Source: an uncultured Bacteroidales bacterium (GTDB lineage: Bacteria > Bacteroidota > Bacteroidia > Bacteroidales > Muribaculaceae). From it: a DNA stretch of 64,000 bases. The notes below the pieces were generated by a model that saw only the letters and a list, made by a program, of their open reading frames with translations, had not been told where the DNA came from and did no database searches. Positions within the stretch are counted from its first letter, which is position 1. Each line of letters starts with the position of its first letter. The DNA lies in assembly GCA_902762385.1 (NCBI GenBank), contig CACWNQ010000007.1, positions 29,821-93,820 of the forward strand, in the 5' to 3' direction. Of this stretch, positions 1 to 64,000 are shown piece by piece. Position numbers and translations under genes: made by a program.

Positions 1-306
1 GATGTTCTCACCGAGATTTTCGCCTCAAAGGCTATTCTCGTGGGCTCGCCCACCATTAACAATGGCTTGGCTCATGCTGTTACCGGATTGCTCGAGATGG
101 CTAAGGGCATGAAGCTCAAGAACAAGAAAGCCGCCGCATTTGGAAGCTACGGCTGGAGTGGTGAGGGTATTAAGCTCCTCAGTGGTCTGCTAAGTGGTTG
201 TGGATTTGAACTCATCAACGATGGCATCCGCATTCAGTGGGTTCCCGATCAGGCCGCTATTGAGCAATGTCGCCAGTATGGCCGCGAGCTCGCTAAGGCC
301 CTGTAA
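1..306 (+). CDS. A-type flavoprotein (FprA/flavodiiron family), C-terminal part
   Basis: The frame is open from the first base, so the gene begins upstream of the window and about 101 codons of its end are present. The fragment is the second half of a flavodoxin-like domain: a GSPTINNG loop, then the FGSYGWSGE segment that is typical of the FMN-binding domain of A-type flavoproteins. Family members carry an N-terminal metallo-beta-lactamase-like di-iron domain (not visible here) and reduce O2 or NO to protect anaerobes; they act in the cytoplasm. The ending GRELAKAL* is close to the usual C-terminus, so I see no truncation on this side. A strong hairpin terminator follows 29 bases later. A plain flavodoxin is the alternative, but the GSYGWSGE motif favours FprA. 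Confidence 0.85.
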   Translation, partial: DVLTEIFASKAILVGSPTINNGLAHAVTGLLEMAKGMKLKNKKAAAFGSYGWSGEGIKLLSGLLSGCGFELINDGIRIQWVPDQAAIEQCRQYGRELAKAL

Positions 307-334
307 ACAAGTTAACTGAAAACTCTAATAATAT

Positions 335-381
335 AACACTCTCGTTCTTTGTCTCATGACAAAGAACGAGAGTGTTTTGTT
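335..381 (+). terminator. Intrinsic terminator of the FprA gene
   Basis: A perfect 19-base-pair stem (335-353 with 358-376) closes on a TCAT loop and is followed by a short T-rich tail. It lies directly behind the flavoprotein stop codon. The stem is nearly symmetric, so it could also stop transcription from the other side. Confidence 0.85.
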
Positions 382-412
382 GGTTAGAACCCACAATATT
401 CTTCGAAAATTG

Positions 413-443
413 TTGATTTTATGCTACAAAATACATATCTTTG
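413..443 (+). promoter_or_regulatory. Bacteroidetes-type promoter for the TonB_C repeat gene
   Basis: TTG at 413-415 and TATCTTTG at 436-443 match the -33 and -7 elements with exactly 20 bases between them. Transcription would start near 450, leaving a leader of about 90 bases before the gene at 539. Confidence 0.7.
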
Positions 444-538
444 CGAAAGTAATTATTTAATGCTCTAATTATGTCGGAAATAGAAATGAACTCTTATAGA
501 TTCAGCTCTGGGCAATAGAATTAAAGTTTAACTCTTGC

Positions 539-1576
539 ATGACTCATCTTTACTTAAATATTAAGCGGTTGATGATGCTGGCGTTTCTGCTTGTGGTGGC
601 ATTTGTGAGCAGCAATCACTCGTATGCTTCTATTTCAGGAACGGCTTATTTCAAGGTGCACGTCGACAACAAAGGCAATGCTCGTAGTGTTAAGTTGGTG
701 CGTGGTATTGTTAAGGAACTTGATGTCCAATCTATCACGCTTTGCAAATCGTTGACAGGACTTGATGAAAGCGTGCGAGGGAAAGACATTATTGTGCCTG
801 TGAGTTATTATGGAATGTGCCAAGAAGGTGCCATGACAGTTACCAAAGACCGCATTCTACTTGATGACATGAGACTTGTGGGTGGCGCAAAATGTGCACG
901 CAATGTGCCTCCCCAACTGCGTGGTGGCAATGATAGAGCATTGAAAAAAGCGCTTGATGAGCGTGAGCGAGTGGTGGTTGATGGCGTGGAAGGTGCCGTT
1001 GAAGCATGTTTCTACGTTAATGGCCTTGGTCGTGTGACCGATGTGGTGATAATGAAATCCCTTAATCATATTCTCGACAAAGAGGTGGTTGGGTTGTGCA
1101 AAAGCTTTGATTTTATTGCTGCTCGCAATTCAGAAGGTGGCACAACGGGCGCATGGATGAGATTGACTGTCAACTATAGCAATGGTGGCGCTGATGCTGA
1201 TGCCAGATTAACGCTTGATAAAGGCACATCACATAATGACAATATTTATGCCATAGCATCGAAAATGCAGCAATATGATAATGGCGAAGCGGCATTGATG
1301 AGAAGCATAAATAAAAACTTGCGTTACCCAAGCATCTGTGGAGAAATTCAAGGCACGGTTGTTGTGCGGTTTGAAGTCACTCCCATGGGTGAGATTGGTG
1401 AAATTGAGGTTGTCAAGTCGCTTGAACGTCATTTTGATGAAGAAGCAATTAGGGCAGTGAAGATGATAGATGGCGATTTTCAGCCAGCCATTAATGCCAA
1501 GGGAAAACCAGTGTCGTGCTGGTACTACCTTCCTGTGACTTTTAAACTTGTTTCAGCTGATAATATATTACCTTAA
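539..1576 (+). CDS. Secreted protein with three TonB C-terminal-like repeats
   Basis: 345 residues. An N-terminal hydrophobic segment ending near SSNHSYA (about residue 30) looks like a signal peptide or membrane anchor; a start at an internal Met nearer that segment is possible. The last 100 residues match the TonB_C fold of energy transducers: the GTVVVRFEVTPMGEIGEIEV strand-turn-strand, then FDEEAIRAVK and a W-YYLPVTFKL end. Two earlier stretches (about 33-110 and 155-225) repeat the same pattern (SGTAYFKVHVDNKGN; VEACFYVNGLGRVTDV), each followed by a Lys-Ser and a short helix, so the protein is three degenerate TonB_C units. No proline-rich periplasmic linker is present and no ExbB/ExbD or TonB-dependent receptor lies nearby, so a classical TonB role is doubtful; a periplasmic binding or scaffold role is inference. 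Confidence 0.75.
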   Translation: MTHLYLNIKRLMMLAFLLVVAFVSSNHSYASISGTAYFKVHVDNKGNARSVKLVRGIVKELDVQSITLCKSLTGLDESVRGKDIIVPVSYYGMCQEGAMTVTKDRILLDDMRLVGGAKCARNVPPQLRGGNDRALKKALDERERVVVDGVEGAVEACFYVNGLGRVTDVVIMKSLNHILDKEVVGLCKSFDFIAARNSEGGTTGAWMRLTVNYSNGGADADARLTLDKGTSHNDNIYAIASKMQQYDNGEAALMRSINKNLRYPSICGEIQGTVVVRFEVTPMGEIGEIEVVKSLERHFDEEAIRAVKMIDGDFQPAINAKGKPVSCWYYLPVTFKLVSADNILP

Positions 1577-1672
1577 GGCAATAAGCTGTTGTTTGTTTTT
1601 GGTGTAACTACGATATTAACTATGCGTAAATAAGAAATAACTAATTAGTATTAACAAAAAACTATTAAGCTT

Positions 1673-2065
1673 ATGAAGACAAAGAGACTTTTTGGAGGTT
1701 TGCTCGCTGTGTTGATGGTTACTATCATGGCTTTTGTTGCAGTCCCAGCTGCTAATGCTAGAGTAAGTGGCAGCATGAACGGTACTTATTACAAGAATGT
1801 AGGCCAGTATGGTGGTGAGTATGTGTCGATCAGTTATAATCCTAACACTGGTCGCGCAACAGTAATCTATGCCGAGTCCTACAATTGGGGCAATGAGCAG
1901 TATTTCACATTGAGCGGTAGAGCTAGTGGAGGTTACCTGGTTGTATCGGGCCGTGGTTATGCTCATGGACGTAACACGACAATGAAAGTTAGAATCACAC
2001 AGGTTGACCAACACACCATTAAAGTGGTGGTAGGAAGTGGCCGTGCTTATTACTTCTACAGGTAA
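1673..2065 (+). CDS. Small secreted beta-rich protein of unknown function
   Basis: 130 residues. A clear signal peptide ends at VPAANA (about residue 29). The mature part is about 100 residues, rich in Gly, Tyr, Ser and Val with alternating hydrophobic residues, which suggests an all-beta fold. No cysteines, lipobox or known motif is visible. It has its own terminator and stands alone between two unrelated genes. I do not recognise the family; a small periplasmic or exported beta-sandwich is all that can be inferred. Confidence 0.7.
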   Translation: MKTKRLFGGLLAVLMVTIMAFVAVPAANARVSGSMNGTYYKNVGQYGGEYVSISYNPNTGRATVIYAESYNWGNEQYFTLSGRASGGYLVVSGRGYAHGRNTTMKVRITQVDQHTIKVVVGSGRAYYFYR

Positions 2066-2087
2066 CGAAATTTGGCACAGCACTAAC

Positions 2088-2131
2088 AATGTCCTTGCAA
2101 ACATCAAAATGGTTGTGAGGACATTTTTTTT
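2088..2131 (+). terminator. Intrinsic terminator after the small secreted protein
   Basis: An 8-base-pair stem (2088-2095 with 2118-2125) with a 22-base partly pairing interior is followed by a run of eight T. Confidence 0.7.
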
Positions 2132-2210
2132 GTTCAAATTTTGGTAATGCCATGACAAATACCTATTTTTACAACCTGAAAAGTTTTGTGACCAAAAAAC
2201 GGTAAATACT

Positions 2211-3794
2211 ATGGACTTATTACTACCTAACAAGATAAATGGCTCGAAAGGAGAGATCCTTAGGGATGCCCGTCAGGTGACCATCATCGGCGCCAATGGT
2301 GCCGGCAAGACCCGCTTTGTGAACAAGCTTGTGGAGCAGTGCGGTGAGTTTGCATTCCGTATCTCGGCTTTGAGAGCTCTCTTTCCTGTAGAGCACCCTG
2401 AGCAGCAGTACAAAGGCTCTATCAGCGAGCGCTTCGACAAACTCAACCAGAACATGCAGCAAGTTGTCAACACAGCGAAGAGCGAGTTTGACAAACTTTC
2501 CTACGTGATGATGATTGATGAGTTCCGTAGCCTGATGAACTTCAAGGCTCACCAGCTGATGAAGGAGGAGATGGAATTCCCCAAGACTAAGCTCGACAAG
2601 GTAGTTAAGATGTGGCAGGATGTGTTCCCTAAGAATAAGATTCTGCGCGAGAACGGCAAACTGCTGTTCACAACCGAAGGTCAGAGCGACAAATACTCGT
2701 CGTTGCGCCTTAGCGATGGCGAGAAAGCTGTGCTCTACTACCTTGGCGCTGTGCTTTATGCCATGGAGGATGCCGTGATTTTCGTTGACGACCCCGAGAC
2801 CTTTATTCACCCCTCGATTATGCAGACCTTGTGGAATGTGATTGAGGAGATGCGTCCCGACTGTACGTTTGTTTACAGCACGCACGATGTAGATTTCGCC
2901 AACTCACGCATTGACAATAAGTGCATTTGGGTCAAGGACTTTAATCCTGAGCAACTCACTTGGGACTACGAGGTGCTGCAGTCGAGCAGTAACCTGAGCG
3001 ATAGCCTTTATATCGACCTGCTGGGCACTCGCAAGCCAGTCCTCTTTGTCGAGGGCGACGAGGAGCACAGCATCGACTCTAGACTCTATGCGCTCATCTT
3101 CCCAGAATACACAATAAAGCCTCTGGGTAGTTGCAACAAGGTGATTGAGAGTGTGCGCTCATTCAATGGACTTGAGGGGTTGCATCATCTCGACAGTTGG
3201 GGCATAGTCGACCGTGACCGCCGTGACGAGAAAGAGGTGGAATACCTGCGCAATAAGAAGATATTGGTTCCCAACGTTGCTGAGATTGAGAACATCCTCA
3301 TGCTCGAGGGCGTGATACGTGCCGTGGCTCGCCATCGTCACAAGAATGAAGATGATGTTTTCAACAGCGCCAGCCGTGCGGTAATTAAGAACTTTGACAA
3401 CGAAATCAAGCAGCAGGCTTTACAACACACGCGTCACCGTGTGAAGCACGATGTGGAGTTGCGTGTTGACATGAAGTTCCGCAACATCAGTGCCCTTGAG
3501 GATCACATGATTGATCTTGTGAACGAGATTAATCCTCGTGGCATCTATGAATTGCTCTGTCGCGAGTTCCATGTCTATGTCCAAAAGAAGGATTATGCCA
3601 AGGTGTTAATGGTTTACAACCAGAAGCTAATGCTCACGCAGAGTGGTGTGGCAGGGTTGTGTGGCCTCAAGAGTCGTGAAGACTATGTGAAGGCAGTCCT
3701 CAAGATTTTGAAAGGCAATGGACGTGAAGCTCAGGCCATTCGCAAAGCCATAAAAGAGTGCTTCGGCTTGGATGGGACAAATAATGCTCAGTGA
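2211..3794 (+). CDS. Fused ABC-type ATPase and DUF4435 (TOPRIM-like) protein
   Basis: 527 residues. The N-terminal half is an ABC/OLD-type ATPase: Walker A GANGAGKT at 27-34, signature-like LRLSDGEK near 165, Walker B VIFVDDPE near 190, and the H-loop STHD near 223. The second half fits DUF4435, a TOPRIM-like nuclease domain: an acidic motif FVEGDEE near 278 and a DRD motif (GIVDRDRRDE) near 332. Both metal-binding motifs are present, so the protein looks intact. In the PARIS anti-phage system the ATPase AriA and the DUF4435 effector AriB are usually two genes, and single-gene fusions are known; this order and pairing fit such a fusion. It is monocistronic, and no restriction, toxin or mobile genes adjoin it, so a defence role is inference. 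A housekeeping OLD-like nuclease is the alternative. Confidence 0.8.
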   Translation: MDLLLPNKINGSKGEILRDARQVTIIGANGAGKTRFVNKLVEQCGEFAFRISALRALFPVEHPEQQYKGSISERFDKLNQNMQQVVNTAKSEFDKLSYVMMIDEFRSLMNFKAHQLMKEEMEFPKTKLDKVVKMWQDVFPKNKILRENGKLLFTTEGQSDKYSSLRLSDGEKAVLYYLGAVLYAMEDAVIFVDDPETFIHPSIMQTLWNVIEEMRPDCTFVYSTHDVDFANSRIDNKCIWVKDFNPEQLTWDYEVLQSSSNLSDSLYIDLLGTRKPVLFVEGDEEHSIDSRLYALIFPEYTIKPLGSCNKVIESVRSFNGLEGLHHLDSWGIVDRDRRDEKEVEYLRNKKILVPNVAEIENILMLEGVIRAVARHRHKNEDDVFNSASRAVIKNFDNEIKQQALQHTRHRVKHDVELRVDMKFRNISALEDHMIDLVNEINPRGIYELLCREFHVYVQKKDYAKVLMVYNQKLMLTQSGVAGLCGLKSREDYVKAVLKILKGNGREAQAIRKAIKECFGLDGTNNAQ

Positions 3795-3818
3795 CAAAGA
3801 GGTTGACAAAATAAACAG

Positions 3819-3849
3819 AGGAGCGGCAAGTCAAGTGCTTGTCGCTCCT
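3819..3849. terminator. Bidirectional terminator between convergent genes
   Basis: A 12-base-pair stem with one G-T pair (3819-3830 with 3838-3849) and a 7-base loop sits in the 84-base gap between the converging ATPase and NlpC/P60 genes. Confidence 0.65.
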
Positions 3850-3878
3850 GTTATATACTCGTTTCAGAGTCTTCTTGA

Positions 3879-4484
3879 TTAATCGCTCACTCGGTCGGCA
3901 GTGAATTGTGCTAGGTCAATGCCCATCATGTTTATTGGAATGTAGGGAGGGGTGTTGTCCTTGAGCACACGGCATGCATTGCGATAGCGCACCTTGTAGT
4001 AGCTTTCGCTCGAGTGGCTTTCGGTAATGCCCTTGCTGCACGAAGCATGAATGAAAGTGAAGTCGTGGCCGTTGCCATCAACCTTAGTCACCATGCCCAC
4101 ATGGCCTATTCGGCGTCCACCACCACGTCCGCCAAAGAACACGAGATCACCTGGTTTAAGTTCGTTGCGTTTAACTTGTTTGCCGTTGGCCAATTGTCCG
4201 CTAGCAGTGCGATTAAGTTTGTGCCCAAACTCCTTATATACATAGCTAGTGAATCCCGAGCAGTCAAAGCCCTTTGGACCTGATGCACCATGACGGTAGG
4301 GAACACCACGGAATGTCTTTGCGTAAGAAAGTAGACTATCGACTTGTGATTTTGGTCTATCCGATTTAAGATGTGTCTCAACAATAGCTGGAGACATTTC
4401 GGGGTCGGGTTCAGCGCCCCATGAGTTAAATGATGCAGTTGTAATAAATAATGTGTAGATAAAAATTCTTGATAAAAACTTCAT
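3879..4484 (-). CDS. NlpC/P60 (C40) peptidoglycan hydrolase
   Basis: Start set at 4484 because the signal peptide (MKFLSRIFIYTLFITTASF, ending near SWGA) begins there; a Met 15 codons further out only adds an unlikely tail. 201 residues. The C40 catalytic set is complete: FDCSGF with Cys75, RIGHVG with His128, and FIHAS with His146. Such enzymes cut the D-Glu to meso-Dap or adjacent peptide bonds of peptidoglycan in the periplasm. No SH3 targeting domain is visible; the 25 residues between signal and catalytic core are polar. It ends about 85 bases from the converging ATPase gene, with a shared terminator, and is probably transcribed alone from the promoter at 4563-4593. Confidence 0.9.
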   Translation of the reverse strand: MKFLSRIFIYTLFITTASFNSWGAEPDPEMSPAIVETHLKSDRPKSQVDSLLSYAKTFRGVPYRHGASGPKGFDCSGFTSYVYKEFGHKLNRTASGQLANGKQVKRNELKPGDLVFFGGRGGGRRIGHVGMVTKVDGNGHDFTFIHASCSKGITESHSSESYYKVRYRNACRVLKDNTPPYIPINMMGIDLAQFTADRVSD

Positions 4485-4562
4485 TACTCTAATTATTTGT
4501 GTTAAGAGGCACAGGTGTAAACAATACACTCACGTAGTGCCTGGAAAATCTTTTTGACGGTG

Positions 4563-4593
4563 CAAAGTTAAGGAGGTTACCCTAGGTGGGCAA
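4563..4593 (-). promoter_or_regulatory. Bacteroidetes-type promoter for the NlpC/P60 gene
   Basis: On the minus strand TTG (4593-4591) and TAACTTTG (4570-4563) are separated by exactly 20 bases. The transcript would have a leader of about 70 bases. Confidence 0.7.
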
Positions 4594-4598
4594 CCTCC
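4572..4598. promoter_or_regulatory. Imperfect palindrome overlapping the NlpC/P60 promoter
   Basis: GGAGGTT at 4572-4578 is matched by AACCTCC at 4592-4598, with CCC and GGG partly extending the dyad inward. It covers the spacer and the -33 element, the usual place for an operator. The rest of the 303-base gap 4485-4787 holds no gene that I can see. Confidence 0.35.
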
Positions 4599-4787
4599 CT
4601 TGACGTTCTGTAACATTTACCATTGTAAATGATTTCCCATCCTCACTTCGTGGCTTCTACCATCATTGCAAGTGGCACAAGGTGTTTTGGTTTTTAAACT
4701 TCGTTAGTCGAAAAATGAAATAAAAAACAAATTTTAACTTAAAATACCATCTCTTGACTACAAAATCAGAGCCTATTGCCGATAATT

Positions 4788-4979
4788 CTATTTTTCATTT
4801 CTCATTTTCATAGATAAATAGCCCGCTCCAAATAAAGAGCACAGAATCAGAATGCCAGTGATGCGAACCATCAAGTCGGGCATAGTGAAGACACCTGCGT
4901 GATGAAGGATCATGATAATAGCTGGAATTGCAAGAGCACAGCGGCATGTGTAGCTTAAAACTTTACTCTTATTTTTCAT
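4788..4979 (-). CDS. Small membrane protein, two predicted helices
   Basis: Start chosen at 4979 (MKNKSKVLSY), because the upstream extension to 5036 is basic and unlike a signal. 63 residues with two hydrophobic stretches (about 11-30 and 38-55) joined by a short MPDLMVR loop, and charged ends; both ends would lie in the cytoplasm under the positive-inside rule. I do not recognise a family. It lies alone between the NlpC/P60 gene and a lipoprotein gene, so there is little contextual support beyond the plausible membrane topology. Confidence 0.45.
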   Translation of the reverse strand: MKNKSKVLSYTCRCALAIPAIIMILHHAGVFTMPDLMVRITGILILCSLFGAGYLSMKMRNEK

Positions 4980-5070
4980 AATAGTCGGTCTTGATTGTTT
5001 TATAAAATGTGTTGTTTTGATTATTAGACGCATCAACCATATGAAAAATCACATTCTTCAGCAATAAAAA

Positions 5071-5106
5071 AAGCGGTTGATTTACTATTTAGTAGATCAA
5101 CCGCTT
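5071..5106 (-). terminator. Terminator downstream of the 5134-5523 lipoprotein gene
   Basis: A 17-base-pair stem with one mismatch (5071-5087 with 5090-5106) and a two-base TT loop, flanked by A-runs on one side and T-rich sequence on the other. It serves the leftward lipoprotein gene ending at 5134. Confidence 0.75.
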
Positions 5107-5133
5107 AGTTTTTTGTGGATGTGAGTGTTGTGT

Positions 5134-5523
5134 TTAGTCGTCGTCTTCGTCGGGCTTAACCACTCTTTGGTAATCTTCGGTGGCTCCAGTAGCTACATAA
5201 ACCACATGCAGCTTATTAATGCCTACTGTAATTTCCAAAACCAGTTGTTGGCCTGTGCCATAATCTAGTGTCAAAGTCTTTCCGTTCAAAGTCCACTTGA
5301 ATGGGAAGTCGTTTGTCACCTCGCCATTAACCAATATCCTTCGAGAGCCAGTGCGTTCTTTCTTGAAAACGTAGTGAATGTCGTTTGGCGTGTCAGCAGT
5401 TTTGACTATGGCCCATTCGCCCACTAGTTCTTGTTCTTGTGATGAGAGAATGTCATTGTCGTCACCACAGGAATTGAGCATGAAAGGCAGGAAGATTGCC
5501 ATTAACAAAAGTATTTTCTTCAT
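5134..5523 (-). CDS. Lipoprotein, lipocalin-like fold likely
   Basis: 129 residues. Signal peptide with lipobox MLNSC; Cys19 would be lipidated and, by the run of Gly-Asp-Asp-Asn after it, the protein may be exported to the outer surface. The mature part begins LVGEWAIVKT, and the WTLNGKTLTLDYG segment and alternating beta strands are typical of the small Bacteroidetes lipocalin-like lipoproteins (DUF4923/lipocalin_5 style); I cannot assign an exact family. It ends in an acidic tail (PDEDDD). It follows creD by 44 bases on the same strand and may be cotranscribed with it. Confidence 0.75.
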   Translation of the reverse strand: MKKILLLMAIFLPFMLNSCGDDNDILSSQEQELVGEWAIVKTADTPNDIHYVFKKERTGSRRILVNGEVTNDFPFKWTLNGKTLTLDYGTGQQLVLEITVGINKLHVVYVATGATEDYQRVVKPDEDDD

Positions 5524-5567
5524 AATTTATAATGATTTAATGATTTGTGTTATAAGACTGGAATGTG

Positions 5568-7106
5568 TTATGCCATATCTTCGGTTTTTAGTTTCAGCGA
5601 GTAGTACATTATTGCAGCGAGAACCACAAAGAGTCCTAAACTGCCTGCAAGCAGTGCGTAAGTCTCTAGGTTGAGCAGCACGAAGATGTAGGCATACACA
5701 ATGGTGAGCATTGCCCCTATAGCAAGAGCCATTTTCTTTGTCTTGAGTACGCCTAGAAGATATAGCGTAATCATCACAATAGTCATTGCTGCAGCAATGA
5801 GATAAGCCCATCCAAATGCCATGTGCTCGCTTATTGACAGCAGCAACGAGTAGAAGAGCACCAGTGCTAGTCCCACCAGTAGATACTGGAACACGTTGAT
5901 GTAGCGTTGCATCTTTATCTCAACAAAGAGCACGGCAATGAAAGTGAGCACAATTACCAGGAAAGCATACTTGATGGCGCGCTCCACCTTCTGGAAACTG
6001 TCGACAGGCACCATAAGGCCTACTTGCACTTGTGACTTGCCCAGGTCGTAGCTGCGGTCGTCGATAAACGCCTGTGTGTAGGTTCGGTTGATGCTGATGA
6101 TGTTCCACGATGCGGTAAAACCGTTGTCAGTGACATTTCGCTCATCTGGCAGGAAATTGCCTCCAAAGCTTGGTTTGGGGCAATCGCCTTTGATTATAAT
6201 TGATGTGGTCTCGCCAATTGGCGTGAAATTAAGGTTGTCGCTGCCTTTCAATTCTAAGTGCATCTTGAATGGAATGGAGTCGAGCGATGATAGTGGGCTG
6301 ATGTCAAGGCTTGTTTTGGCAACTGGGCCACCATCCTTGTCAAACATGTCGTCATAGGCAACAGCAACAGGCTCAGCGGCCTCTTCTGCAACTATTTCCA
6401 TATCGGTGACGACATCCTCATCAGCATGATCGGCACTTGAGCTGTATTCATAATCGTCTTCCTCGTGCAGATTGCCATCCTTGCCGCCATCGTTCACGTC
6501 AATACGGTTGCCGTTGAGGTCGAGAACAAGCTTTTGTGAGATTCCTCTCAAGTCGGTAATGCCCACCTCAATACTGGCCTTGTCGAGCTGCAGCATTGTT
6601 GAGTCAATCTCATTTGGCAGCAATCCCTTGATAGTGAAGGCCCCCGAAAAGTCGATACCAGTGTTGTAAACCACAGTCTCATAGATGCTGCGATACAAAG
6701 TCTGGCTTTTTACGTCGGCATTGATGTCAAGTTTCTTGGGCAGAACATACACCATGTGACGCTGCTCGGTGGAATCTTTCTTGTTTTTAGTGACATAGGG
6801 AATTGCAATCACTGGTCCAGTCACGTGCTGTGGCAGTCCCCACTTCTCTGATATTTCTTGTTGAGCCTCTTCGGCAGTTATCTGCCTGTCATTACTCAAC
6901 GAGTCAATCATGAATGTGGGTATAAGTAGCAGCAGCGACAGCAGCACAATGAAGCCAACTTTAAAGCCTAGCGTGCGAGTGAATTTCTTCTCACTTTTTG
7001 GTTTGGCATTTGGGTGCTGAGCAGGAGAGTCGGGAGCAGTCACCGGCTCCACTACGTTCTGTTGTGGTAATGGAGGAACATTGCCAGAGGTTGGGTTAAT
7101 TTCCAT
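5568..7106 (-). CDS. creD: CreD-like inner membrane protein
   Basis: 512 residues. One helix near 47-67 is followed by a large periplasmic region and then five or six closely spaced helices at the C-terminus, the topology of CreD. The sequence TLGFKVGFIVLL, WGLPQHVTGPVIAIPYV and the terminal LNLETYALLAGSLGLFVVLA segment match the family strongly. E. coli CreD belongs to the CreBC regulon and is linked to envelope integrity and beta-lactam response; its biochemical role is unknown. Oddities are a proline-rich cytoplasmic N-terminus of about 40 residues and an acidic insertion at about 208-260 in the periplasmic domain. No creBC two-component pair is adjacent. Confidence 0.9.
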   Translation of the reverse strand: MEINPTSGNVPPLPQQNVVEPVTAPDSPAQHPNAKPKSEKKFTRTLGFKVGFIVLLSLLLLIPTFMIDSLSNDRQITAEEAQQEISEKWGLPQHVTGPVIAIPYVTKNKKDSTEQRHMVYVLPKKLDINADVKSQTLYRSIYETVVYNTGIDFSGAFTIKGLLPNEIDSTMLQLDKASIEVGITDLRGISQKLVLDLNGNRIDVNDGGKDGNLHEEDDYEYSSSADHADEDVVTDMEIVAEEAAEPVAVAYDDMFDKDGGPVAKTSLDISPLSSLDSIPFKMHLELKGSDNLNFTPIGETTSIIIKGDCPKPSFGGNFLPDERNVTDNGFTASWNIISINRTYTQAFIDDRSYDLGKSQVQVGLMVPVDSFQKVERAIKYAFLVIVLTFIAVLFVEIKMQRYINVFQYLLVGLALVLFYSLLLSISEHMAFGWAYLIAAAMTIVMITLYLLGVLKTKKMALAIGAMLTIVYAYIFVLLNLETYALLAGSLGLFVVLAAIMYYSLKLKTEDMA

Positions 7107-7219
7107 AATTTGATATTTTTAGTGGTATGGTTTGTCAATAAAACGATACGTGCCAAGCTTTTATTTTGCGGCTATTAGTTAAACTGGGTTAATGTGGGTC
7201 GCTACATTTTGGTAAAAGT

Positions 7220-7252
7220 AATAGGCTCATCTCTACTGTGAGAGAGCCTATT
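7220..7252. terminator. Terminator downstream of the NAD(P)HX repair gene
   Basis: AATAGGCTC at 7220-7228 pairs with GAGCCTATT at 7244-7252; TCT and AGA pair further inside. It lies 25 bases beyond the end of the leftward gene at 7278. Confidence 0.65.
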
Positions 7253-7277
7253 TTATCAAGAATATTGGCACTTGACT

Positions 7278-8807
7278 TTACTGTCGCTTGATGTCGAGGA
7301 TTGCAGGACCCAAATTGTCGATGATGTCGCTTGCGATTAGGCTTTGTTCGCCTTGCTTAGCGGCTGCTAGGTCGCCTGCATGTCCATGTATGAAGACACC
7401 CATCCACACGCTGTTGTCGGGAGAGTATCCTTGCGATATGAGTCCCGAAATCACTCCAGTGAGGATATCGCCACTGCCGGCAGTAGCCATACCGGGATTG
7501 CCGCTGTTATTGATATATACCTTTCCGTCGGGGCGCACTGTCATGGTGTAGTGCCCCTTCAGAACGATGGTGATGTTGTAGGTCTTAGAAGCGCTGATTG
7601 CTCGCTTGAGGCGTTCTTCATCGGTAACGCCGTCGGCTACGCTGCGACGGAACAGTCGGTCAAATTCGCCCGTGTGAGGAGTGATGATAGAGCCCTTAGG
7701 TATGCTGCGCAGCAACATGGGGCGCTTGGCAATGCAGTTAAGGGCATCGGCATCTAGCAGGCAAGGCTTGCGATAGTTCTTCAGGAAGTGGTCTACAGCA
7801 TCGATGGTCTCGTCACTTGTTCCCATGCCAGGCCCTAGAGCTATCACGCTGAAGCGGTGCTTGCAGTTGATTGAGGTGGTGCACACGTCGCTTTGGTCGG
7901 CCTCAAAGAGTGCTTCGGGGCATGCAGTCTGCATTATTGTGTTGGCGCTGGCAGGTCCATGCACAGTGACTAGTCCTGCACCGATGCGTTGCGCACCGCG
8001 TGCTGCGAGTATTGCTGCTCCCATCATGCCATAGCTGCCAGCAATGAGGTAGAGAGTGCCGTTGTCATATTTGTTGATGAACGGATCGAGAGGCTGCAGC
8101 ATTTTGCGCACATCCTCTTTCTCAACAAGGTAGTAGTCGGCAGGAGTTGATGCTATGGCACGACTGCTGAGCTCGATGTCGAGTACCACACATTGGCCTA
8201 TAAACTCGGCATTCTCGCTGAAGAAGAACGACAGACGTTTGCTGGCGAATGTGAGTGTTAGGTCGGCGCGGATGATATTGCGTCGGTCGCTGCCCTCGTT
8301 CCACTCGCAGAACAGGCCCGAAGGCATGTCGATGGCTACGATGTAGGCTTCGCTGTTGTTGATATACTGCACCAGCGAGGTGTAGCCACCCTTGAGGGGG
8401 CTGTGCAACCCTGAACCGAAGAGGCCGTCGATAACCACATCGCTAGAGCTGAGCTCAGGAGGTGTGAAGTTGTCGACAATCTCGGTGAAGTCGATGTCGC
8501 CCAGCTCAAGCAGTCGCTTGCGGTTGGCTGCGCAACAATCGCTCAAATGCGACGACTTGATGTTGAACAGGAACACCTCGGGACGGTAGCCCTGCTCATA
8601 AAGCATGCGTGCCACGGCAAGGGCATCGCCACCGTTGTTGCCTGGTCCAGCAAATATTATCATGCGCTGTGCAGTGCGCCAGCGCGACATTATCTCAAAT
8701 GTGACAGCCGACGCCGCACGCTCCATCAGGTCGAGTTGCGTAATTCCGTCGGCAGCGATGGTCTCGCTGTCAATTTTCTTAAGTGCCTCGTTGGTAAATA
8801 TTTTCAT
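7278..8807 (-). CDS. nnr: Bifunctional NAD(P)HX epimerase / ADP-dependent dehydratase
   Basis: Start set at 8807 (MKIFTNEALKKID), the usual beginning of the family; a longer frame to 8882 has no homology. 509 residues. The N-terminal YjeF_N domain (about 1-215) shows FAGPGNNGGDALA and VVIDGLFGSGL; it epimerises damaged NAD(P)HX. The C-terminal ribokinase-like domain (about 235-505) shows GSYGMMGAAILAARG, LGPGMG, PHTGEFDRL and the NPGMATAGSGDILTG motif; it dehydrates S-NAD(P)HX using ADP. Together they repair hydrated nicotinamide cofactors in the cytoplasm. The gene appears monocistronic. Confidence 0.95.
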   Translation of the reverse strand: MKIFTNEALKKIDSETIAADGITQLDLMERAASAVTFEIMSRWRTAQRMIIFAGPGNNGGDALAVARMLYEQGYRPEVFLFNIKSSHLSDCCAANRKRLLELGDIDFTEIVDNFTPPELSSSDVVIDGLFGSGLHSPLKGGYTSLVQYINNSEAYIVAIDMPSGLFCEWNEGSDRRNIIRADLTLTFASKRLSFFFSENAEFIGQCVVLDIELSSRAIASTPADYYLVEKEDVRKMLQPLDPFINKYDNGTLYLIAGSYGMMGAAILAARGAQRIGAGLVTVHGPASANTIMQTACPEALFEADQSDVCTTSINCKHRFSVIALGPGMGTSDETIDAVDHFLKNYRKPCLLDADALNCIAKRPMLLRSIPKGSIITPHTGEFDRLFRRSVADGVTDEERLKRAISASKTYNITIVLKGHYTMTVRPDGKVYINNSGNPGMATAGSGDILTGVISGLISQGYSPDNSVWMGVFIHGHAGDLAAAKQGEQSLIASDIIDNLGPAILDIKRQ

Positions 8808-9024
8808 CTCACAAATACTCGTTTTTTGTCTTACTTCATTTTCAATAGGGCCCTTATTTACATAAAAGGGGCCAGTTTTCATTTTGAACCTACAAAGTTA
8901 TTAAAAAATAAATACATTTCTACTATTATTTCGACAAAAATATTTTTTTTACAAAAAATATAGGTTTTAATATGGTTTTGCGACAAGATAGGGTGAACAT
9001 CTAGGTAATAATCTTGAGGGGGTA

Positions 9025-9053
9025 TTTGTTTTGTAAAAAAATGATTATCTTTG
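9025..9053 (+). promoter_or_regulatory. Promoter for the 53-residue membrane protein
   Basis: TATCTTTG at 9046-9053 is a perfect -7 element. A TTTG lies at 9025-9028 but the spacer is 17 rather than 20 bases, so the -33 match is weaker. The predicted start lies about 25 bases before the ATG at 9086. Confidence 0.5.
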
Positions 9054-9085
9054 CAACAAGTACTCATCATATAAAGTTTTGAATT

Positions 9086-9247
9086 ATGGCAGATAAGAAA
9101 CGTGACAAACGAAAAGCTCCACTTATTAAAAATAAGGGCGTTATTGTTGACCTGTTCGTTTTATGGCTCGCTTTGACTGCGCTTTCATGTGCGGCGATAA
9201 ATCTTCATATTTCGCTGAATAAGTTGGAACCAAAAGAAGAAGAGTGA
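9086..9247 (+). CDS. 53-residue single-pass membrane protein
   Basis: A short frame with ATG at 9086 and TGA at 9245-9247. The N-terminus is very basic (ADKKRDKRKAPLIKNKG), then one hydrophobic helix (about VIVDLFVLWLALTALSCAAI), then a short polar tail ending KEEE. Positive-inside rules place the N-terminus in the cytoplasm. A good -7 promoter element stands about 30 bases upstream, which supports a real gene. I do not recognise a family; small basic membrane peptides of this build are easily missed by gene callers. Confidence 0.55.
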   Translation: MADKKRDKRKAPLIKNKGVIVDLFVLWLALTALSCAAINLHISLNKLEPKEEE

Positions 9248-9378
9248 GCAGTCATTTGTGATTTGGCCTGATTTCTTTTGATAAGGCTGAATTAATTTGG
9301 CCTCCTAAATCTATTTTCCATGAACTCTTTGATATGTCATGAATATCCAAGAGTGTGATCTGTAACGCGTTGCTTGAT

Positions 9379-9981
9379 TTAGAGCTCGCAAAAGAATGTA
9401 ACGAGAAGAGGCACACTAAAATCGACGATAAATCCGTGGAATATCGAAACGATAACGAAGTCCTTGCCACAGGCGCTGGTAAGGATGGGTAGGGTGGTGT
9501 CCATGGTTGTGGCTCCTCCCACCGAGATGGGGGCTAGTGGCCCGAACCACCGCACCATGAGTGGTGCTCCTAGCAGAGTAATTACTTCTCGCACGATGTT
9601 GGCCAGCAGTGCCACGGTGCCAAGGGCCGCGCCCTTGTATTGGGTGATTAGCACGCTCGAGAGAGAGTAGTAGCCCATGCCTGAACCCACAGCAAGACAT
9701 TCGCTTAGTGAGCGATGAGGAAGTAGGAGTGTGGTGATGGCGCATCCTGCCAGTGTTCCCACTATTGTCATTAGTGGCAGCAGCATGTAAAGGCGATTGA
9801 GACGCTTGAACTTCTTGAAAATTTCATCATCGTTGCCTATCATGAAGCCCACGAGGAAGATTAGCGCGCACAGTGTAATATAGCTTACATTTCCAAGACT
9901 TTCAATACTTGGCAGCAGGTGCAGCACACCCACCACTATGCCAGCAATGAAGAATCCCACTATAATAAGGCTGCCTTTCAT
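9379..9981 (-). CDS. lysO: LysO-family transporter, large subunit/C-terminal part
   Basis: 200 residues with six or so hydrophobic segments. It corresponds to the C-terminal two thirds of LysO (YbjE/DUF340), an inner-membrane lysine exporter in E. coli. The segments GMGYYSLSSVLITQYKG and GGATTMDTTLPILTSACG carry the conserved polar residues of the transport core. The family in E. coli is one polypeptide of about 300 residues; here it is divided into two genes whose lengths add up to that size and which overlap by four bases (ATGA), so translational coupling is likely. Substrate is inferred from the family only. Confidence 0.85.
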   Translation of the reverse strand: MKGSLIIVGFFIAGIVVGVLHLLPSIESLGNVSYITLCALIFLVGFMIGNDDEIFKKFKRLNRLYMLLPLMTIVGTLAGCAITTLLLPHRSLSECLAVGSGMGYYSLSSVLITQYKGAALGTVALLANIVREVITLLGAPLMVRWFGPLAPISVGGATTMDTTLPILTSACGKDFVIVSIFHGFIVDFSVPLLVTFFCEL

Positions 9982-10256
9982 TGCTTGCCTCCTTTCCTAT
10001 GGTTGATATAACGCCACAATGCCCAAGCAGCAGCTATGCTGCCAGCAGTGCCTGCAATCGACAATAGTAGTGCTTCAAGTCCTAAGTCTTTAAGCCCCTC
10101 GATTACTGCCGGATTCTCTCCAGCCTCCACGCCCAGAAAGAAAAGCAAAGCCCACACGAGCACAATGAGTAGCGTGTCGAGCCACTTAAATGTGCGCCGT
10201 CGCAGCAACCATCCTGCTGCAATGCCAGCTGCCATTATGAGAATAATCTGTAACAT
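9978..10256 (-). CDS. LysO-family transporter, N-terminal part
   Basis: Start set at 10256 (MLQIILIMAAG); the frame extends to a TTG at 10268 but that would lie inside the promoter -7 element at 10266-10273. 92 residues with three hydrophobic segments and the LFFLGVEAGENP sequence that matches the N-terminal LysO/DUF340 domain. It overlaps the next gene by four bases. The predicted transcription start leaves a leader of only a few bases, so the mRNA may be nearly leaderless. The pair is best seen as a natural two-gene form of LysO, not as a broken gene, because both parts are clean and coupled. Confidence 0.75.
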   Translation of the reverse strand: MLQIILIMAAGIAAGWLLRRRTFKWLDTLLIVLVWALLFFLGVEAGENPAVIEGLKDLGLEALLLSIAGTAGSIAAAWALWRYINHRKGGKQ

Positions 10257-10265
10257 AAACTGCCA

Positions 10266-10273
10266 CAAAGATA
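10266..10273 (-). promoter_or_regulatory. -7 element of the lysO pair
   Basis: TATCTTTG on the minus strand at 10273-10266. No TTG is found at the expected -33 distance, so only half of the promoter is supported. The ATG at 10256 would follow the start of transcription closely. Confidence 0.4.
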
Positions 10274-10494
10274 TATAAAAAACTAGAGTTGGTTAATTAG
10301 GTTGACTAAAAAACTCATATGTATGGCTTAAAAACCACAAAAACGATTAGGCGAGTTGAGATGTAAACTAGCCATGTAAAAAGACTAAATCATCGCCAAA
10401 AACCAAGTTTTGAAAATAGAATAATTCATGGTCATTTTATGGTTATTAGTGTTTTTTCTTTATCTTTGCAGTTTGAATAATTCATGACTCGACA

Positions 10495-10875
10495 ATGAGG
10501 ATAGTTAGGAGCCGATATCTGCCACCACTGCGGCGTCATGCTGCAATCAACCTGTTTGGGGTGTTCTTTGTTCATCCCGGTGTGCATGTTAGCGAGCGCC
10601 TTATTAACCATGAGCGCATTCACACTGCCCAGATGCGTGAGCTTGGTTACTTGCCTTTCTATATCATCTACCTGATAGAATGGATGTTGCGACTTGTGAT
10701 GAAAGATAATGCTTACTTGAGTATAAGTTTCGAGCGTGAAGCCTATAAGCATGAGGATGAGCCTGATTATCTTGAGCGTCGCAAGCATTACGCTTGGGTA
10801 AAATATCTCAAAAAGAAAAACATAAAGAGAAAAAAGAAGAGAAAGAATAATAAAAAGCATAAAGGAATAAACTAA
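10495..10875 (+). CDS. Conserved protein with HExxH-like motif
   Basis: 126 residues. The centre has NHERIHTAQMRELGYLPFYI and, about 45 residues later, SFEREAY. HERIH fits the zinc-binding HExxH pattern and the later Glu could be a third ligand, as in gluzincin peptidases; a hydrophobic helix lies between them. The C-terminus is a strongly basic tail (KKKNIKRKKKRKNNKKHKG). Similar small proteins are widespread in Bacteroidetes but uncharacterised, so peptidase activity is inference. A -7 box (TATCTTTG, 10461-10468) lies about 27 bases upstream. The stop overlaps the next start by one base (TAATG), suggesting an operon with the HD protein. Confidence 0.7.
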   Translation: MRIVRSRYLPPLRRHAAINLFGVFFVHPGVHVSERLINHERIHTAQMRELGYLPFYIIYLIEWMLRLVMKDNAYLSISFEREAYKHEDEPDYLERRKHYAWVKYLKKKNIKRKKKRKNNKKHKGIN

Positions 10876-11507
10876 TGAACAAATTAGAAATTGAATCAAA
10901 TAAGGCCGAGTTCATAAGCCTTCTGAAATCGACAGGACGCGAGGGCATCGATGACCTAATCGACATGCTCGATGATGGCAAGATGCGGTTCTTTACCGCT
11001 CCGGCTAGCGTTAACCATCATCTAAATAGTGATGGAGGGTTACTTCAGCACTCTCTCAATACTTGCAAGGCAGGACTGAAGCTTCGTGAGATGGTGATTA
11101 GCTTGAAACCCGAATTGGAGCACAAACTCAGCCGCGAGAGCGTGATAGTTGCAACTCTGCTTCACGACATTTGCAAAGCCGACATCTATGTGCCCACTCT
11201 CAAAAAGCGCAAGGGTGAGGATGGATTGTGGCGTGAGGTTGAGAGTTATGACATCAACTACCGCAATTTCCCAATGGGGCATGGCGAGAAATCGGCAATG
11301 CTTGCCTTGATGAGTGGAATGGAAATCTATGACGACGAACTGCTGGCCATACGCTGGCACATGGCCGCCTGGGACCTTCCTATGCAGAGCTATGAACTGA
11401 ATCGCTGCATCAACACTGCACGCGATGAACACCCTTTGTGCTCTCTCGTTAACCTTGCCGACGGCATTGCTGCCAATCTGCTTGAATGGGGTGATGATGA
11501 AGCATAA
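10875..11507 (+). CDS. HD-domain phosphohydrolase
   Basis: 210 residues. The HD signature is visible: GGLLQHSLNTC near 55 (first His), ATLLHDICKAD near 95 (HD pair), MGHGEKSA near 133 and IRWHM near 155. This set of His and Asp residues binds metal in HD phosphohydrolases, and the layout resembles the HD region of YhaM-type nucleases and related (p)ppGpp/nucleotide hydrolases. The substrate cannot be read from the sequence. The protein is cytoplasmic, with no signal peptide. It is coupled by a one-base overlap to the HExxH-like gene and followed 35 bases later by dacB. Confidence 0.85.
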   Translation: MNKLEIESNKAEFISLLKSTGREGIDDLIDMLDDGKMRFFTAPASVNHHLNSDGGLLQHSLNTCKAGLKLREMVISLKPELEHKLSRESVIVATLLHDICKADIYVPTLKKRKGEDGLWREVESYDINYRNFPMGHGEKSAMLALMSGMEIYDDELLAIRWHMAAWDLPMQSYELNRCINTARDEHPLCSLVNLADGIAANLLEWGDDEA

Positions 11508-11542
11508 TTCAGATGTTGTAATCTTTTAATTGACATAATAAT

Positions 11543-12973
11543 ATGAAACTTCGAATATTATCTGCAATAATGCTTGTTGGTGCCATGTGTGGCATGATTC
11601 AGGCAAGAGATATAACCCCTGAGCGCACTCAGAAGGCCATCGACCGCTTTGTCGATGACTCACTGATGAGACATGGTTCACTGGGTGTGATAGTGGTTGA
11701 TATGAAAAGCGGCAAGACTCTGGGCAGTCGCAATGCTAACATGGCATGCATCACAGCATCCACTATGAAAACCGTCACCTCTTCGGCAGCACTTGAGCTG
11801 CTCGGTGCCGACTATACTTTTAACACGCCCGTCTACCTCAAAGGCGAGATTCATGGCGACTGCCTTATTGGTGACATCGTGGTTGAGGGTGTGGGTGATC
11901 CCACGCTTGGGTCGGTATACTTTAAGGACAACCTCGACATCGTGAACGAGATTGTGGAAGCGCTCAAGCGACAGGGCATCAAAGAGATTGATGGCCGATT
12001 GCTTGTTGACAAGTCTCGATACTATTATCCAGCATTTAATGGTGACTGGTGCGCCGACGACTTAGCATGGGACTTCGGAATGGGTGTGCATGCGCTCAAT
12101 TATTGCGATAATCGCATGCGACTCGTTTTTGAAGGCAAGGGAGATGGAACAATTGATAACGCACACTTTGAACCAAATGTGCCTGGAGTGCAGATTATTA
12201 ATCGCTTGCGTAACGCTAACAAAGATAATGTAGTGCCACTGCTTGAGTATGCCAATCCTGCCATTGTGCTTACTGGAACAGCAAGAGATACCACCTATTA
12301 TTTTGATGTGGCAAATCCTATCCCCGAGGCTCTGCTTCTTGATAGTCTAGCCAATTCTTTAGCAAGAGAAAACATCAAAGTTGGCAATCACAACAAGGTT
12401 AAAGGCAATCAGCGTTGGTTGCTGTTAACCCACAAGTCACCGGTGATGACCGACATTATCACTTCACTGCTTGAGCGCAGTGACAACATGTTTACCGAAG
12501 CTCTCTTGCGTGCCATTGCTGTGAATAGCAGTCGCGAACCTATCGACAGTGAGGGTGTGGCTGTTATCGACAGCCTGTTCACGGCGCGAGGACTCGACGC
12601 TAGCGGTAAGTTTCAGTACGACGGCAGCGGTCTTGCTCGCAACAACAAGGCTCCAGTGCAGTTCTTTGCCGACATGTTAACCTATATGGCATCGCGCCGT
12701 TTCGGCACTAAGCAGTTGCGACTAGTCGACCTCATGCCGCGAGTGGGAGTCAACGCGCGCATCGGCACCGTTATGCCCGAGACAGCACTGAGCACTCACT
12801 TAGCAGTTAAGTCAGGCTCAATGCGCGATGTGCAGTGCTATGTGGGCTATTATCCTGCCGAAGAACCACAATATGCTTGGGCAGTACTGGTCAACAATTG
12901 GCATGGCACCCGTCCTAACCTCAAGAACATGATTGACCGTCTTCTCATTGGCATCTTCGACCCCGAGCACTGA
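11543..12973 (+). CDS. dacB: D-alanyl-D-alanine carboxypeptidase/endopeptidase (PBP4, S13)
   Basis: 476 residues. Signal peptide to about residue 21 (GMIQA). The S13 catalytic triad of motifs is present: STMK with Ser73 and Lys76, SDN in the LLERSDNMFTEALL segment, and KSG in LAVKSGSM near the C-terminus. Between the first two motifs lies the long insertion that characterises PBP4-type enzymes. These enzymes trim peptidoglycan peptides in the periplasm. The gene starts 35 bases after the HD-domain gene and could be part of the same transcript. Confidence 0.95.
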   Translation: MKLRILSAIMLVGAMCGMIQARDITPERTQKAIDRFVDDSLMRHGSLGVIVVDMKSGKTLGSRNANMACITASTMKTVTSSAALELLGADYTFNTPVYLKGEIHGDCLIGDIVVEGVGDPTLGSVYFKDNLDIVNEIVEALKRQGIKEIDGRLLVDKSRYYYPAFNGDWCADDLAWDFGMGVHALNYCDNRMRLVFEGKGDGTIDNAHFEPNVPGVQIINRLRNANKDNVVPLLEYANPAIVLTGTARDTTYYFDVANPIPEALLLDSLANSLARENIKVGNHNKVKGNQRWLLLTHKSPVMTDIITSLLERSDNMFTEALLRAIAVNSSREPIDSEGVAVIDSLFTARGLDASGKFQYDGSGLARNNKAPVQFFADMLTYMASRRFGTKQLRLVDLMPRVGVNARIGTVMPETALSTHLAVKSGSMRDVQCYVGYYPAEEPQYAWAVLVNNWHGTRPNLKNMIDRLLIGIFDPEH

Positions 12974-13082
12974 TAATTGCTAAGGTCTAGTTTTTCACAA
13001 ATGCCATTTTTTTCATGTTTTTGCGATTGTTATTCATTTATTTTTTATATGTTTGCAACCTCTAAGGTTAAGATAATGGGCT

Positions 13083-13628
13083 ATGGATACCAAACTCAAC
13101 AAATTGCTGACTCAAGTGGATGACATGGAAGAGATGTTGCAACTAATGCAACGCAGTCACGAGATGATGTTGGGTCAATTCAAAGTGAAACTCGAGGACC
13201 TCAAGCAGCAAGTGGAAACACTTAAGAATGAGGTCAATGTTGTGAACGCTAAACCCGAGCATCAACCTCAACCTGAACCCACGCCTCAACCAGTGCCGCC
13301 AGCTTTTGTGGAGAAAGAGCAGCCTAGTCCTATCGCAGTAGCCTCAGAGCCTGAACCAATGCATGCACCCGAACCCGCTCGAGATGCAAAGCCTGCACCC
13401 AAACCAGTGCGCGACATAATGTCGACTTTTACCATCAACGACCGTTTCCTCTTCTTGCGTGAACTCTTTGATGGCGACGACCAGCGCTTTAACGAGACCA
13501 TCGACAGTATTCAGCAAATGGCCAATATGAACCAGGTCGAGAACTACATAGCCGATGTCCTCGACTGGGACCACAGTAATGAGGTTGTAAAAGAATTCAC
13601 TAGGCTTGTGAGCCTGAGTTTTGATTAA
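13083..13628 (+). CDS. Coiled-coil/proline-rich protein of unknown function
   Basis: 181 residues in three parts. Residues 1-58 are a leucine/methionine-rich coiled coil with regular heptads; 59-110 is a low-complexity linker of Pro, Glu and Gln; 112-181 is a compact acidic domain beginning FTINDRFLFLRELFDGDD and ending with a helix around VENYIADVLDWD. The end domain recurs in Bacteroidetes proteins of unknown role. No signal peptide or membrane segment is visible, so it is probably cytoplasmic. A -7 box (TATGTTTG, 13048-13055) precedes it, and rsmI begins 11 bases after its stop, so the two are probably cotranscribed. Confidence 0.7.
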   Translation: MDTKLNKLLTQVDDMEEMLQLMQRSHEMMLGQFKVKLEDLKQQVETLKNEVNVVNAKPEHQPQPEPTPQPVPPAFVEKEQPSPIAVASEPEPMHAPEPARDAKPAPKPVRDIMSTFTINDRFLFLRELFDGDDQRFNETIDSIQQMANMNQVENYIADVLDWDHSNEVVKEFTRLVSLSFD

Positions 13629-13639
13629 GTGATATTTCT

Positions 13640-14395
13640 ATGGCAGGGAAGTTATATATGGTGCCCACACCGGTGGGAAATCTCGAGGACATGACGCCCA
13701 GGGCGATTAAGGTTCTCAACGAGGTGTCGCTAATCCTTGCCGAAGACACACGCACAAGTGCTGTGCTGATGAAGCACTTCAATATTGCGACACCCATGCG
13801 AAGCCATCACAAGTTTAACGAGCATGAGACCACGGCTGGCATCATTCAGATGCTGGAGGCCGGTGATGATATAGCACTGATAACCGATGCTGGAACCCCA
13901 GGCATTAGCGATCCTGGATTTATGCTTTCGCGCGAGTGTCGCAGGAATGGCATTGCTGTTGAAACTTTGCCTGGCGCCACTGCATTTGTGCCAGCCATTG
14001 TCAATTCAGGACTTCCTTGTGAGCGATTTACTTTCGAGGGATTCCTGCCTGTTAAGAAGGGGCGTGCCGCGCGTTTGGCCGAACTCAGTGTTGAGCCACG
14101 CACAATGATTTTCTATGAGTCGCCCGTGCGATTGTTGAAGACTCTCAAGCAATTGGCCGATACCTTCGGCGGTGACCGAGAGGCATCGGTATGTCGAGAA
14201 ATTTCAAAACTTCACGACACTACTCACAATGGAACACTTCAAGAGTTGGTTGCCTACTTTGAGTCGCAACAACCCCGAGGCGAGATTGTGATTATCGTTG
14301 CAGGCAAGCCAGTAGAGCAGCATGTAAAGGTTGACAAATATGCAAAGTTCAAGAACAAATATAACCAAACTGATGATAGCAATGAAAAGGATTAA
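13640..14395 (+). CDS. rsmI: 16S rRNA (cytidine1402-2'-O)-methyltransferase
   Basis: 251 residues. The start MAGKLYMVPTPVGNLEDMTPR is the family signature, followed by LAEDTRTSAVLMKHF, the ITDAGTPGISDPG SAM-binding loop and EGFLPVKKGRAARL. RsmI adds the 2'-O-methyl group to C1402 in the decoding centre of 16S rRNA using S-adenosylmethionine. Length is slightly short of E. coli RsmI (286), as is common in Bacteroidetes; the tail after VIIVAGKP is short and polar. The next gene begins inside its last codons, so the two are coupled. Confidence 0.95.
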   Translation: MAGKLYMVPTPVGNLEDMTPRAIKVLNEVSLILAEDTRTSAVLMKHFNIATPMRSHHKFNEHETTAGIIQMLEAGDDIALITDAGTPGISDPGFMLSRECRRNGIAVETLPGATAFVPAIVNSGLPCERFTFEGFLPVKKGRAARLAELSVEPRTMIFYESPVRLLKTLKQLADTFGGDREASVCREISKLHDTTHNGTLQELVAYFESQQPRGEIVIIVAGKPVEQHVKVDKYAKFKNKYNQTDDSNEKD

Positions 14396-15338
14396 TATTA
14401 ATATAGCACTATTAGTTTTCTTGACTTTAATGTTGCACTCGTGCAGCAACAAGCAAGAGACATCTTCGTCTGATAGTCAGGGTTTTGCTGAGTTTACCGA
14501 TTCAGCCATCTTTGAAAATTCCGATGCTAATGGGATTGACTCGATGAGCCAGTTTAGGGACTATGCCAACTCGCTCAGCACACTTGCCAATGAGGTGAAT
14601 GACGGTCTCTCCGAGATAAAAGATATGGAGAGAATTGTTACTACCAACAATCTCGCCAATGAGCCTGAGGACAAAAAGAACCAGATGAAAAACGACATCC
14701 TGCTTATCAAGAACTCGGTACAGGAACGTTTGAACCGTCTTGCCGAACTTGAAGAGCAACTCACTCGAAAAGAGGCAATTGAAAAATTCAATGAGAGTGA
14801 ACGCAAGGAACTACTCGACAAGATTGAGGTACTCAAGACTCAGCTGGCTCAGCAACAGGAGATGATTAACACCCTCACTGCCAAACTTGAAGCAGCCAAC
14901 ATAACAATTAAGAACCTTAATGAAAAGGTCGACTCACTCAAAACTGAGAACACTGTTATGTCAAATGAGAGTAAAAAGGCTAAAGAAGAAGCTGCCAAGG
15001 CTAAAGAGGAGATGGAACGGCTCAACAACGAGCTTAACGAGTGCTTCTATGCTGTAGGTTCGAAAAAGGAACTTAAGGACCACAAAATCATTGAATCGGG
15101 TTTCTTGAGAAAAACCAAGGTGATGCAAAATAGTAACATCATGTATTCCTATTTCACCAAGGCCGACAAGCGCACACTCAATGAAGTCAACCTTCACAGC
15201 AAGAAGGCTAAAGTACTTACCAACCATGATAAGCGCTCTTATTCTCTTGAGAACGTGGGAGGAATCATGGTTCTGAAGATTTACGACCAAGATTTATTCT
15301 GGCAAACTACCAATTACTTGGTCGTACAGGTCGATTAA
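14382..15338 (+). CDS. Coiled-coil lipoprotein
   Basis: Start set at 14382 (MKRININIALLVF), which gives a proper lipoprotein signal with lipobox MLHSC; it overlaps the end of rsmI by 14 bases. 318 residues. Residues about 60-220 are rich in Glu, Lys and Leu and would form a long coiled coil (for example LDKIEVLKTQLAQQQEMI). The last 90 residues are a compact mixed domain (ELKDHKIIESGFLRKTKV and following) that recurs in Bacteroidetes coiled-coil lipoproteins of unknown function. It is probably anchored to the inner or outer membrane and faces the periplasm. Confidence 0.75.
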   Translation: MKRININIALLVFLTLMLHSCSNKQETSSSDSQGFAEFTDSAIFENSDANGIDSMSQFRDYANSLSTLANEVNDGLSEIKDMERIVTTNNLANEPEDKKNQMKNDILLIKNSVQERLNRLAELEEQLTRKEAIEKFNESERKELLDKIEVLKTQLAQQQEMINTLTAKLEAANITIKNLNEKVDSLKTENTVMSNESKKAKEEAAKAKEEMERLNNELNECFYAVGSKKELKDHKIIESGFLRKTKVMQNSNIMYSYFTKADKRTLNEVNLHSKKAKVLTNHDKRSYSLENVGGIMVLKIYDQDLFWQTTNYLVVQVD

Positions 15339-15371
15339 GCGCTCACTCTAGCGTTTTCAGCATATTCAAGG

Positions 15372-16499
15372 ATGAAAATCGTTATCGCTATCGACAAGTT
15401 TAAGGGAAGTGCTACAGCCCAGCAGCTTGCCCAGTGCATCAACGATGCCATTGTACGCAAAATGCCTGATGCAATCACTTGTCAAGTACCCATTGCCGAT
15501 GGTGGCGATGGCACTATGCATGCTATTAAAACAATAATGGGCAACAAAGTTAAAGAGCACATGGTCATGGTGCATCGCCCAATCTTAAATCTCAACTCTG
15601 TAGACGCACACTACTTGCTTGACGAATCCAATCACACAGCCTACATGGATCTAGCCACGGCAAGTGGTCTCACGCTGGTGCCACCCTTAAGTCGTGATAT
15701 TATGAGCGCGTCAACATTTGGCACAGGCGAGATGATTGCCGATGCTCTCAGCCACGGAGCAACTCACATAGTGATGGGATTGGGTGGCAGTGCCACATGT
15801 GATGGAGCTATGGGAATTCTGAATGCTTTAGGATGTGAATTCCTCGATGCCGACATGAAGCACCTTATGCCTTGCGGCGGAAATCTAGGGCGCATTGCGC
15901 ACGTCGATGTGTCGGGAATGTCAGTGCCTGAACAAGGCATCAAGTTCACCCTTCTTACCGATGTCAATAATCCACTTTATGGGCCACAAGGTGCAGCCCA
16001 TGTGTTTGGTCCACAAAAGGGTGCTTCACCACTGCAAGTGGATGAACTGGATAATGGCCTTAAGAATTTCGCCCAATTTATGCCTTCGGGCGTTACTTAC
16101 CTTGCTGGAGCTGGTGCTGCTGGCGGGGTGGCAGCAGGAATGGTGGCATTTGTTGACGCAACTATTACACCAGGAATTGACTATGTGCTTGAGATGGCAC
16201 ACTTCGATGAGGCTATTGCCGACTCGCAACTCGTAATTACAGGTGAAGGGCGCATCGACGAGCAGACGGCCATGGGGAAAGCGCCTTCGGGTGTTCTCAA
16301 GGCAGCCCGGAGGTACAATGTGCCTGTTGTAGCGCTGTGTGGGTCGATAACACCAGGCACCGACATTTCGCAATTAGGGTTTGACTGTGTGATAGAAGTG
16401 TCACCTCACAATATGCCTCTACACGAAGCTATGATACCAGCAACAACTCTCTCAAATGTTGAGAAAGCTATATCTGCCTTTATTTCTGAATGGAAATAA
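15372..16499 (+). CDS. Glycerate kinase (GarK/GlxK type 2)
   Basis: 375 residues, the normal length. The MKIVIAIDKFKGSATAQQLA start, PIADGGDGT, ATASGLTLV, GLGGSATCDGAMGIL, LTDVNNPLYGPQGAA and ITGEGRIDEQTAMGKAPSGV are all family signatures. It phosphorylates D-glycerate to phosphoglycerate with ATP in the cytoplasm. No glycolate, galactarate or serine-pathway genes are adjacent, so the pathway that feeds it is not clear from context. It converges with rnc, leaving only 19 bases between the stop codons. Confidence 0.93.
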   Translation: MKIVIAIDKFKGSATAQQLAQCINDAIVRKMPDAITCQVPIADGGDGTMHAIKTIMGNKVKEHMVMVHRPILNLNSVDAHYLLDESNHTAYMDLATASGLTLVPPLSRDIMSASTFGTGEMIADALSHGATHIVMGLGGSATCDGAMGILNALGCEFLDADMKHLMPCGGNLGRIAHVDVSGMSVPEQGIKFTLLTDVNNPLYGPQGAAHVFGPQKGASPLQVDELDNGLKNFAQFMPSGVTYLAGAGAAGGVAAGMVAFVDATITPGIDYVLEMAHFDEAIADSQLVITGEGRIDEQTAMGKAPSGVLKAARRYNVPVVALCGSITPGTDISQLGFDCVIEVSPHNMPLHEAMIPATTLSNVEKAISAFISEWK

Positions 16500-16518
16500 T
16501 AAAATGACTGACAAGTGT

Positions 16519-17313
16519 TTATATTGAGGCTGTTGAGAGCACTTGCTCGCGAAATATATTGTCCTTCTTTAGGCGCTCATAGGCTTTCTTGCTAGCGCCT
16601 TGATGTGATTCCTTTTTACTGTAGCCCGAGCCGTCGGCAGCGTAAATTCCTCCTAGCAGCACTGCTGTTTTGAAGATGGGGTTTCCCTCTTCGTCATTCA
16701 TTGTATCTATAAGTTGGAATTCAATCGACACTCGGTATTTCTGTGTCCACTCGATTAGTCTCGACTTGTAGTTCTGCTCGGTCTTAACAAGCTCCTTGAG
16801 GTCGAGGTGTTGTGCAATGATTTTCTGCTCGATGAACTTCTTGCAAGCATCGTAGCCACGGTCAAGATATATGGCTCCTACAAGTGCCTCAACAGCATTG
16901 CCGCTAATGTAGGAGTTGTGGCTTGACGAGTGTGTCGATGCTCTCACGTGCGACTCTAGCCTGAATGCTTTGCCAATGCGGTTAAGACTCTCGCGCTGAA
17001 CGATTTTGGCTCGAGTGCTAGTCAGGAATCCCTCGTGTTTGTTGGGATACCGGTTATAAAGATAAGCACCCACTACAGCATCGAGTATGGCGTCGCCCAG
17101 AAACTCGAGTCGCTCATTGTTGGCCCATCGGCCATTGGCGGTCTTGACTGGCATAGAGCGATGCACCAGCGCTAGCTTATAGTAATCGATGTGCAGTGGA
17201 TAAAACCCTGTTATGCCATGTATAAAAACATAAAGTTCCTTTTCCTTAGCGAAAAGGAACTTTATGACTGATATGATTCGGTTAAACAAGGTAGTGGAGT
17301 CAAGCATTATCAT
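16519..17313 (-). CDS. rnc: Ribonuclease III
   Basis: 264 residues (a start two codons later at 17307 is equally possible). The RNase III signature NERLEFLGDAILD and the second acidic motif GNAVEALVGAIYLD are intact; the C-terminal part (about 180-255) is a double-stranded RNA-binding domain ending SKKESHQGASKKAYERL. It cleaves double-stranded RNA in rRNA maturation and mRNA decay. An N-terminal extension of about 35 residues is longer than in E. coli. The leftward order acpP-fabF-rnc is widely conserved in bacteria and supports a single operon. Confidence 0.95.
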   Translation of the reverse strand: MIMLDSTTLFNRIISVIKFLFAKEKELYVFIHGITGFYPLHIDYYKLALVHRSMPVKTANGRWANNERLEFLGDAILDAVVGAYLYNRYPNKHEGFLTSTRAKIVQRESLNRIGKAFRLESHVRASTHSSSHNSYISGNAVEALVGAIYLDRGYDACKKFIEQKIIAQHLDLKELVKTEQNYKSRLIEWTQKYRVSIEFQLIDTMNDEEGNPIFKTAVLLGGIYAADGSGYSKKESHQGASKKAYERLKKDNIFREQVLSTASI

Positions 17314-17410
17314 GGCAGGGCTCCACAGGCCTCATGGTTATCAGGAAGCTATGTTGCTTACCTTGCCATAGTGGTTTAACTTCTCTTAAGTACAGATTGA
17401 TAACGGGTTA

Positions 17411-18670
17411 TCAATACTTCTTAACAATCAAGCTCGCATTGTGACCGCCAAATCCGAAGGTGTTCGACAACGCCACTTTAACCTCACGTTGCTGTGCCTT
17501 GTTGAAGGTGAAGTTGAGGTTGTAGTCAATATCGGGGTCGTTATCGCCGTCCTCGTGATTGATTGTTGGTGGTACGATGTTGTCCTGACATGCCTTGATG
17601 CAGAAGAGGGCCTCGATGGCACCTGTTGCACCCAGCATGTGTCCTGTCATCGACTTAGTCGAGCTGATGTTCAAATCATAGGCATGCTTGCCAAAAACCT
17701 CAATAATGGCCTGAGCCTCGCTGAGGTCACCAACAGGTGTTGAAGTGCCATGAACGTTGATGTAATCAACCTCGTCGGCGCCGATTCCTGCGTCCTCAAG
17801 AGCTCTCTTCATCACCAGCGATGCACCGAGTCCCTCGGGATGGCTTGCAGTGATGTGGTAGGCGTCGGCACTCATGCCACCACCTATTACCTCGGCATAG
17901 ATTTTCGCACCTCTTGCAAGAGCGTGCTCCAGTTCCTCGAAGATCAATGTCACACCGCCTTCGCCCATCACGAAACCGTCGCGCGAACCACTGAAGGGAC
18001 GCGAAGCAGTCTCAGGGCTGTCGTTGCGGGTCGAAATTGCCTTCATGGCATTGAAGCCACCCACGCCAGCAGGGAATATCGCTGCCTCAGAACCACCGGT
18101 CACAATTGCTGTGGCCTTGCCCAGACGCACGTAGTTGAAAGCGTCGATCAGGGCATTGGTTGAAGTTGCGCATGCCGATACCACGCCATAGTTAGGACCA
18201 CGCAGACCCCACTTTATCGAGATGTGACCCGAAGCGATGTCGGCAATCATCATTGGGATAAAGAATGGGTTGTACTTAGGTCCTTTTTCCTCGTTCTTTG
18301 CATAGTAACCTGCCTCGTTCTCGAAGGTGTGCAGACCACCAATACCAGAGCCATAAATGACTCCAATCTCGTTGCGGTCAACATTCTCGTCGTCAAGGAG
18401 CTTAGAGTCGGCAAGTGCTTGTGTAGCGCTGGCCATAGCATAGTGACAGTACAGGTCCATGCGACGAGCGTCGCGGCGGTCGAGATATTCCTCTACGTTA
18501 AAGTCCTTGACCTCGCAGGCAAACTGTGTCTTGAACAGCGAGGCATCAAAATGAGTAATAGGTCCTGCACCGCTCACTCCATTAATGGCGTTTTTCCAAG
18601 TGGTTTCAACGTCATTTCCAAGAGGAGTGATGGCACCAAGACCTGTTACCACGACTCTCTTTAATTCCAT
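17411..18670 (-). CDS. fabF: 3-oxoacyl-[acyl-carrier-protein] synthase II
   Basis: 419 residues. Start MELKRVVVTGLGAITPLGN is typical. The catalytic Cys lies in VVSACATSTNALI and the two His residues in NVHGTSTPVGD and KSMTGHMLGATGA; the C-terminal SNTFGFGGHNASL motif is also present. FabF condenses malonyl-ACP with acyl-ACP in fatty acid elongation. It lies 52 bases downstream of acpP and 97 bases upstream of rnc on the same strand, so it is probably in their operon. Confidence 0.97.
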   Translation of the reverse strand: MELKRVVVTGLGAITPLGNDVETTWKNAINGVSGAGPITHFDASLFKTQFACEVKDFNVEEYLDRRDARRMDLYCHYAMASATQALADSKLLDDENVDRNEIGVIYGSGIGGLHTFENEAGYYAKNEEKGPKYNPFFIPMMIADIASGHISIKWGLRGPNYGVVSACATSTNALIDAFNYVRLGKATAIVTGGSEAAIFPAGVGGFNAMKAISTRNDSPETASRPFSGSRDGFVMGEGGVTLIFEELEHALARGAKIYAEVIGGGMSADAYHITASHPEGLGASLVMKRALEDAGIGADEVDYINVHGTSTPVGDLSEAQAIIEVFGKHAYDLNISSTKSMTGHMLGATGAIEALFCIKACQDNIVPPTINHEDGDNDPDIDYNLNFTFNKAQQREVKVALSNTFGFGGHNASLIVKKY

Positions 18671-18722
18671 AACAATTAAAAAGGAGATGTATTAAAACAA
18701 ACGTTGTTGTTTTAGGCTTTCT

Positions 18723-18965
18723 TTATTCAGCAGCTTTTGCAGCCTCGATGAAAGAAACAGCGTCACCCACTGTTTGAATCTTCTCGGTCTCAGCATCGGG
18801 GATAGTGATGTCAAATTCCTTCTCAAGCTCCATGATCAGCTCAACAGTGTCGAGGCTGTCGGCGCCAAGATCCTGGGCAAATGTTGCCTCGGGAGTGATT
18901 TGTGACTCACTAACACCTAATTTGTCAACGATAATCGCTGCTACTCTTTCTTGAATTTCAGACAT
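18723..18965 (-). CDS. acpP: Acyl carrier protein
   Basis: 80 residues. The phosphopantetheine-attachment motif [17 protein letters not shown] is intact with the modified Ser in DSLD. The protein is acidic, as expected. It carries growing acyl chains for fatty acid synthesis and is the first gene of the acpP-fabF-rnc set. An imperfect -7 box (TTACTTTG on the minus strand) lies about 50 bases upstream of the ATG. Confidence 0.97.
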
Positions 18966-19162
18966 AATGCTATGAATTTTAAATTGTTAAATAATATTTC
19001 TCGTTTTTTGCGGTGCAAAGTAAATAATTATTTGCCAAATAGAAAAGCAAAACATGAAGATTTTGCTAACAAGCGGCGGTTTTTTGTGCAAAAATTGTTT
19101 AATGAAGCTCAAAATAAGCAACTTAGAAACACAAAATTACCTTTTTTAACAACAGCACTCAA

Positions 19163-19540
19163 CTAGTCGAGGTGCTGTTCAAGAAGTTCACAGGCATCGG
19201 CTACGCATCCTTCGCATGAGCGAAGCACCTTGCCAGTGTTCACACCCTTGAGCATGCGGCATTGGGTGGCTCCGTTGCGTGCCTGGAACTCATTCATCAC
19301 ATTGCGCATGGCGAGCGATGCCTGGGCTTTGTCGCGCTTCACGAGCCCTAGCACTATGGCTGCTCCCGTAAGAGCGCCGCAAGTGCCTTGCATATTACCC
19401 ATTCCGCTGCCAAATGCGTTTCCCAAATTCATTGCATCTTCCTCACTGATGTGAGCAAGATCGGTGTAGGTTGCAACTACTGCTTGGGCGCAGTTGCACA
19501 CCTTTTTCCTCTCGGCTGCTATATGTTTTCTTGTCTCCAT
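19163..19540 (-). CDS. C_GCAxxG_C_C family protein
   Basis: Start set at 19540 (METRKHIAAERK); the 12-residue extension to 19576 is unlikely because the promoter lies close by. 125 residues. The spaced cysteines define the family: CNCAQAV near 16, GTCGALTGAA near 60, QCR near 100 and SCEGCVADAC near the end. The family is thought to bind a redox metal centre or be a membrane-associated redox protein, but no reaction is established. It is probably monocistronic, with a perfect-spacing promoter at 19600-19630. Confidence 0.88.
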   Translation of the reverse strand: METRKHIAAERKKVCNCAQAVVATYTDLAHISEEDAMNLGNAFGSGMGNMQGTCGALTGAAIVLGLVKRDKAQASLAMRNVMNEFQARNGATQCRMLKGVNTGKVLRSCEGCVADACELLEQHLD

Positions 19541-19599
19541 ATTTTTGAAATTTATCCTAAGATACGAATTAATCACAAAGGTTTAATTGAAACTAAGCA

Positions 19600-19630
19600 C
19601 AAAAGTACCAAAATTGCTCTTTTTTTGCAA
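19600..19630 (-). promoter_or_regulatory. Promoter of the C_GCAxxG gene
   Basis: On the minus strand TTG (19630-19628) and TACTTTTG (19607-19600) are 20 bases apart, an exact fit to the Bacteroidetes promoter. The leader would be about 55 bases. Confidence 0.7.
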
Positions 19631-19705
19631 CTTTGGTACTTTAATTATAATTAAATGGTTGTTATTCAGTGCTTTATTTATTTGGCTCGTTTCCTGAAAA
19701 AACAA

Positions 19706-19738
19706 GCATCCCCACCGCAAAAGAAATGGGTGGGGATG
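19706..19738 (-). terminator. Terminator of the RNase E/G gene
   Basis: A 10-base-pair GC-rich stem (CATCCCCACC at 19707-19716 with GGTGGGGATG at 19729-19738), followed on the minus strand by a T-run. It stands 22 bases after the stop of the leftward gene. Confidence 0.8.
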
Positions 19739-19759
19739 TCGTTTTAGTGAAGCGTGGCG

Positions 19760-21397
19760 CTATGCGTCATCATCTTCTTGTTCTTTTTGCTTCCTCAAGC
19801 GGTTTTCTTTCTTGCTCGAGGAACTGCTTGTGTCTTTCTCTTCGCTAAGGTCAATTTCCTGCTTGTTCTTGTCGATAACCCGGTATTGCAGGTAGGCTAA
19901 ATCTTGGTCGGGCATAATCTTGAAAACTCGCCCAAACTCTCGGCGCCATTTTCGATGTAGGCTTATAAGGCCTTTCTTAAGATAGGCATCGACAAATGGA
20001 TGGACATACATAATGAAATCCTTGACGCCCAAGTCGTGAATCAAGTAGTCGATTTTGTCCTTGAGTCGGTCGGTGAATAGCAGCGAAGGCATCACTTCCC
20101 CCTTACCTCCACAAGAGGGGCAGGTCTCGCTCGTTACAATGTCGAGCGCTGGACGCACGCGTTGCCTTGTGATTTGCATCAGTCCAAACTTGCTCAACGG
20201 CAAGATGTTGTGTCGGGCTCGGTCTTTTTGCATCATTTCTCTCATGTGGTCATACAGGGCCTGTCGGTGTTCGCCCTTTGCCATATCGATGAAGTCGATT
20301 ACAATGATGCCGCCCATGTCGCGCAGTCTAAGCTGTCGTGCTATTTCGTCGGCGGCTAGCAAGTTCACGTCAAGAGCATTGCTCTCTTGGTCGGTAGTCT
20401 TGCGTGACCTGTTGCCCGAGTTCACATCGATCACGTGCAGTGCCTCGGTGCTTTCAATTATTATGTATGCGCCCGAACGGAAAGATACCGTCTTTCCAAA
20501 CGACGACTTCATCTGCCTAGTGACATTGAATTTGTCGAAGATGGGTTGGTCGTCGCTGTAAATCTTGACAATATCGCCACGGTCGGGGGCGATTAGGCTC
20601 ACATAGTTGTGAATTTGCTCATAAATCTCGGCATTATTCACATGTATGCTCTCGAAATCCGGACTGAAGATGTCGCGTATCAGGCTCACGGCACGGCTTT
20701 CTTCCTCATATATGAGTGAAGGCGGCTCGCTGTAGTTGATTTTTGCGACACTCTCTTCCCAGCATTTCATGAGCACTTTTAGTTCACTATTCAGTTCGGC
20801 AGCTCTTTTGTTCTCGGCCGAAGTTCTTACGATGACACCGAAGTTTTTAGGTTTGATACTCTCGACCAGTCGTCGCAGTCTTGTCTTCTCGGCCCGATCC
20901 TTAATCTTCTGTGAAACCAGAATCTTGTTGTTAAACGGAATCAGTACTAGAAACCTGCCTGTGAAGGTTATTTCGGTTGTCAGTCGAGGGCCTTTGGTTG
21001 AGATGGGCTCCTTGGCAATCTGTACTATCAACTCCTGTCCCGCCTCAAGCATGTCGGTTACCGAACCGTGCTTGTCAATGTCTGGGAGCAGTTTCATCTT
21101 CGACAGATTCACCGGTCGCTTACCTGCGCTGTCTCGCACCTGCTTGATGAAAGCAGTATAACTGCTGAATTGTGAGCCTAAATCAAGGTAATGAAGAAAA
21201 GCCTCTTTGCCGTAGCCCACGTTAACGAACGCGGCATTCAAGCCAGGCATGAGTTTCTTTACCTTGGCAAAATAGAGGTTACCCACTGCGTAGGAGGCGT
21301 CTCTTGCCTCCTTCTGTAGCGACATCAGTCGTCCTTCTTCAAGCAGGGCTGTACTGATGCTTGTGGGTTTCACGTCTACAATCAGTTCACTTCTCAT
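19760..21397 (-). CDS. rng: Ribonuclease E/G family endonuclease
   Basis: 545 residues, matching RNase G rather than the longer RNase E with its scaffold tail. The N-terminal S1-like region (about 35-125) contains AAFVNVGYGKEAFLH; the catalytic part shows HVIDVNSGNRSRK and IDFIDMAKGEHRQAL, carrying the two metal-binding Asp; the Zn-link Cys pair is in TCPSCGGKG. The tail after 515 is short, polar and Ser-rich. It processes rRNA and starts mRNA decay. It lies 250 bases downstream of the AURKAIP1-like and HU genes on the same strand. Confidence 0.95.
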   Translation of the reverse strand: MRSELIVDVKPTSISTALLEEGRLMSLQKEARDASYAVGNLYFAKVKKLMPGLNAAFVNVGYGKEAFLHYLDLGSQFSSYTAFIKQVRDSAGKRPVNLSKMKLLPDIDKHGSVTDMLEAGQELIVQIAKEPISTKGPRLTTEITFTGRFLVLIPFNNKILVSQKIKDRAEKTRLRRLVESIKPKNFGVIVRTSAENKRAAELNSELKVLMKCWEESVAKINYSEPPSLIYEEESRAVSLIRDIFSPDFESIHVNNAEIYEQIHNYVSLIAPDRGDIVKIYSDDQPIFDKFNVTRQMKSSFGKTVSFRSGAYIIIESTEALHVIDVNSGNRSRKTTDQESNALDVNLLAADEIARQLRLRDMGGIIVIDFIDMAKGEHRQALYDHMREMMQKDRARHNILPLSKFGLMQITRQRVRPALDIVTSETCPSCGGKGEVMPSLLFTDRLKDKIDYLIHDLGVKDFIMYVHPFVDAYLKKGLISLHRKWRREFGRVFKIMPDQDLAYLQYRVIDKNKQEIDLSEEKDTSSSSSKKENRLRKQKEQEDDDA

Positions 21398-21647
21398 CGT
21401 GAAATACTGTTATTTTAAAAAGTCACTCGCCCGAATCCTGTGCCCGGTATAATATAATAATGTGTAAGGGCAGTAGGTGTTAAGGTGAGTGTGGGTCGTG
21501 GGGGATGACCAGCACATGTTGTGGTCATCAGTCTAAAAGCAGAAGAACAAGCCAATGTGTCTCGATGTTCTTGATGCAGAATCACGCACTTGTTTCGAGC
21601 CTTCATCATTGGTTTGCTCTTCGCTTCTTCGACTCAATCAAGAAAGA

Positions 21648-21740
21648 TCACTTCTTGTTCTTGTGGCGATTCTTTCTTAGTCTTTTTTTGCGCTTATGCG
21701 TAGCCATCTTGTGGCCTTTTCTCTTTTTACCGCTTGGCAT
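21648..21740 (-). CDS. AURKAIP1/COX24-like 30-residue basic peptide
   Basis: A 30-codon frame on the minus strand reading MPSGKKRKGHKMATHKRKKR and ending KNRHKNKK. More than half the residues are Lys, Arg or His. It matches the very short Bacteroidetes proteins annotated as AURKAIP1/COX24 domain proteins, related to the mitochondrial small-subunit ribosomal protein mS38 and by analogy to small bacterial ribosomal proteins. A role in the 30S subunit is therefore likely but inferred. It is shorter than usual gene-calling limits. It lies between HU and the RNase E/G gene on the same strand. Confidence 0.85.
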   Translation of the reverse strand: MPSGKKRKGHKMATHKRKKRLRKNRHKNKK

Positions 21741-21805
21741 TGTTAATTGAATTTTAGAAATTTATATTTTTATATTGAGATAATTCTATGTGTGTTAACC
21801 ACTTA

Positions 21806-22081
21806 TTATTTCTTAACCTGCTCCATGAACACCTTAGCTGGCTTGAAAGCTGGAATCTTGTGCTCTGGGATGATGATTGCAGTGTTCTTCGAGATGTTGC
21901 GAGCGGTCTTCTGTGAACGAGTCTTCACGATGAAGCTACCGAAACCTCTCAGGTATACGTTCTCACCCTCTGCGAGTGAATCCTTTACGGTCTCCATAAA
22001 TTTCTCAATAGTCTCCAATACTGTGGCTTTGTCGATGCCAGTCGATTTAGCGATTTCGCTTACGATATCTGCTTTTGTCAT
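21806..22081 (-). CDS. hup: HU-family DNA-binding protein
   Basis: 91 residues, the standard length. The start MTKADIVSEIAKSTGIDK, the GENVYLRGFGSFIVKTR arm and the NPxT-like region (KNTAIIIPEHKIPAFKPAK) match HU/IHF proteins; the IPEH in place of NPxT is common in Bacteroidetes HU. It bends and compacts DNA as a dimer. It leads the leftward set HU, AURKAIP1-like peptide, RNase E/G. The upstream -7 candidate (GATATTTG) is imperfect. Confidence 0.95.
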   Translation of the reverse strand: MTKADIVSEIAKSTGIDKATVLETIEKFMETVKDSLAEGENVYLRGFGSFIVKTRSQKTARNISKNTAIIIPEHKIPAFKPAKVFMEQVKK

Positions 22082-22503
22082 TTTAGTAGAAATTTTTTAT
22101 AGTTTGTTTATAAAATAATTTATCACTCACTCTTCAATCAAAACACCCATTTTTCCTTGAATTTTGGGGTCAAAAGCCTAAAACACAAGCTTCTAAATGG
22201 ATGCCTCAATTTTTTGCAAGTGCAAATATCGTACTTTTTTTTTAATTAGCACCTAATATTCGATAAAAAATAGCAGTTTTTTTAGTTTTTTTCTCATTTT
22301 CAGTGATTTTAGGGTGTTTTGTGGTTGTTTTTTGTCGTGTTTGCCAGGTGGTATGCTGCAATTGGTTCTTTTATGCTGATTATGACATGATTGTGGTTTA
22401 TGATAGTTTAGATTGCTGTCATCATTGAGAGTCGTGGTTAAATGTTGTTAAATCCTCGGGTTGGCTAGCAGTTTTGATGTGATAAACAATATTCCGTTAT
22501 TTT
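22082..22503. other. Non-coding upstream region of HU, no gene seen
   Basis: About 420 AT-rich bases. No frame with protein-like composition, no tRNA and no clear hairpin is visible. The part next to HU holds its leader and an imperfect -7 element (around 22225-22232). The right part leads into the sigma54-like site. Confidence 0.5.
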
Positions 22504-22520
22504 TTGGCATCATATTTGCA
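22504..22520 (+). promoter_or_regulatory. Sigma54-like -24/-12 promoter
   Basis: TTGGCA at 22504-22509 and TTTGCA at 22515-22520 place GG (22506-22507) and GC (22518-22519) exactly 10 bases apart, as sigma54 requires. Transcription would begin near 22531, at the first base of the tandem hairpin units. The same bases contain CATATTTG, one mismatch from a housekeeping -7 box, so the assignment is uncertain. RpoN itself is encoded at 43974-45500. Confidence 0.4.
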
Positions 22521-22531
22521 TAGTGTATTGC

Positions 22532-22667
22532 GGTATTAGTTTTTAAGGTTATGAAATATTTAGCGTCGTGACGACGATTTCTTTTTCATTGTTTAAGGTT
22601 TATGTTAATGGTATTAGAAGGTTAATTAGTTAGGCAATCCCCGACGTGATGTCGAGGATTTCTTTTT
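22532..22667 (+). repeat. Two tandem hairpin units, possible small RNA or leader
   Basis: Unit 1 is 22532-22586 and unit 2 is 22610-22667. Each starts GGTATTAG, contains AAGGTTA, has a short hairpin (GTCGTGACGAC at 22565-22575; CGACGTGATGTCG at 22642-22654) and ends in GATTTCTTTTT. Each hairpin plus T-run resembles a short terminator. The units are not coding. They stand about 85 bases upstream of the lipoprotein gene at 22754, so they may be a two-step attenuating leader or two small RNAs. Confidence 0.45.
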
Positions 22668-22753
22668 GTGGTAACTGATAATAAATTAATAATGTTTACG
22701 TTATATATTATAGAAGTGCATTATTTTATAATTTTAAAAAACCTATTATTACA

Positions 22754-23332
22754 ATGAAAAAAGTCAATTACATTATCGCCATCGCATCGGTGGCAGCGTT
22801 TACTCTTGCCTCATGCAATGGTAATAGCGAGACTGCCTCTAAGGCAAGTGGAGAAGAAGTTTCAACCGAGCAGACTGCCGATCAGGCAACTCAGGGAGAA
22901 GAAGCTACCGAGGAAGTGAAAATCGAGGACCTTAAGGAACTCACTTGCGACAACTACACTATCACTATCCCCGAGGGATGGAAGGCCAGCAGCAAGATGG
23001 TAAGAAGTTCTTGCAATCTCACATTAAAAGAGAATCCTCACTCAACTGCTATGATTAACCACACATTGTACAGTGAGAGTGATCTGGTTGAGAGCATCAC
23101 CAAGCGTGGTTGCAAACCCATCGACGACATCACAGTTGGTGATAAAACCTACAAAGTGTTTGAAAATGCGAAAGATGGTGGTCGCTACGAGTATGAGGCT
23201 TATGTTCCCCAAGGCGAGGGCTTTGTGACCTTCCGCATCATGTCTGGTGGAACCCCAATGAAGGACAATGAGCTCAAAGAAGTGATGATGAAGAATCTCA
23301 ATGATATCATTGCTGCCACCCAGCTAAAGTGA
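22754..23332 (+). CDS. Lipoprotein of unknown function
   Basis: 192 residues. Signal peptide with lipobox TLASC (Cys20). Residues 21-60 are a Glu/Thr/Ala-rich linker; residues 65-192 form a mixed domain beginning LTCDNYTITIPEGWKASS, with VTFRIMSGGTPM and a final helix ELKEVMMKNLNDII. The IPEGWK sequence and layout resemble small Bacteroidetes proteins of the PsbP/DUF1795 type, but I cannot confirm this. It is probably anchored in the periplasm. It stands alone, with the tandem hairpin units in its upstream region. Confidence 0.75.
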   Translation: MKKVNYIIAIASVAAFTLASCNGNSETASKASGEEVSTEQTADQATQGEEATEEVKIEDLKELTCDNYTITIPEGWKASSKMVRSSCNLTLKENPHSTAMINHTLYSESDLVESITKRGCKPIDDITVGDKTYKVFENAKDGGRYEYEAYVPQGEGFVTFRIMSGGTPMKDNELKEVMMKNLNDIIAATQLK

Positions 23333-23413
23333 TATAAAGACTTATAAATCAATAAACATGCGCCCGCCCAAGTTGTTCTTAGGGTGGGTGTCGTGTTTTT
23401 GTGGGGTGTTTGT

Positions 23414-23445
23414 TTTGGGATATAAAAGAATATTTATTAATTTTG
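23414..23445 (+). promoter_or_regulatory. Promoter of the CotH-dockerin gene
   Basis: TTTG at 23414-23417 and TAATTTTG at 23438-23445 are 20 bases apart, a full match. Transcription would begin near 23452, about 40 bases before the ATG at 23491. Confidence 0.7.
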
Positions 23446-23490
23446 CCACATAAATGTGAAGTTTATTCTCAAAAAAAAATAATTCTTGAT

Positions 23491-25092
23491 ATGAAACGAC
23501 TATTACTTCTTTTTGCTGCTTTACTGGCTTTGCCAGCAGTGCATGCACAGTGGAGTTGGAATCCTAACTATCCACCCGACAATGAGAATGTTCAACTCAC
23601 TCAGACCAACCTTCCCATCGTGTGGATGGAGGTTGATGGCGCAACAATCGACCGTGAAGAGCGCATCACAGCTCGAATGAAGATTATTCACAACGGTGAT
23701 GGCAACCTTAACTATGCCGACACAGTGGCCCACCCAGGTCAAACCGTTGATTACGAGGGGTATGTGGCCTTGAAATATCGTGGCAACTCGTCGTTCACAG
23801 CCAGCGACAAGAAGCCCTATTCGTTCCGGCCACTCAACGCTCCTCTCGAGGAAGGCGGCACCAAGCAGAAGGTGAAAATCCTGGGTATGGGCAAGGACAA
23901 CAACTGGGCTCTGCTCGCGCCTTACAGCGACAAGAGCATGATGCGCGACCTGCTCATCTTTGAATTAGAGCGTCCTTGGATGTTCTACACCCCACATGGG
24001 AAATATTGCGAACTTTTCCTCGATGGCATTTACTACGGTATTTACATTATGAGCGAGTTGCCAACTAAGGGCAAGCAGCGCCTCAACCTCGACGATCCAG
24101 GCGAGGATGGCGACGAGCTCACTGGAGGCTACTTGCTTGAGGTGGACCGTACCGACGAGCCTACCTACACTTCGAAGTATCACCCCATGACAAAGAACGG
24201 TCAGTGGATTAATAATCGCTATATCAACTACCAGTTCAAGGAACCTGAATATGAGGATTTGACCGACGCTCAGTACAACTACATCACTCATCAGGTCGAC
24301 TTGATGGAGGATGCACTCGCTTCGTCTAACTACACCGACCCCGAGACTGGCTACCGCAAGTATATGGACGTTATGTCGTTTGTTGATTTCCAGATTGCGC
24401 AAGAAATCTCGCACAATGTTGACGGTTATCGCCTCAGCTCCAAGATTTTCAAGTGGCGCGACAGTGTTGACTCACGATTCAAGATGGTGCTTTGGGACTT
24501 CAATATTGCTTTCGGCAACAGCGACTACTACAATGGTTGGTACACCAACACTTGGGTATATCAGAACAACGACATCCTCAACTGGAATGGTGACACTCAG
24601 CTAGTGCCTTTCTGGTGGTATAAGCTCAACAAAGACCCTTATTACCAGGATCTTCTCAAGCAGCGCTGGGCACAGTGCCGCCGCGCCAATATGCGCGAGG
24701 ACCGCATCTATGCCACCATCGACTCGATGGCAACCCAACTTACAGCGCAGGGCGCTATGAATCGCAACAGCCAGGCTTGGCCTCGTTGGGGACAATATGT
24801 GTGGCCCAACCAGTACATTGCTCAGAACTTCAACGATGAGGTGAGCTATCTCAAGGGCTGGATTCATGATCGCTTGACATGGATGGACCAGCAGCTCGGC
24901 TTTGATCCCACTGCTGTTATTGTGGGTGATGTGAACTGCGACGGCAATGTTACCGCTGCCGATATTACTGCTCTCTATGACTACTTCCTCAGTGGCGATA
25001 CGACCTACATCGACACTAGCGACGTTGACGGCGATGGTGTAGTGACATCGAGCGATATAACAGCAGTTTACAGTATCATGCTAGGGAACTAA
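23491..25092 (+). CDS. Secreted CotH-family protein with dockerin-like C-terminus
   Basis: Start at 23491 (MKRLLLLFAALLALPAVHAQ), a clear signal peptide; an upstream GTG frame overlaps the promoter. 533 residues. The central CotH kinase-like domain (about 90-410) shows VALKYRGNSSF, KPYSFR, FELERPWMF, and the catalytic-type KMVLWDFNIAFGNSDY. CotH proteins are atypical protein kinases or structural proteins that attach to surfaces. The last 55 residues are two dockerin type I-like calcium repeats (DVNCDGNVTAADITALYDYF; DVDGDGVVTSSDITAVYSI). No type IX sorting domain is visible. This CotH-dockerin pairing is frequent in Muribaculaceae and Prevotella. Confidence 0.85.
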   Translation: MKRLLLLFAALLALPAVHAQWSWNPNYPPDNENVQLTQTNLPIVWMEVDGATIDREERITARMKIIHNGDGNLNYADTVAHPGQTVDYEGYVALKYRGNSSFTASDKKPYSFRPLNAPLEEGGTKQKVKILGMGKDNNWALLAPYSDKSMMRDLLIFELERPWMFYTPHGKYCELFLDGIYYGIYIMSELPTKGKQRLNLDDPGEDGDELTGGYLLEVDRTDEPTYTSKYHPMTKNGQWINNRYINYQFKEPEYEDLTDAQYNYITHQVDLMEDALASSNYTDPETGYRKYMDVMSFVDFQIAQEISHNVDGYRLSSKIFKWRDSVDSRFKMVLWDFNIAFGNSDYYNGWYTNTWVYQNNDILNWNGDTQLVPFWWYKLNKDPYYQDLLKQRWAQCRRANMREDRIYATIDSMATQLTAQGAMNRNSQAWPRWGQYVWPNQYIAQNFNDEVSYLKGWIHDRLTWMDQQLGFDPTAVIVGDVNCDGNVTAADITALYDYFLSGDTTYIDTSDVDGDGVVTSSDITAVYSIMLGN

Positions 25093-25118
25093 TATAAAAG
25101 CAATATATTAAATTTGAA

Positions 25119-25150
25119 AATGCGCCAGGCCTGATCGGGCCTGGCGCATT
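25119..25150. terminator. Bidirectional terminator between convergent genes
   Basis: A perfect 13-base-pair GC-rich stem (25119-25131 with 25138-25150) and a 6-base loop stand between the CotH gene and the leftward gene ending at 25185. Confidence 0.85.
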
Positions 25151-25184
25151 CTGATTTTGCATTGTCTGTAGTTGCTTGAAAAAA

Positions 25185-25889
25185 CTAGTCTTCAGGGCAG
25201 AACCCGTTACCGTCCCACACAAGTTTGCCTTCACGCTGGAAGGCCTCAGGGATGGCAGTTGGGTCGGCCATGCGGTAGGTTATGTCCTTGCCCTCTCGTG
25301 GCAGGCTGAATCTGGGTTGAAACTTGTTGGCATCCTCGTTGCTTGAGTTAAGCACCAGGTCGATAGTGGCTTTGTCGGCTTTGTCTTGGTCAACTAGGTC
25401 GATAGCTTTGGGCTCGCGGTCAAATGGAGCTTCAATGAGTTTCATCTTCTTGGTCTTTGCGTTATATCGGTAGAAGGTGAGTATGCTATCGTCAAAACCC
25501 ATCGAGGAGTCGATGTGGTTGATAGCCACTAGTTTCTCGTTCTTGTTGTCGCAGTTCCAGTAGCACATCTCAAGCTTCTCTTGGTTCTCAATGGTTGCAT
25601 CTTTGCCAAATTTGAACACGGTAAATCTCACATAACCGTTTTTGGAGTCTACAACACAATTGTTACAACCACCCATTACCCTTGCTTGGTAAGTTCCTTT
25701 ACTAAATGCTGCAAGCGCATTGCGCTCAAAACTGTCAGCTTCAAACTGTGAGCAGTAGGCTCGAGCAAAATCCTTGATTGTAGGGGATTTGCCAGTGAAT
25801 GTCACTTTGCACGATTCGGGTTGTGCGAAACAAATTACTGGTAATGCTATCATTACCAGCATTAGGAAGGTTTTTGTGGTTTTGTTCAT
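25185..25889 (-). CDS. Secreted protein of unknown function
   Basis: 234 residues. Signal peptide ends at ICFA (about residue 22). Several cysteines (mature part) may form disulfides: CSQF near 47, CNNC near 75-78, CYWNC near 109, and FCPED at the end. The middle reads as alternating strands (VRFTVFKFGKD; SILTFYRYNAKTKKMKLIEA). I do not recognise a family; it is probably periplasmic. It has its own terminator and no operon partner. Confidence 0.7.
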   Translation of the reverse strand: MNKTTKTFLMLVMIALPVICFAQPESCKVTFTGKSPTIKDFARAYCSQFEADSFERNALAAFSKGTYQARVMGGCNNCVVDSKNGYVRFTVFKFGKDATIENQEKLEMCYWNCDNKNEKLVAINHIDSSMGFDDSILTFYRYNAKTKKMKLIEAPFDREPKAIDLVDQDKADKATIDLVLNSSNEDANKFQPRFSLPREGKDITYRMADPTAIPEAFQREGKLVWDGNGFCPED

Positions 25890-26000
25890 ATATATTTTTT
25901 GAGATATAGTTGGTTAATGCATTTGTTCTTTAGACACTATTCTGGCAAATGAGTTTAATTCTCCGCCATCTGTTCTGCTCCTTTTTCTGTTATTTTAATC

Positions 26001-26031
26001 TTGTTTCCTCTTTAAACCTACATTATTTTTG
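26001..26031 (+). promoter_or_regulatory. Promoter inside element copy A
   Basis: TTG at 26001-26003 and TATTTTTG at 26024-26031 are 20 bases apart. It would transcribe the element and run toward porE, giving a leader of about 450 bases if there is no stop between. Confidence 0.65.
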
Positions 26032-26312
26032 CGCACACATGTTCTTTAATAAATAATATATGACTATGGATAACCTCAAGAAAATATCATTTTTGTCCCA
26101 CATGCCCCAAGCACGAAGTGCTACTTGCAATTTGTGACTTCCACCATCTGTCCCACCCGCTACGAAACATTAAGTGTGACAGTTTAATTTTCTTAATACC
26201 TAAAACAAATACACCCATTATGATAATAAACTCTCAAAACGCAAAAATAAAAAAACAAAAAAGTGTCCCACCCAGTCCCCCTCGCTGGAAAATTTGCTTA
26301 CAATCCGCAACT

Positions 26313-26363
26313 GAGTCAGGCGAGTCAACTGAGTCAGGTGAGTCAACTGAGTCAGGTGAGTCC
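26313..26363 (+). repeat. 9-base tandem repeat, about six units
   Basis: GAGTCA recurs at 26313, 26322, 26331, 26340 and 26349 with a partial sixth at 26358. Units alternate GAGTCAGGY and GAGTCAACT. Copy B of the element has the corresponding repeat with about five units. Confidence 0.9.
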
Positions 26364-26489
26364 AAAAACTATTCTCTCCTTTTCCCTCTTCCCTCTTCCA
26401 CCTTCCCTCTCTCCTCTTTCACTAAAAACACGCTTCTGTGCAATAAAATAATAATATATTTCGTTTTAAGTATAGTTTTATTATAACAC

Positions 26490-28859
26490 ATGAAAAGAAT
26501 ATTTTATATAATACTTTCGGCCATCATGCTGGTTACTGCGGTGCAGTTCACATCGTGTAAATCGGCTAAGATGAAGGATGCCGACGAGAAATATGAGCGG
26601 GGCGAGTATTTCGCTGCCGCCGAGACCTATCGAAAAATTTATAACAAACTCAAGCGCAAGGAAGACCGTTATCAGCGTGGGGAGGTTGCGTTCATGCTTG
26701 GCGAGTGCTATCGCCACTTGAACCAGAGTGCCCGTGCTGCTGCATCATATCAGAATGCTAAGCGCTATGAGTGGGAAGATAGTCTCATCCCATTCTATCT
26801 TGCTCAGGCACAGCAAATGGAAGGCCAGTACACTCTTGCCGAGCGCAACTATAAAGCTTATCTCGACACTGCTCCCAATAATAAGTTGGCCAAGGAGAGT
26901 ATGCGCGCTTGCCAGCAGGCACCTAAATTGCGTGATGCTGGTTCTCGCTACATAGTTAAGAATGCTCGCATCTTCAATAGTCGCCGTGCCGATTTCTGCC
27001 CAATGTTCCTCGACAGCAAGTGTGATATACTGTATTTCACTTCTTCACGTGATAAAGCTACGGGTACTGCTAAGAGTGAGATCACTGGCACTAAAAACTG
27101 CGACGTGTTCTTCTCAAAGAAAGACGATAAAGGCAAATGGGGCAATCCCGAACTTGTAGAGGGCGACCTCAACACCGAGTTTGATGAGGGTATTACTGCT
27201 TTCACACCCGATGGACAGACGATGTTCTTTGCTAAGGCTTTACGCAAAACAGACTCTGGAACTAGTGTGGAAATCTACAAGGCTAGCCGCAGTGAGGCTA
27301 AATGGACTGGTGCTGCAAAGTTTGAGATTACTGCCGACACTCTGTCGGCCTATGACGACCCTGCTGTGAGCAAAGATGGCAAGTGGCTCTACTTCTCGAG
27401 CGACATGCCAGGCGGACAGGGTGGCAAGGACATTTGGCGCGTGATGATTAGCGACGGACATGGCACTCTTGAGAACCTGGGCGAGCAAATCAACACTACT
27501 GGCGATGAGCGCTTCCCCTATGTGCGCGACGACAGCACACTTTATTTCTCTAGTAATGGCCACGCAGGATTTGGAGGACTTGACCTCTTCCGCGCTCGTC
27601 TGCAGCCTTCGGGACGATGGTTTGTTGAGAACATGGGTTCTCCCATGAACTCCAGTGCCGACGACTTTGGCATCACCTTTGAGGCCGAGGGCGAGAAAGG
27701 ATTTTTCTCGAGCAACCGTAAGGATGCACGTGGTTACGACCACATCTTCAGTTTTGAGAAACCCGACCTCAAGATTTGGATTTCGGGTTATGTGCTCGAT
27801 AAGGACGAAGAACCTGTGCCCAATGCCATTATTCGCATTGTGGGTAATGACGGTAGCAACCAAAAAGCAGTTGCCAAGCCCGATGGTACTTTCCGTTTCG
27901 ACTTGCAACGTGGTGTCAGTTATGTGATGCTTGCTGGGGCTAACGGTTACCTTAATGGCAAGCAGCAATTCACCAGCGACATCGAGGAGGCCGATGCCGA
28001 ATATGGCGTTGACTTCATTCTTGCGGCTATGACTAAGCCTCAGGTAATCGAGAACATCTTCTACGACTACAACAAGGCCACGCTTCGTCCTGAGTCAAAG
28101 GCTGCACTCGACTCGATGGTTCAGGTTCTGAACGATAATCCTTACATCACCATCGAAATGGGCTCGCACACCGACCGTGTGGGTAGCGATGACTATAACA
28201 ACAAACTCAGTGAGCGTCGAGCCAAGAGTGTTGTCGATTATCTCATCGAGAATGGTGTTGACAGCGCACGACTTCAGTATCGTGGTTATGGCAAGACTGT
28301 TCCAAAGGTGGTTACAAAGCGCATAGCGCGACTTTATCCACAGTTTAGCGAGGGCGACACGCTCAACGAGGCGTTTGTCTTGGCTCTTTCTAAAGAAGAC
28401 CTCGCGGCTGCCGACCAGATTAACCGTCGCACCGAGTTCCAAGTACTTACCACTAATTATTACCGCACCTTCGATAGCTCGATTATTCAGCCGGGTGCCG
28501 AGGAAAATGATTCGACTAAATCGGGTGGTGATGACATAACCCTCAAGGATAAAGACATAGAAGGCAAGACTCCCGAGGAGATTGCTAAGATGAAGGCCGA
28601 AGCTGCCGAGATGGCTAAGATGGAAGCCCAAAAAGAGAGAGAGAAAGCTGCTGCCGAAGGCAAGGAGGCCGATCCCGAAGGCAAGTATAGCGGCCAGAAT
28701 GGTAAAGAGAGGCCTAAACTTGATGGTGGCAGCCTGGGTGGAAGCACTAGACCCGGCACTGGAGGACGACCCAGCGGAAGTGGCACAGGAACAGGTTCTG
28801 GCTCAGGAGCAGGAGCTACAAGGAAGTCAAGTGACCCCAATGCTACACGAAAGAAATAA
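26490..28859 (+). CDS. porE: PorE-type type IX secretion protein (OmpA family)
   Basis: 789 residues. Lipoprotein signal with lipobox FTSC (Cys23). The order of parts matches P. gingivalis PorE: TPR-like helices (about 30-150), a PD40 beta-propeller (about 160-425) with repeated YFSS and FSSN motifs, a carboxypeptidase regulatory-like domain (about 428-505) with AVAKPDGTFRFDL, and an OmpA C-terminal peptidoglycan-binding domain (about 515-640) with NIFYDYNKATLRPESKAAL and SERRAKSVVDYLIENG. A 150-residue low-complexity tail (Lys/Glu, then Gly/Ser/Thr) is added. PorE anchors the secretion machine to peptidoglycan. It lies 5 kb from the gldKLMN/porPT operon. Confidence 0.9.
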   Translation: MKRIFYIILSAIMLVTAVQFTSCKSAKMKDADEKYERGEYFAAAETYRKIYNKLKRKEDRYQRGEVAFMLGECYRHLNQSARAAASYQNAKRYEWEDSLIPFYLAQAQQMEGQYTLAERNYKAYLDTAPNNKLAKESMRACQQAPKLRDAGSRYIVKNARIFNSRRADFCPMFLDSKCDILYFTSSRDKATGTAKSEITGTKNCDVFFSKKDDKGKWGNPELVEGDLNTEFDEGITAFTPDGQTMFFAKALRKTDSGTSVEIYKASRSEAKWTGAAKFEITADTLSAYDDPAVSKDGKWLYFSSDMPGGQGGKDIWRVMISDGHGTLENLGEQINTTGDERFPYVRDDSTLYFSSNGHAGFGGLDLFRARLQPSGRWFVENMGSPMNSSADDFGITFEAEGEKGFFSSNRKDARGYDHIFSFEKPDLKIWISGYVLDKDEEPVPNAIIRIVGNDGSNQKAVAKPDGTFRFDLQRGVSYVMLAGANGYLNGKQQFTSDIEEADAEYGVDFILAAMTKPQVIENIFYDYNKATLRPESKAALDSMVQVLNDNPYITIEMGSHTDRVGSDDYNNKLSERRAKSVVDYLIENGVDSARLQYRGYGKTVPKVVTKRIARLYPQFSEGDTLNEAFVLALSKEDLAAADQINRRTEFQVLTTNYYRTFDSSIIQPGAEENDSTKSGGDDITLKDKDIEGKTPEEIAKMKAEAAEMAKMEAQKEREKAAAEGKEADPEGKYSGQNGKERPKLDGGSLGGSTRPGTGGRPSGSGTGTGSGSGAGATRKSSDPNATRKK

Positions 28860-28917
28860 TTTTCGGCCTGGTGAGGCCGGGTAGGTCTCACTACTTAACA
28901 TTTAAAACTTATATTTA

Positions 28918-29526
28918 ATGTTTTCAGGAATAGTTGAAGAAGCCGCCCGAGTGGTGGCACTCGAGAGAGAAGAGGGTAACCTGCACATCACACTTAAGTG
29001 CAGCTTTGTCGATGAGTTGAAAATCGACCAGAGCGTGTCGCACAACGGAGTGTGCCTCACTGTAGTGAAACTGCCAGGCGACGGAACCTATACCGTTACC
29101 GCAATCCAGGAGACGCTCGACCGTAGCAACCTTGGACTTCTCAAGGTAGGCGACGAGGTGAATGTGGAGCGTAGCATGCTCATGAACGGTCGCTTAGATG
29201 GCCACATCGTTCAAGGTCATGTTGACCAGACTGCTACCTGCACTAGTGTGCGTGAGGCCGATGGTAGCTGGTACTACACCTTCCACTACAAGGTCGACCC
29301 AGCAATGGCGCGCAAGGGTTACGTAACTGTCGAGAAAGGCAGTATAACTGTCAATGGAACTAGCCTCACGGTGTGCAACAGCGAGCGCGACAGCTTTGAG
29401 GTGGCCATTATTCCCTATACCCACGAACTTACCAACTTCCACAGCATCGTGGAGGGTACGGTGGTCAATCTGGAGTTCGATATCATTGGCAAGTATCTCG
29501 CCCGACTAATGGAGTTTAGTGATTAG
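28918..29526 (+). CDS. ribE: Riboflavin synthase
   Basis: 202 residues with two repeated lumazine-binding domains (about 1-90 and 95-190), beginning MFSGIVEEAARV. Motifs include QSVSHNGVCLTVVK, NVERSM and the second-domain GSITVNGTSLTVC. It converts two 6,7-dimethyl-8-ribityllumazine molecules to riboflavin. No FMN riboswitch is visible; it follows porE after 58 bases and may share its transcript, continuing into the phosphodiesterase gene. Confidence 0.96.
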   Translation: MFSGIVEEAARVVALEREEGNLHITLKCSFVDELKIDQSVSHNGVCLTVVKLPGDGTYTVTAIQETLDRSNLGLLKVGDEVNVERSMLMNGRLDGHIVQGHVDQTATCTSVREADGSWYYTFHYKVDPAMARKGYVTVEKGSITVNGTSLTVCNSERDSFEVAIIPYTHELTNFHSIVEGTVVNLEFDIIGKYLARLMEFSD

Positions 29527-29568
29527 ATAACAAATCTCTGAAATCTGTTTTCTGAAATCTCGCATTTA

Positions 29569-30096
29569 ATGAAGACTATTGGAATCATAAGCGACACTCA
29601 TTGTTATTGGGATGACCGGTATGCCGAGCATTTTGCCGACTGCGACGAGATTTGGCACGCAGGCGACATAGGCAACTCCAAGCTCATCGACATGATTGAG
29701 GAGATTGGGCCTCAGGTGAGAGCTGTGTGGGGTAATGCCGACGGGCAAGACCTGCGCCGTCGCTTTAAGGAGACCGAGATTTTTACTGTCGAGGGCGTGA
29801 AGGTTATGCTAACTCACATTGGTGGATATCCTGGCCGTTATGCGCCTGGCATCAAGTCAAGGCTTGACTTGGTGCAACCTAAACTCTTTGTTTGTGGTCA
29901 CAGTCACATCCTCAAGGTGATCCCTGACCGCAGCCTTGGGGTGCTCACAATCAACCCTGGAGCTGCAGGTCGTCAAGGCTGGCAGAAGGTTAGAACTCTT
30001 ATCCGCCTCACTCTCGACGCTGGCACTATCACAGGCTGTCAGGTAATAGAACTGGCCGACGACCGTGATAATCCCAGAGGAAGAGTGGTAGAATAA
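29569..30096 (+). CDS. YfcE/MJ0936-type metallophosphoesterase
   Basis: 175 residues. Metal ligands are visible in order: GIISDTHCYW, HAGDIGN, VWGNADGQ (GNxD in place of GNCD), LTHIGGYP and VCGHSHILK. Small enzymes of this family hydrolyse phosphodiesters in the cytoplasm; physiological substrates are not settled. No signal peptide. The gene follows ribE by 42 bases and precedes the SPOR lipoprotein by 27 bases. Confidence 0.9.
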   Translation: MKTIGIISDTHCYWDDRYAEHFADCDEIWHAGDIGNSKLIDMIEEIGPQVRAVWGNADGQDLRRRFKETEIFTVEGVKVMLTHIGGYPGRYAPGIKSRLDLVQPKLFVCGHSHILKVIPDRSLGVLTINPGAAGRQGWQKVRTLIRLTLDAGTITGCQVIELADDRDNPRGRVVE

Positions 30097-30123
30097 ACAT
30101 TAGTAATTTAATTTCTGTTCGAT

Positions 30124-30615
30124 ATGAGAAAGATATATAACATATTATTGCTTATGGGTGTTGTGGTGGCCATGTGGGCATGCCATAGCACCGAGGCCAA
30201 CTATAAGGAGAGTTACGACAAGGCTGTCGCTGCAAGTCGCACCGGCGAAAAGGGCGAGATGTACATCCATGACCTAGAGAGCCGCAAGAAGGCTAATTAC
30301 GTTGTGGATGGTGACAGCATTCGCTTGTTGCACAATCACTTCAACATCATCGACGACAAGAGTGATATGATCAAGAAATATAACGTGGTTGTTGCCGAGT
30401 TTAAGCAGAAGTTTAACGCACAGAGTTGCCGTGATCGTCTGCGCCAGGAAGGTCATGCTTCCTATGTGGTTTATATTTCGGCCAAGAAGCTCTATTGCGT
30501 AGTAGTCGAGGGTTATGACGATATAAGTCCTGCAGCTGCATTTGCCAAGAACCCCGAGAAGTATATGAAGATGAAGGTGCTGGTGCCCCGAGCCTGGGTG
30601 CTCACTAGGATGTGA
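30124..30615 (+). CDS. SPOR-domain lipoprotein
   Basis: 163 residues. Signal peptide with a cysteine at ending MWAC (about residue 20), compatible with lipidation. The C-terminal 80 residues have the SPOR pattern: YNVVVAEFKQKFNAQSCRDR, then SYVVYISAKKLYCVVVEGYDD. SPOR domains bind denuded peptidoglycan at septa, so a periplasmic cell-wall role is likely. It ends 11 bases before the menA start. Confidence 0.82.
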   Translation: MRKIYNILLLMGVVVAMWACHSTEANYKESYDKAVAASRTGEKGEMYIHDLESRKKANYVVDGDSIRLLHNHFNIIDDKSDMIKKYNVVVAEFKQKFNAQSCRDRLRQEGHASYVVYISAKKLYCVVVEGYDDISPAAAFAKNPEKYMKMKVLVPRAWVLTRM

Positions 30616-30626
30616 TATTTGGAAGC

Positions 30627-31523
30627 ATGGGCAAGCAAGTGAAAATTTGGGTTGAAGCTATGCGCTTGCGCACATTGCCAGTGTCGGCAAGTGGTGTGCT
30701 GCTGGCTATAGGCATTGCAGTATGGCAGAATCACTTTCGTTGGATCCCAGCAATATTGTGCCTTGTGTTTGCTCTAATGGCGCAGGTCGTGTCGAACTTT
30801 GCCAACGAGTATTATGACTATCGACGTGGTGCCGACAAGAAAGGTCGTGTGGGGCCTAGGCGTGGTGTGACCGAGGGCGATATCGTGCCCACGTCATTAC
30901 GCAATGTAACCTATCTAACGCTTGCTATTGCTTGCCTAGTTGGTTGCGGTCTTATACCATATGGTGGATGGCAAATGATTCCGGTGGGAATAATGATTGC
31001 CGTGTTTGCCCTTGCCTATAGTGCAGGACCGTACCCTCTGTCCTACCATGGACTGGGTGAACTCACTGTTTTTTTGTTCTATGGTATGGTACCTGTAATC
31101 TTCAGCTACTATGTGATCGCAGGTCGCATGGATGCTCTTGCCGTGCTGGGAGGCATCACCATAGGGTTTATGGGAGTGAATGTGCTGCTGGTTAATAACT
31201 ACCGTGACATGGACGACGATATTGATGCCGGTAAGCGCACTGCTGTGGTGATTTTTGGTCGCAAACTAGCTGCTGCCGCCTATCTGTTCAATGGATTCAT
31301 GGCAATTGCTATGCTCTCGCCATTGTGGCTTATGATTTATCTTAACGACTGCTTGTCGCACTGGATCTATCTCGTTCCCCTGCTTTACCTTGTAATGCAC
31401 ACCATCACTTGGATAAAACTCAACCGTAGCACTGGTGCCGCTCTTAATCCGCTACTAGGTGCGACGGCTCGCAACATGCTCATCTTCACAGTGCTGATGC
31501 TGCTTTTTTTCTTCGTGATTTAA
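30627..31523 (+). CDS. menA: 1,4-dihydroxy-2-naphthoate polyprenyltransferase
   Basis: Start set at the ATG at 30627 (MGKQVKIWVEAMRLRTLP); the GTG at 30612 adds five residues within the previous gene. 298 residues and about eight membrane helices. The two Asp-rich motifs of UbiA-type transferases are present: NFANEYYDYRRGAD and NNYRDMDDDIDAGK. MenA attaches the isoprenoid chain to 1,4-dihydroxy-2-naphthoate in menaquinone synthesis. Last gene of the rightward set beginning at porE. Confidence 0.94.
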   Translation: MGKQVKIWVEAMRLRTLPVSASGVLLAIGIAVWQNHFRWIPAILCLVFALMAQVVSNFANEYYDYRRGADKKGRVGPRRGVTEGDIVPTSLRNVTYLTLAIACLVGCGLIPYGGWQMIPVGIMIAVFALAYSAGPYPLSYHGLGELTVFLFYGMVPVIFSYYVIAGRMDALAVLGGITIGFMGVNVLLVNNYRDMDDDIDAGKRTAVVIFGRKLAAAAYLFNGFMAIAMLSPLWLMIYLNDCLSHWIYLVPLLYLVMHTITWIKLNRSTGAALNPLLGATARNMLIFTVLMLLFFFVI

Positions 31524-31587
31524 CTGAAGGGTCGCTCATATCTTTCTTGACAATCTAATGCGTATTTTCGCATCAGGCAACAAAAAA

Positions 31588-31614
31588 CATGCGAACCATT
31601 ATGTGATTCGCATG
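31588..31614. terminator. Bidirectional terminator between menA and gldN
   Basis: CATGCGAA at 31588-31595 pairs with TTCGCATG at 31607-31614; A-rich and T-rich flanks lie on the two sides. It separates convergent operons. Confidence 0.65.
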
Positions 31615-31643
31615 CTTTTATATGTGATTATAGTCAGTGTGCT

Positions 31644-32774
31644 TCAGCGCTTGCGGTTTCTAACCGAGCGACCAGCGCTCTGACTGCTCTTAATCTCTTT
31701 GGGTTTTGAGGTCTTCTTCTTAGTGGTTTTCTTCTTCTCTTCGCTCTTGTTGCTGCCACGTTTTGTCGAAGATTTCTTCACGCTCTTTGATTCATCCTTG
31801 GCCTCAGTGGCAACCTCTCCATTCTCGTCAAGGGTCTCACCGTTTTTCTCGGCCTCAAGCTTGCGTTTGGCCTCAACTTGTGCCTGGAGTTCCTGTCGTG
31901 TGGGTGACCACAGGTTCTTGTCAAATCGGTGCAATCGCTCCTCGATGCTGTCACGAGCATGAGCCAGAGAGGCTGAGTCGGGGTAGAGCTGCATGAGCGA
32001 TTTGTTCTGCATGTTCTTCACCTTGTAGATGTCGCCCGAGTACATCTTGAGCTTGAAGAAGTCGTCAAGGTTGTAGCGCATGAGGTTGTTGTCATCGTCG
32101 GTAAAGACAAACTGCTGTGCAATGTAGGGCCTGATGTCGTTGAGTTTTACCCAGAACATAGGGAACTTGAGAATGCCTCCATACTCGTCCATGCGGTGGA
32201 GCACTGGGCACAGAGCATCAACGCGAGAGCGCATCTTGTTGGAACGGGTGTCGAACGACCACTTCTCGATGATGTAGTAGCTCAGGATTTCGTTACCGGG
32301 GATGTCGGAATCATCAATCTCATAGATTGGATTCTTCTCGTTGCTGCCTTTGGCCTCCGAGAATAAGATATGGAAACGGTCGAGCATATCGCTGACCTTA
32401 ATCTTATACTCATCGGTGAACATCTCACGTCCATCGAGATACTCATAGGCCGATATCTTGTTACTTGCAAGAAGTCGCATGATGATGAAGAACAGGTTCT
32501 GCCCGTCCTCGTTGGGCTCATCAGGATAGTAGAGGGCTGGGTTCTTGCCTTTTGTAAGGTCAAGAACACGGTAAACAACCTTGGTCCATTGCAGGTCGGC
32601 CTCGCTAGGCTCGTTCTGCTCGAAGAACGCCTGTTGTCTTCCTGATACCTTTATCGAGCTGTCTTCCTTCTTGTCCTTACGGTCCTTGCTGTCTCTCTTG
32701 ACAACTTGCGCACTTGCTCCTGCGGCTGCAGTAGCAAGTATTAATGTCAAAACTATGAATTTAAAGTATTTCAT
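31644..32774 (-). CDS. gldN: Type IX secretion/gliding protein GldN (PorN)
   Basis: 376 residues. Signal peptide ends at AGASA. The core (about 45-260) matches GldN: WTKVVYRVLDLTKGKNPALY, RMLDRFHILF-like segments and LPMFWVKLNDIRPYI-like sequence. The last 90 residues are a Lys/Ser/Glu-rich tail (KKTTKKKTSKPKE and similar). GldN/PorN and GldK/PorK form the ring of the T9SS on the periplasmic face of the outer membrane. It is the last gene of the operon porT-porP-gldK-gldL-gldM-gldN. Confidence 0.95.
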   Translation of the reverse strand: MKYFKFIVLTLILATAAAGASAQVVKRDSKDRKDKKEDSSIKVSGRQQAFFEQNEPSEADLQWTKVVYRVLDLTKGKNPALYYPDEPNEDGQNLFFIIMRLLASNKISAYEYLDGREMFTDEYKIKVSDMLDRFHILFSEAKGSNEKNPIYEIDDSDIPGNEILSYYIIEKWSFDTRSNKMRSRVDALCPVLHRMDEYGGILKFPMFWVKLNDIRPYIAQQFVFTDDDNNLMRYNLDDFFKLKMYSGDIYKVKNMQNKSLMQLYPDSASLAHARDSIEERLHRFDKNLWSPTRQELQAQVEAKRKLEAEKNGETLDENGEVATEAKDESKSVKKSSTKRGSNKSEEKKKTTKKKTSKPKEIKSSQSAGRSVRNRKR

Positions 32775-32820
32775 ATTATGAATTTATGTGATGTGACAAA
32801 ACTTTTGTTCATTCAGGAAA

Positions 32821-34434
32821 TTAGTTGACGATAACTTCCATGGGCGAGATGTCGCGTGTTACGCCATCAGGACCCTTGGCCTTGATGCGTGCAATGAAGA
32901 AACGCTCACCTCGGCGCATGCGCTTGAAGCTGGCCTTTTGGCGCTCCGAGAAGTTGTTACCTGCCGAAATCTCGGTCAATGCTTCTCCCATACCCATCGA
33001 TCCCATCTTGATAGTCTCGAAACTGAGCACTTGGAACTCGATGTCGAGCAGTCCGTCATCAATAGCAGCATGCAGTGTGTTGATGCCCATAAGTGTGCTC
33101 TTGGCAATAGGCTTGCCACCCTTGTAGCGGTTGTCCTGTCCAAGATTAATGTAAGGTGTAGGGTCAGGCAACTTGCGTGCCTTGAATGTTGATGAACCCA
33201 CATTGGTCCTCACTCCGTCGATTTCAACCGACACGGTGATTACACAGTCTACTCCCACTTGTGCTGGGCGAGCTATCCAGTTTTCACCATTGCGAGTGAG
33301 TGTGCCGTTGGTCATTGATGCACTAATGGTTCCGTCGCCTATACCAGGCACTGATATTGCCACAGGGTTGTCGATACCAGTGTAGAACACGTTCATCATT
33401 GTGGCGCTTACTGTTGCTACTGGGTCGATTACTGTGTAGCTGGACTTGAAGTCGCGCTTGATCACCTGTCCGTCACGTCCTACAACTTCAATGTAACCCG
33501 AGTAGTTGACAACTCCCGATTGACTGGTTCCCACCTCGTAGGTTCCGTCGCGGCTACTCAGTCGAGCACCGTTGACATATACTGCAGGGCGTTGAGTGGA
33601 GTCGATAGCGGCAAGCACAATCTGTGCTTTGTATCTTGAACCTCGCATAACAACTCTTGACTGAGGAATAACAAATGCGTTAATCCAGTTGACCTTAATC
33701 TTGCTGACATCGGCTGTCTCGAGTTCTTCGAGCTCCTCGGGGCTTATGTTAGTGAGCGTGAGCAGATGCCTGAGCGCTTCACCTTCGGCATAGCGTATGT
33801 CGTTCTGCAACTTGGTGAGAAGTGTGATAGCAGCAATGGTTGGCATGCTCTCGAAGAGGGAATTTTCCCATGTCTTGTTGCCGTCAATGTCATCTTTGAG
33901 CTTGTAAGGTTCGGTCGAAAGCGATGCCTCTATGTTTTTACGTTTATCGGGGTCATCAATATACCTTAGCAAGAAGTCTTTAAAACTTGTGATTCTCAGT
34001 CTTAAGTCGGTGCCTCGATGTGTGTCGTGCGACAGCATCACAGTGTTTGCTGCGTCAACATTTTCTCTATTCTCAATATTGCTGAGATTGCCTTCAGGTC
34101 CATCGGCTTCTTTCACAATCAACAGCTTTAGGCTATCGATATAGAAATAAAGCTCATCGGCTGCATTGCGTATCTCGTTACCATTGTTGAGAAGCTGTTC
34201 GCCATGTTCGGGGTCGGAGTTGTAGAAGTCCTGGAGTTTATTCATCATCAGCATGTTGCGCGAGGTGATGGTGTTATTTGATCGAGTCAGGCCTGCTTCA
34301 ACCTGACTAAATCCATTGAGCACATCGTTCGAAACGTTAAGCGCAAGCATGGCCGTCAAGACGATATACATAAGGTTTATCATCTTCTGACGTGGCGACA
34401 TTTTCGCCAGTGACTGATTTTTTCCAGCTGCCAT
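32821..34434 (-). CDS. gldM: Type IX secretion motor protein GldM (PorM)
   Basis: 537 residues. One N-terminal helix (about 17-37; MINLMYIVLTAMLALNVS) is followed by a large periplasmic region of helices and then three or four beta-sandwich domains, as in GldM. The end PMEVIVN and the sequences VMRGSRYKAQIVLAAID and INTLHAAIDDGLLD are characteristic. GldM dimers with GldL form the proton-driven motor across the inner membrane that powers secretion. Gene lies 36 bases downstream of gldL. Confidence 0.96.
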   Translation of the reverse strand: MAAGKNQSLAKMSPRQKMINLMYIVLTAMLALNVSNDVLNGFSQVEAGLTRSNNTITSRNMLMMNKLQDFYNSDPEHGEQLLNNGNEIRNAADELYFYIDSLKLLIVKEADGPEGNLSNIENRENVDAANTVMLSHDTHRGTDLRLRITSFKDFLLRYIDDPDKRKNIEASLSTEPYKLKDDIDGNKTWENSLFESMPTIAAITLLTKLQNDIRYAEGEALRHLLTLTNISPEELEELETADVSKIKVNWINAFVIPQSRVVMRGSRYKAQIVLAAIDSTQRPAVYVNGARLSSRDGTYEVGTSQSGVVNYSGYIEVVGRDGQVIKRDFKSSYTVIDPVATVSATMMNVFYTGIDNPVAISVPGIGDGTISASMTNGTLTRNGENWIARPAQVGVDCVITVSVEIDGVRTNVGSSTFKARKLPDPTPYINLGQDNRYKGGKPIAKSTLMGINTLHAAIDDGLLDIEFQVLSFETIKMGSMGMGEALTEISAGNNFSERQKASFKRMRRGERFFIARIKAKGPDGVTRDISPMEVIVN

Positions 34435-34470
34435 TACTTATTATAATGTGATTGTGTAGTGATTCAGTAA

Positions 34471-35652
34471 TTATTCGCTATAATCGTTGTTGCCGGCGAT
34501 GTCATTGTAGGAGTCGTCGGTTGTTTGGCTGTCGTTCATTCCTGCAGCCATCATGTTACCCGCCATAGGGTTATACATGTTGACGGTCATAGCCTTTATC
34601 ATTTTCTCGTATACACTGTTGAGTTGTTTCATGTATCGAGCCATCTTCTCGGTCTCATCGCAGTAGTGAGCACTCTCGGCAGCCGATTTCTCATACATAT
34701 CGCGAATGTCCTTAAGACCTCGGTTAACTCGGTCGATGCTGTCGAGCTGTGATGAGATGCTCTTGAGCTGGATCTCATATATAGTATTCAAGCCGCCTAC
34801 GTTGCGGTTGAGTGCTTCCATCTGCTCGATATATCCAGTGGTATTGTTGGTAATGCTCTCACTGTTGCTTGTGATAGCCTGATAGCTTGACAACAGAGTT
34901 TGTTGAACATTGTTCAGAGCGTTGGTGGTTTCGCTAAGCTGTTGCATCTGCTCACTGATTGCTGCCATCTGATTTAGGTATTGCTGAGTGGCATCGGTGA
35001 GTTCGGCCATCCTCGACAGTTGATCGCTGGCATTGTTCATCTTGGCGATGCTTTCGCTCAGCGACTTGGTCTCATCCTCAGTGAGTTCAATGCCTTGAGG
35101 CAATCCCATAACAGCTTTCACATCCTTTTGGCTCATGGCTGCAATGGTTGCGGCCACCTCGGGACTTGCAACGACTGTCGCACCACCAATTGATGCTGGC
35201 AGTGTATTAATCGTGATGTTCTGATGGTCACTGCTTTGTGCAACTTCGCCCTCTTCGCCAGGAATTGGAGGCACGCCGTCGGTTGTCTCGGTGCCATCAT
35301 CGGCTGCGGTGATGTCACCATTGATTGTTACCGTAGCAGGTTGTGCTCCATTGAGCACTGAAGGCCTATCTTCAGGGTCCCCAGTGTCGAGAATAGGGAA
35401 TACGTCTTCCCAGTGATACTCCTTCTCGGGACGCTCAAAAGCAGTGATGATAAACATGAGCACCTCGGTACCCATACCTATGGTCAGCAGTGTGTTACCC
35501 CAGGGTAAGTGCAGAATCTTGAATAGAGCACCCCAGATAACGACCGCAGCACCTATACTGTAGGCAAAGTTGAAAAAGCGCTGAGTTACCATTTGCCTTT
35601 TTCTCTTGCGCTGTATTTTTGTCCTTTTCTTGATTTCAATATCAGTAGCCAT
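34471..35652 (-). CDS. gldL: Type IX secretion motor protein GldL (PorL)
   Basis: 393 residues, longer than F. johnsoniae GldL because of an extended cytoplasmic part. Two membrane helices lie at about 27-47 and 52-72; Glu63 in the second (GTEVLMF) matches the conserved membrane-embedded Glu needed for proton flow. The region 80-180 is low-complexity and acidic, and 180-370 is a helical coiled coil (AISEQMQQLSETTNAL and similar). Works with GldM as the motor. It is 53 bases downstream of gldK. Confidence 0.95.
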   Translation of the reverse strand: MATDIEIKKRTKIQRKRKRQMVTQRFFNFAYSIGAAVVIWGALFKILHLPWGNTLLTIGMGTEVLMFIITAFERPEKEYHWEDVFPILDTGDPEDRPSVLNGAQPATVTINGDITAADDGTETTDGVPPIPGEEGEVAQSSDHQNITINTLPASIGGATVVASPEVAATIAAMSQKDVKAVMGLPQGIELTEDETKSLSESIAKMNNASDQLSRMAELTDATQQYLNQMAAISEQMQQLSETTNALNNVQQTLLSSYQAITSNSESITNNTTGYIEQMEALNRNVGGLNTIYEIQLKSISSQLDSIDRVNRGLKDIRDMYEKSAAESAHYCDETEKMARYMKQLNSVYEKMIKAMTVNMYNPMAGNMMAAGMNDSQTTDDSYNDIAGNNDYSE

Positions 35653-35705
35653 GTTGTTGCTATGTTAAAGTTGAAAAGAATGTGTATTGGTCGAGAATAG
35701 AAATA

Positions 35706-37151
35706 TTAGTCGCAGCAATTATTCTTGCGTTTCGACTTGGTGTATCCCACCTTAGAACGTACGCAGCGGAAACCAATGTAAGAGCGTTGCTCATTTTGGT
35801 ATTCCCACATGCGAATATCGCTTCGGATGTTGTGGGCTACGTCTTTCCACGAGCCACCTCTCACGATTTTGCGCGACATCTTATATGGGTCTTCTTTGGC
35901 CACGTTGTATCGGTATTCAGGGTTGAGGTCGTTGGTCATCAAGTCGATACTTTCGGTGTAGCTGGTTGATGTCCATTCACTCACGTTACCTGCCATGTCG
36001 AAAAGTCCGTTGTCGTTGGGCTCGTAGGTCCCAACGGCCGACGTTATGATGCTTCCGTCCCTCACATAATTACCTTCGTTGGGTTTGAAGTTGGCATAGA
36101 AGCAACCTTCGTCCTCGGTGAGCGGCAGGTTTCCATCCCACGGGTAAATGTTTTCGTTCTTGCCGGCACGGGCAGCAAACTCCCATTCGGCCTCGGTTGG
36201 CAAGCGGAAAGGTTCGATGTAAACACCTTCCTTGCCTAGCGACTTCTTCAGGAACTCAGTGCGCCAGTGGCAGAAGGCGTTAGCCTGCTCCCAACTTACA
36301 CCCACTACGGGGTGGCTGTTGTAGTTGCCATTGGCGAAATACAAGCGAACGTAGGGCTCGTTGTAGCTGTTCTCAAAGTCATTAATCCAGCAAGTGGTAT
36401 CGGGGAAGATGTTTACGATATAGGTGTTGACAAAGTCAAACTCACTCTGCAATGGTCGTGTGATGGTTTGACGTATGATTCTTCCGTCATCGTCGACAAA
36501 CGCTGTGTCCTTGCTGATTGTGGGGTTAGTCGTAGGTATAGCATGATCAGTGTTGTAATCGCGTGTAGCAGGGTCGAAACGGTTGCGGCGCTTGGCAGCC
36601 TCGGTGAGATTGTAAATCTCATAACGATAGTTCATCTGCCTTGGGTCGAGTTCCTTCTTGCCTGTGATAGGGTTGATGCGATAAACACTCTCGATGGCTC
36701 TCTCCTCGTCCTCGCTTGGGTTTTTCCAAGGGATATTCCTGCTCCAGTTAAGGTGTGGAGTAATGGGATTGCCATCTTTGTCTTCCTCAATTTTAAACTC
36801 CTCGTTGCCTCCATAGGCAGGGTCGGCGAGTCGCTCACGGATAATAGAATCGCGCACCCAGTATACAAACTGCTTGTATTTGCTGTTGGTGACTTCGTTC
36901 TCGTCCATCCAGAAGGCATCGACACTCACACCGCGAGCAGTGGAGTCAATACCCCACAGCGAGTCGCGTTGAGCTGGTCCTTCCTTCATTGATCCGCAGT
37001 CGATGAGCACCATGCCATAGGGTGTAGGTTCGGAGTAGGTGATTGCTCCCACACCAGTAACTTCTCCACCTCCGCTGTTTATTGACTTGCGAATGCCACT
37101 GCAAGAAGCTAAAGCGATAGTTGCTAAAACAAAAATCAATAACTTTTTCAT
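35706..37151 (-). CDS. gldK: Type IX secretion lipoprotein GldK (PorK)
   Basis: 481 residues. Lipoprotein signal with lipobox ALASC. The rest is a formylglycine-generating enzyme-like (SUMF1) fold: FWMDENEVTNSKYKQFVYWV, FRLPTEAEWEFAARAG, NGLFDMAGNVSEWTSTSY and RGGSWKD. The fold is structural here; GldK makes the outer-membrane-associated ring with GldN. The gene is preceded by porP (62-base gap) and followed by gldL. Confidence 0.96.
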   Translation of the reverse strand: MKKLLIFVLATIALASCSGIRKSINSGGGEVTGVGAITYSEPTPYGMVLIDCGSMKEGPAQRDSLWGIDSTARGVSVDAFWMDENEVTNSKYKQFVYWVRDSIIRERLADPAYGGNEEFKIEEDKDGNPITPHLNWSRNIPWKNPSEDEERAIESVYRINPITGKKELDPRQMNYRYEIYNLTEAAKRRNRFDPATRDYNTDHAIPTTNPTISKDTAFVDDDGRIIRQTITRPLQSEFDFVNTYIVNIFPDTTCWINDFENSYNEPYVRLYFANGNYNSHPVVGVSWEQANAFCHWRTEFLKKSLGKEGVYIEPFRLPTEAEWEFAARAGKNENIYPWDGNLPLTEDEGCFYANFKPNEGNYVRDGSIITSAVGTYEPNDNGLFDMAGNVSEWTSTSYTESIDLMTNDLNPEYRYNVAKEDPYKMSRKIVRGGSWKDVAHNIRSDIRMWEYQNEQRSYIGFRCVRSKVGYTKSKRKNNCCD

Positions 37152-37213
37152 TATACTCTAGAATATGTTATCTTATTTAATGTATTGTTTATCTTGTTCT
37201 TATAAAAAACGTA

Positions 37214-38203
37214 TCACATGATGCGAATGCTCTTGTGCTTATTCTTATTCACTTCGCCCATGTTGAGTTTCACGTTATAGTTTAAAAACAGTTCGTGGCT
37301 GCCATGAGTTGCTTTGTTCATCGATGAGATGGGGAAGTCGTAGGCATATCCCACAAAGAAATTTTTGAACTCGGCGCCAAATATAGCACTGACAGCATCT
37401 TTGTGGCGATAGGCGAAGCCTCCCGAAAGAAACTTGTTGTACCGCACACGCAATGTGGCCTCGGCTTGCCAGAATTTAGTGTCGGTCTTGACAAGAACCG
37501 AGGGTTGTATTTCAAATAACGTGTTTTTTATAGGAATATTGCTACCAGCCATCAAATAAAAGAAGCGACCAGTGTCAAACTCATATAAATCCTCCTCGTT
37601 TTCTCCGGCCTTTAGAGTGATGGTTGGAGCAGTGACGTGAGTGGTAGATGCTGCTATCCAGAACCACTTGTGAACAAACGACACGCCAGCTGCCACATCA
37701 AGGGCCCTGCCATTGACAACTCCCTTGGGGATAGCTTCATCGGCACTAGTGTGCGCTTGATCGGCGTCAGGAACCAAGACACTATCGCCCTTGAAGGATT
37801 GATTTAACAGACCCAATTGAACGCCCACGCTCAGGGTTCCTCCAAGCATCTTTTTCTTCCAGGCAAGCTGTGCTGCGATGGTCTGCGTGCTGAAAAGTCC
37901 CACGTTCTCCTGTTGCAGCAAGACTCCTGTTGCCCATCGCTTGCCCAAGAACTTAAACGGCATGTCGGCCATCGCCATGAAGTTCATAGGGGCATGCTTT
38001 ACACCTATCCACTGCAGCTTGCTGCCTGCTGTGATGTGGATAAAGTCGACATTACCAATAGATGAGGGGTTATAATAAGACGGCAGCGCCCAGTACTGTG
38101 TGAGCTGAGCGTCGATTTGAGCCTGTGCCTTAAACCCTAATGCTGCAATTGATAGCAGTATTGCAGTGGCAAGTGTCGATATATATGATTGATGCTTTGG
38201 CAT
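37214..38203 (-). CDS. porP: PorP/SprF-family outer membrane protein
   Basis: 329 residues. Signal peptide ends at KAQAQ. The start of the mature part, DAQLTQYWALPSYYNPSSIG, is the family signature, and the remainder alternates beta strands with aromatic girdles as in an outer-membrane barrel, ending SHELFLNYNVKL plus a short polar tail. PorP/SprF proteins are T9SS partners that link the motor complex to surface substrates or to PorE. It lies 13 bases after porT and is part of the same operon. Confidence 0.94.
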   Translation of the reverse strand: MPKHQSYISTLATAILLSIAALGFKAQAQIDAQLTQYWALPSYYNPSSIGNVDFIHITAGSKLQWIGVKHAPMNFMAMADMPFKFLGKRWATGVLLQQENVGLFSTQTIAAQLAWKKKMLGGTLSVGVQLGLLNQSFKGDSVLVPDADQAHTSADEAIPKGVVNGRALDVAAGVSFVHKWFWIAASTTHVTAPTITLKAGENEEDLYEFDTGRFFYLMAGSNIPIKNTLFEIQPSVLVKTDTKFWQAEATLRVRYNKFLSGGFAYRHKDAVSAIFGAEFKNFFVGYAYDFPISSMNKATHGSHELFLNYNVKLNMGEVNKNKHKSIRIM

Positions 38204-38215
38204 TGTAATTCTAAA

Positions 38216-38959
38216 TTATTCAAAGTAGAAGGTCAGTACCACCATGTTGTTCTTGAGCTTGCTAACGCTCTTAGTGAAGACCTCCATTGTAGGGTTGTCT
38301 TGCAAGTCAGGGCGATTTTTCTCAAGCAGGTTTTTGAGTCCGAAGCAGAATTTCACCTCAGGACACAACTTGAAAAATGGTAGATAAAAGTCGCATCCCA
38401 TGCCCACTGTCAGCATCACGTCGAAATCCTTGAGACGTAACTGCTCGGGGCGCTCTTTGCTGAGGTCGTACAATCCTGTAACACCACCAGTGAAGTAGGG
38501 CCTGATATTGTGATGACGTTGAGCTGAGAATTTCAGGTCGATTGGTAAGACAATATATGTGGCCTTCACATTTTGGCGCTGTTGCTTTATTGAGGGCTCG
38601 AGAGCGTCCTCTGGGGCGTTGGCATTGAAATACCTAACCACTTTGTTTCCAAAGTACATACCCGGTGAAATCCTGAGGTTGAAATGGGTGGAGAGTCTCA
38701 GATCGGCAAGCACGTTAACGCAGAAGCCTGGTGAATGGCTTGGAATGTCGGCAAACCAAGCTTGACCATCCTCGCTGATGTAGCCGTTGTTGGTAATCTT
38801 CAAATCCTGGAAGTTTACACCCACCGAGAAACCGTAATGCACACGTTTCATGTCGGCATACTGGCGGTTCAAGATTTTGTCGTTATCCTGAGCCACAGCT
38901 AAAAATGCCGTCAATAATAGTGCGATGATTGCAATATGTCGGTAATTATGAATACTCAT
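38216..38959 (-). CDS. porT: PorT-family protein, T9SS component
   Basis: 247 residues. Signal peptide ends at FLAVA. The mature part is an eight-strand-type outer-membrane barrel ending MVVLTFYFE with a terminal aromatic, and contains YGFSVGVNFQDLKI, FNLRISPGMYFG and VLPIDLKFSAQ, as in P. gingivalis PorT. PorT is needed for T9SS assembly. It heads the leftward operon porT-porP-gldK-gldL-gldM-gldN. No clean promoter with standard spacing is visible upstream; a lone A-rich region precedes it. Confidence 0.9.
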   Translation of the reverse strand: MSIHNYRHIAIIALLLTAFLAVAQDNDKILNRQYADMKRVHYGFSVGVNFQDLKITNNGYISEDGQAWFADIPSHSPGFCVNVLADLRLSTHFNLRISPGMYFGNKVVRYFNANAPEDALEPSIKQQRQNVKATYIVLPIDLKFSAQRHHNIRPYFTGGVTGLYDLSKERPEQLRLKDFDVMLTVGMGCDFYLPFFKLCPEVKFCFGLKNLLEKNRPDLQDNPTMEVFTKSVSKLKNNMVVLTFYFE

Positions 38960-39061
38960 TATAACTTTAATAACGCAATTTTTTTACTCTTATTGCAATT
39001 TTTTCACTTTTTGCGTTATTACGAGGCGTTTTTTCAGCTTTGTTGCTATGAAAAAGTAGAC

Positions 39062-40072
39062 TTAATTGTGTTTTATGGTTTTGGTGAGCTGATGCGCTGC
39101 CCAAGCGATGATAATGAGTAGAGGGAGTGTGCAGGCAAAACTGTAATCATAAATCATGATGCCATAGTGGCCAAAGAATGGCGCCACTATGTAGCAAAAG
39201 ATGTTGTTGACGAGTTTTTGCAAGATGTAGATTTCGAAACTGATTTCGCCTAACCAAACTAGAGGACGTATGGTTAATAGTTTGCCCACAATTCCTTCGT
39301 TGCCATCAAGTGCTGTGAAAGTTACGATGAGCAATGCCACAGGAATCCACCATAGTGGCGCGTTCCCAAGTCGTAGCGCCAATTGATTGCCGCTGGCATG
39401 TAGTGCTATGAATGCTGCGAAAATGAGCAATGCTGCCACCTCGATAGCACTGGCGCTAGCAGGGGAAACGTGTTGTGTCTTTAATGGCGTGCGCATCGTG
39501 GCGCCTAACATCATTCCGAGCGTATAGTCGACTAAACGCATAGGGGGAAAGACATGGTAGAAACTGAATAACTTTTCACTTGCAAACAAGTAAAGGGCTG
39601 TAACAGCTAGGCATGCTGTTATCATGATTGCCCATGCTACTTTGCGGTTGGTAGTGTTTATGAAACGGAGCAGAAGCGGAGTAGCAATGATTGCAAACAG
39701 AAGAGAACTAAGGAACCATGAATGGATACTATAGTTGTAATACACATCTACGTTTGGCACCCACGATTGCAACAGTGCCACATGGAGGGGTAAGTCCCAG
39801 CCGTAGTGGAACTTGTGAATCATTACAAGGTCAAGTGCTATCATGGCTGTCAAGGCAAGCCAGTGAAGCGGGAATATGCGCCTTACACGGCGTAGGTAGT
39901 ACTGTTTAGTAGATTCCAGGCTTTCGTGACGCAAGGCAACAAGAAATCCACTGATAATGAAAAAGAACGTTACTCCAGCAAAGGCCATCTGGTCAAACTC
40001 ATGCATCGCAAAGTGAAAACACACGATGCACAAGGCAAAGATGCCACGCCAGCTGGTGAGAGTCTTAATCAT
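39062..40072 (-). CDS. Acyltransferase 3 family membrane protein
   Basis: 336 residues and about ten membrane helices. Family motifs are present: SWRGIFALCIVCFHF near the start, FFFIISGFLVALRHE, YYLRRVRRIFPLHW, and YNYSIHSWFLSSLLF. Such enzymes add acyl groups (often acetyl) to extracytoplasmic sugars of polysaccharides. The upstream glycosyltransferase gene on the same strand suggests polysaccharide decoration. The start codon directly abuts the heptad repeat at 40073-40123, which is therefore in its ribosome-binding region. Confidence 0.9.
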   Translation of the reverse strand: MIKTLTSWRGIFALCIVCFHFAMHEFDQMAFAGVTFFFIISGFLVALRHESLESTKQYYLRRVRRIFPLHWLALTAMIALDLVMIHKFHYGWDLPLHVALLQSWVPNVDVYYNYSIHSWFLSSLLFAIIATPLLLRFINTTNRKVAWAIMITACLAVTALYLFASEKLFSFYHVFPPMRLVDYTLGMMLGATMRTPLKTQHVSPASASAIEVAALLIFAAFIALHASGNQLALRLGNAPLWWIPVALLIVTFTALDGNEGIVGKLLTIRPLVWLGEISFEIYILQKLVNNIFCYIVAPFFGHYGIMIYDYSFACTLPLLIIIAWAAHQLTKTIKHN

Positions 40073-40123
40073 GTATGAGTTATGAGTTGTGAGTTGTGAG
40101 TTATGAGTTATGAGTTGTGAGTT
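40073..40123 (-). repeat. Heptanucleotide tandem repeat before an acyltransferase start
   Basis: On the minus strand about seven units of AACTCAY (plus strand RTGAGTT) run up to the ATG at 40072. They fill nearly all of the 61-base gap between the glycosyltransferase gene and the acyltransferase gene. Unit variants are mixed A/G at one position. Confidence 0.9.
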
Positions 40124-40133
40124 TTCAGTTTGT

Positions 40134-41318
40134 CTACATTATTGAAGTGTAGTTGTTCTTGCGAGTGAATAGTCCCTTGATTTTGTAGCCTGTATTAATA
40201 ACTGGTCGCAATAATGTGAATAGGGGAGTGGAGAACAGCAACAGAGGCAAACGCAACAGGTAGCAATTGCGGAATGTGGCGAGCATCAAGGGAAACCATG
40301 TTATGAGTAGGATGATAACTGCTGCCACAATCACGGCGATATTGGTGTAGCACAAAGCCACTGCAGCTGCAATGGCTGCAAGCCGTAGCCAGTAAAGCAA
40401 TGACATCCACGCCTGAGTGCGGAATTGCGCTTTGTATTTCACATGACGGGAGGTGAAATCGCGACGTGACTTTAGTATGCTGAATGCATGCGCCAGGTCG
40501 TCGTAATAGGATGTAGTGAAACTTGCTGGCAGTAGTTCGAGCCTCGTGTTTTGTGGAGTTGAAATCTCACTGATGAAAATATCGTCATCTCCCCATTTCA
40601 TCTCAAGTGACTTAGAGAACCCTTTGTTGTTGAAGAATACTTCTTTACGATAGGCGAGGTTGTCGCTTATTCCACGATAGGGCTTTCCTTTAGCAGCGCT
40701 CAAAATCCACTGCATTGCAGTTGTCATCTCGTCGAGAACTCGGTAACTCTTGCTTATGCCACGGTCTTCGTTGTGTGCAAAATGTGAATATCCAAGCACG
40801 ATGTCGATGCCAGGTCCAAAGTTGCGCATCATTGCCATGAGCCACCGGTCGCTGTGGACTTGGCAATTGGCGTTGGTTGTTAGAATTATGTCGTACTGTG
40901 ATGCCTTAATGCCAAGCATCACTGCAAGTTTCTTGCGAGAGAGTGAGCGCGTTTGGTCGGGCACAGTGACAATCTTCAGGTGGTCGAAATACACCATCAT
41001 GTCGCCCACAAGGTCCTTGGTACCATCGAACGAGGCATCATCAACGACGATAACTTCGAATGGGGCAGGGTAGTTCTGTTTCATGATGGTTGGGAGGAAC
41101 TTGTTGAGCCACTTTTCATCGTTATTGGCAAAAACGATGATCGACACAGATGGTAGGTCATCGTGATTGAGGTAACGGCGGGTGCGCTCCTCATATTTCA
41201 TGAACTTCAACAGCCTCATGCTGCGGCGGTTATACCACACTACCCACACAAGCGATAGCACTAAAGCTACCCCCAGAAGGCACCATATAATATAATGTAT
41301 ATCTAGCGAAAAAATCAT
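40134..41318 (-). CDS. Family 2 glycosyltransferase, membrane-bound
   Basis: 394 residues. An N-terminal helix (about 8-28) precedes a GT-A domain with SVSIIVFANNDEKWL, VIVVDDASFDGT, TTNANCQVHSDRW and a MKWGDDDIFISE acceptor motif. Two or three C-terminal helices follow (about 300-370). The nucleotide sugar and acceptor cannot be told. The GT-acyltransferase order on one strand suggests an envelope glycan. A -7 element (TACCTTTG, minus strand 41358-41351) lies upstream. Confidence 0.9.
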   Translation of the reverse strand: MIFSLDIHYIIWCLLGVALVLSLVWVVWYNRRSMRLLKFMKYEERTRRYLNHDDLPSVSIIVFANNDEKWLNKFLPTIMKQNYPAPFEVIVVDDASFDGTKDLVGDMMVYFDHLKIVTVPDQTRSLSRKKLAVMLGIKASQYDIILTTNANCQVHSDRWLMAMMRNFGPGIDIVLGYSHFAHNEDRGISKSYRVLDEMTTAMQWILSAAKGKPYRGISDNLAYRKEVFFNNKGFSKSLEMKWGDDDIFISEISTPQNTRLELLPASFTTSYYDDLAHAFSILKSRRDFTSRHVKYKAQFRTQAWMSLLYWLRLAAIAAAVALCYTNIAVIVAAVIILLITWFPLMLATFRNCYLLRLPLLLFSTPLFTLLRPVINTGYKIKGLFTRKNNYTSIM

Positions 41319-41350
41319 TTACTCTTTTCCAGTATTCTTAAATTCGGCTG

Positions 41351-41358
41351 CAAAGGTA
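41351..41358 (-). promoter_or_regulatory. -7 element upstream of the glycosyltransferase
   Basis: TACCTTTG on the minus strand. The nearest TTG upstream is 24 bases away, longer than the usual 20, so the promoter is only partly supported. Confidence 0.4.
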
Positions 41359-41396
41359 ATCATTTTTTTGTAAGTACTCGCTCAACGCAGCTTTCT

Positions 41397-43208
41397 TTAT
41401 GGCTCCACCCAGTCGCCGTTTTCTTTAATGAGGGCGATAAGGCGAGGAATTGCTTCAGCTTCGGGGATGTTTTTCTCGATGCACTCTTTACCTTTGTAAA
41501 GGCTGATTTTTCCTACTGCAGCTCCCACGTAGCCATAGTCGGCATCGGCCATCTCGCCGGGGCCGTTCACTACGCACCCCATCACGCCAATCTTGAGGTG
41601 GGTGAGGTGTTCGGTGGCCTCTTGCACACGGTGCACGGTGGTTTGGAGGTCAAACATCGTTCGTCCGCAACTTGGGCACGATATGAATTCTGTCTTGGTG
41701 GTGCGTAGTCGTGCCGCCTGCAGCGTGGCAAAGGCATATTCCACCACATCGTTTTGATTCTCATAGTCAGGGGCTTCAAGCCATGTGCCATCGCCCAGCC
41801 CGTTGAGCAACACTGCACCAAGATCGGCTCCGGCTTTCACTTGCAGCCACTCGCTGTCGATATCAAGATAGGTATTGTGAAGGATGACGGGGCAGTTGAT
41901 ATCAGCATCTATAAGGGCATGAATAAGCGCTTGTTGGCAACCACTCGTGTTCACGTTGTCGGGGGTGATGATGAGTGCTACATTGTCGCAATCTCTTAGA
42001 AAGAGTAGTTTCTCAATGGGAGTGCTTGCAGGCACATTGAGCCACTTCACAGGCGCTTCGACACTGGCATTCCAATTCTCGAGCGTGAATAGGGGAGAAG
42101 TGTTGTCCTCGCCGTGATAGTTGCTTGCTGGTACTATAAAGTTGTTGCTCTTGTTTAAGGCGCCACTAGCGCTGTAGAAGAAATCAGGACGACGGTTGCT
42201 TGTGATTTCTTCAGGCTGGCACGAAGCGATGACTATGGGCATTTTACCTCCCACCAGTCCTGCAATGCTCTTGCCCACACGGCGCTCTGGCATGAGTGGG
42301 TTATAATCCTTGCTGAAACTTCCATTGATGTGAGGATGATTCTCACGGCTGGCGATACAGTCGACGAGTTTGTTGGCTACAGGCACTTCGAGTTCGGGGT
42401 CTTCACTCAGCGACACGCGTATTGTATCACCCAATCCTTGACTCATCAGTGCACCAATGCCCACAGCGCTTTTGATGCGTCCGTCCTCGCCAAATCCTGC
42501 CTCGGTAACACCGAGATGTAGTGGGAAGTGCATGTCCTCGGCATCCATGGCTGCTACAAGGCGTCGCACTGCTTCGACCATAACTACCACGTTAGATGCT
42601 TTCATCGATATTACCACATCCATGAATTTCTGCTCAACAAACACTCGCAAATATTCCATCACACTCTCAACCATGCCGGCTGCAGTGTTGCCGTAGCGGC
42701 TCATGATGCGATCACTCAGCGAGCCATGATTCACACCCAGGCGCACTGCTGTGCCGTGCTCCCGGCACAGATTGATGAAGGGTACAAGTTTGTCGTGGAT
42801 GCGTTGCAGCTCGGCTTGATATTCCTCGTCGGTATAGGTAAGATTCTTGAATTGGCGTGCGGGATCAACGAAATTGCCTGGATTGATGCGTACCTTGTCG
42901 GTTACCTGTGCTGCCGCCATTGCCGCACGTGGGTTGAAGTGAATATCGGCAACCAATGGAACCTTGCAGCCACGTTGGCGCACCTGCTGTCGTATAACGC
43001 CCAAGTTCTCGGCTTCTCGCACCCCTTGAGTGGTGAGACGAACATAATGCGCACCTGCATTGGCGATGCGCATTATCTGCTCCACGCTAGCCTCAATATC
43101 ATTGGTTGAGGTGTTGGTCATCGACTGCACCCTGATGGGATAGTCACTTCCCAGGGGCGTGTTGCCTATATTAACTGTGATTGTTTTCCGTCGTTGATAG
43201 TTGAACAT
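41397..43208 (-). CDS. ispG: 4-hydroxy-3-methylbut-2-enyl diphosphate synthase, Bacteroidetes type
   Basis: 603 residues, about 230 more than E. coli IspG because of the large inserted middle domain (about 300-510) found in Bacteroidetes, Chlorobi and plants. The TIM-barrel part shows PLVADIHFNP, VRINPGN, LRVFVEQKF and HLGVTEAG. The iron-sulfur ligands are Cys in FISCPSCGRTMFD and MGCVVNGPGE near the end. It makes HMBPP in the MEP isoprenoid pathway. It stands 78 bases upstream of the glycosyltransferase gene. Confidence 0.96.
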   Translation of the reverse strand: MFNYQRRKTITVNIGNTPLGSDYPIRVQSMTNTSTNDIEASVEQIMRIANAGAHYVRLTTQGVREAENLGVIRQQVRQRGCKVPLVADIHFNPRAAMAAAQVTDKVRINPGNFVDPARQFKNLTYTDEEYQAELQRIHDKLVPFINLCREHGTAVRLGVNHGSLSDRIMSRYGNTAAGMVESVMEYLRVFVEQKFMDVVISMKASNVVVMVEAVRRLVAAMDAEDMHFPLHLGVTEAGFGEDGRIKSAVGIGALMSQGLGDTIRVSLSEDPELEVPVANKLVDCIASRENHPHINGSFSKDYNPLMPERRVGKSIAGLVGGKMPIVIASCQPEEITSNRRPDFFYSASGALNKSNNFIVPASNYHGEDNTSPLFTLENWNASVEAPVKWLNVPASTPIEKLLFLRDCDNVALIITPDNVNTSGCQQALIHALIDADINCPVILHNTYLDIDSEWLQVKAGADLGAVLLNGLGDGTWLEAPDYENQNDVVEYAFATLQAARLRTTKTEFISCPSCGRTMFDLQTTVHRVQEATEHLTHLKIGVMGCVVNGPGEMADADYGYVGAAVGKISLYKGKECIEKNIPEAEAIPRLIALIKENGDWVEP

Positions 43209-43270
43209 TTTTATATTTATTACATTAAAGTGATCTAGCCCACCTGGACCCCTTAGAATAATTTAATATC

Positions 43271-43921
43271 TTAACCAAACAACCGCATCATAAGCGATAC
43301 ACACACAACTCCGTTGACAAATCCTGCCACAACTTGCATGAAGTTGTGACGCTTCAGGAGCATGCGTGCTGAACCTAAAGCGCCGCACAATCCTATTGCT
43401 GCGAAGATGAAAAACAGCATCCACACAGGACTGATGACTTCGAGGTCCATAGCATCGAGCTGCCACAGCAAGGCCAGGACGCCACCCATACCTGCCATGT
43501 GAGCACTGATTTTCCACTTGATGTTGACAATGGTCGAAATTAGGCAGGCGAGTGCTCCACCGGCTGCAAACATCACCAGCCATCGTGGCTCGTGGGTATA
43601 GGAAAGGAACCAAACTGCTCCTAAATAATAGACGGTTGCAGTGATGTAAGGAATAAGGCGATCTTGCCGCTTAATCATTCGCTTGTCCTTGATGAGTTTG
43701 AAGTTGTGAAGCACGGCAATTGTTACCATGGGAAGAACGCAGGTGATGCCGAAGATGATGAGCAGCAAGTTGATGCGTGAACCCGTGGTGTCGAGAACCT
43801 TTGGCGAGATGCTCAATGCCATGAACATTCCGTAGGTGGGTGTGAGCAATGGACTAAGCACAGTTGATATGAACCGTGCTGTCTCATCGAGAACTCTTAT
43901 TCTTGCCAGTCGTGATGCCAT
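43271..43921 (-). CDS. PAP2-superfamily-like membrane protein
   Basis: 216 residues and about six helices. Remnants of the phosphatase motifs are visible: KRQDRLIPY, KISAHMAG with a His, and SARMLLKRHNFMQ with a His. The Asp that normally follows the last His by four positions is Gln here, and Ser-Arg is Ala-Arg, so catalysis is uncertain. Typical PAP2 members dephosphorylate lipid phosphates in the periplasmic leaflet. Located 52 bases downstream of rpoN and 62 bases upstream of ispG on the same strand. Confidence 0.72.
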   Translation of the reverse strand: MASRLARIRVLDETARFISTVLSPLLTPTYGMFMALSISPKVLDTTGSRINLLLIIFGITCVLPMVTIAVLHNFKLIKDKRMIKRQDRLIPYITATVYYLGAVWFLSYTHEPRWLVMFAAGGALACLISTIVNIKWKISAHMAGMGGVLALLWQLDAMDLEVISPVWMLFFIFAAIGLCGALGSARMLLKRHNFMQVVAGFVNGVVCVSLMMRLFG

Positions 43922-43973
43922 GCGATGGTTAAGTAGTAAGTTATGGGTGATTTTATTCTGTGCTGCCTCTCAA

Positions 43974-45500
43974 CTAGTTAGTGCGAAGTGTCTTGCGTTG
44001 TCGCGCAACGGGAATCTTCATGCTGTCGCGGTATTTTGCTACAGTTCGTCGCTTTATATCATATCCCTTGCGTTGCAGCTCCTCGCATAGTTTGTCGTCG
44101 CTCAGCGGTTTTGTCTTGTCTTCATTGTCGACCATGTCTTTGATAATCTCTTTGATAGCCGTGGCCGAGGCATCGTTATCGTTGACTTTCTTAACAAAGA
44201 AGTACTTCACAGGAAATATGCCCCAATTGGTGTCGACATATTTGTTTTGTTGGGCACGCGAGATGGTCGAGGTGTCATAGCCTGTCTCATCGGCGATATC
44301 CTTGAGTACTAATGGCTTGAGTGACTGTGTGTCGCCAGTGATGAAGAACTCTTGCTGACGCAACATTATAGTTTTCATTATTTTGTAAAGTTTCTCCTGA
44401 CGTTGCTTGAGCAGCATGATGAAATTAGAGGCATTTTCATATTGGCGCTTAATAGTCAATTCCTCATCGCCCATCTTTGCGTTCTGGCCTTTGAGTTTCG
44501 CCAGTCGCTGGTATTCAATCTCGTAGCTTTCTGAAATTTGTAATTCGGGAATATCGTTAACGACAGTGAGTTGTAGCTTGTTATCGTCGGTGGTGATTAC
44601 AAAGTTGGGGGTGATGTGGCTTGCGTTGGCCATTCTTTCACCACTGCTGAACAAGTTCCCTGGTCTTGGGTTAGTGCGCTTAATTATCTTGTCGGCCTCG
44701 TTGAATGCAGCCTCATCTATGTTGAGAGCATTCAAGATTTTGTCGTAGTGATGTCGCTCGTAGGCTTCAAAATGCTTGTCGACGATAGCGTGGGCAAGTT
44801 GAGCGGCCTCTATATCGACACCTTTCATGTCCTCGATTTGAAGCAGTATGCACTCGCGAGTGTTGGTCGCGCCAATGCCTGCCGGTTCCAGATCTTGAAT
44901 AACCTCAAGCACCTCCTGTACCTCTTGTGGCGCAACAAACTCATTCTCTCTTGAGATGATGTCACCGCAAATTGATGTGATGGGCCTGCGCATGAGTCCG
45001 TCATCATCAATTTCACCTACTATGTACTCGGCGATGAGCATCTGTCGCTCGGTAAGGTCACGCTCATGCACTTGGTTCATAAGAACTTCATACATCGAGG
45101 CCTCGTTTACCACTGGTGGGCGATACACGTCGTCGTTAGCTCGTTTTTTGCGTGATGCTATCAAGGCAAACCCGTCGTCGAACGTGTCGGCCGTGTTGTC
45201 GTCATCGTTTTGGGTGTAGGGCGACTCAAATGGGTCGTCATTACCTTGACCCACCTCGGCTGTGGTGTCGTCGTCACCTTCATCGTTGTTGTCGCCGAAG
45301 TCGTCGATGTTATCGCTAGCTTCACTAGCCTCTTCCAATGCCGGGTTATCGTTAAGCTCGGCGTCGATGCGCTCCTTGATGCCCTCATCGTTCATCTCGA
45401 TGAGCTCACCTAGCAGCATCTGGTTAAGAGTGGCACGTTGAGTCTGAATCTGCTCCTGGCTCAGCTTTTGTATCTGTTGAAAACTGTCTTTTTCGCTCAT
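43974..45500 (-). CDS. rpoN: RNA polymerase sigma-54 factor
   Basis: 508 residues. Region I is Gln-rich at the start (FQQIQKLSQEQIQTQRATLNQ), an acidic region II follows (about 60-110, with DNNDEGDDD), then the core-binding and helix-turn-helix parts, and the RpoN box RRTVAKYRDSMKIPVARQR near the C-terminus. RpoN recognises -24/-12 promoters and needs enhancer-binding activators. The opening METQ-like variation (MSEKDSFQQI) lacks the usual first Leu-rich Gln segment of gammaproteobacteria but fits Bacteroidetes. Promoter at 45527-45557. Confidence 0.96.
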   Translation of the reverse strand: MSEKDSFQQIQKLSQEQIQTQRATLNQMLLGELIEMNDEGIKERIDAELNDNPALEEASEASDNIDDFGDNNDEGDDDTTAEVGQGNDDPFESPYTQNDDDNTADTFDDGFALIASRKKRANDDVYRPPVVNEASMYEVLMNQVHERDLTERQMLIAEYIVGEIDDDGLMRRPITSICGDIISRENEFVAPQEVQEVLEVIQDLEPAGIGATNTRECILLQIEDMKGVDIEAAQLAHAIVDKHFEAYERHHYDKILNALNIDEAAFNEADKIIKRTNPRPGNLFSSGERMANASHITPNFVITTDDNKLQLTVVNDIPELQISESYEIEYQRLAKLKGQNAKMGDEELTIKRQYENASNFIMLLKQRQEKLYKIMKTIMLRQQEFFITGDTQSLKPLVLKDIADETGYDTSTISRAQQNKYVDTNWGIFPVKYFFVKKVNDNDASATAIKEIIKDMVDNEDKTKPLSDDKLCEELQRKGYDIKRRTVAKYRDSMKIPVARQRKTLRTN

Positions 45501-45526
45501 ATCACATTTGTCTTGTCAATGAAATA

Positions 45527-45557
45527 CAAAGGTAATGCTTAATTTTATTCTAAACAA
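45527..45557 (-). promoter_or_regulatory. Promoter of rpoN
   Basis: On the minus strand TTG (45557-45555) and TACCTTTG (45534-45527) are 20 bases apart. The leader would be about 20 bases. It lies between rpoN and element copy B, so rpoN does not depend on transcription through the element. Confidence 0.75.
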
Positions 45558-45666
45558 CTCACAAACATTTTTTTTGAAAAAAAGTTTGAGCGAAGAAAAT
45601 GGAAAATAGTTATTAGTTGTTAGTGAGAGAGGGAGAGGAGAGAGGAGAGAGGGAAGAGCAGTTTAT

Positions 45667-45708
45667 GGACTCACTTGACTCACTTGACTCACTTGACTCA
45701 CCAGACTC
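45667..45708 (-). repeat. 9-base tandem repeat of element copy B
   Basis: On the minus strand about five units of GAGTCAAGT (the first GAGTCTGGT, the last partial). It aligns with the repeat at 26313-26363 of copy A, which has a different unit count and different unit sequence. Confidence 0.9.
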
Positions 45709-45990
45709 GGTTACGGATTGTAAGCTAATTTTCCGATGAGTGGGGCTGAGTGGGACACTTTTTTGTTTTTTTTATTTTGTGTTTTGAGAGTTTGTGGTCA
45801 TGATTGCCAATTTTGGTTTTAGATATTAAGGGATTTGGGTTATTATACTTGACGCTTGATAGTGGGCGGGACAGAGAACAATGGTTGCAAATTGTAAGTA
45901 GTGCTTCGCGCTTGGGGAGTGTGGGACAAAAATGTTTATTTTTTTCGAGGTTATCCATAGTCTATATATTATTAAATGAACATGTGTGCG

Positions 45991-46021
45991 CAAATGTAAT
46001 AACATGGACTGACAGAGACAA
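45991..46021 (-). promoter_or_regulatory. Promoter inside element copy B
   Basis: On the minus strand TTG (46021-46019) and TACATTTG (45998-45991) are 20 bases apart. The 17-base match with copy A (TTTGCGCACACATGTTC) begins inside this -7 box. Confidence 0.65.
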
Positions 46022-46116
46022 CATTAAAAAAAGACAGTATAAATAAAAGTGGGGCTGCCAGTTGTGCGAATAGAAATTGTTGCATTAATAAAAAAACAAA
46101 AATATGTTGTCATTAA

Positions 46117-46147
46117 TTGTTGTAGCAATCAAAAAGTGTTATCTTTG
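46117..46147 (+). promoter_or_regulatory. Promoter of the DUF4199 gene
   Basis: TTG at 46117-46119 and TATCTTTG at 46140-46147 are 20 bases apart. The leader would be about 30 bases. Confidence 0.75.
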
Positions 46148-46184
46148 CAGTTTGTAAACACGGCAAATTGTCGGGCAGAAGATT

Positions 46185-46733
46185 ATGGAAACTCAAAAGA
46201 ACGTATTCATAAAAAGCGCTGAACTTGGCGTGCCATTTGGCGCCATGCTGCTGGTGGCATCGGTGGCTATGCTCTTTGGCGACAAAGTGCCATTGTTGTC
46301 ATCGTTGACGCTGATAGTGGCACTGGTGGCACCATTTGTGCTGTACATATTCCAGCGCAAGCGCTATGTGCAGAGCAATGGCTTCGCCCCTTTCAGTGAA
46401 TTGTGGACTCTTGGCATCTTCACAACAATAGGCGGTGCGATGATATGCGGTCTTGTGACATATGGGCTCATCATATATCTGCGTCCCGACTTTGTGTATG
46501 AGCAGGCTCAGCTTGTGGTTGATAACTACAAACAATTGCCCAATGGCGTAGGTGATGAGTTTGCCGATGTTTTGCAAAAAGCCATCAAGGCCAATATGCT
46601 TCCCACGCCATTCGACTTCTGTGTTCAGATGTTTTGGCTAACATCGAGTCTTGGGTGCGTGGGTGGTGCTATCACTGCATTGATTGCCAGTAAAATGCCC
46701 TTGAAGCAAAAAGAATCAAATAATCAGTTGTAA
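46185..46733 (+). CDS. DUF4199 family membrane protein
   Basis: 182 residues with four hydrophobic helices (about 14-34, 37-55, 72-95 and 150-170) and a polar extracytoplasmic loop between the last two. This is the size and topology of DUF4199, a Bacteroidetes family of unknown function often placed directly before a GtrB/DPM1-type glycosyltransferase, as here (17-base gap). A partner role in lipid-linked sugar transfer is inference from context. Confidence 0.85.
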   Translation: METQKNVFIKSAELGVPFGAMLLVASVAMLFGDKVPLLSSLTLIVALVAPFVLYIFQRKRYVQSNGFAPFSELWTLGIFTTIGGAMICGLVTYGLIIYLRPDFVYEQAQLVVDNYKQLPNGVGDEFADVLQKAIKANMLPTPFDFCVQMFWLTSSLGCVGGAITALIASKMPLKQKESNNQL

Positions 46734-46750
46734 CGAATAAATAACAAGAT

Positions 46751-47704
46751 ATGGATATTTCGGTTGTAGTACCACTTTATAATGAAGCGGAGTCGTTGCC
46801 CGAGTTGGCGGCTTGGATAGAGCGTGTGATGGATGAGCACGGTTTTACCTACGAGGTGCTGATGATTAATGACGGCAGCACCGACGACTCCTGGCATGTG
46901 ATTAAAGAACTGAGTGAGAAGAACCCCTGCATTAAGGGTGTGTGCTTCCGTCGCAACTATGGTAAGTCACCGGCTCTATACACTGGCTTTGAACGTGTGC
47001 AGGGCGACGTGGTAATCACCATGGATGCCGATCTTCAAGATTCTCCCGATGAGATTCCTGAATTATATCGCATGATAACTGAAGACGGATATGACCTGGT
47101 GAGTGGATGGAAGCAGAAACGCTATGACCCACTGTCGAAGACTATTCCCACTAAACTATTCAACGCCACTGCTCGTAAGGTGAGCGGTATCAAGAACCTG
47201 CACGACTTTAACTGCGGTCTAAAGGCTTATCGTCGTGATGTGGTGAAACACATCGAGGTTTATGGCGACATGCATCGCTACATCCCATATCTGGCCAAAA
47301 ATGCCGGTTTCGACAAGATAGGCGAGAAGGTGGTGCACCACCAAGCCCGCAAGTATGGCAAGTCAAAGTTTGGTCTTGACCGCTTTGTGAATGGTTATCT
47401 CGACTTGATGACACTGTGGTTCCAGTCGAAGTTTGGTGTCAAGCCAATGCACTTTTTTGGTCTGCTTGGTAGCTTGATGTTCTTCATTGGTCTTATTGCC
47501 GTGATTGCCGTGGGCGTCATCAAGCTCTACAATATGTATGCCGGCAACCATTATATTCTGGTTACCGATTCTCCTTACTTCTATCTCGCCCTCACGTGCA
47601 TGATTTTGGGAACCCAGTTGTTCCTGACAGGCTTTTTGGGGGAACTTATAGCCCGCAATTCGGCAGGTCGTAACCATTATGAGATAGAGGAGGAGATAAA
47701 GTAG
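46751..47704 (+). CDS. GtrB/DPM1-type glycosyltransferase
   Basis: 317 residues. N-terminal GT2 domain: SVVVPLYNEAESLPELAAWI, LMINDGSTDDSWHVIKEL, DADLQDSPDEIPEL and the FRRNYGKSPALYTGF segment. Two C-terminal helices (about 235-260 and 270-295) match bactoprenyl- or dolichyl-phosphate sugar transferases, which transfer a hexose to undecaprenyl phosphate on the cytoplasmic face. The polypeptide ends EIEEEIK; the stop is directly followed by the heptad repeat. Confidence 0.92.
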   Translation: MDISVVVPLYNEAESLPELAAWIERVMDEHGFTYEVLMINDGSTDDSWHVIKELSEKNPCIKGVCFRRNYGKSPALYTGFERVQGDVVITMDADLQDSPDEIPELYRMITEDGYDLVSGWKQKRYDPLSKTIPTKLFNATARKVSGIKNLHDFNCGLKAYRRDVVKHIEVYGDMHRYIPYLAKNAGFDKIGEKVVHHQARKYGKSKFGLDRFVNGYLDLMTLWFQSKFGVKPMHFFGLLGSLMFFIGLIAVIAVGVIKLYNMYAGNHYILVTDSPYFYLALTCMILGTQLFLTGFLGELIARNSAGRNHYEIEEEIK

Positions 47705-47787
47705 GAAGTAGGAAGTAAGAAGTAGGAAGTAAGAAGTAGGAAGTAAAAAGTAGGAAGTAAAAAGTAAGAAGTAGGAAGTAAAAAGTG
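47704..47787 (+). repeat. Heptanucleotide tandem repeat, 12 units
   Basis: Exactly twelve units of RRAAGTA (84 bases; GGAAGTA, AGAAGTA, AAAAGTA, last unit AAAAGTG) fill the gap between the glycosyltransferase stop and two bases before the ATG at 47790. On this strand the units are purine-rich and resemble weak ribosome-binding sites. Confidence 0.95.
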
Positions 47788-47789
47788 AG

Positions 47790-48269
47790 ATGAGATTAGG
47801 CAGGAAATATGGAGCATTGGTGGCGATGGTGGCTGTTGTCGCTGTAGTGGCTGTGACTTCATGCAGTAACGACAATTGCATGGGTAACAGCTCGGGCATT
47901 CCGCTTGCAGCATTTATGGAGGGCAATAACAAAGTGACGTTGACCAGCCTCACGGTATACGGTATTGGTGCGCCCAACGATAGTGCCATCATTCGTAACA
48001 GCAGCGCAAGCCAAGTGTATATGCCATTGCGCATCACTGAAACCACGTGCAGCTATGTGCTAGACTACAACGGTACTGAAGTGGGTAACGACACTATTAC
48101 ATTTAACTACGAAATAATCCCTTACTTTGAGTCGCGCGAATGTGGCGCAATGTATAACTTCAATATCACATCGTGGGAGTATACGCAGAATGCTATCGAC
48201 TCGGTGGCAATCCCCAACCCAATGATTACAAATAGTGATGTGGTGACTATCAACATTTACATGCAATGA
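47790..48269 (+). CDS. DUF6452 family lipoprotein
   Basis: 159 residues. Signal peptide with lipobox AVTSC. The mature domain has SNDNCMGNSSGIPLAAFM and a beta-rich body ending TINIYMQ, as in DUF6452 proteins. They are usually encoded before a DUF6048 gene, as here. Function is unknown, though the pairing with a barrel protein suggests an outer-membrane complex. The start overlaps no other gene, but the next gene begins inside its stop (ATGA). Confidence 0.8.
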   Translation: MRLGRKYGALVAMVAVVAVVAVTSCSNDNCMGNSSGIPLAAFMEGNNKVTLTSLTVYGIGAPNDSAIIRNSSASQVYMPLRITETTCSYVLDYNGTEVGNDTITFNYEIIPYFESRECGAMYNFNITSWEYTQNAIDSVAIPNPMITNSDVVTINIYMQ

Positions 48270-49144
48270 CGACAGCGAGACTACATAGGATTGTGATGTG
48301 CCTGATTGCATTGATACTGGCGCTGCCGCTGTTGGCTCAGGAACAGCATGACAGAAAGGTTACTCCCGTAAAACCAGCAACCAATAAGGTGCTTACCCCT
48401 CCGAAAGGAACCGACGAAAAAATAATCCAGCAGTATCTCACTGGTGACACTGCACAAGCCCGAGCACAGGAGCGTAAAGACTCGCTGGCACGCATCTATC
48501 CGCACTATCCCAAGTTGACTGAGCTGTCGCTTGGATTGAACTTTGGTGATTTGTTGATGATGGCTTTTGGGCAGAAGTACACATCAATTGATTTAAGTGC
48601 CACACTCAACATGTGGAACCGCTTCCAACCAGTGCTGGTTGTGGGTTTGGGACGAGCAAAGGATACACCTCAGGACATGAACTTTACCTATACAGGTAAG
48701 CTTTCGCCCTATTTTAAATTGGGAGCCAACTACAATTTCCTGTTCAAGAACGAGCCAAGATATCAGCTCTATGCCGGCGTGAGACTAGGTTACACCACAT
48801 TTAAGTACGACATTACTGATGTGAATATCAACAATCCTTATTGGGGCGAAACCGGCATCAATTATGAAATGCGTGGAGTGAACTCAAATGCCTTGTGGGG
48901 TGAGTTCCTGGCTGGATTGAAAGTGGGCCTTTTCAGCAATTTCGCCTTGGGTTGGGAAGTGAAATTTCATGGCATGTTTAAGGAAAAGAAGAATGGCAAT
49001 GGAAAGCCTTGGTACATTCCAGGCTATGGCACTCGAAATGGCAATTGGGCCTTTGGCATCTCGCTATATTACACTATCCCATTAAATCACGACCGCTGGC
49101 CTGTGAAAGATGATAAGAAAGGCAATGTTAAGAAGGGCAACTAG
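48266..49144 (+). CDS. DUF6048 family outer membrane protein
   Basis: 292 residues. Signal peptide ends at LLAQ. The linker to about 75 is polar; then a beta-barrel-like body with LGLNFGDLLMMAFGQKYTSI, SPYFKLGANYNFLFK and YAGVRLGYTTFKY, ending in the aromatic strand GISLYYTIPL and a polar tail. DUF6048 is an uncharacterised Bacteroidetes family with DUF6452 as its usual neighbour. Start overlaps the DUF6452 stop by four bases. Confidence 0.82.
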   Translation: MTTARLHRIVMCLIALILALPLLAQEQHDRKVTPVKPATNKVLTPPKGTDEKIIQQYLTGDTAQARAQERKDSLARIYPHYPKLTELSLGLNFGDLLMMAFGQKYTSIDLSATLNMWNRFQPVLVVGLGRAKDTPQDMNFTYTGKLSPYFKLGANYNFLFKNEPRYQLYAGVRLGYTTFKYDITDVNINNPYWGETGINYEMRGVNSNALWGEFLAGLKVGLFSNFALGWEVKFHGMFKEKKNGNGKPWYIPGYGTRNGNWAFGISLYYTIPLNHDRWPVKDDKKGNVKKGN

Positions 49145-49194
49145 TACACAACCAATTGCCCCCTCCAGTTAGATAAATCCCTAAATTTTCAGCA

Positions 49195-50145
49195 TTACTG
49201 CAGGCTTGCTAAAGCTTGCTCATATTCGAGCACCAGTCGTTGCATAACGGTTGCAACGGGTTCGATGTCATTGCCCTTAAGCAGTGATGCAGCCTGACCA
49301 ATCTCTAGCTCTCCATTCTCGATGTCACCTTCAAAGATACCGGCTTTGGTCTTGCCAATGCCAATGATGTCGAGCAATTCCTCGCCGCTAGCACCACGAT
49401 TCTCGGCTTCCTCGATGGAGTCGTAAAACCCTCCTTTTACCAGTCGGGTAGGAGAGAGCTTGCGCAACAGCAGCTTGGTGTCGCCCTCGTTGAGGTCGAG
49501 GCAGCGACGCTTGAAAGCCTCATGAGCACCACTCTCTTGAGTGAGCGCAAACAGAGTGCCAATCTGCACCCCTTCGGCCCCGAGAACACGTGTCGCAAGA
49601 ATCGCTTCGCCACTGGTGATGCCTCCCGCAGCAATAAGAGGCAGCTTGGTTGCCCGTCGTGCAGCGGGAATCAAGCATAAAGTTGTGGTTTCTTCCTTAC
49701 CATTGTGGCCTCCAGCCTCAAAACCCTCGGCAACCACTGCGTCGACTCCCGCTTCTTCGCACTTGCGGGCAAACGTTGATGATGCCACCACATGAGCGAC
49801 CTTGATGCCACGCTCGTGTAGCCAAGCTGTCCACTTCTTGGGGCTTCCGGCACTAGTGAAGACTACAGGCACATGCTCCTGTGCAATCACTTCCATTATC
49901 TCGGCTACATTGGGTTTCATGAGTGGCACGTTCACGCCAAAGGGCTTGCCCTCTTCCTGTGTGGCCTCACGACACTGGGTGATGTGCTCGCGCAGCACTT
50001 CGGGTGTCATCGAGCCTGCGCCAATGAGTCCCAGACCACCAGCGTTGCTCACTGCCGCTGCGAGTTTCCATCCACTGCACCACACCATGCCGCCTGCAAT
50101 GATGGGATATTCAATTCCAAAAAGTTCGGTTATTCTACTGTTCAT
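49195..50145 (-). CDS. Nitronate monooxygenase / FabK-like FMN enzyme
   Basis: Start set at 50145 (MNSRITELFGIEYPIIAGGM); the frame runs further to 50403 but without homology. 316 residues. TIM-barrel flavoprotein family shared by 2-nitropropane dioxygenases and enoyl-ACP reductase II (FabK): PIIAGGMVW, VSNAGGLGLIGAG, EGFEAGGHNG with the His used in both, and PLIAAGGITSG. The reaction cannot be decided from sequence; FabK would fit with the fatty acid genes elsewhere in the window, but annotation as NMO is equally open. A -7 element lies at 50175-50182. Confidence 0.85.
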   Translation of the reverse strand: MNSRITELFGIEYPIIAGGMVWCSGWKLAAAVSNAGGLGLIGAGSMTPEVLREHITQCREATQEEGKPFGVNVPLMKPNVAEIMEVIAQEHVPVVFTSAGSPKKWTAWLHERGIKVAHVVASSTFARKCEEAGVDAVVAEGFEAGGHNGKEETTTLCLIPAARRATKLPLIAAGGITSGEAILATRVLGAEGVQIGTLFALTQESGAHEAFKRRCLDLNEGDTKLLLRKLSPTRLVKGGFYDSIEEAENRGASGEELLDIIGIGKTKAGIFEGDIENGELEIGQAASLLKGNDIEPVATVMQRLVLEYEQALASLQ

Positions 50146-50174
50146 AGTTTTATAGTATTGTTTTTTCAAGACTT

Positions 50175-50182
50175 CAAAGATA
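50175..50182 (-). promoter_or_regulatory. -7 element of the NMO/FabK-like gene
   Basis: TATCTTTG on the minus strand, about 30 bases upstream of the chosen ATG. It supports the start at 50145. No TTG occurs at the standard -33 distance. Confidence 0.5.
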
Positions 50183-50244
50183 CGCACTTTTTTTGAATTT
50201 ATGTATTTCGTAAGATGGTTTTTGTTGATATTGTTTTGGTATTT

Positions 50245-50276
50245 TTTGCCGATATTGAAGAATAGTACTACTTTTG
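50245..50276 (+). promoter_or_regulatory. Promoter of the acyltransferase gene at 50301
   Basis: TTTG at 50245-50248 and TACTTTTG at 50269-50276 are 20 bases apart. The leader would be about 18 bases. Confidence 0.7.
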
Positions 50277-50300
50277 TGGACTTTTTTAAAAAACAGATGA

Positions 50301-51320
50301 ATGACCAAGCTCGACGAGAACCGATTATACTGGATTGACGCAATAAGATCGTTTGCATGCCTATGCGTGCTGTTAACTCACTCGGTAATACCAGGTGGCA
50401 CACGTGGCAGTGAAATCATTGCACCCATGCAATATTTCGCAGTTGCAGGTGCATCGGTGCTGTTCTTTATGATATCAGGAGCATTGGTGTTTTATAAGCC
50501 CAAACCTTTTGTTCCTTTCGTGAAACGTCGACTGGCAAAGATTTTCTTGCCGATGGTTATTTGGACTGTTGTCACTCTGATTATTAACTGCCTAACTCAT
50601 GGCATAGAATGGTCTCAATTGCCTAATGCGCTGATGCTTATCCCATTCACGCCTCAATTTGGTACCTACTGGTTTATTTATGTAATCTTTGGCATTTACT
50701 TGCTCACTCCAATGGTTGCAACCTGGCTTGAGAAATGTAGTCGCACTGATGTGGGCATCTTGCTGCTGATTGGGTGTGTGGCAATGACGATACCATATTT
50801 GCGCATTATCGACAAAGATTTCTCAAAAGCTTTGTATACCGAGACAGGTTCACTTTACTATTTTGTTGGTTACTTGTGGATTTGCTTGATGGGATACTAC
50901 ATACGTCGATATGTCAATATCCCCAAGTTCAAATGGTGGCACGTCTTGATTTTCTTGTTTGTGATAGCATTGCCATTATTGCTGCGAATGATGGGAGAAC
51001 CTTCGGCTCTGATTACGAAACGCACTAACATTAACGTGGTGTTGCTGTGTGCTTGCTATTTCATTATAATCAAGCACATCAAGTTGGGTGACCGAATGAA
51101 GAGAGTGGTTTATGTTTTTGCCCAACACAGTTTTGGCATCTACTTAGTGCACAAACAAATCATTAATTACATTCTAACTCCTATCGTAAATAGTCTGGAC
51201 TTGAGCTATACTGTATCGATTCCATTTGTGTTTCTTTCTAGTTTGATAATTAGCTATATCGTAGTTCATCTAATATCGAAACTTCCTTACAGCCAGTATC
51301 TTATCGCCTATAACTCATGA
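50301..51320 (+). CDS. Acyltransferase 3 family membrane protein
   Basis: 339 residues and about ten helices. The family start YWIDAIRSFACLCVLLTHS contains the Arg and His of the catalytic helix; FFMISGALVFYKPK and FVKRRLAKIFLPMVIW follow. It probably acylates a surface glycan or peptidoglycan-linked sugar. It is distinct from the one at 39062-40072: the sequences differ beyond the family core. It stands alone with its own promoter. Confidence 0.9.
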   Translation: MTKLDENRLYWIDAIRSFACLCVLLTHSVIPGGTRGSEIIAPMQYFAVAGASVLFFMISGALVFYKPKPFVPFVKRRLAKIFLPMVIWTVVTLIINCLTHGIEWSQLPNALMLIPFTPQFGTYWFIYVIFGIYLLTPMVATWLEKCSRTDVGILLLIGCVAMTIPYLRIIDKDFSKALYTETGSLYYFVGYLWICLMGYYIRRYVNIPKFKWWHVLIFLFVIALPLLLRMMGEPSALITKRTNINVVLLCACYFIIIKHIKLGDRMKRVVYVFAQHSFGIYLVHKQIINYILTPIVNSLDLSYTVSIPFVFLSSLIISYIVVHLISKLPYSQYLIAYNS

Positions 51321-51528
51321 TGTGATAAGTTTCGGCTAAGGCTCTATATTTTTCTTTTTTTATGCTGGTGGCTATTGGTTAGTCATCAGTACTAGTTGTT
51401 TTCAAAAAAAAGGAAAATTAATTTTGTTTGTGTTGTATGGGCAGTATTTTAGCCCACATCCCCTTTAATTTTGCAGTGTAAAAATAATCGAAGCACTGTA
51501 AGGTGCCTTAAAAACGGAGGACATTATT

Positions 51529-51822
51529 ATGAGCAACACAAGAACATCATTATCGACAAGCGATCAGATTTTTGCCACTCTTGAGGTGGGTGGCAAGGTA
51601 ATGGCAAGCGTGAGCAAGAGCAACTTCTCAAGCGTTGATGACATCGTACGCTTTATCTACTCGATGGCAGGACGATTCATGGGACTTGCACGCTTGAGCA
51701 TTCGCAATAAGACTCAGGGCTGGACTATGAACTTGGCTTTGGCGTCACGACAGAACCAACCACGCCCTGCCTATTCTGCTGCGCTTCCCAGCCAGTATCG
51801 CCAAGCATCGTTGTTTGCCTGA
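51529..51822 (+). CDS. Conserved small Bacteroidales protein
   Basis: 97 residues without signal peptide. A central part (SSVDDIVRFIYSMAGRFMGLARLSI) reads as a helix then strands, and the C-terminus is polar with QASLFA at the end. Similar proteins with DQIFATLEV and GLARLSIRN segments are common in Bacteroidales, of unknown role. It has a -7 box (TAATTTTG, 51466-51473) and, unusually for this phylum, a strong Shine-Dalgarno GGAGG about ten bases before the ATG. Confidence 0.75.
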   Translation: MSNTRTSLSTSDQIFATLEVGGKVMASVSKSNFSSVDDIVRFIYSMAGRFMGLARLSIRNKTQGWTMNLALASRQNQPRPAYSAALPSQYRQASLFA

Positions 51823-51976
51823 AGAAGAACTCACCTTATCTAATACACTGAAAACAAACTGCATTGACATTACTCGTTTTTATTTGTTTGACTTCATTCA
51901 ACCCAAAATCGGTCATTAGGCCGACGACAGGTTATTTTTGGGGTCTTTTATGTCACAACAGTTTTATTTTGGCATC

Positions 51977-52033
51977 TTGTTGCAGATATTGTCTTGTCAT
52001 AGCCCGCTATGTCTTCGACAATATCTTCACAAC
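51977..52033. other. Two-tier hairpin in a non-coding gap
   Basis: The gap 51823-52174 has no convincing gene. It holds a long imperfect hairpin: outer arms AGATATTGTC (51984-51993) and GACAATATCT (52017-52026) pair perfectly, inner arms CATAGC (51998-52003) and GCTATG (52006-52011) pair again, and TTGT/ACAA outside may extend it. No T-run follows, so it is not a simple terminator. Confidence 0.5.
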
Positions 52034-52112
52034 CTACACAAAATAAATTCTGTTCTCACATAAATCCTAATGATCGATTCGGGTTAAAGCCCATAATAAA
52101 TGGGATAAAAAG

Positions 52113-52140
52113 AAAATCCTCCATGTGAATGGCGGATTTT
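52113..52140. terminator. Terminator downstream of the membrane metallophosphoesterase
   Basis: A 12-base-pair stem with one mismatch (52113-52124 with 52129-52140) and a 4-base loop, with T-rich sequence on both strands. It lies 35 bases beyond the stop of the leftward gene at 52175. Confidence 0.7.
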
Positions 52141-52174
52141 TCTTTTTTTTGGTCAAAAGAGGCTTGCTGCTTCT

Positions 52175-53269
52175 CTACTTTTGGTGCCGGATAGTGGCTA
52201 CAATGTATTCGGAGCGAGTGCCGATGCGATATTTGCCACCCCAGATGCCGATTCCAGAGCTCACATAGTAGCGTGTGTTCCCTATTTGACATGGTCCCCA
52301 AGCATTCTCATACATAGAGTGCACGAGCATGCTAATGGGCCACACTTGACCCTCATGGGTGTGACCGCTAAACTGGAAGTCGACACCGTTTTTCTGCGAC
52401 TCCTCAAGTTTGTAGGGCTGGTGGTCGAGAAGGATGATGAACTTGTCCTTGTTAATTCCATTCAGCAATTGCTCAGTGCTCATGCGATTGTGATTTGCTC
52501 GATCGTCACGGCCAACGATTACCAAGTCGCCCACTTCGAGAGTTGTGTCACGCAGTAAAGTGATGCCTGCGCGCTTGTAGAAGTCGAGCGAACGGTCGAT
52601 GCCTGAGATATACTCGTGGTTACCTAGGCATGCCACCACGGGTGCTTTCAGCTGGTGAAAATCGGCCGCCATGTCTTCCTCGAGCAGTGGTCTGACATAG
52701 CCATCGATTATGTCGCCGGCCACAAGGATGAGATCGGGTTTCTCTTCGTTGATTATTTTCACCCATCGTTGCCACTCGGCCTTGCGGTTATGGTAACCTA
52801 AATGCAGGTCGCTGAGCATAACCACTTTAGTGGGTTTGGAAATATGTTTTGTAGTAGTTAAATCAATTGGCTCACGCACCTTGTTGTGGTAGTGAATGTT
52901 GCCATAGATGAGTAATCCCGCTAAGATTGCGGTAATGGTGCCAGCCGTCCAAGGATTGTTGTGCAACCACTCCTTTGGTACCAAGTGTAGAAGCCGCCCC
53001 AGGTCGAGCACAACGAAGCCGATGAGCAGATACAGGAAAACGATGAGCCATGAAGTGCTCACGTCGTAGGCGACCGATGCCAGATTAAGTGGCATCCTGT
53101 CGAAAGCACCAAAGATGCCAATGAACATCATGGTCAGTGCTGCAACCATGAGCACCACCACCGTCCACTTTGCCCAAGTGGGGAAAGGTAGGACTTGATA
53201 CACATGCCACAGCACATAGACTTGTGCGAGCAGTGCCACTATGGGGATTATGAAAAAACCAATCTTCAT
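52175..53269 (-). CDS. Membrane-anchored metallophosphoesterase (YkuE/YaeI-like)
   Basis: Start set at 53269 (MKIGFFIIPIVALLA) because the frame start at 53299 lies inside the -7 box (TAATTTTG on minus, 53304-53297). 364 residues. Four hydrophobic helices (about 1-110) precede a calcineurin-like phosphoesterase domain: VMLSDLHLGYHNRK, VAGDIIDGY, CLGNHEYISG, ILLDHQPY and FSGHTHEGQ give the full metal-ligand set. Related proteins such as YkuE or YaeI are thought to act on lipid or UDP-sugar phosphoesters outside the cytoplasm; the substrate is not known. Confidence 0.88.
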   Translation of the reverse strand: MKIGFFIIPIVALLAQVYVLWHVYQVLPFPTWAKWTVVVLMVAALTMMFIGIFGAFDRMPLNLASVAYDVSTSWLIVFLYLLIGFVVLDLGRLLHLVPKEWLHNNPWTAGTITAILAGLLIYGNIHYHNKVREPIDLTTTKHISKPTKVVMLSDLHLGYHNRKAEWQRWVKIINEEKPDLILVAGDIIDGYVRPLLEEDMAADFHQLKAPVVACLGNHEYISGIDRSLDFYKRAGITLLRDTTLEVGDLVIVGRDDRANHNRMSTEQLLNGINKDKFIILLDHQPYKLEESQKNGVDFQFSGHTHEGQVWPISMLVHSMYENAWGPCQIGNTRYYVSSGIGIWGGKYRIGTRSEYIVATIRHQK

Positions 53270-53388
53270 AGAGTTGAAATATAGTAGAATAAAGCGCAAA
53301 ATTAGTGATTTTAATTTTTATTCACGTCATGATAGTTATTTTTTCAATTTAATTCATTATTTTTGTCAAAATTTTTTATACTACTTTT

Positions 53389-53991
53389 ATGATAAACATT
53401 AGAACTCTTTTATTAGGAATAATAACTATTATGGCTAGTTTTTCAATCGCGGCTGAAGTGCTTCCTACTCCACAGACAACAGGAGGCAAGCCACTTATGC
53501 AAGTGATGAGTGAGCGCAAGTCGAGTCGTGACTATCAAGAGAATCAAACAATAACAAAGCAAGACCTGAGCAACATGCTTTGGGCTGCATGGGGTGTAAC
53601 TCATGAAGGCAAGCGCACTATAGCTACAGCTATGAACCGTCAGGAACTGGTGCTCTATGTTGTGACTGCTACCGAGGTGAGCCGATATAATCCTGATGCC
53701 AATACCCTCACAGTGATAAACACAGGTGACTTCAGGAAGCTTACCACATTGCAGGATTTTGCAGCCATCGCTCCAATCAACATTGTTCTTGCGGTTGACA
53801 CTAGCAAGCAAGAGCGTGCTGAGTTTATTGGTTATACCGCTGGCGCTGCCTCTCAAAACATTTATCTTTACTGTGCTCAAGCAGGGTTGAAGACTGTGGT
53901 TCGCGCAGGCTTTGATCGCGAGAATTTGCCCGCTGCGCTTAAGCTGCCTAGCAATGAGCGCATACTCTTTGTGCAGACCGTGGGCAAATAA
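53389..53991 (+). CDS. Exported nitroreductase-family protein (SagB-like)
   Basis: 200 residues. Signal peptide ends at FSIAAE, which is unusual for a flavin enzyme. The domain shows ERKSSRDYQENQTITKQDLS and LSNMLWAAWGVTHEGKR, then the FMN-binding tail AGAASQNIYLYCAQAGL, all typical of SagB-type nitroreductases. Exported members occur in several anaerobes. The reaction is unknown. A -7 box TATTTTTG at 53358-53365 precedes it, and the DUF5715 lipoprotein follows after 20 bases. Confidence 0.85.
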   Translation: MINIRTLLLGIITIMASFSIAAEVLPTPQTTGGKPLMQVMSERKSSRDYQENQTITKQDLSNMLWAAWGVTHEGKRTIATAMNRQELVLYVVTATEVSRYNPDANTLTVINTGDFRKLTTLQDFAAIAPINIVLAVDTSKQERAEFIGYTAGAASQNIYLYCAQAGLKTVVRAGFDRENLPAALKLPSNERILFVQTVGK

Positions 53992-54011
53992 ACAAAAAGA
54001 CCGTAATAATC

Positions 54012-54776
54012 ATGTGCTTAAGGAAATACCAGGTTGTCGTTGTGCTACTAATAGCTGCAACGGCAATGGTAATGCAGTCATGTAAGGAGGAAAAGCACTA
54101 TCACGATTACTTCGACAAGAGTCAGCTCAAATACATTGCAAAACTGGGCAATAAACCTAAATTAGAGGATAATCACCTGCAAGGTGACACAGCATGGGTT
54201 GACAATGACAGCCTTCATCGCATTGCTACAAGTCCCCTTCCTGGCAGTTTTGAAGACCTCTTCATGGATTATAACGATGTACAGATACCTCACGCAACCA
54301 ACAATGGAATAGAACCTATTGAAAATCTTCATGATGCATATCACCTGCGACAGCCGTTGGTGAAGATTGCTACTTGTGAGGCTTATTATCTCGACTCGTT
54401 AACACATTCAATGCCTTATTTAGTGCCCAAGGCAGCATTGGTGCTAGAGGAGATTGGTTGTGCATTTGCCGACTCGGTGAAGGCCCGTGGAGGCAGTGCT
54501 TATAGAATTGTGGTAACCAGCTGCACTCGATCACAGTACACTGTGAGCAAGTTGCTCAAGGTTAACCAGAATGCATCGTCTCGCTCATGCCATATGTTTG
54601 GCACGACCTTCGACTTGAGTTGGGTTCATTTTGAGCCTTATGAAAATAACTATCGCATTAACACTGAGGACTTGAAGAATGTGCTTGGCCATGTGCTTCT
54701 TGACTTCAAGAACAAAAAACGCTGCACCGTGCTTTATGAAAAAGGACAGTGCTGCTTTCATATGACAGTAATATAA
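54012..54776 (+). CDS. DUF5715 family lipoprotein, M15-peptidase-like
   Basis: 254 residues. Lipoprotein signal with lipobox VMQSC. The C-terminal half has SSRSCHMFGTTFDLSWVHFE, which resembles the zinc site of M15 D-Ala-D-Ala peptidases (S-x-H-x-x-G-x-x-x-D), and a second His-containing segment follows near LGHVLLDF. This makes a peptidoglycan-related hydrolase possible but unproven. Located after the nitroreductase gene and before the HAD phosphatase gene. Confidence 0.75.
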   Translation: MCLRKYQVVVVLLIAATAMVMQSCKEEKHYHDYFDKSQLKYIAKLGNKPKLEDNHLQGDTAWVDNDSLHRIATSPLPGSFEDLFMDYNDVQIPHATNNGIEPIENLHDAYHLRQPLVKIATCEAYYLDSLTHSMPYLVPKAALVLEEIGCAFADSVKARGGSAYRIVVTSCTRSQYTVSKLLKVNQNASSRSCHMFGTTFDLSWVHFEPYENNYRINTEDLKNVLGHVLLDFKNKKRCTVLYEKGQCCFHMTVI

Positions 54777-54803
54777 CTTATCTATCATAAACCCTAATAA
54801 CAA

Positions 54804-55541
54804 ATGACTGAACAAACTGCTATTGCCAACTACTTGAAATATACTGGCAAGAAATCGTTCAACTTTACAACAGCACTCATCGATATGGACGGAGTGCTCT
54901 TTGACTCAATGAAGAATCACACCCGTGCCTGGGTGAAACTAATGAAAAAGAACGGCATCAAGTGTACACGCGATGAGTTCTACATGTATGAGGGAATGAC
55001 TGGCCGCGACATCATTAAAATGAAATTTAAGAATGGCGCAGGCAAGAATGTCACCGATGATGAGGCACAAGCCCTTTATAAGGTTAAGACCCGCTATTTC
55101 ACCGAGCTAGGAGAAGTGGAAGTGATTGAAGGAACACTTCAAGTGCTTCAGGCTCTCAAGAAGGCTGGCATCAAGTGTGTGCTGGTGACCGGATCGGGCA
55201 CTCAGTCGATGCTTAATCGCATTGACACTGATTACCCCGATATATTTGACGAGCAGCGTGTGACTGCAGCTGATGTTAAACGTGGCAAGCCAAACCCAGA
55301 ACCTTACTTGAAGGCTATGGCAAAAGTAGGAGTGCAGCCTAACGAATGCATGGTTCTTGAGAATGCTCCGCTAGGAGTTCAGTCGGGCCATACGGCTGGT
55401 TGCTTCACGGTTGGCGTGACTACAGGTCCCATAGCTGAGAAAGACATGTATAAGGCTGGCGCCGATATGGTATATGGTGATATGGCGTCGCTTGAAGCTG
55501 CTCTTCCAGCACTTATGGAGGCCTTCAAAACGAAACAATGA
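54804..55541 (+). CDS. HAD-family phosphatase, beta-phosphoglucomutase-like
   Basis: 245 residues. HAD motifs: IDMDGVLFDSMKNHTRAW (nucleophile Asp in DMDGV), VTGSGTQSM, VKRGKPNPEPYLKAM and VLENAPLGVQSGHTAG. The cap helices fit beta-phosphoglucomutase or sugar-phosphatase subtypes. The overlap of its stop with the aroB start (four bases) suggests cotranscription but not a shared pathway. Confidence 0.9.
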   Translation: MTEQTAIANYLKYTGKKSFNFTTALIDMDGVLFDSMKNHTRAWVKLMKKNGIKCTRDEFYMYEGMTGRDIIKMKFKNGAGKNVTDDEAQALYKVKTRYFTELGEVEVIEGTLQVLQALKKAGIKCVLVTGSGTQSMLNRIDTDYPDIFDEQRVTAADVKRGKPNPEPYLKAMAKVGVQPNECMVLENAPLGVQSGHTAGCFTVGVTTGPIAEKDMYKAGADMVYGDMASLEAALPALMEAFKTKQ

Positions 55542-56587
55542 TATCGAATTTGATATATAGCAATGATGTAGATGCCACCCTCAATGCAATTGTTGGGGGT
55601 GGCAATTACAACCTTGTGGTTGTGCTCGTTGATGAGAACACTCGCCAACTGGTGCTGCCTAGGCTGCCAATTCTTAATAACACGCAAATCATTGAAATCC
55701 AAAGTGGGGATGAGAACAAAAACCTCACGACACTTAAGAGTGTTTGGCAACAACTGGAAAATTTGGGTGCTACACGGCAATCATTGTTGGTGAACCTGGG
55801 TGGGGGAGTGGTAACCGACTTGGGTGGAATGGCAGCTGCTACATTCAAGCGAGGAATTCACTTCGTGAACGTTCCCACTACATTGCTTGCTGCCGTAGAT
55901 GCTGCAGTTGGTGGAAAGACAGGCATTAACTTCATGGGGTTGAAGAACGAGATTGGAGTATTTGCTTGTGCAGAGGATGTGATAGTGAGCACATGTTTTT
56001 TCGACACATTGCCACCCGAGGAACTCAAGTCGGGCTTTGCCGAGATGCTGAAGCATGGCATGCTGAGCACTCATGAAGAGTTCTTGCAGTTGCTTGAAAC
56101 CGATTTTGACAACATTGATTTTGAAAATCTGCTAAAGATTTTGCAGTCATCGATACAGGTCAAGCAACGCATTGTTGAGGAAGATCCTACAGAGAAAGGC
56201 CTCAGGAAGACATTAAATCTTGGCCACACTGTGGGTCATGCCTTTGAAATGAAAGCTCTTGACGACAGTAAACCTGTGTCTCATGGTTATGCAGTGGCAT
56301 GGGGTCTGGTGATTGAGACAGTGCTTTCGCATATGATCAAAGGCTTTCCGAGTGCCGACTTATACTCATTGGCTAACTTCGTGCGCACCAACTATGGCTC
56401 ATTTAAAATCACCTGTGATGACTATGACTATCTTATTGGGATTATGCGCCACGACAAGAAAAGCTACAATGGGGAGATAAACTGCACCCTGCTGAAGGCC
56501 TGTGGCGAACCTCTTATCGATAACACTATAAGTGATGATGATATAAAGGCAGCACTCGACATTTATCGAGACTTAATGGGGATTTGA
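55538..56587 (+). CDS. aroB: 3-dehydroquinate synthase
   Basis: 349 residues. AroB signatures: VNLGGGVVTDLGGMAAATFKRG, HFVNVPTTLLAAVDAAVGGKTG, ELKSGFAEMLKHGMLS and LNLGHTVGHAFEM. It uses NAD and a divalent metal to make 3-dehydroquinate in the shikimate pathway. It begins within the stop codon of the HAD gene. The next gene is 52 bases downstream. Confidence 0.96.
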   Translation: MISNLIYSNDVDATLNAIVGGGNYNLVVVLVDENTRQLVLPRLPILNNTQIIEIQSGDENKNLTTLKSVWQQLENLGATRQSLLVNLGGGVVTDLGGMAAATFKRGIHFVNVPTTLLAAVDAAVGGKTGINFMGLKNEIGVFACAEDVIVSTCFFDTLPPEELKSGFAEMLKHGMLSTHEEFLQLLETDFDNIDFENLLKILQSSIQVKQRIVEEDPTEKGLRKTLNLGHTVGHAFEMKALDDSKPVSHGYAVAWGLVIETVLSHMIKGFPSADLYSLANFVRTNYGSFKITCDDYDYLIGIMRHDKKSYNGEINCTLLKACGEPLIDNTISDDDIKAALDIYRDLMGI

Positions 56588-56639
56588 TACACAATGAGAT
56601 TTGTCAAATGAAATATATTAACTATTAAATACTAGCATT

Positions 56640-56822
56640 ATGGCACACACCTGCGAAAACTGTAAATTCAGAGCTCATTACGACAAGAAACCAAATTCGT
56701 TGTTAGGACGCTTTTGGCGCTGGCACATCAACTTCTGCCCTGGTTGGAAAGGCTACTTCACCAGTCAAAGCGAGGAGAAAAAGTCAGAATTGCGCGAGAA
56801 GTATAACTTCACGAAGTATTGA
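56640..56822 (+). CDS. Small conserved Bacteroidetes protein with CxxC
   Basis: 60 residues, no signal peptide. Starts MAHTCENCKFRAHYDKKP with a CxxC pair, then GRFWRWHINFCPGWKGYF and a charged end (KKSELREKYNFTKY). Aromatic-rich, small proteins of this pattern are frequent in Bacteroidetes and without a known function. A third Cys in FCPGW may join a metal site. Confidence 0.8.
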   Translation: MAHTCENCKFRAHYDKKPNSLLGRFWRWHINFCPGWKGYFTSQSEEKKSELREKYNFTKY

Positions 56823-56877
56823 TTGGTTGCATGACAAACCTTATCAATCCAAAGAACTAATTCAAAATAGAATAACA

Positions 56878-57300
56878 ATGAAGAGAATTGTCAAGACACT
56901 GACCTTAATGCTAGTTATAGCAATAGCATCACTAATTCTTCATCCTTTCCTTTGGATTGGAATTGTCTTTAGTGGTTGGTTTGACTCTGAGACAATTCTT
57001 ATGATGTGTACTTTTTTATGCATCTATATTATTGTGGGAGGTTTTGTACTCTATCTATGCAGAAACATGTCGTGGCAGAAGCAGGCTTTATCTATTTTCC
57101 TTAGTATAAATGTTGTAATGATTATTGCAGTGTTATTATATTGCAGCTTTTATATCAATGATGGGATGACAGGATTAATGTTTCTAACTATGGGCATTGT
57201 TAATGTTATCCTTTCGGTAATACCAATCAGTTTAGGATGCTATTTAATCAACAAGAGTCACTCATCACAAGAATTGACCAAAATCCCAAATATTGATTAA
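56878..57300 (+). CDS. Membrane protein with four predicted helices
   Basis: Start set at ATG 56878 (MKRIVKTLTLMLVIAI); an upstream TTG frame is unlikely. 140 residues. Four hydrophobic helices fill most of the length, with short polar loops and a polar tail SSQELTKIPNID. No known motif. AT-rich relative to neighbours such as aroB, which may indicate a different history. Located between the CxxC protein and the thioredoxin gene. Confidence 0.65.
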   Translation: MKRIVKTLTLMLVIAIASLILHPFLWIGIVFSGWFDSETILMMCTFLCIYIIVGGFVLYLCRNMSWQKQALSIFLSINVVMIIAVLLYCSFYINDGMTGLMFLTMGIVNVILSVIPISLGCYLINKSHSSQELTKIPNID

Positions 57301-57321
57301 GAACAAAAACATAAAATAATT

Positions 57322-57810
57322 ATGAAGAAAATTTTAACTTTTGCTATTTTAGCTGTTTTGGCACTGGGTGCTAATGCACAGCTCAAGAAAGTGTATAACG
57401 ACGACATTGACCCGATGGAGCAGATTGACAATGCTATTGTTCAGGCTAATGAGCAGGGCAAGTTTGTCATTTGCCAGGTGGGAGGCAACTGGTGCCCATG
57501 GTGCCTGCGCTTTGCTGATTTTATAACTAAAGATGAGGAGATTGCAAAGCTTGTGGACGACAACTTTGTTTATATTCACGTGAGCTACAATCCTCGCAAC
57601 TTAAGCAATGAAACCCGCGACAAGGCTATGCTAAAGCGCTTGGGCAATCCTGGTCGATTTGGATATCCTGTGTTTGTGGTGCTCAATCAAGATGGTAATG
57701 TAATTCACATTCAGGACTCTAGTTTCCTTGAGGAAGGCAAAGGCTACAACAAGGAGAAAGTGTTACGTTTCTTCAAGGCTTGGACTCCCAAAGCCGTTAA
57801 CGCACAATGA
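57322..57810 (+). CDS. Thioredoxin-fold exported protein
   Basis: 162 residues. Signal peptide ends at GANAQ. Active-site motif GGNWCPWCLRF with Cys58 and Cys61 (CPWC), then a conserved cis-Pro segment FGYPVFVVLNQDGN. The WCPWC motif and TRDKAMLKRL segment resemble thioredoxin-fold (DUF255/thioredoxin_7) proteins acting on disulfides in the periplasm. Start of the next gene overlaps its stop (ATGA). Confidence 0.88.
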   Translation: MKKILTFAILAVLALGANAQLKKVYNDDIDPMEQIDNAIVQANEQGKFVICQVGGNWCPWCLRFADFITKDEEIAKLVDDNFVYIHVSYNPRNLSNETRDKAMLKRLGNPGRFGYPVFVVLNQDGNVIHIQDSSFLEEGKGYNKEKVLRFFKAWTPKAVNAQ

Positions 57811-58229
57811 TGGTTGATATAGAGGAACTATTGTCAAAGCCCTATTGGATTGTCGACATCTTGCCCAAGCAGGTGCCGGCCAATTCTGGCGGGCAGTATT
57901 TTACCATTGAGAAATATTTCCTCAAGTCGCCTCATGTAGATGCCATTTATCGCAAGTTTGCCGGTGTGCTCTTGAAGCTCAATTGTTACGTTGATTTAGC
58001 TGTGTTTAAGGTTGAAGATGAGTCATGGGTGGAGAACCCTGCTCCCGACAACTTGGAGCGACTAGTGCTTGAACGCAAACCGTTATTTGTGGTCTTAAAG
58101 CAATCCCAAACCATGCTCTCCATCACAGGTGATGATCACAATATGACCCTCTATGGTGCTGATGAGGAAACGTTGCAGCTCATTAGCAGCATTGCCTCGG
58201 CCGAAGGCTTGAGCGTTTGGAAACCATGA
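57807..58229 (+). CDS. Hypothetical cytoplasmic protein
   Basis: 140 residues (or one less from the second Met). No signal peptide or helix. It reads as a mixed alpha/beta domain, with KPYWIVDILPKQVPANSGGQ at the start and RKPLFVVLKQSQTMLSITGD later. I do not recognise a family. Both ends overlap neighbours by four bases (ATGA), so it is coupled to the thioredoxin-fold gene upstream and a small membrane protein downstream. Confidence 0.75.
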   Translation: MMVDIEELLSKPYWIVDILPKQVPANSGGQYFTIEKYFLKSPHVDAIYRKFAGVLLKLNCYVDLAVFKVEDESWVENPAPDNLERLVLERKPLFVVLKQSQTMLSITGDDHNMTLYGADEETLQLISSIASAEGLSVWKP

Positions 58230-58507
58230 ATGTGAAGGACTATTTCATAGGCGTTTTTCGTAAGTTGAAACATTGGCTGCAATCGCTATCGTTCAGAACA
58301 GGTGTGATTGTATTGCTTTGTTGCATACCTTTCTACATCTTGTCATTCGCTCAGATGCTGTTGCCCATTAGTGTCACTGCAAAAGGTGTATTATGGACAA
58401 TTCTTTTCGGGCTAGCAAAGACCTTCCAATATGGAGGTCTGACAATTCTCGGCATTGAGGGATACAAACGATTAAAAAACAAATTCAGAAAGAAGCGTGA
58501 GCGGTGA
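58226..58507 (+). CDS. Small membrane protein
   Basis: Start at ATG 58226 (MNVKDYFIGVFRKLKHW), overlapping the previous stop by four bases. 93 residues with two helices (about 28-50 and 58-78) and a very basic end (KNKFRKKRER). Third gene of a coupled trio with the thioredoxin-fold protein and the hypothetical protein. No family recognised. Confidence 0.65.
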   Translation: MNVKDYFIGVFRKLKHWLQSLSFRTGVIVLLCCIPFYILSFAQMLLPISVTAKGVLWTILFGLAKTFQYGGLTILGIEGYKRLKNKFRKKRER

Positions 58508-58520
58508 CGGCACCTTCACC

Positions 58521-58592
58521 ATGAAGGACTATGACCAAATAATCGCCGAGCTCCGCTCACATTGGGACAACATGCCTAAGCTTCATGAATAA
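58521..58592 (+). pseudogene. Short coding-like remnant (23 codons)
   Basis: From the ATG at 58521 the frame reads MKDYDQIIAELRSHWDNMPK before a TAA at 58590-58592. The frame is also open upstream of the ATG (codons for SGDGTFT), which read like the end of a longer protein. No family is assigned; it could be a decayed C-terminus or a very small gene. Confidence 0.3.
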
Positions 58593-58640
58593 TGATATAA
58601 CTAATTGATTCACAATAATTTCACTAAACGAAACTTAACT

Positions 58641-59156
58641 ATGAACATTCTTATTTTACAAGGCTCGCCACGAGCAAATGGCAGCACAGCTTGGATGGCC
58701 GAGGAGTGCAAGAAGGCTGCCGAGGCAGCAGGTCACAACGTAGCATTGGTTAATGTAGCCCGCAAGAATATTGCAGGCTGCTTAGCCTGTGAGTATTGCC
58801 ATGGTAAGGGAAATGGCGCTTGCATCCAGCAGGATGATATGCAGGAGCTTTATCCAATGATGAACGAGGCAGATGTTCTGGTTCTCGCCGCACCCATCTA
58901 TTATTTTACATTGTGCGCACAGATTCAGGCTCCAATTCAGCGCATGTACTGCGTGAACAATCCTGCCAAAGTTAAGAAGATGGCCTTGCTCATGTCGAGC
59001 TATTCGCCAGGCGTGTATGACGGTGCAACAGCCGAGTATCGCGACATTTGCAACTACTGGAACGCTGAGGATTGCGGCATCGTCACTGCCAAGAACGACG
59101 AGCAGAAGACCGACGCCATCAAGCAGAAGATTGCTGACCTTATTGCAAATTTCTAG
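58641..59156 (+). CDS. Flavodoxin-family/NADPH-dependent FMN reductase
   Basis: Start at ATG 58641 ([19 protein letters not shown]), preferred over a frame start at 58605. 171 residues. FMN phosphate-binding loop GSPRANGST, then a [15 protein letters not shown] segment that is typical of iron-sulfur flavoprotein-like FMN reductases, then [16 protein letters not shown]. It probably reduces quinones or metal-bound substrates in the cytoplasm. It precedes an acetyltransferase gene by 17 bases. Confidence 0.88.
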
Positions 59157-59173
59157 TACTGCCAAACAAGCCT

Positions 59174-59743
59174 ATGACAATACAAGAATTCAGAGATTTC
59201 ATGTCCACTGGCGAACCAATTGATGGCGGTTCGCCAGTGCATGCCACATTTCACAAGCTCTCACAGGAAGCGCTGAAAATCACAGCCGAGATTAACGGTC
59301 GATATCACACTCCCGAGGAGTTGCACTCGCTGCTCGAGAAACTCTTTGGGCGTGAGGTGCCCAAGAGTGTGGGCATGTTTCCGCCTTTCCACACCGACTG
59401 TGGCAAGAACACTGTCCTGGGCGAACGGGTGTTTATAAACATGGGATGTAAGTTCCAAGATCAAGGTGGAATCACAATTGAAGAAGGTGCCTTGATTGGT
59501 CACAACGTGGTGCTAGCCACACTCAATCACTATCTAGACCCCGAGAAGCGTGGAGGCATGACCCATGCTCCCATCCACATTGGTAAGAATGTGTGGATAG
59601 GCGCTAATGCCACTGTGCTTGCTGGAGTGACGATAGGCGATGGCGCTATAGTCGCTGCTGGTGCAGTAGTGACAAAGGACGTTGAACCCAATACTATTGT
59701 GGGCGGAATACCAGCTAAAGTTATAAAGAGAATTGAGACATGA
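59174..59743 (+). CDS. Sugar O-acetyltransferase (LacA/Maa-like)
   Basis: 189 residues. N-terminal maltose acetyltransferase-type helices, then left-handed beta-helix hexapeptide repeats: [46 protein letters not shown] and [16 protein letters not shown]. It transfers acetyl from acetyl-CoA to sugar hydroxyls. His in LATLNHY is the likely catalytic base. Overlaps the next start by four bases. Confidence 0.92.
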
Positions 59744-60087
59744 ACATCGAGGAGTTTCGTGACTACTGTCTCTCACTGCCTAGCGTGACCGAGGCTACTC
59801 CTTTCGAGAAGTTCTCGAGAGGCAGGTTCACGATTCTTGTGTTCTATGTAAATGGACACATGTTCTGCTACTTCAACATTGATGATTTCAGATTTATAAC
59901 CATAAAGTGCGACCCAGAGCAAATGGCTGAGCTCAAAGAGCGTTATCAAGCCATTGGTGAACCTTTCAACGGCGACAAGCGCTATTGGATAAGCGTGGAT
60001 GTGAACAGTGATGTTGACGATGATACCTTAAGGATGCTTGTGCACCAGTCCTATGAACTAGTAAAGAATAAGCATTCTAAGAAATAA
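59740..60087 (+). CDS. MmcQ/YjbR family protein
   Basis: 115 residues. Begins [20 protein letters not shown] and contains [16 protein letters not shown], then [17 protein letters not shown] and [10 protein letters not shown], the usual MmcQ/YjbR sequence. Family members are small DNA-binding-like proteins of unclear role. Coupled to the acetyltransferase gene by an ATGA overlap. Confidence 0.9.
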
Positions 60088-60101
60088 TAGTTTTTCTTGT
60101 T

Positions 60102-60446
60102 ATGGAAGTGACTAATTTGTTGAGTTTTAAAGATAGGAACGAACTGCGGCAGTGGCTTGAGGAGAATCATTCCATGGTACGCGAGTGCTGGGTTGTGTCC
60201 TACCGCAAAAAACAGCCAGAATGGGACGCATTGCTCTATCAAGAGATTGTAGAGGAGGCATTGTGCTTTGGTTGGATCGATTCTACTTGCAAGAAACTTC
60301 CTGATGGTCGCTTGGTTCAAAGGCTTTCACCACGTAGCAAGCGCAGCCACTGGACTGAACTGAATAAGCAACGCTGTTACGACCTTGAGCGTCGTGGCCT
60401 CATGACTCCTGCAGGCCTTGCCGCCATACCAAAAGATAATCATTAA
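60102..60446 (+). CDS. YdeI/OmdA-family protein, C-terminally short
   Basis: 114 residues. The N-terminal domain is normal: FKDRNELRQWLEENHSMVRE, YQEIVEEALCFGWIDST and TELNKQRCYDLERRGLMTPA. The family is usually about 190 residues with a C-terminal OmdA domain, which is missing; the protein stops at AAIPKDNH and the DUF169 gene begins 18 bases later. This looks like a truncation by loss of the last third. Whether the short form works is not clear. Confidence 0.8.
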   Translation: MEVTNLLSFKDRNELRQWLEENHSMVRECWVVSYRKKQPEWDALLYQEIVEEALCFGWIDSTCKKLPDGRLVQRLSPRSKRSHWTELNKQRCYDLERRGLMTPAGLAAIPKDNH

Positions 60447-60464
60447 CCCTAAACATAATTTCTC

Positions 60465-61175
60465 ATGAAAGATATAAAAGAATTTATTGAAAACTACCGT
60501 GAAGCATTTGGTGAGACTGCTCAACTGCCACTGATTTTTGGGTACAGCGACATTGCCATTGCCGAAACCAAGAAAATAGGCGGCTGCTTCTTTAAAGGAC
60601 TTCAAGAAGCGCGCGAAGGAAATGGTGTGAGTTTGAGCACCGACGTGATTGGGTGTGGAGGAGGAAAACTCTATACAGGCTTTGCCGACATGCCCGAATA
60701 TGTGGCCAATTTTGTGTCGCTCAAGGAGAAATACAAACTCACCCCCGAGATGGTAGTCGATTATGTCAACAGTCTAGAATTGAAAAAGACGACAAAACGT
60801 TATCTCAACTTCCAGCGCATTGACAAGGTGGAATCACTTGACTGGGCTGAGGGTGTGCTATTCTATGCCACTCCCGACATGCTCTCTGGGCTGTGTGGCT
60901 GGGCATTCTTCGATAACAATCACAGCGATGCTGTGGTGACTAGGTTTGGCTCAGGTTGCAGCACAGTAGTGTCAATGACAGTCGCCGAGAATGCACGACA
61001 AGGGCATCAATGCTTTCTAGGGTTACTAGATCCATCGGTACGCCCATGGGTTGGAGAGAACGAATTGAGTTTCACTGTGCCCATGAGCCGCTTCACTGTG
61101 ATGATGAAAACCATGCGACAGTGTTTTCTCTTCGACGCTCCAGCATGGCAACGCTTGAAAGCTAGAATGAAATAA
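60465..61175 (+). CDS. DUF169 domain protein
   Basis: 236 residues. Matches DUF169: TAQLPLIFGYSD, IGGCFFKGLQEAREGN, GCGGGKLYTGF and LSGLCGWAFFDNN, with FTVPMSRF near the end. The family is found in anaerobes and archaea and has no settled function; conserved Cys and Gly suggest a cofactor or metal role. Cytoplasmic, no signal peptide. Confidence 0.88.
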   Translation: MKDIKEFIENYREAFGETAQLPLIFGYSDIAIAETKKIGGCFFKGLQEAREGNGVSLSTDVIGCGGGKLYTGFADMPEYVANFVSLKEKYKLTPEMVVDYVNSLELKKTTKRYLNFQRIDKVESLDWAEGVLFYATPDMLSGLCGWAFFDNNHSDAVVTRFGSGCSTVVSMTVAENARQGHQCFLGLLDPSVRPWVGENELSFTVPMSRFTVMMKTMRQCFLFDAPAWQRLKARMK

Positions 61176-61198
61176 TAATCTTCAGCAAAACAAAACCT

Positions 61199-61963
61199 AT
61201 GCAGATCATACTCGCTTCGGCCAAAATCATGCACGACCAGTTGAAGTCGATGCCCAATGTTGACATGACCACACCTCGGTTTCAAAACGAGGCTGCAGCT
61301 TTCGCTCGCGACATGGCCTCCTATCCCATCGAGACAATTGCCGAGATACTGGGGTGTAGTCAAGCCATTGCAACTCAGAACAAACTGCGATTCATGCACC
61401 ACCTTGAGGAGGCTGCCACTATGCCTGCCATTCTTGCTTATCATGGACAAGCCTATAAGCACCTTAAGGCTGAGACGCTTACTGCAGAGCATCTCAATTT
61501 CTCACAGCAGCACTTGTGGATAATGTCGTTCCTCTATGGCATACTAAGGCCGCTCGACGGAATTCTACCCTATCGCATGGAGGGTGGTGTGGAGCTACCC
61601 AGCGGCGAGAGCAAGAATATGTTTGGATTTTGGAAATCACGCCTAACAGATGTGCTAATCAACTCAGTAAAAGCCGATGACGGCGTGCTCATCCACCTAG
61701 CCACCGAGGAATTTCAGCACCTGCTTGACTGGCAACGCTTGAACCGTGAGGTGCGCATTGTGCAACCCCTTTTCTACGTAAAGAAAGGCAATGCCCTGAA
61801 GATGCAAGCAGTGTGGGCAAAGACATGCCGAGGGGCTATGACAAGATTCATCATTGAGAATCAAATTAGCAACCCATCACTTTTGCAAGCCTTCAGCTAC
61901 GAGGGATTCCATTTCGACCCAAACCTTGGCGACAAGGACCACCCCCACTTTGTGAAGCAGTAA
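61199..61963 (+). CDS. yaaA: Peroxide stress protein YaaA
   Basis: 254 residues, the normal length. Start MQIILASAKIMHDQL and the motifs LAYHGQAYKHLKAE, FLYGILRPLDGILPYRMEGG and FWKSRLTDVL match YaaA (DUF328). E. coli YaaA lowers free iron during peroxide stress. Last of the rightward run beginning near aroB. Confidence 0.95.
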   Translation: MQIILASAKIMHDQLKSMPNVDMTTPRFQNEAAAFARDMASYPIETIAEILGCSQAIATQNKLRFMHHLEEAATMPAILAYHGQAYKHLKAETLTAEHLNFSQQHLWIMSFLYGILRPLDGILPYRMEGGVELPSGESKNMFGFWKSRLTDVLINSVKADDGVLIHLATEEFQHLLDWQRLNREVRIVQPLFYVKKGNALKMQAVWAKTCRGAMTRFIIENQISNPSLLQAFSYEGFHFDPNLGDKDHPHFVKQ

Positions 61964-62028
61964 ACCAAGAACACAATCCCGGCTATTCTTGTGGATTTTT
62001 TCTTTTAAACAAACTAGTCACAACTTTT

Positions 62029-63684
62029 TTATTTTAGGAAGTCATCCAGGTTTGGCACGTTGAGCTTCTGGGCGATTTGGATCTTTTTGTTGCTCACGGT
62101 GCCCAGGCTCTTGTAGTGCATGCAGGTCATTATCACGCTTCGTGAGAATCCGCAGCAGTAGAGTGCTAGATAGTTTATCTCGTCATCACGCAGTGTGCCT
62201 CCTGCAGCCTCTTGCGCTCTTGTGAGCACATTGTCGTGCAGCTCGTTGGTGATAGTCTTGCCGCTCGGCATCGTCATCAGGCTGTTGAACTTGCGCACAA
62301 AGGTGTCGCTGTCAAGTTCGTAGGACCACTTCATCAACTGGTGCACAGCGCCAATCTGCTCCTCGAGGATATTTTTCAGTTCGGTATTATTGCCGTTGTC
62401 GTGTCCGCTTTCAAGTTGGACAACAGTCGATTTCATGTTCTCAAGGCTTGTCAATGAAGTTTCTAGGTCGGCCTTCAGCAGTTCGTACTCATTCTCCTTC
62501 TCGCGCAGTCGATGTCGATACCTGAGCACTAGCAACAGCAGTGCGAGCGCACCAATCACAATGGCGGCAAGAGTGAGCAACGTGTTGCGCAACTCCAGGC
62601 TCAACTTCGCATTCTCCAACTCAGCCTGCTGAGTGTCGTATTTCTTTTCCACGGCACGCAAGCGGTCGTTGAGACTATTGTGCATTATAGAATCGGCGAT
62701 TGTCTCACTTTGCTTATAATTACTCCAATATCCTTCATTGTCGCCTTTTGCTTTACATAATTCTGATAAGGACATATAGTAAGAAACACTATCAACATAA
62801 TTTGTTACAGGAGGACAATTCGTTATATAGTATCTTGCTGAATCAACGTTGTCCTCGTAGGCATATACCCTAGCTAAAATCATATATGGCATAGGCAGAT
62901 TATTCTCATTTAATTTTAGTGACAGAAGGGCATTATATTTCGATTTTTGATATTCTTTTGTTGTGTTTAAATAATAAAGAGATTTGCTAACAAGATTATT
63001 AAACACATGAGAGGGTTCATTATTTTCTTGCGCTAACTTGATTGCTTTGTCCATATACCAAATTGCACTATCCTCTTTTCCACTTTCAAAAGAATAAAGG
63101 CCTCCTATTTCAGTTAAACAGATAATTTCATAATGTTCGTTTCCTATTTTTTCAAATAGTCTTAGAGCTTCAGCATATTTTTCTACAGAAAGCTTTTTTG
63201 CTCCGAAAAATTGGCTTTGATACAGCAACCCCAGTCTCATCTTTGCAAAAGCCTTATTAGCAAGGTCTTTATTGTCTGCCACATCATCAGCTTTATGATA
63301 ACATTCCACTGCTTTTTCAAGGTTGCCAAGCTCCTCGTTTGCACAGCCTTGATAGATTAGAGATCGGGTATATTTCTCTTTGTCATCCGACTTCTCGAAA
63401 TAATCAACAGCAAAATTGATGGCGCTGTCGGTTGTCGCAACAATATAGTTCTTGTAGTCGCATTGGGTCCTTAGCAGGGCATGATAGGCTCGGTCTTGAG
63501 TGTTATAGTTGCTGGGGTCGCATTGCTTGAGCAGCGAGTCGGCTTGTTCATATTGCGTGGCGCTAAGCAACGAGTCAACTTGCACCAGCTGGCTGTTGTA
63601 ACCGCTGCGTCCGCAAGAAGAAAACACCATTGCAAGCAGTGCCAGCGCACACACAATTTTTGAAAAAGTAAAGTTTATTTTCAT
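62029..63684 (-). CDS. Membrane lipoprotein with TPRs and a C-terminal HTH
   Basis: 551 residues. Lipobox FSSC (Cys24). Residues about 40-340 are TPR-like helical pairs (for example EKAVECYHKADDVADN and DSAIWYMDKAIKLAQ). One membrane helix lies at about 368-392, followed by a coiled coil and a C-terminal domain whose end (INYLALYCCGFSRSVIMTCM, SNKKIQIAQKLNVP) resembles a LuxR-type helix-turn-helix. Related Bacteroidetes proteins act as membrane-bound regulators with periplasmic TPRs and a cytoplasmic DNA-binding end. The gene is divergent from the outer-membrane protein at 63905, a likely target. Confidence 0.8.
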   Translation of the reverse strand: MKINFTFSKIVCALALLAMVFSSCGRSGYNSQLVQVDSLLSATQYEQADSLLKQCDPSNYNTQDRAYHALLRTQCDYKNYIVATTDSAINFAVDYFEKSDDKEKYTRSLIYQGCANEELGNLEKAVECYHKADDVADNKDLANKAFAKMRLGLLYQSQFFGAKKLSVEKYAEALRLFEKIGNEHYEIICLTEIGGLYSFESGKEDSAIWYMDKAIKLAQENNEPSHVFNNLVSKSLYYLNTTKEYQKSKYNALLSLKLNENNLPMPYMILARVYAYEDNVDSARYYITNCPPVTNYVDSVSYYMSLSELCKAKGDNEGYWSNYKQSETIADSIMHNSLNDRLRAVEKKYDTQQAELENAKLSLELRNTLLTLAAIVIGALALLLLVLRYRHRLREKENEYELLKADLETSLTSLENMKSTVVQLESGHDNGNNTELKNILEEQIGAVHQLMKWSYELDSDTFVRKFNSLMTMPSGKTITNELHDNVLTRAQEAAGGTLRDDEINYLALYCCGFSRSVIMTCMHYKSLGTVSNKKIQIAQKLNVPNLDDFLK

Positions 63685-63867
63685 GTTGTTTTGCGTTTTG
63701 TTGAGGACAAAATTACTGCAAAAAACCGAGAATTTTAACAGTTGAAAAACCAGATGAACCCCAAATGAACTTTTTATTTTTCATATTACTGAAAATCAGC
63801 CACTTGAAAATCCCGAAATGAACTACGAATGAAGCACTTTTTTGCCGACTTTAACATTTAGATTCTA

Positions 63868-63875
63868 TAACTTTG
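63868..63875 (+). promoter_or_regulatory. -7 element of the outer-membrane protein gene at 63905
   Basis: TAACTTTG; a TTTG lies at 63841-63844, 23 bases upstream, longer than usual. The 220-base gap with the divergent regulator gene also holds repeated AAATGAACT motifs (around 63762 and 63818) that could be a binding site. Confidence 0.4.
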
Positions 63876-63904
63876 CAACCAGAAAATACTAACCGATTTT
63901 TAAA

Positions 63905-64000
63905 ATGCTTATGAAAAAAATTGTTTTTGCACTTATGTGCATAATATTCACTACTGGCATAGCTAAGGCTCAGAAACAATTTACTTTTGGCCCAAAGATT
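63905..64000 (+). CDS. Exported protein, likely outer-membrane beta-barrel, N-terminal part
   Basis: The frame is open to the window end, 32 codons. A signal peptide (MLMKKIVFALMCIIFTTGIA, ending KAQ; a second Met at 63911 may be the true start) is followed by KQFTFGPKI, the usual beginning of PorT-like outer-membrane beta-barrel proteins. The rest lies outside the window. Confidence 0.7.
   Translation, partial: MLMKKIVFALMCIIFTTGIAKAQKQFTFGPKI

Follow-up and report, generated by a model that had tools for sequence, protein, structure and literature searches.

Promoter-led dispersed repeats in a gut Bacteroidales genome and their possible descent from an AAA_25 ATPase-HTH unit

The window, a 64,000-nucleotide stretch of an uncultured Bacteroidales genome (Muribaculaceae; G000 below), carries two copies, A and B, of a promoter-led element whose family is multi-copy in G000 and in two further genomes of its genus, G010 and G011. 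We favor the interpretation, with a probability of roughly 0.57, that A and B belong, as old copies without a gene, to a promoter-led family of dispersed repeats, perhaps derived from an AAA_25 ATPase-HTH unit. The family may be what is left of a small element with a single gene and no known transposase.

Copy A occupies 26001-26425 on the plus strand and copy B about 46021-45617 on the minus strand. They align along their length, and the original prediction of two diverged copies in opposite orientation is real (Table 1). They share 75% identity in blastn (E 3.4e-70, query positions 1-410 of 441), and 307 of 396 ungapped columns are identical in a MAFFT alignment (77.5%). Five exact blocks in the same order had been listed; the order holds, and the count is eight at a length of at least 12 bases (17, 16, 15, 13, 12, 16, 12 and 16 bases, in order). 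In 60 dinucleotide-shuffled versions of B, such blocks averaged 0.07 and never exceeded one. The distance from TTTGCGCACACATG to GCTTACAATCCG is 268 bases in A and 269 in B, as claimed, and the other predicted parts were also found: a promoter of the form TTG, 20 bases, TAnnTTTG in both copies, three GTCCCAC-like motifs in each (the second in B reads GTCCCGC) and a 9-base tandem repeat in both (A, 26312-26362; B, 45668-45701). The transcript strand is C-rich and G-poor (G 11%, C 25-27%), and no intrinsic terminator was found in A or B.

Table 1. Features of copies A and B and of the native sequences beside them (window coordinates).
Feature	Position	Strand	Remark
Copy A promoter	26001..26031	+	TTG 26001-26003, 20 bases, TATTTTTG 26024-26031
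Copy A leader motif	26041..26051	+	GTTCTTTAATA; other copies: GTTCATTGACATA
Copy A leader and start-codon context	26046..26070	+	TTAATAAATAATATATGACTATGGA; common to AAA_25-HTH gene, G001:C36
Copy A conserved ATG context and first GTCCCAC	26066..26102	+	GTCCCAC at 26095-26101
Copy A core	26124..26311	+	From family alignments and spacing count; order: CTTGCAATTTGTGAC box, GTCCCAC 26150-26156, CTTAATACCTAAAAC, A-rich run, GTCCCAC 26265-26271, 25 bases, CTTACAATCCG
Copy A 9/18-base minisatellite	26308..26362	+	(TGAGTCAGG)n
Copy A CT-rich tract	26378..26422	+	
Native porE upstream motif	26437..26489	+	GTGCAATAAA ... CGTTTTAA; outside element, kept in relatives
Native rpoN promoter	45527..45557	-	TTG, 20 bases, TACCTTTG; outside element, kept in G011 and G010
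Copy B CT-rich tract	45625..45652	-	
Copy B 9/18-base minisatellite	45668..45708	-	
Copy B core	45710..45898	-	CTTACAATTTGCAAC, GTCCCGC 45872-45866, GTCCCAC 45756-45750, 25 bases, CTTACAATCCG
Copy B ATG context and first GTCCCAC	45920..45962	-	GACTATGGATAACCTC; GTCCCAC at 45927-45921
Copy B leader motif	45971..45981	-	GTTCATTTAAT; not scored as boxA-like
Copy B promoter	45991..46021	-	TTG 46021-46019, 20 bases, TACATTTG 45998-45991

The core is kept by its length and by boxes at fixed spacing, neither by codons nor by base pairs. Between A and B it differs by one indel and 50 substitutions, compared with seven indels and 39 substitutions in the remaining element, minisatellite included (Fisher p 0.025). 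The spacing GTCCCA(C)-25-CTTA(C/T)AAT is identical in all 12 core copies, which had been found by that core. Nine ungapped copies show no codon position favored by differences, supporting the earlier claim that the reading frames are out of register. A small protein gene was considered and rejected: a frame seemed to stay open through several core copies, yet changes by codon position number 647/665/708, and the frame has a frameshift in A and a stop in B. The open reading frames behind the promoters differ between copies, with the same blocks read in different frames.

Blastn and profile searches of the genome and its relatives recovered further copies. G000 holds nine strong copies of the common core and 23 strong matches to the promoter module (15 of which formed the model's training set). 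Copy A alone finds 58 places by blastn at E<=10, many of them only in minisatellite. The core model, built from the nine G000 copies and those of G011 and G030, returns nine matches above 110 bits and one 41-bit fragment in G000; elsewhere it scores 139 bits in G011, 84 in G030 and 70 in G010, the last being a non-training match. At E<=0.01 the promoter model finds 35 sites in G000 (15 training), 33 in G010, 23 in G011, 15 in G039, three in G030 and zero to four in each of 66 other genomes. The pattern AAANTGTCCCA occurs 71 times in G000 (four for the reversed-pattern control), 136 times in G010 (control, six) and zero to 13 times in each of 59 other genomes. G010 and G011 are rich in copies, and 42 of the 71 genomes contain none. 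The copies lack coding capacity and are intergenic at the promoter sites whose surroundings were read. In the better ones the promoter module comes first, followed by a block set mostly constant in strand and order; the block motifs used for these island maps, for the site comparisons with relatives and for the AAA-gene sites below were picked from the same islands, and their counts are descriptive.

Copies A and B do face the next gene, porE and rpoN respectively, as predicted, but between copy and gene lies a conserved promoter or motif native to that gene. In the seven relatives compared, the orthologous sites at porE and rpoN lack both copies (upstream DNA was compared for eight of 18 loci for each gene, namely G000 and those with at least 71% protein identity, some such porE loci being omitted). 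A long conserved leader that regulates porE and rpoN, one of three identities first proposed for the element, would suit the orientation and the failure to find a terminator between copy and gene, but it is refuted by these absences and by the native promoters conserved below the insert; we give it practically no chance. Other copies sit ahead of unrelated genes or point towards the end of a gene. Of 20 G000 promoter sites whose downstream gene could be read, 15 face that gene and five do not; this count used mechanical open reading frames, skipped small ones within islands and leaves aside three of the 23 promoter sites, which end at contig ends. Among 10 further genes with islands, lgt, topA, c34b and c1_516 have lone isolated pattern matches or none in readable relatives (G011 glyA, G011 htpG, G010 htpG and G010 DUF3467 were shifted by contig ends and not used). 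Of the three proposed identities, a mobile repeat without a transposase would best fit the many dispersed copies and the element-free orthologous sites.

The closest known system, as far as the excerpted account of it goes, is the BrickBuilt MITE of Porphyromonas gingivalis (PMC4596501). That excerpt describes a Bacteroidales repeat that is likewise intergenic, present in about 20 copies per genome, limited to one or a few species and partly made up of incomplete copies, with a leader, minisatellite, tail and promoter (PMC4596501). By description, its repeat unit is 23 nt compared with 9 nt here; some BrickBuilt copies have IS5-type terminal inverted repeats, and none were found here; and its promoters were bidirectional in E. 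coli tests, whereas we see, from sequence, one heading promoter (PMC4596501). No ATPase-HTH link like the one suspected for the present islands appears in the excerpt (PMC4596501); here AAA_25 genes have their promoter type in common with the islands, and those of G000 and G010 their GTCCCA tails as well. A classical MITE, moved by the transposase of a parent insertion sequence as for BrickBuilt, would account for the size, intergenic setting, copy number, inner minisatellite and promoter (partial account in PMC4596501). However, A and B have no inverted repeat in common; the inverted pairs within each differ, and in A an outer pair (26022-26037 / 26437-26452) overlaps the conserved native porE motif. 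No known insertion sequence or MITE with terminal repeats was recognized in A or B, and neither copy matched phage or plasmid collections. The sole partner identified for the islands is the ATPase-HTH gene discussed below. We regard a classical MITE as very unlikely.

There are two other explanations. The islands could be passive mosaic intergenic DNA in which homologous recombination, slippage and gene conversion copy blocks from one intergenic region to another, with no mobile unit. In keeping with this, blocks of 100-390 bases with 90-98% identity are common to islands piecemeal; many islands contain recurring minisatellites and small hairpin blocks; the abcF site common to G000 and G011 retains its promoter and differs only in an exchanged interior; and, besides the lack of common inverted repeats, no target duplication could be read, filled and empty sites being too diverged to place the junction. 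Against it stand the leading promoter and mostly constant block order and strand (in patterns of our own choosing), the orthologous sites without islands and the preserved core length, with one indel compared with seven elsewhere in the element. A passive mosaic is possible, in our judgment, but doubtful.

The islands might instead be long untranslated RNA units in which a boxA-like motif directly behind a strong promoter shields the transcript from Rho; such an RNA, lacking a conserved fold, may act by sequence through its GTCCCAC boxes. The leader form GTTCATTGACATA resembles the boxA of rrn operons, and rrn and CRISPR-leader antitermination modules likewise place a GYTCWTTGACAT motif just below the strong promoter of an untranslated region. 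Of 36 family promoters, selected by promoter patterns of our own choice, 20 have a boxA-like GYTCWTTRAYA (at most one mismatch) 9-13 nt beyond TAnnTTTGC, as do 19 of 352 other TAnnTTTGC sites; by our reading, 10 of these 19 are islands found otherwise and five more lie in minisatellite loci. The GTTCATTGACAT leader is present in most islands. The base composition of the strand and the lack of an intrinsic terminator in A and B also fit. On the other side, the family is confined to few species and missing at the orthologous sites compared, copy B fails the motif count, and the boxA consensus does not come from the host's own rrn leader. In contrast to rrn modules, no rRNA was found in the 15 loci scanned with Rfam, although the promoter module may still stem from an rrn leader. 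Structure lends no support to the small-RNA family that had been proposed: no consensus pairs emerged over 11 copies, no covariation was seen, fold z-scores are -0.94 and -0.71, and Rfam gave nothing above the gathering score and chance-level matches below it. Untranslated RNA units are improbable as the explanation of the islands, although an unstructured transcript is possible because the promoter consensus is retained. TAnnTTTG matches the -7 consensus of sigma-ABfr, as given in an excerpt of its description (PMC7366714).

The possible descent from an AAA_25 ATPase-HTH unit, a part of our preferred reading, draws on a gene family assigned to Pfam PF13481 (AAA_25, RepA/RecA-like; 45 bits against a cut-off of 27). 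IstB_IS21 barely passes its cut-off for this protein (24.2 against 24.1 bits), TniB falls under its own (21.7), and no transposase or recombinase family is at the top of its Pfam matches. Among 21 AAA loci, nine have a promoter-model match directly upstream, with E values from 6e-8 to 2e-3; none of 21 rpoN/porE loci has one, nor does any of 19 loci from five AAA-bearing genomes, the controls amounting to 37 distinct loci. The other 12 AAA loci have no match; of these, L287 and L295 start inside the gene and L293 lacks the TTG box. Because the five best AAA matches span model positions 1-44 only, the likeness may reflect a promoter class, not homology of the element. The GTTCATTGACAT leader is absent from AAA promoters. 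The leader and start-codon region of copy A does match an AAA_25-HTH gene at G001:C36:7053-7079 (93%, E 0.0038).

The 3' ends of AAA genes in G000 and G010 hold a AAAAAGTGTCCCA box, and a related box, CAAAAACTGTCCCA, follows the stop codon of the AAA gene in G001. The core model recognizes four of 17 AAA 3' ends at E <1e-3, and its sole control match is an AAA tail before G010 rpoN; the three G011 AAA genes lack the GTCCCA tail. That G010 tail stands in front of rpoN, where G000 carries copy B, and the island on contig C6 of G000 has AAA genes at its two flanks in G001:C115 and G011:C15, in the same orientation (the genes at the G010 rpoN and G001:C115 sites are visible solely as tails at contig starts). 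Judged by RpoN identity, G000 has a closer relative in G011 than in G010, yet the rpoN site of G011 is empty, so the rpoN coincidence needs loss or an insertion hotspot. For seven AAA-gene sites, one or both flanks give the position in G000; three correspond to two G000 islands and four have no island. A G010:C15 remnant retains the HTH and lacks the ATPase domain, and neither A nor B showed any vestige of ATPase-coding sequence. Also against the preferred reading, the islands have blurred edges, their blocks are common to them piecemeal, and A and B have no terminal inverted repeats in common. Two exact family patterns and the G000 AAA protein had no match in viral contigs, and a protein search of the phage set returned merely two distant AAA relatives (25-26% identity). 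The AAA_25 ATPase-HTH gene is thus a candidate source of the islands, the shared promoter type, boxes and sites being open to other readings.

If it is the source, the islands would derive from a promoter-gene-GTCCCAC-tail unit that lost its coding part and spread by one route or another, or through block exchange among copies, and they would supply neighboring genes with an additional distal promoter as well as a variable minisatellite. More speculatively, and on balance unlikely, the unit would be a transposase-free selfish element: the RecA/RepA-like ATPase-HTH protein would bind GTCCCAC arrays at its own gene's 3' end, carry its unit from one intergenic site to another and also spread gene-less copies such as A and B, which would serve housekeeping genes as portable promoters.

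A literature search, judged by titles and the starts of abstracts, found no description of such a sizeable promoter-bearing intergenic repeat family in gut Bacteroidales, nor of a gene-less repeat derived from an AAA_25-type gene. Were the AAA-HTH link true, a gene would be dispersed along with gene-less derivatives and with no transposase known for it, and this way of spreading DNA could be tested directly. Even if the islands are passive, they place extra promoter-like modules before genes including porE, rpoN, htpG, topA and glyA, with effects that could differ among close species. The family probably also breaks assemblies: in G000, five promoter-module matches are no more than 400 bases from the start of a contig. 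Contig C17 carries an AAA gene and has overlaps of exactly 99 bases with the starts of both C33 and C14, a sign that the end of this gene may be present more than once.

The two window copies, both well within a contig of the draft assembly (37 contigs, 96.6% complete), are colinear over ~410 bases at 75% identity (blastn). When they are aligned with MAFFT, 307 of 396 ungapped columns are identical, and eight exact blocks of at least 12 bases are common to both, against about none in shuffled sequences. Over nine ungapped copies, differences are spread evenly across codon positions (647, 665 and 708), and we reject a coding reading. The original prediction of two diverged copies, conserved at the level of nucleotides and not of codons, is borne out. 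Each copy starts with a predicted promoter: TTG, 20 bases, TAnnTTTG, the last being the sigma-ABfr -7 consensus in the text available of PMC7366714. Downstream follow, in order, a leader motif, an ATG context, three GTCCCAC-like boxes, an A-rich run, CTTACAATCCG, a 9-base minisatellite and a CT-rich tract. The leader motif may be a boxA.

Positions of the repeat copies and of two neighboring or related features
Feature	Location	Strand	Context
Copy A	window 26001-26425	+	ahead of porE
Copy B	window ~46021-45617	-	ahead of rpoN
Motif like GCGTGCAATAAAG ... CGTTTTTAATGTAGTT	window 26437-26470		before porE
GACTCACTT minisatellite tract (L015)	own genome, contig C13, ~32262-32320		apparent coding-region end, outside promoter-led islands

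In the core, copies A and B differ by 50 substitutions and 1 indel; for the remainder of the element, minisatellite included, the figures are 39 and 7 (Fisher p 0.025). The core thus looks constrained in length. Because this length is kept and the last GTCCCA(C) box lies 25 bases from CTTA(C/T)AAT in 12 of 12 copies, we read the pattern as a constant distance between boxes in DNA or RNA.

Three readings had been offered for the element, namely a small-RNA family, a long conserved leader and a mobile repeat without a transposase, and the last is the best supported. A leader of porE or rpoN is refuted, since the copies are absent in seven relatives and a native porE motif and native rpoN promoter sit between copy and gene. 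The porE sites of all seven (G011, G010, G050, G030, G001, G042 and G045) lack the element. The rpoN gene is preceded by a short spacer lacking it in G011 and by the end of an AAA-HTH gene in G010, and the other five have nothing resembling it there. A folded RNA was also rejected: no base pairs were predicted in the alignment of copies, the fold z-scores of copies A and B are -0.94 and -0.71, and a comparison with Rfam gave nothing at gathering score, the weaker matches all being implausible.

With copy A as query, 58 places in the own genome match at E<=10, many by the minisatellite only. A core model built without structure from 11 sequences finds 9 matches above 110 bits and one 41-bit fragment there. 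Elsewhere it reaches 139 bits in G011, 84 in G030 and 70 in G010; the nine own-genome matches and those of G011 and G030 were training copies, and the G010 match lies outside training. In all, 29 of 71 genomes match at E<=0.1, the remainder mostly below 25 bits, which may be chance. The promoter-module model gives 35 own-genome matches at E<=0.01 (23 below 1e-8, of which 15 are training copies), 33 in G010, 23 in G011, 15 in G039, 3 in G030 and 0-4 in the other 66 genomes. Of 61 genomes, just two are enriched in AAANTGTCCCA: the own genome, with 71 occurrences (control 4), and G010, with 136 (control 6); G011 has 2.

The promoter module stands first in larger islands of recurring blocks, mostly kept in strand and order, and blocks of 100-390 bases recur between islands at 90-98% identity. 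Where a downstream gene is readable, 15 of 20 promoter sites share its orientation and 5 oppose it. We found no element ends, target duplications or inverted repeats common to copies. Ten island genes were checked in G011, G010 and G030, where a contig end forms the start of some loci and some genes yielded no locus in one genome or another. At lgt, topA, c34b and c1_516 there was nothing, or single isolated pattern matches only. Core and minisatellite are present at glyA in G030, modules at htpG in G010 and G030, and a few modules at c12lipo in G011. The abcF site has promoter and minisatellite in G011 and opposite-strand modules in G010; between the own genome and G011 it shares both flanks (the upstream one at 96% over 702 bases) and the promoter, and the interior differs.

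Besides the main block type there is a second, D-type, with paired TGTCCCA boxes around a GGTCCATTTTTCCAG core, 74 bases apart (L007, L010, L012, L013, L016) or 73 (L062). Two G010 loci, L222 and L264, hold open frames, 184 and 91 codons long, that are headed by the promoter and run through GTCCCA repeat blocks in different frames. Within the genus, the more distant species G039 carries a separate set of promoter-led islands with TATCTTTGCC.ACAC..CACGCTCATTGACAT (L315-L322, L324, L325) and different payload blocks; 8 of the 10 examined lie within ~1 kb of a contig end.

One promoter-model match, in G001, led to an intact 461-codon gene encoding an AAA_25 (RepA/RecA-like) ATPase (Pfam 45 bits, cut-off 27) with a helix-turn-helix at the C terminus and a tail of low complexity. 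Downstream (L265, G001:C168) lie four tandem ~92-base units, each with CAAAAACTGTCCCAC. Relatives of this AAA-HTH gene occur in 12 of 71 genomes. Of 21 such loci, 9 have a promoter-model match directly upstream (E 6e-8 to 2e-3), and one of the nine holds a remnant gene. The model matched none of 21 rpoN/porE loci, used as control, and none of 19 other-gene loci from G000 (the own genome), G001, G010, G011 and G039, together 37 distinct control loci. In the five best matches the similarity ends right after the -7 box. Twelve AAA loci gave no match: two of them start within the gene, and another, G001:C36, is missing the TTG box and shares leader and start context, TTAATAAATAATATATGA..CTATGGA, with copy A (93%, E 0.0038).

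The other end of some of these genes also resembles the repeat. Among 17 loci given, the core model matches AAA-HTH 3' ends in four at E<1e-3 (own genome C33 and C14, G010 C45 and C15); its sole match in controls is the same G010 C45 tail, and the three AAA genes of G011 have no GTCCCA tails. In the G010 C15 remnant the helix-turn-helix and GTCCCA boxes persist and the ATPase domain is absent. Own-genome contig C17, which carries the gene body, has overlaps of exactly 99 bases with C33 and with C14, an indication that the gene's end is present at least twice.

AAA-HTH genes or their tails also lie at sites that correspond to two own-genome islands. In G010 the gene's tail, on a contig beginning inside the gene, immediately precedes rpoN on the same strand, at the position taken by copy B in the own genome. 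For the own-genome C6 island, the upstream neighbor is followed by an AAA gene in G011:C15, and the downstream neighbor is preceded by an AAA tail in G001:C115. Because genes or tails coincide with these two islands, the comparison supports, without proving, the reading of islands as gene-less derivatives of AAA-HTH genes. A hotspot of insertion would give the same picture, and the rpoN site of G011 is empty. Seven AAA sites could be located in the own genome from one flank or both; three match the two islands and four have none. The link of the repeat to an AAA_25-HTH unit, the new part here, is moderately supported. The nearest published analogue found is BrickBuilt of P. gingivalis.

Two further features were also seen. 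The motif before porE recurs at seven relatives' porE loci and is unlike the usual TAnnTTTG promoter; it may be tied to an alternative sigma factor that serves type 9 secretion genes. Before a BamA-like gene (L166, L298, L296) lies a likely small transcription unit, with a predicted TATACCTTTG promoter and ATCCCCGAC...GTCAGGGATTTCTTTT terminator and no match in an Rfam scan, which is antisense to the gene in G000 and G001 and inverted in G011.
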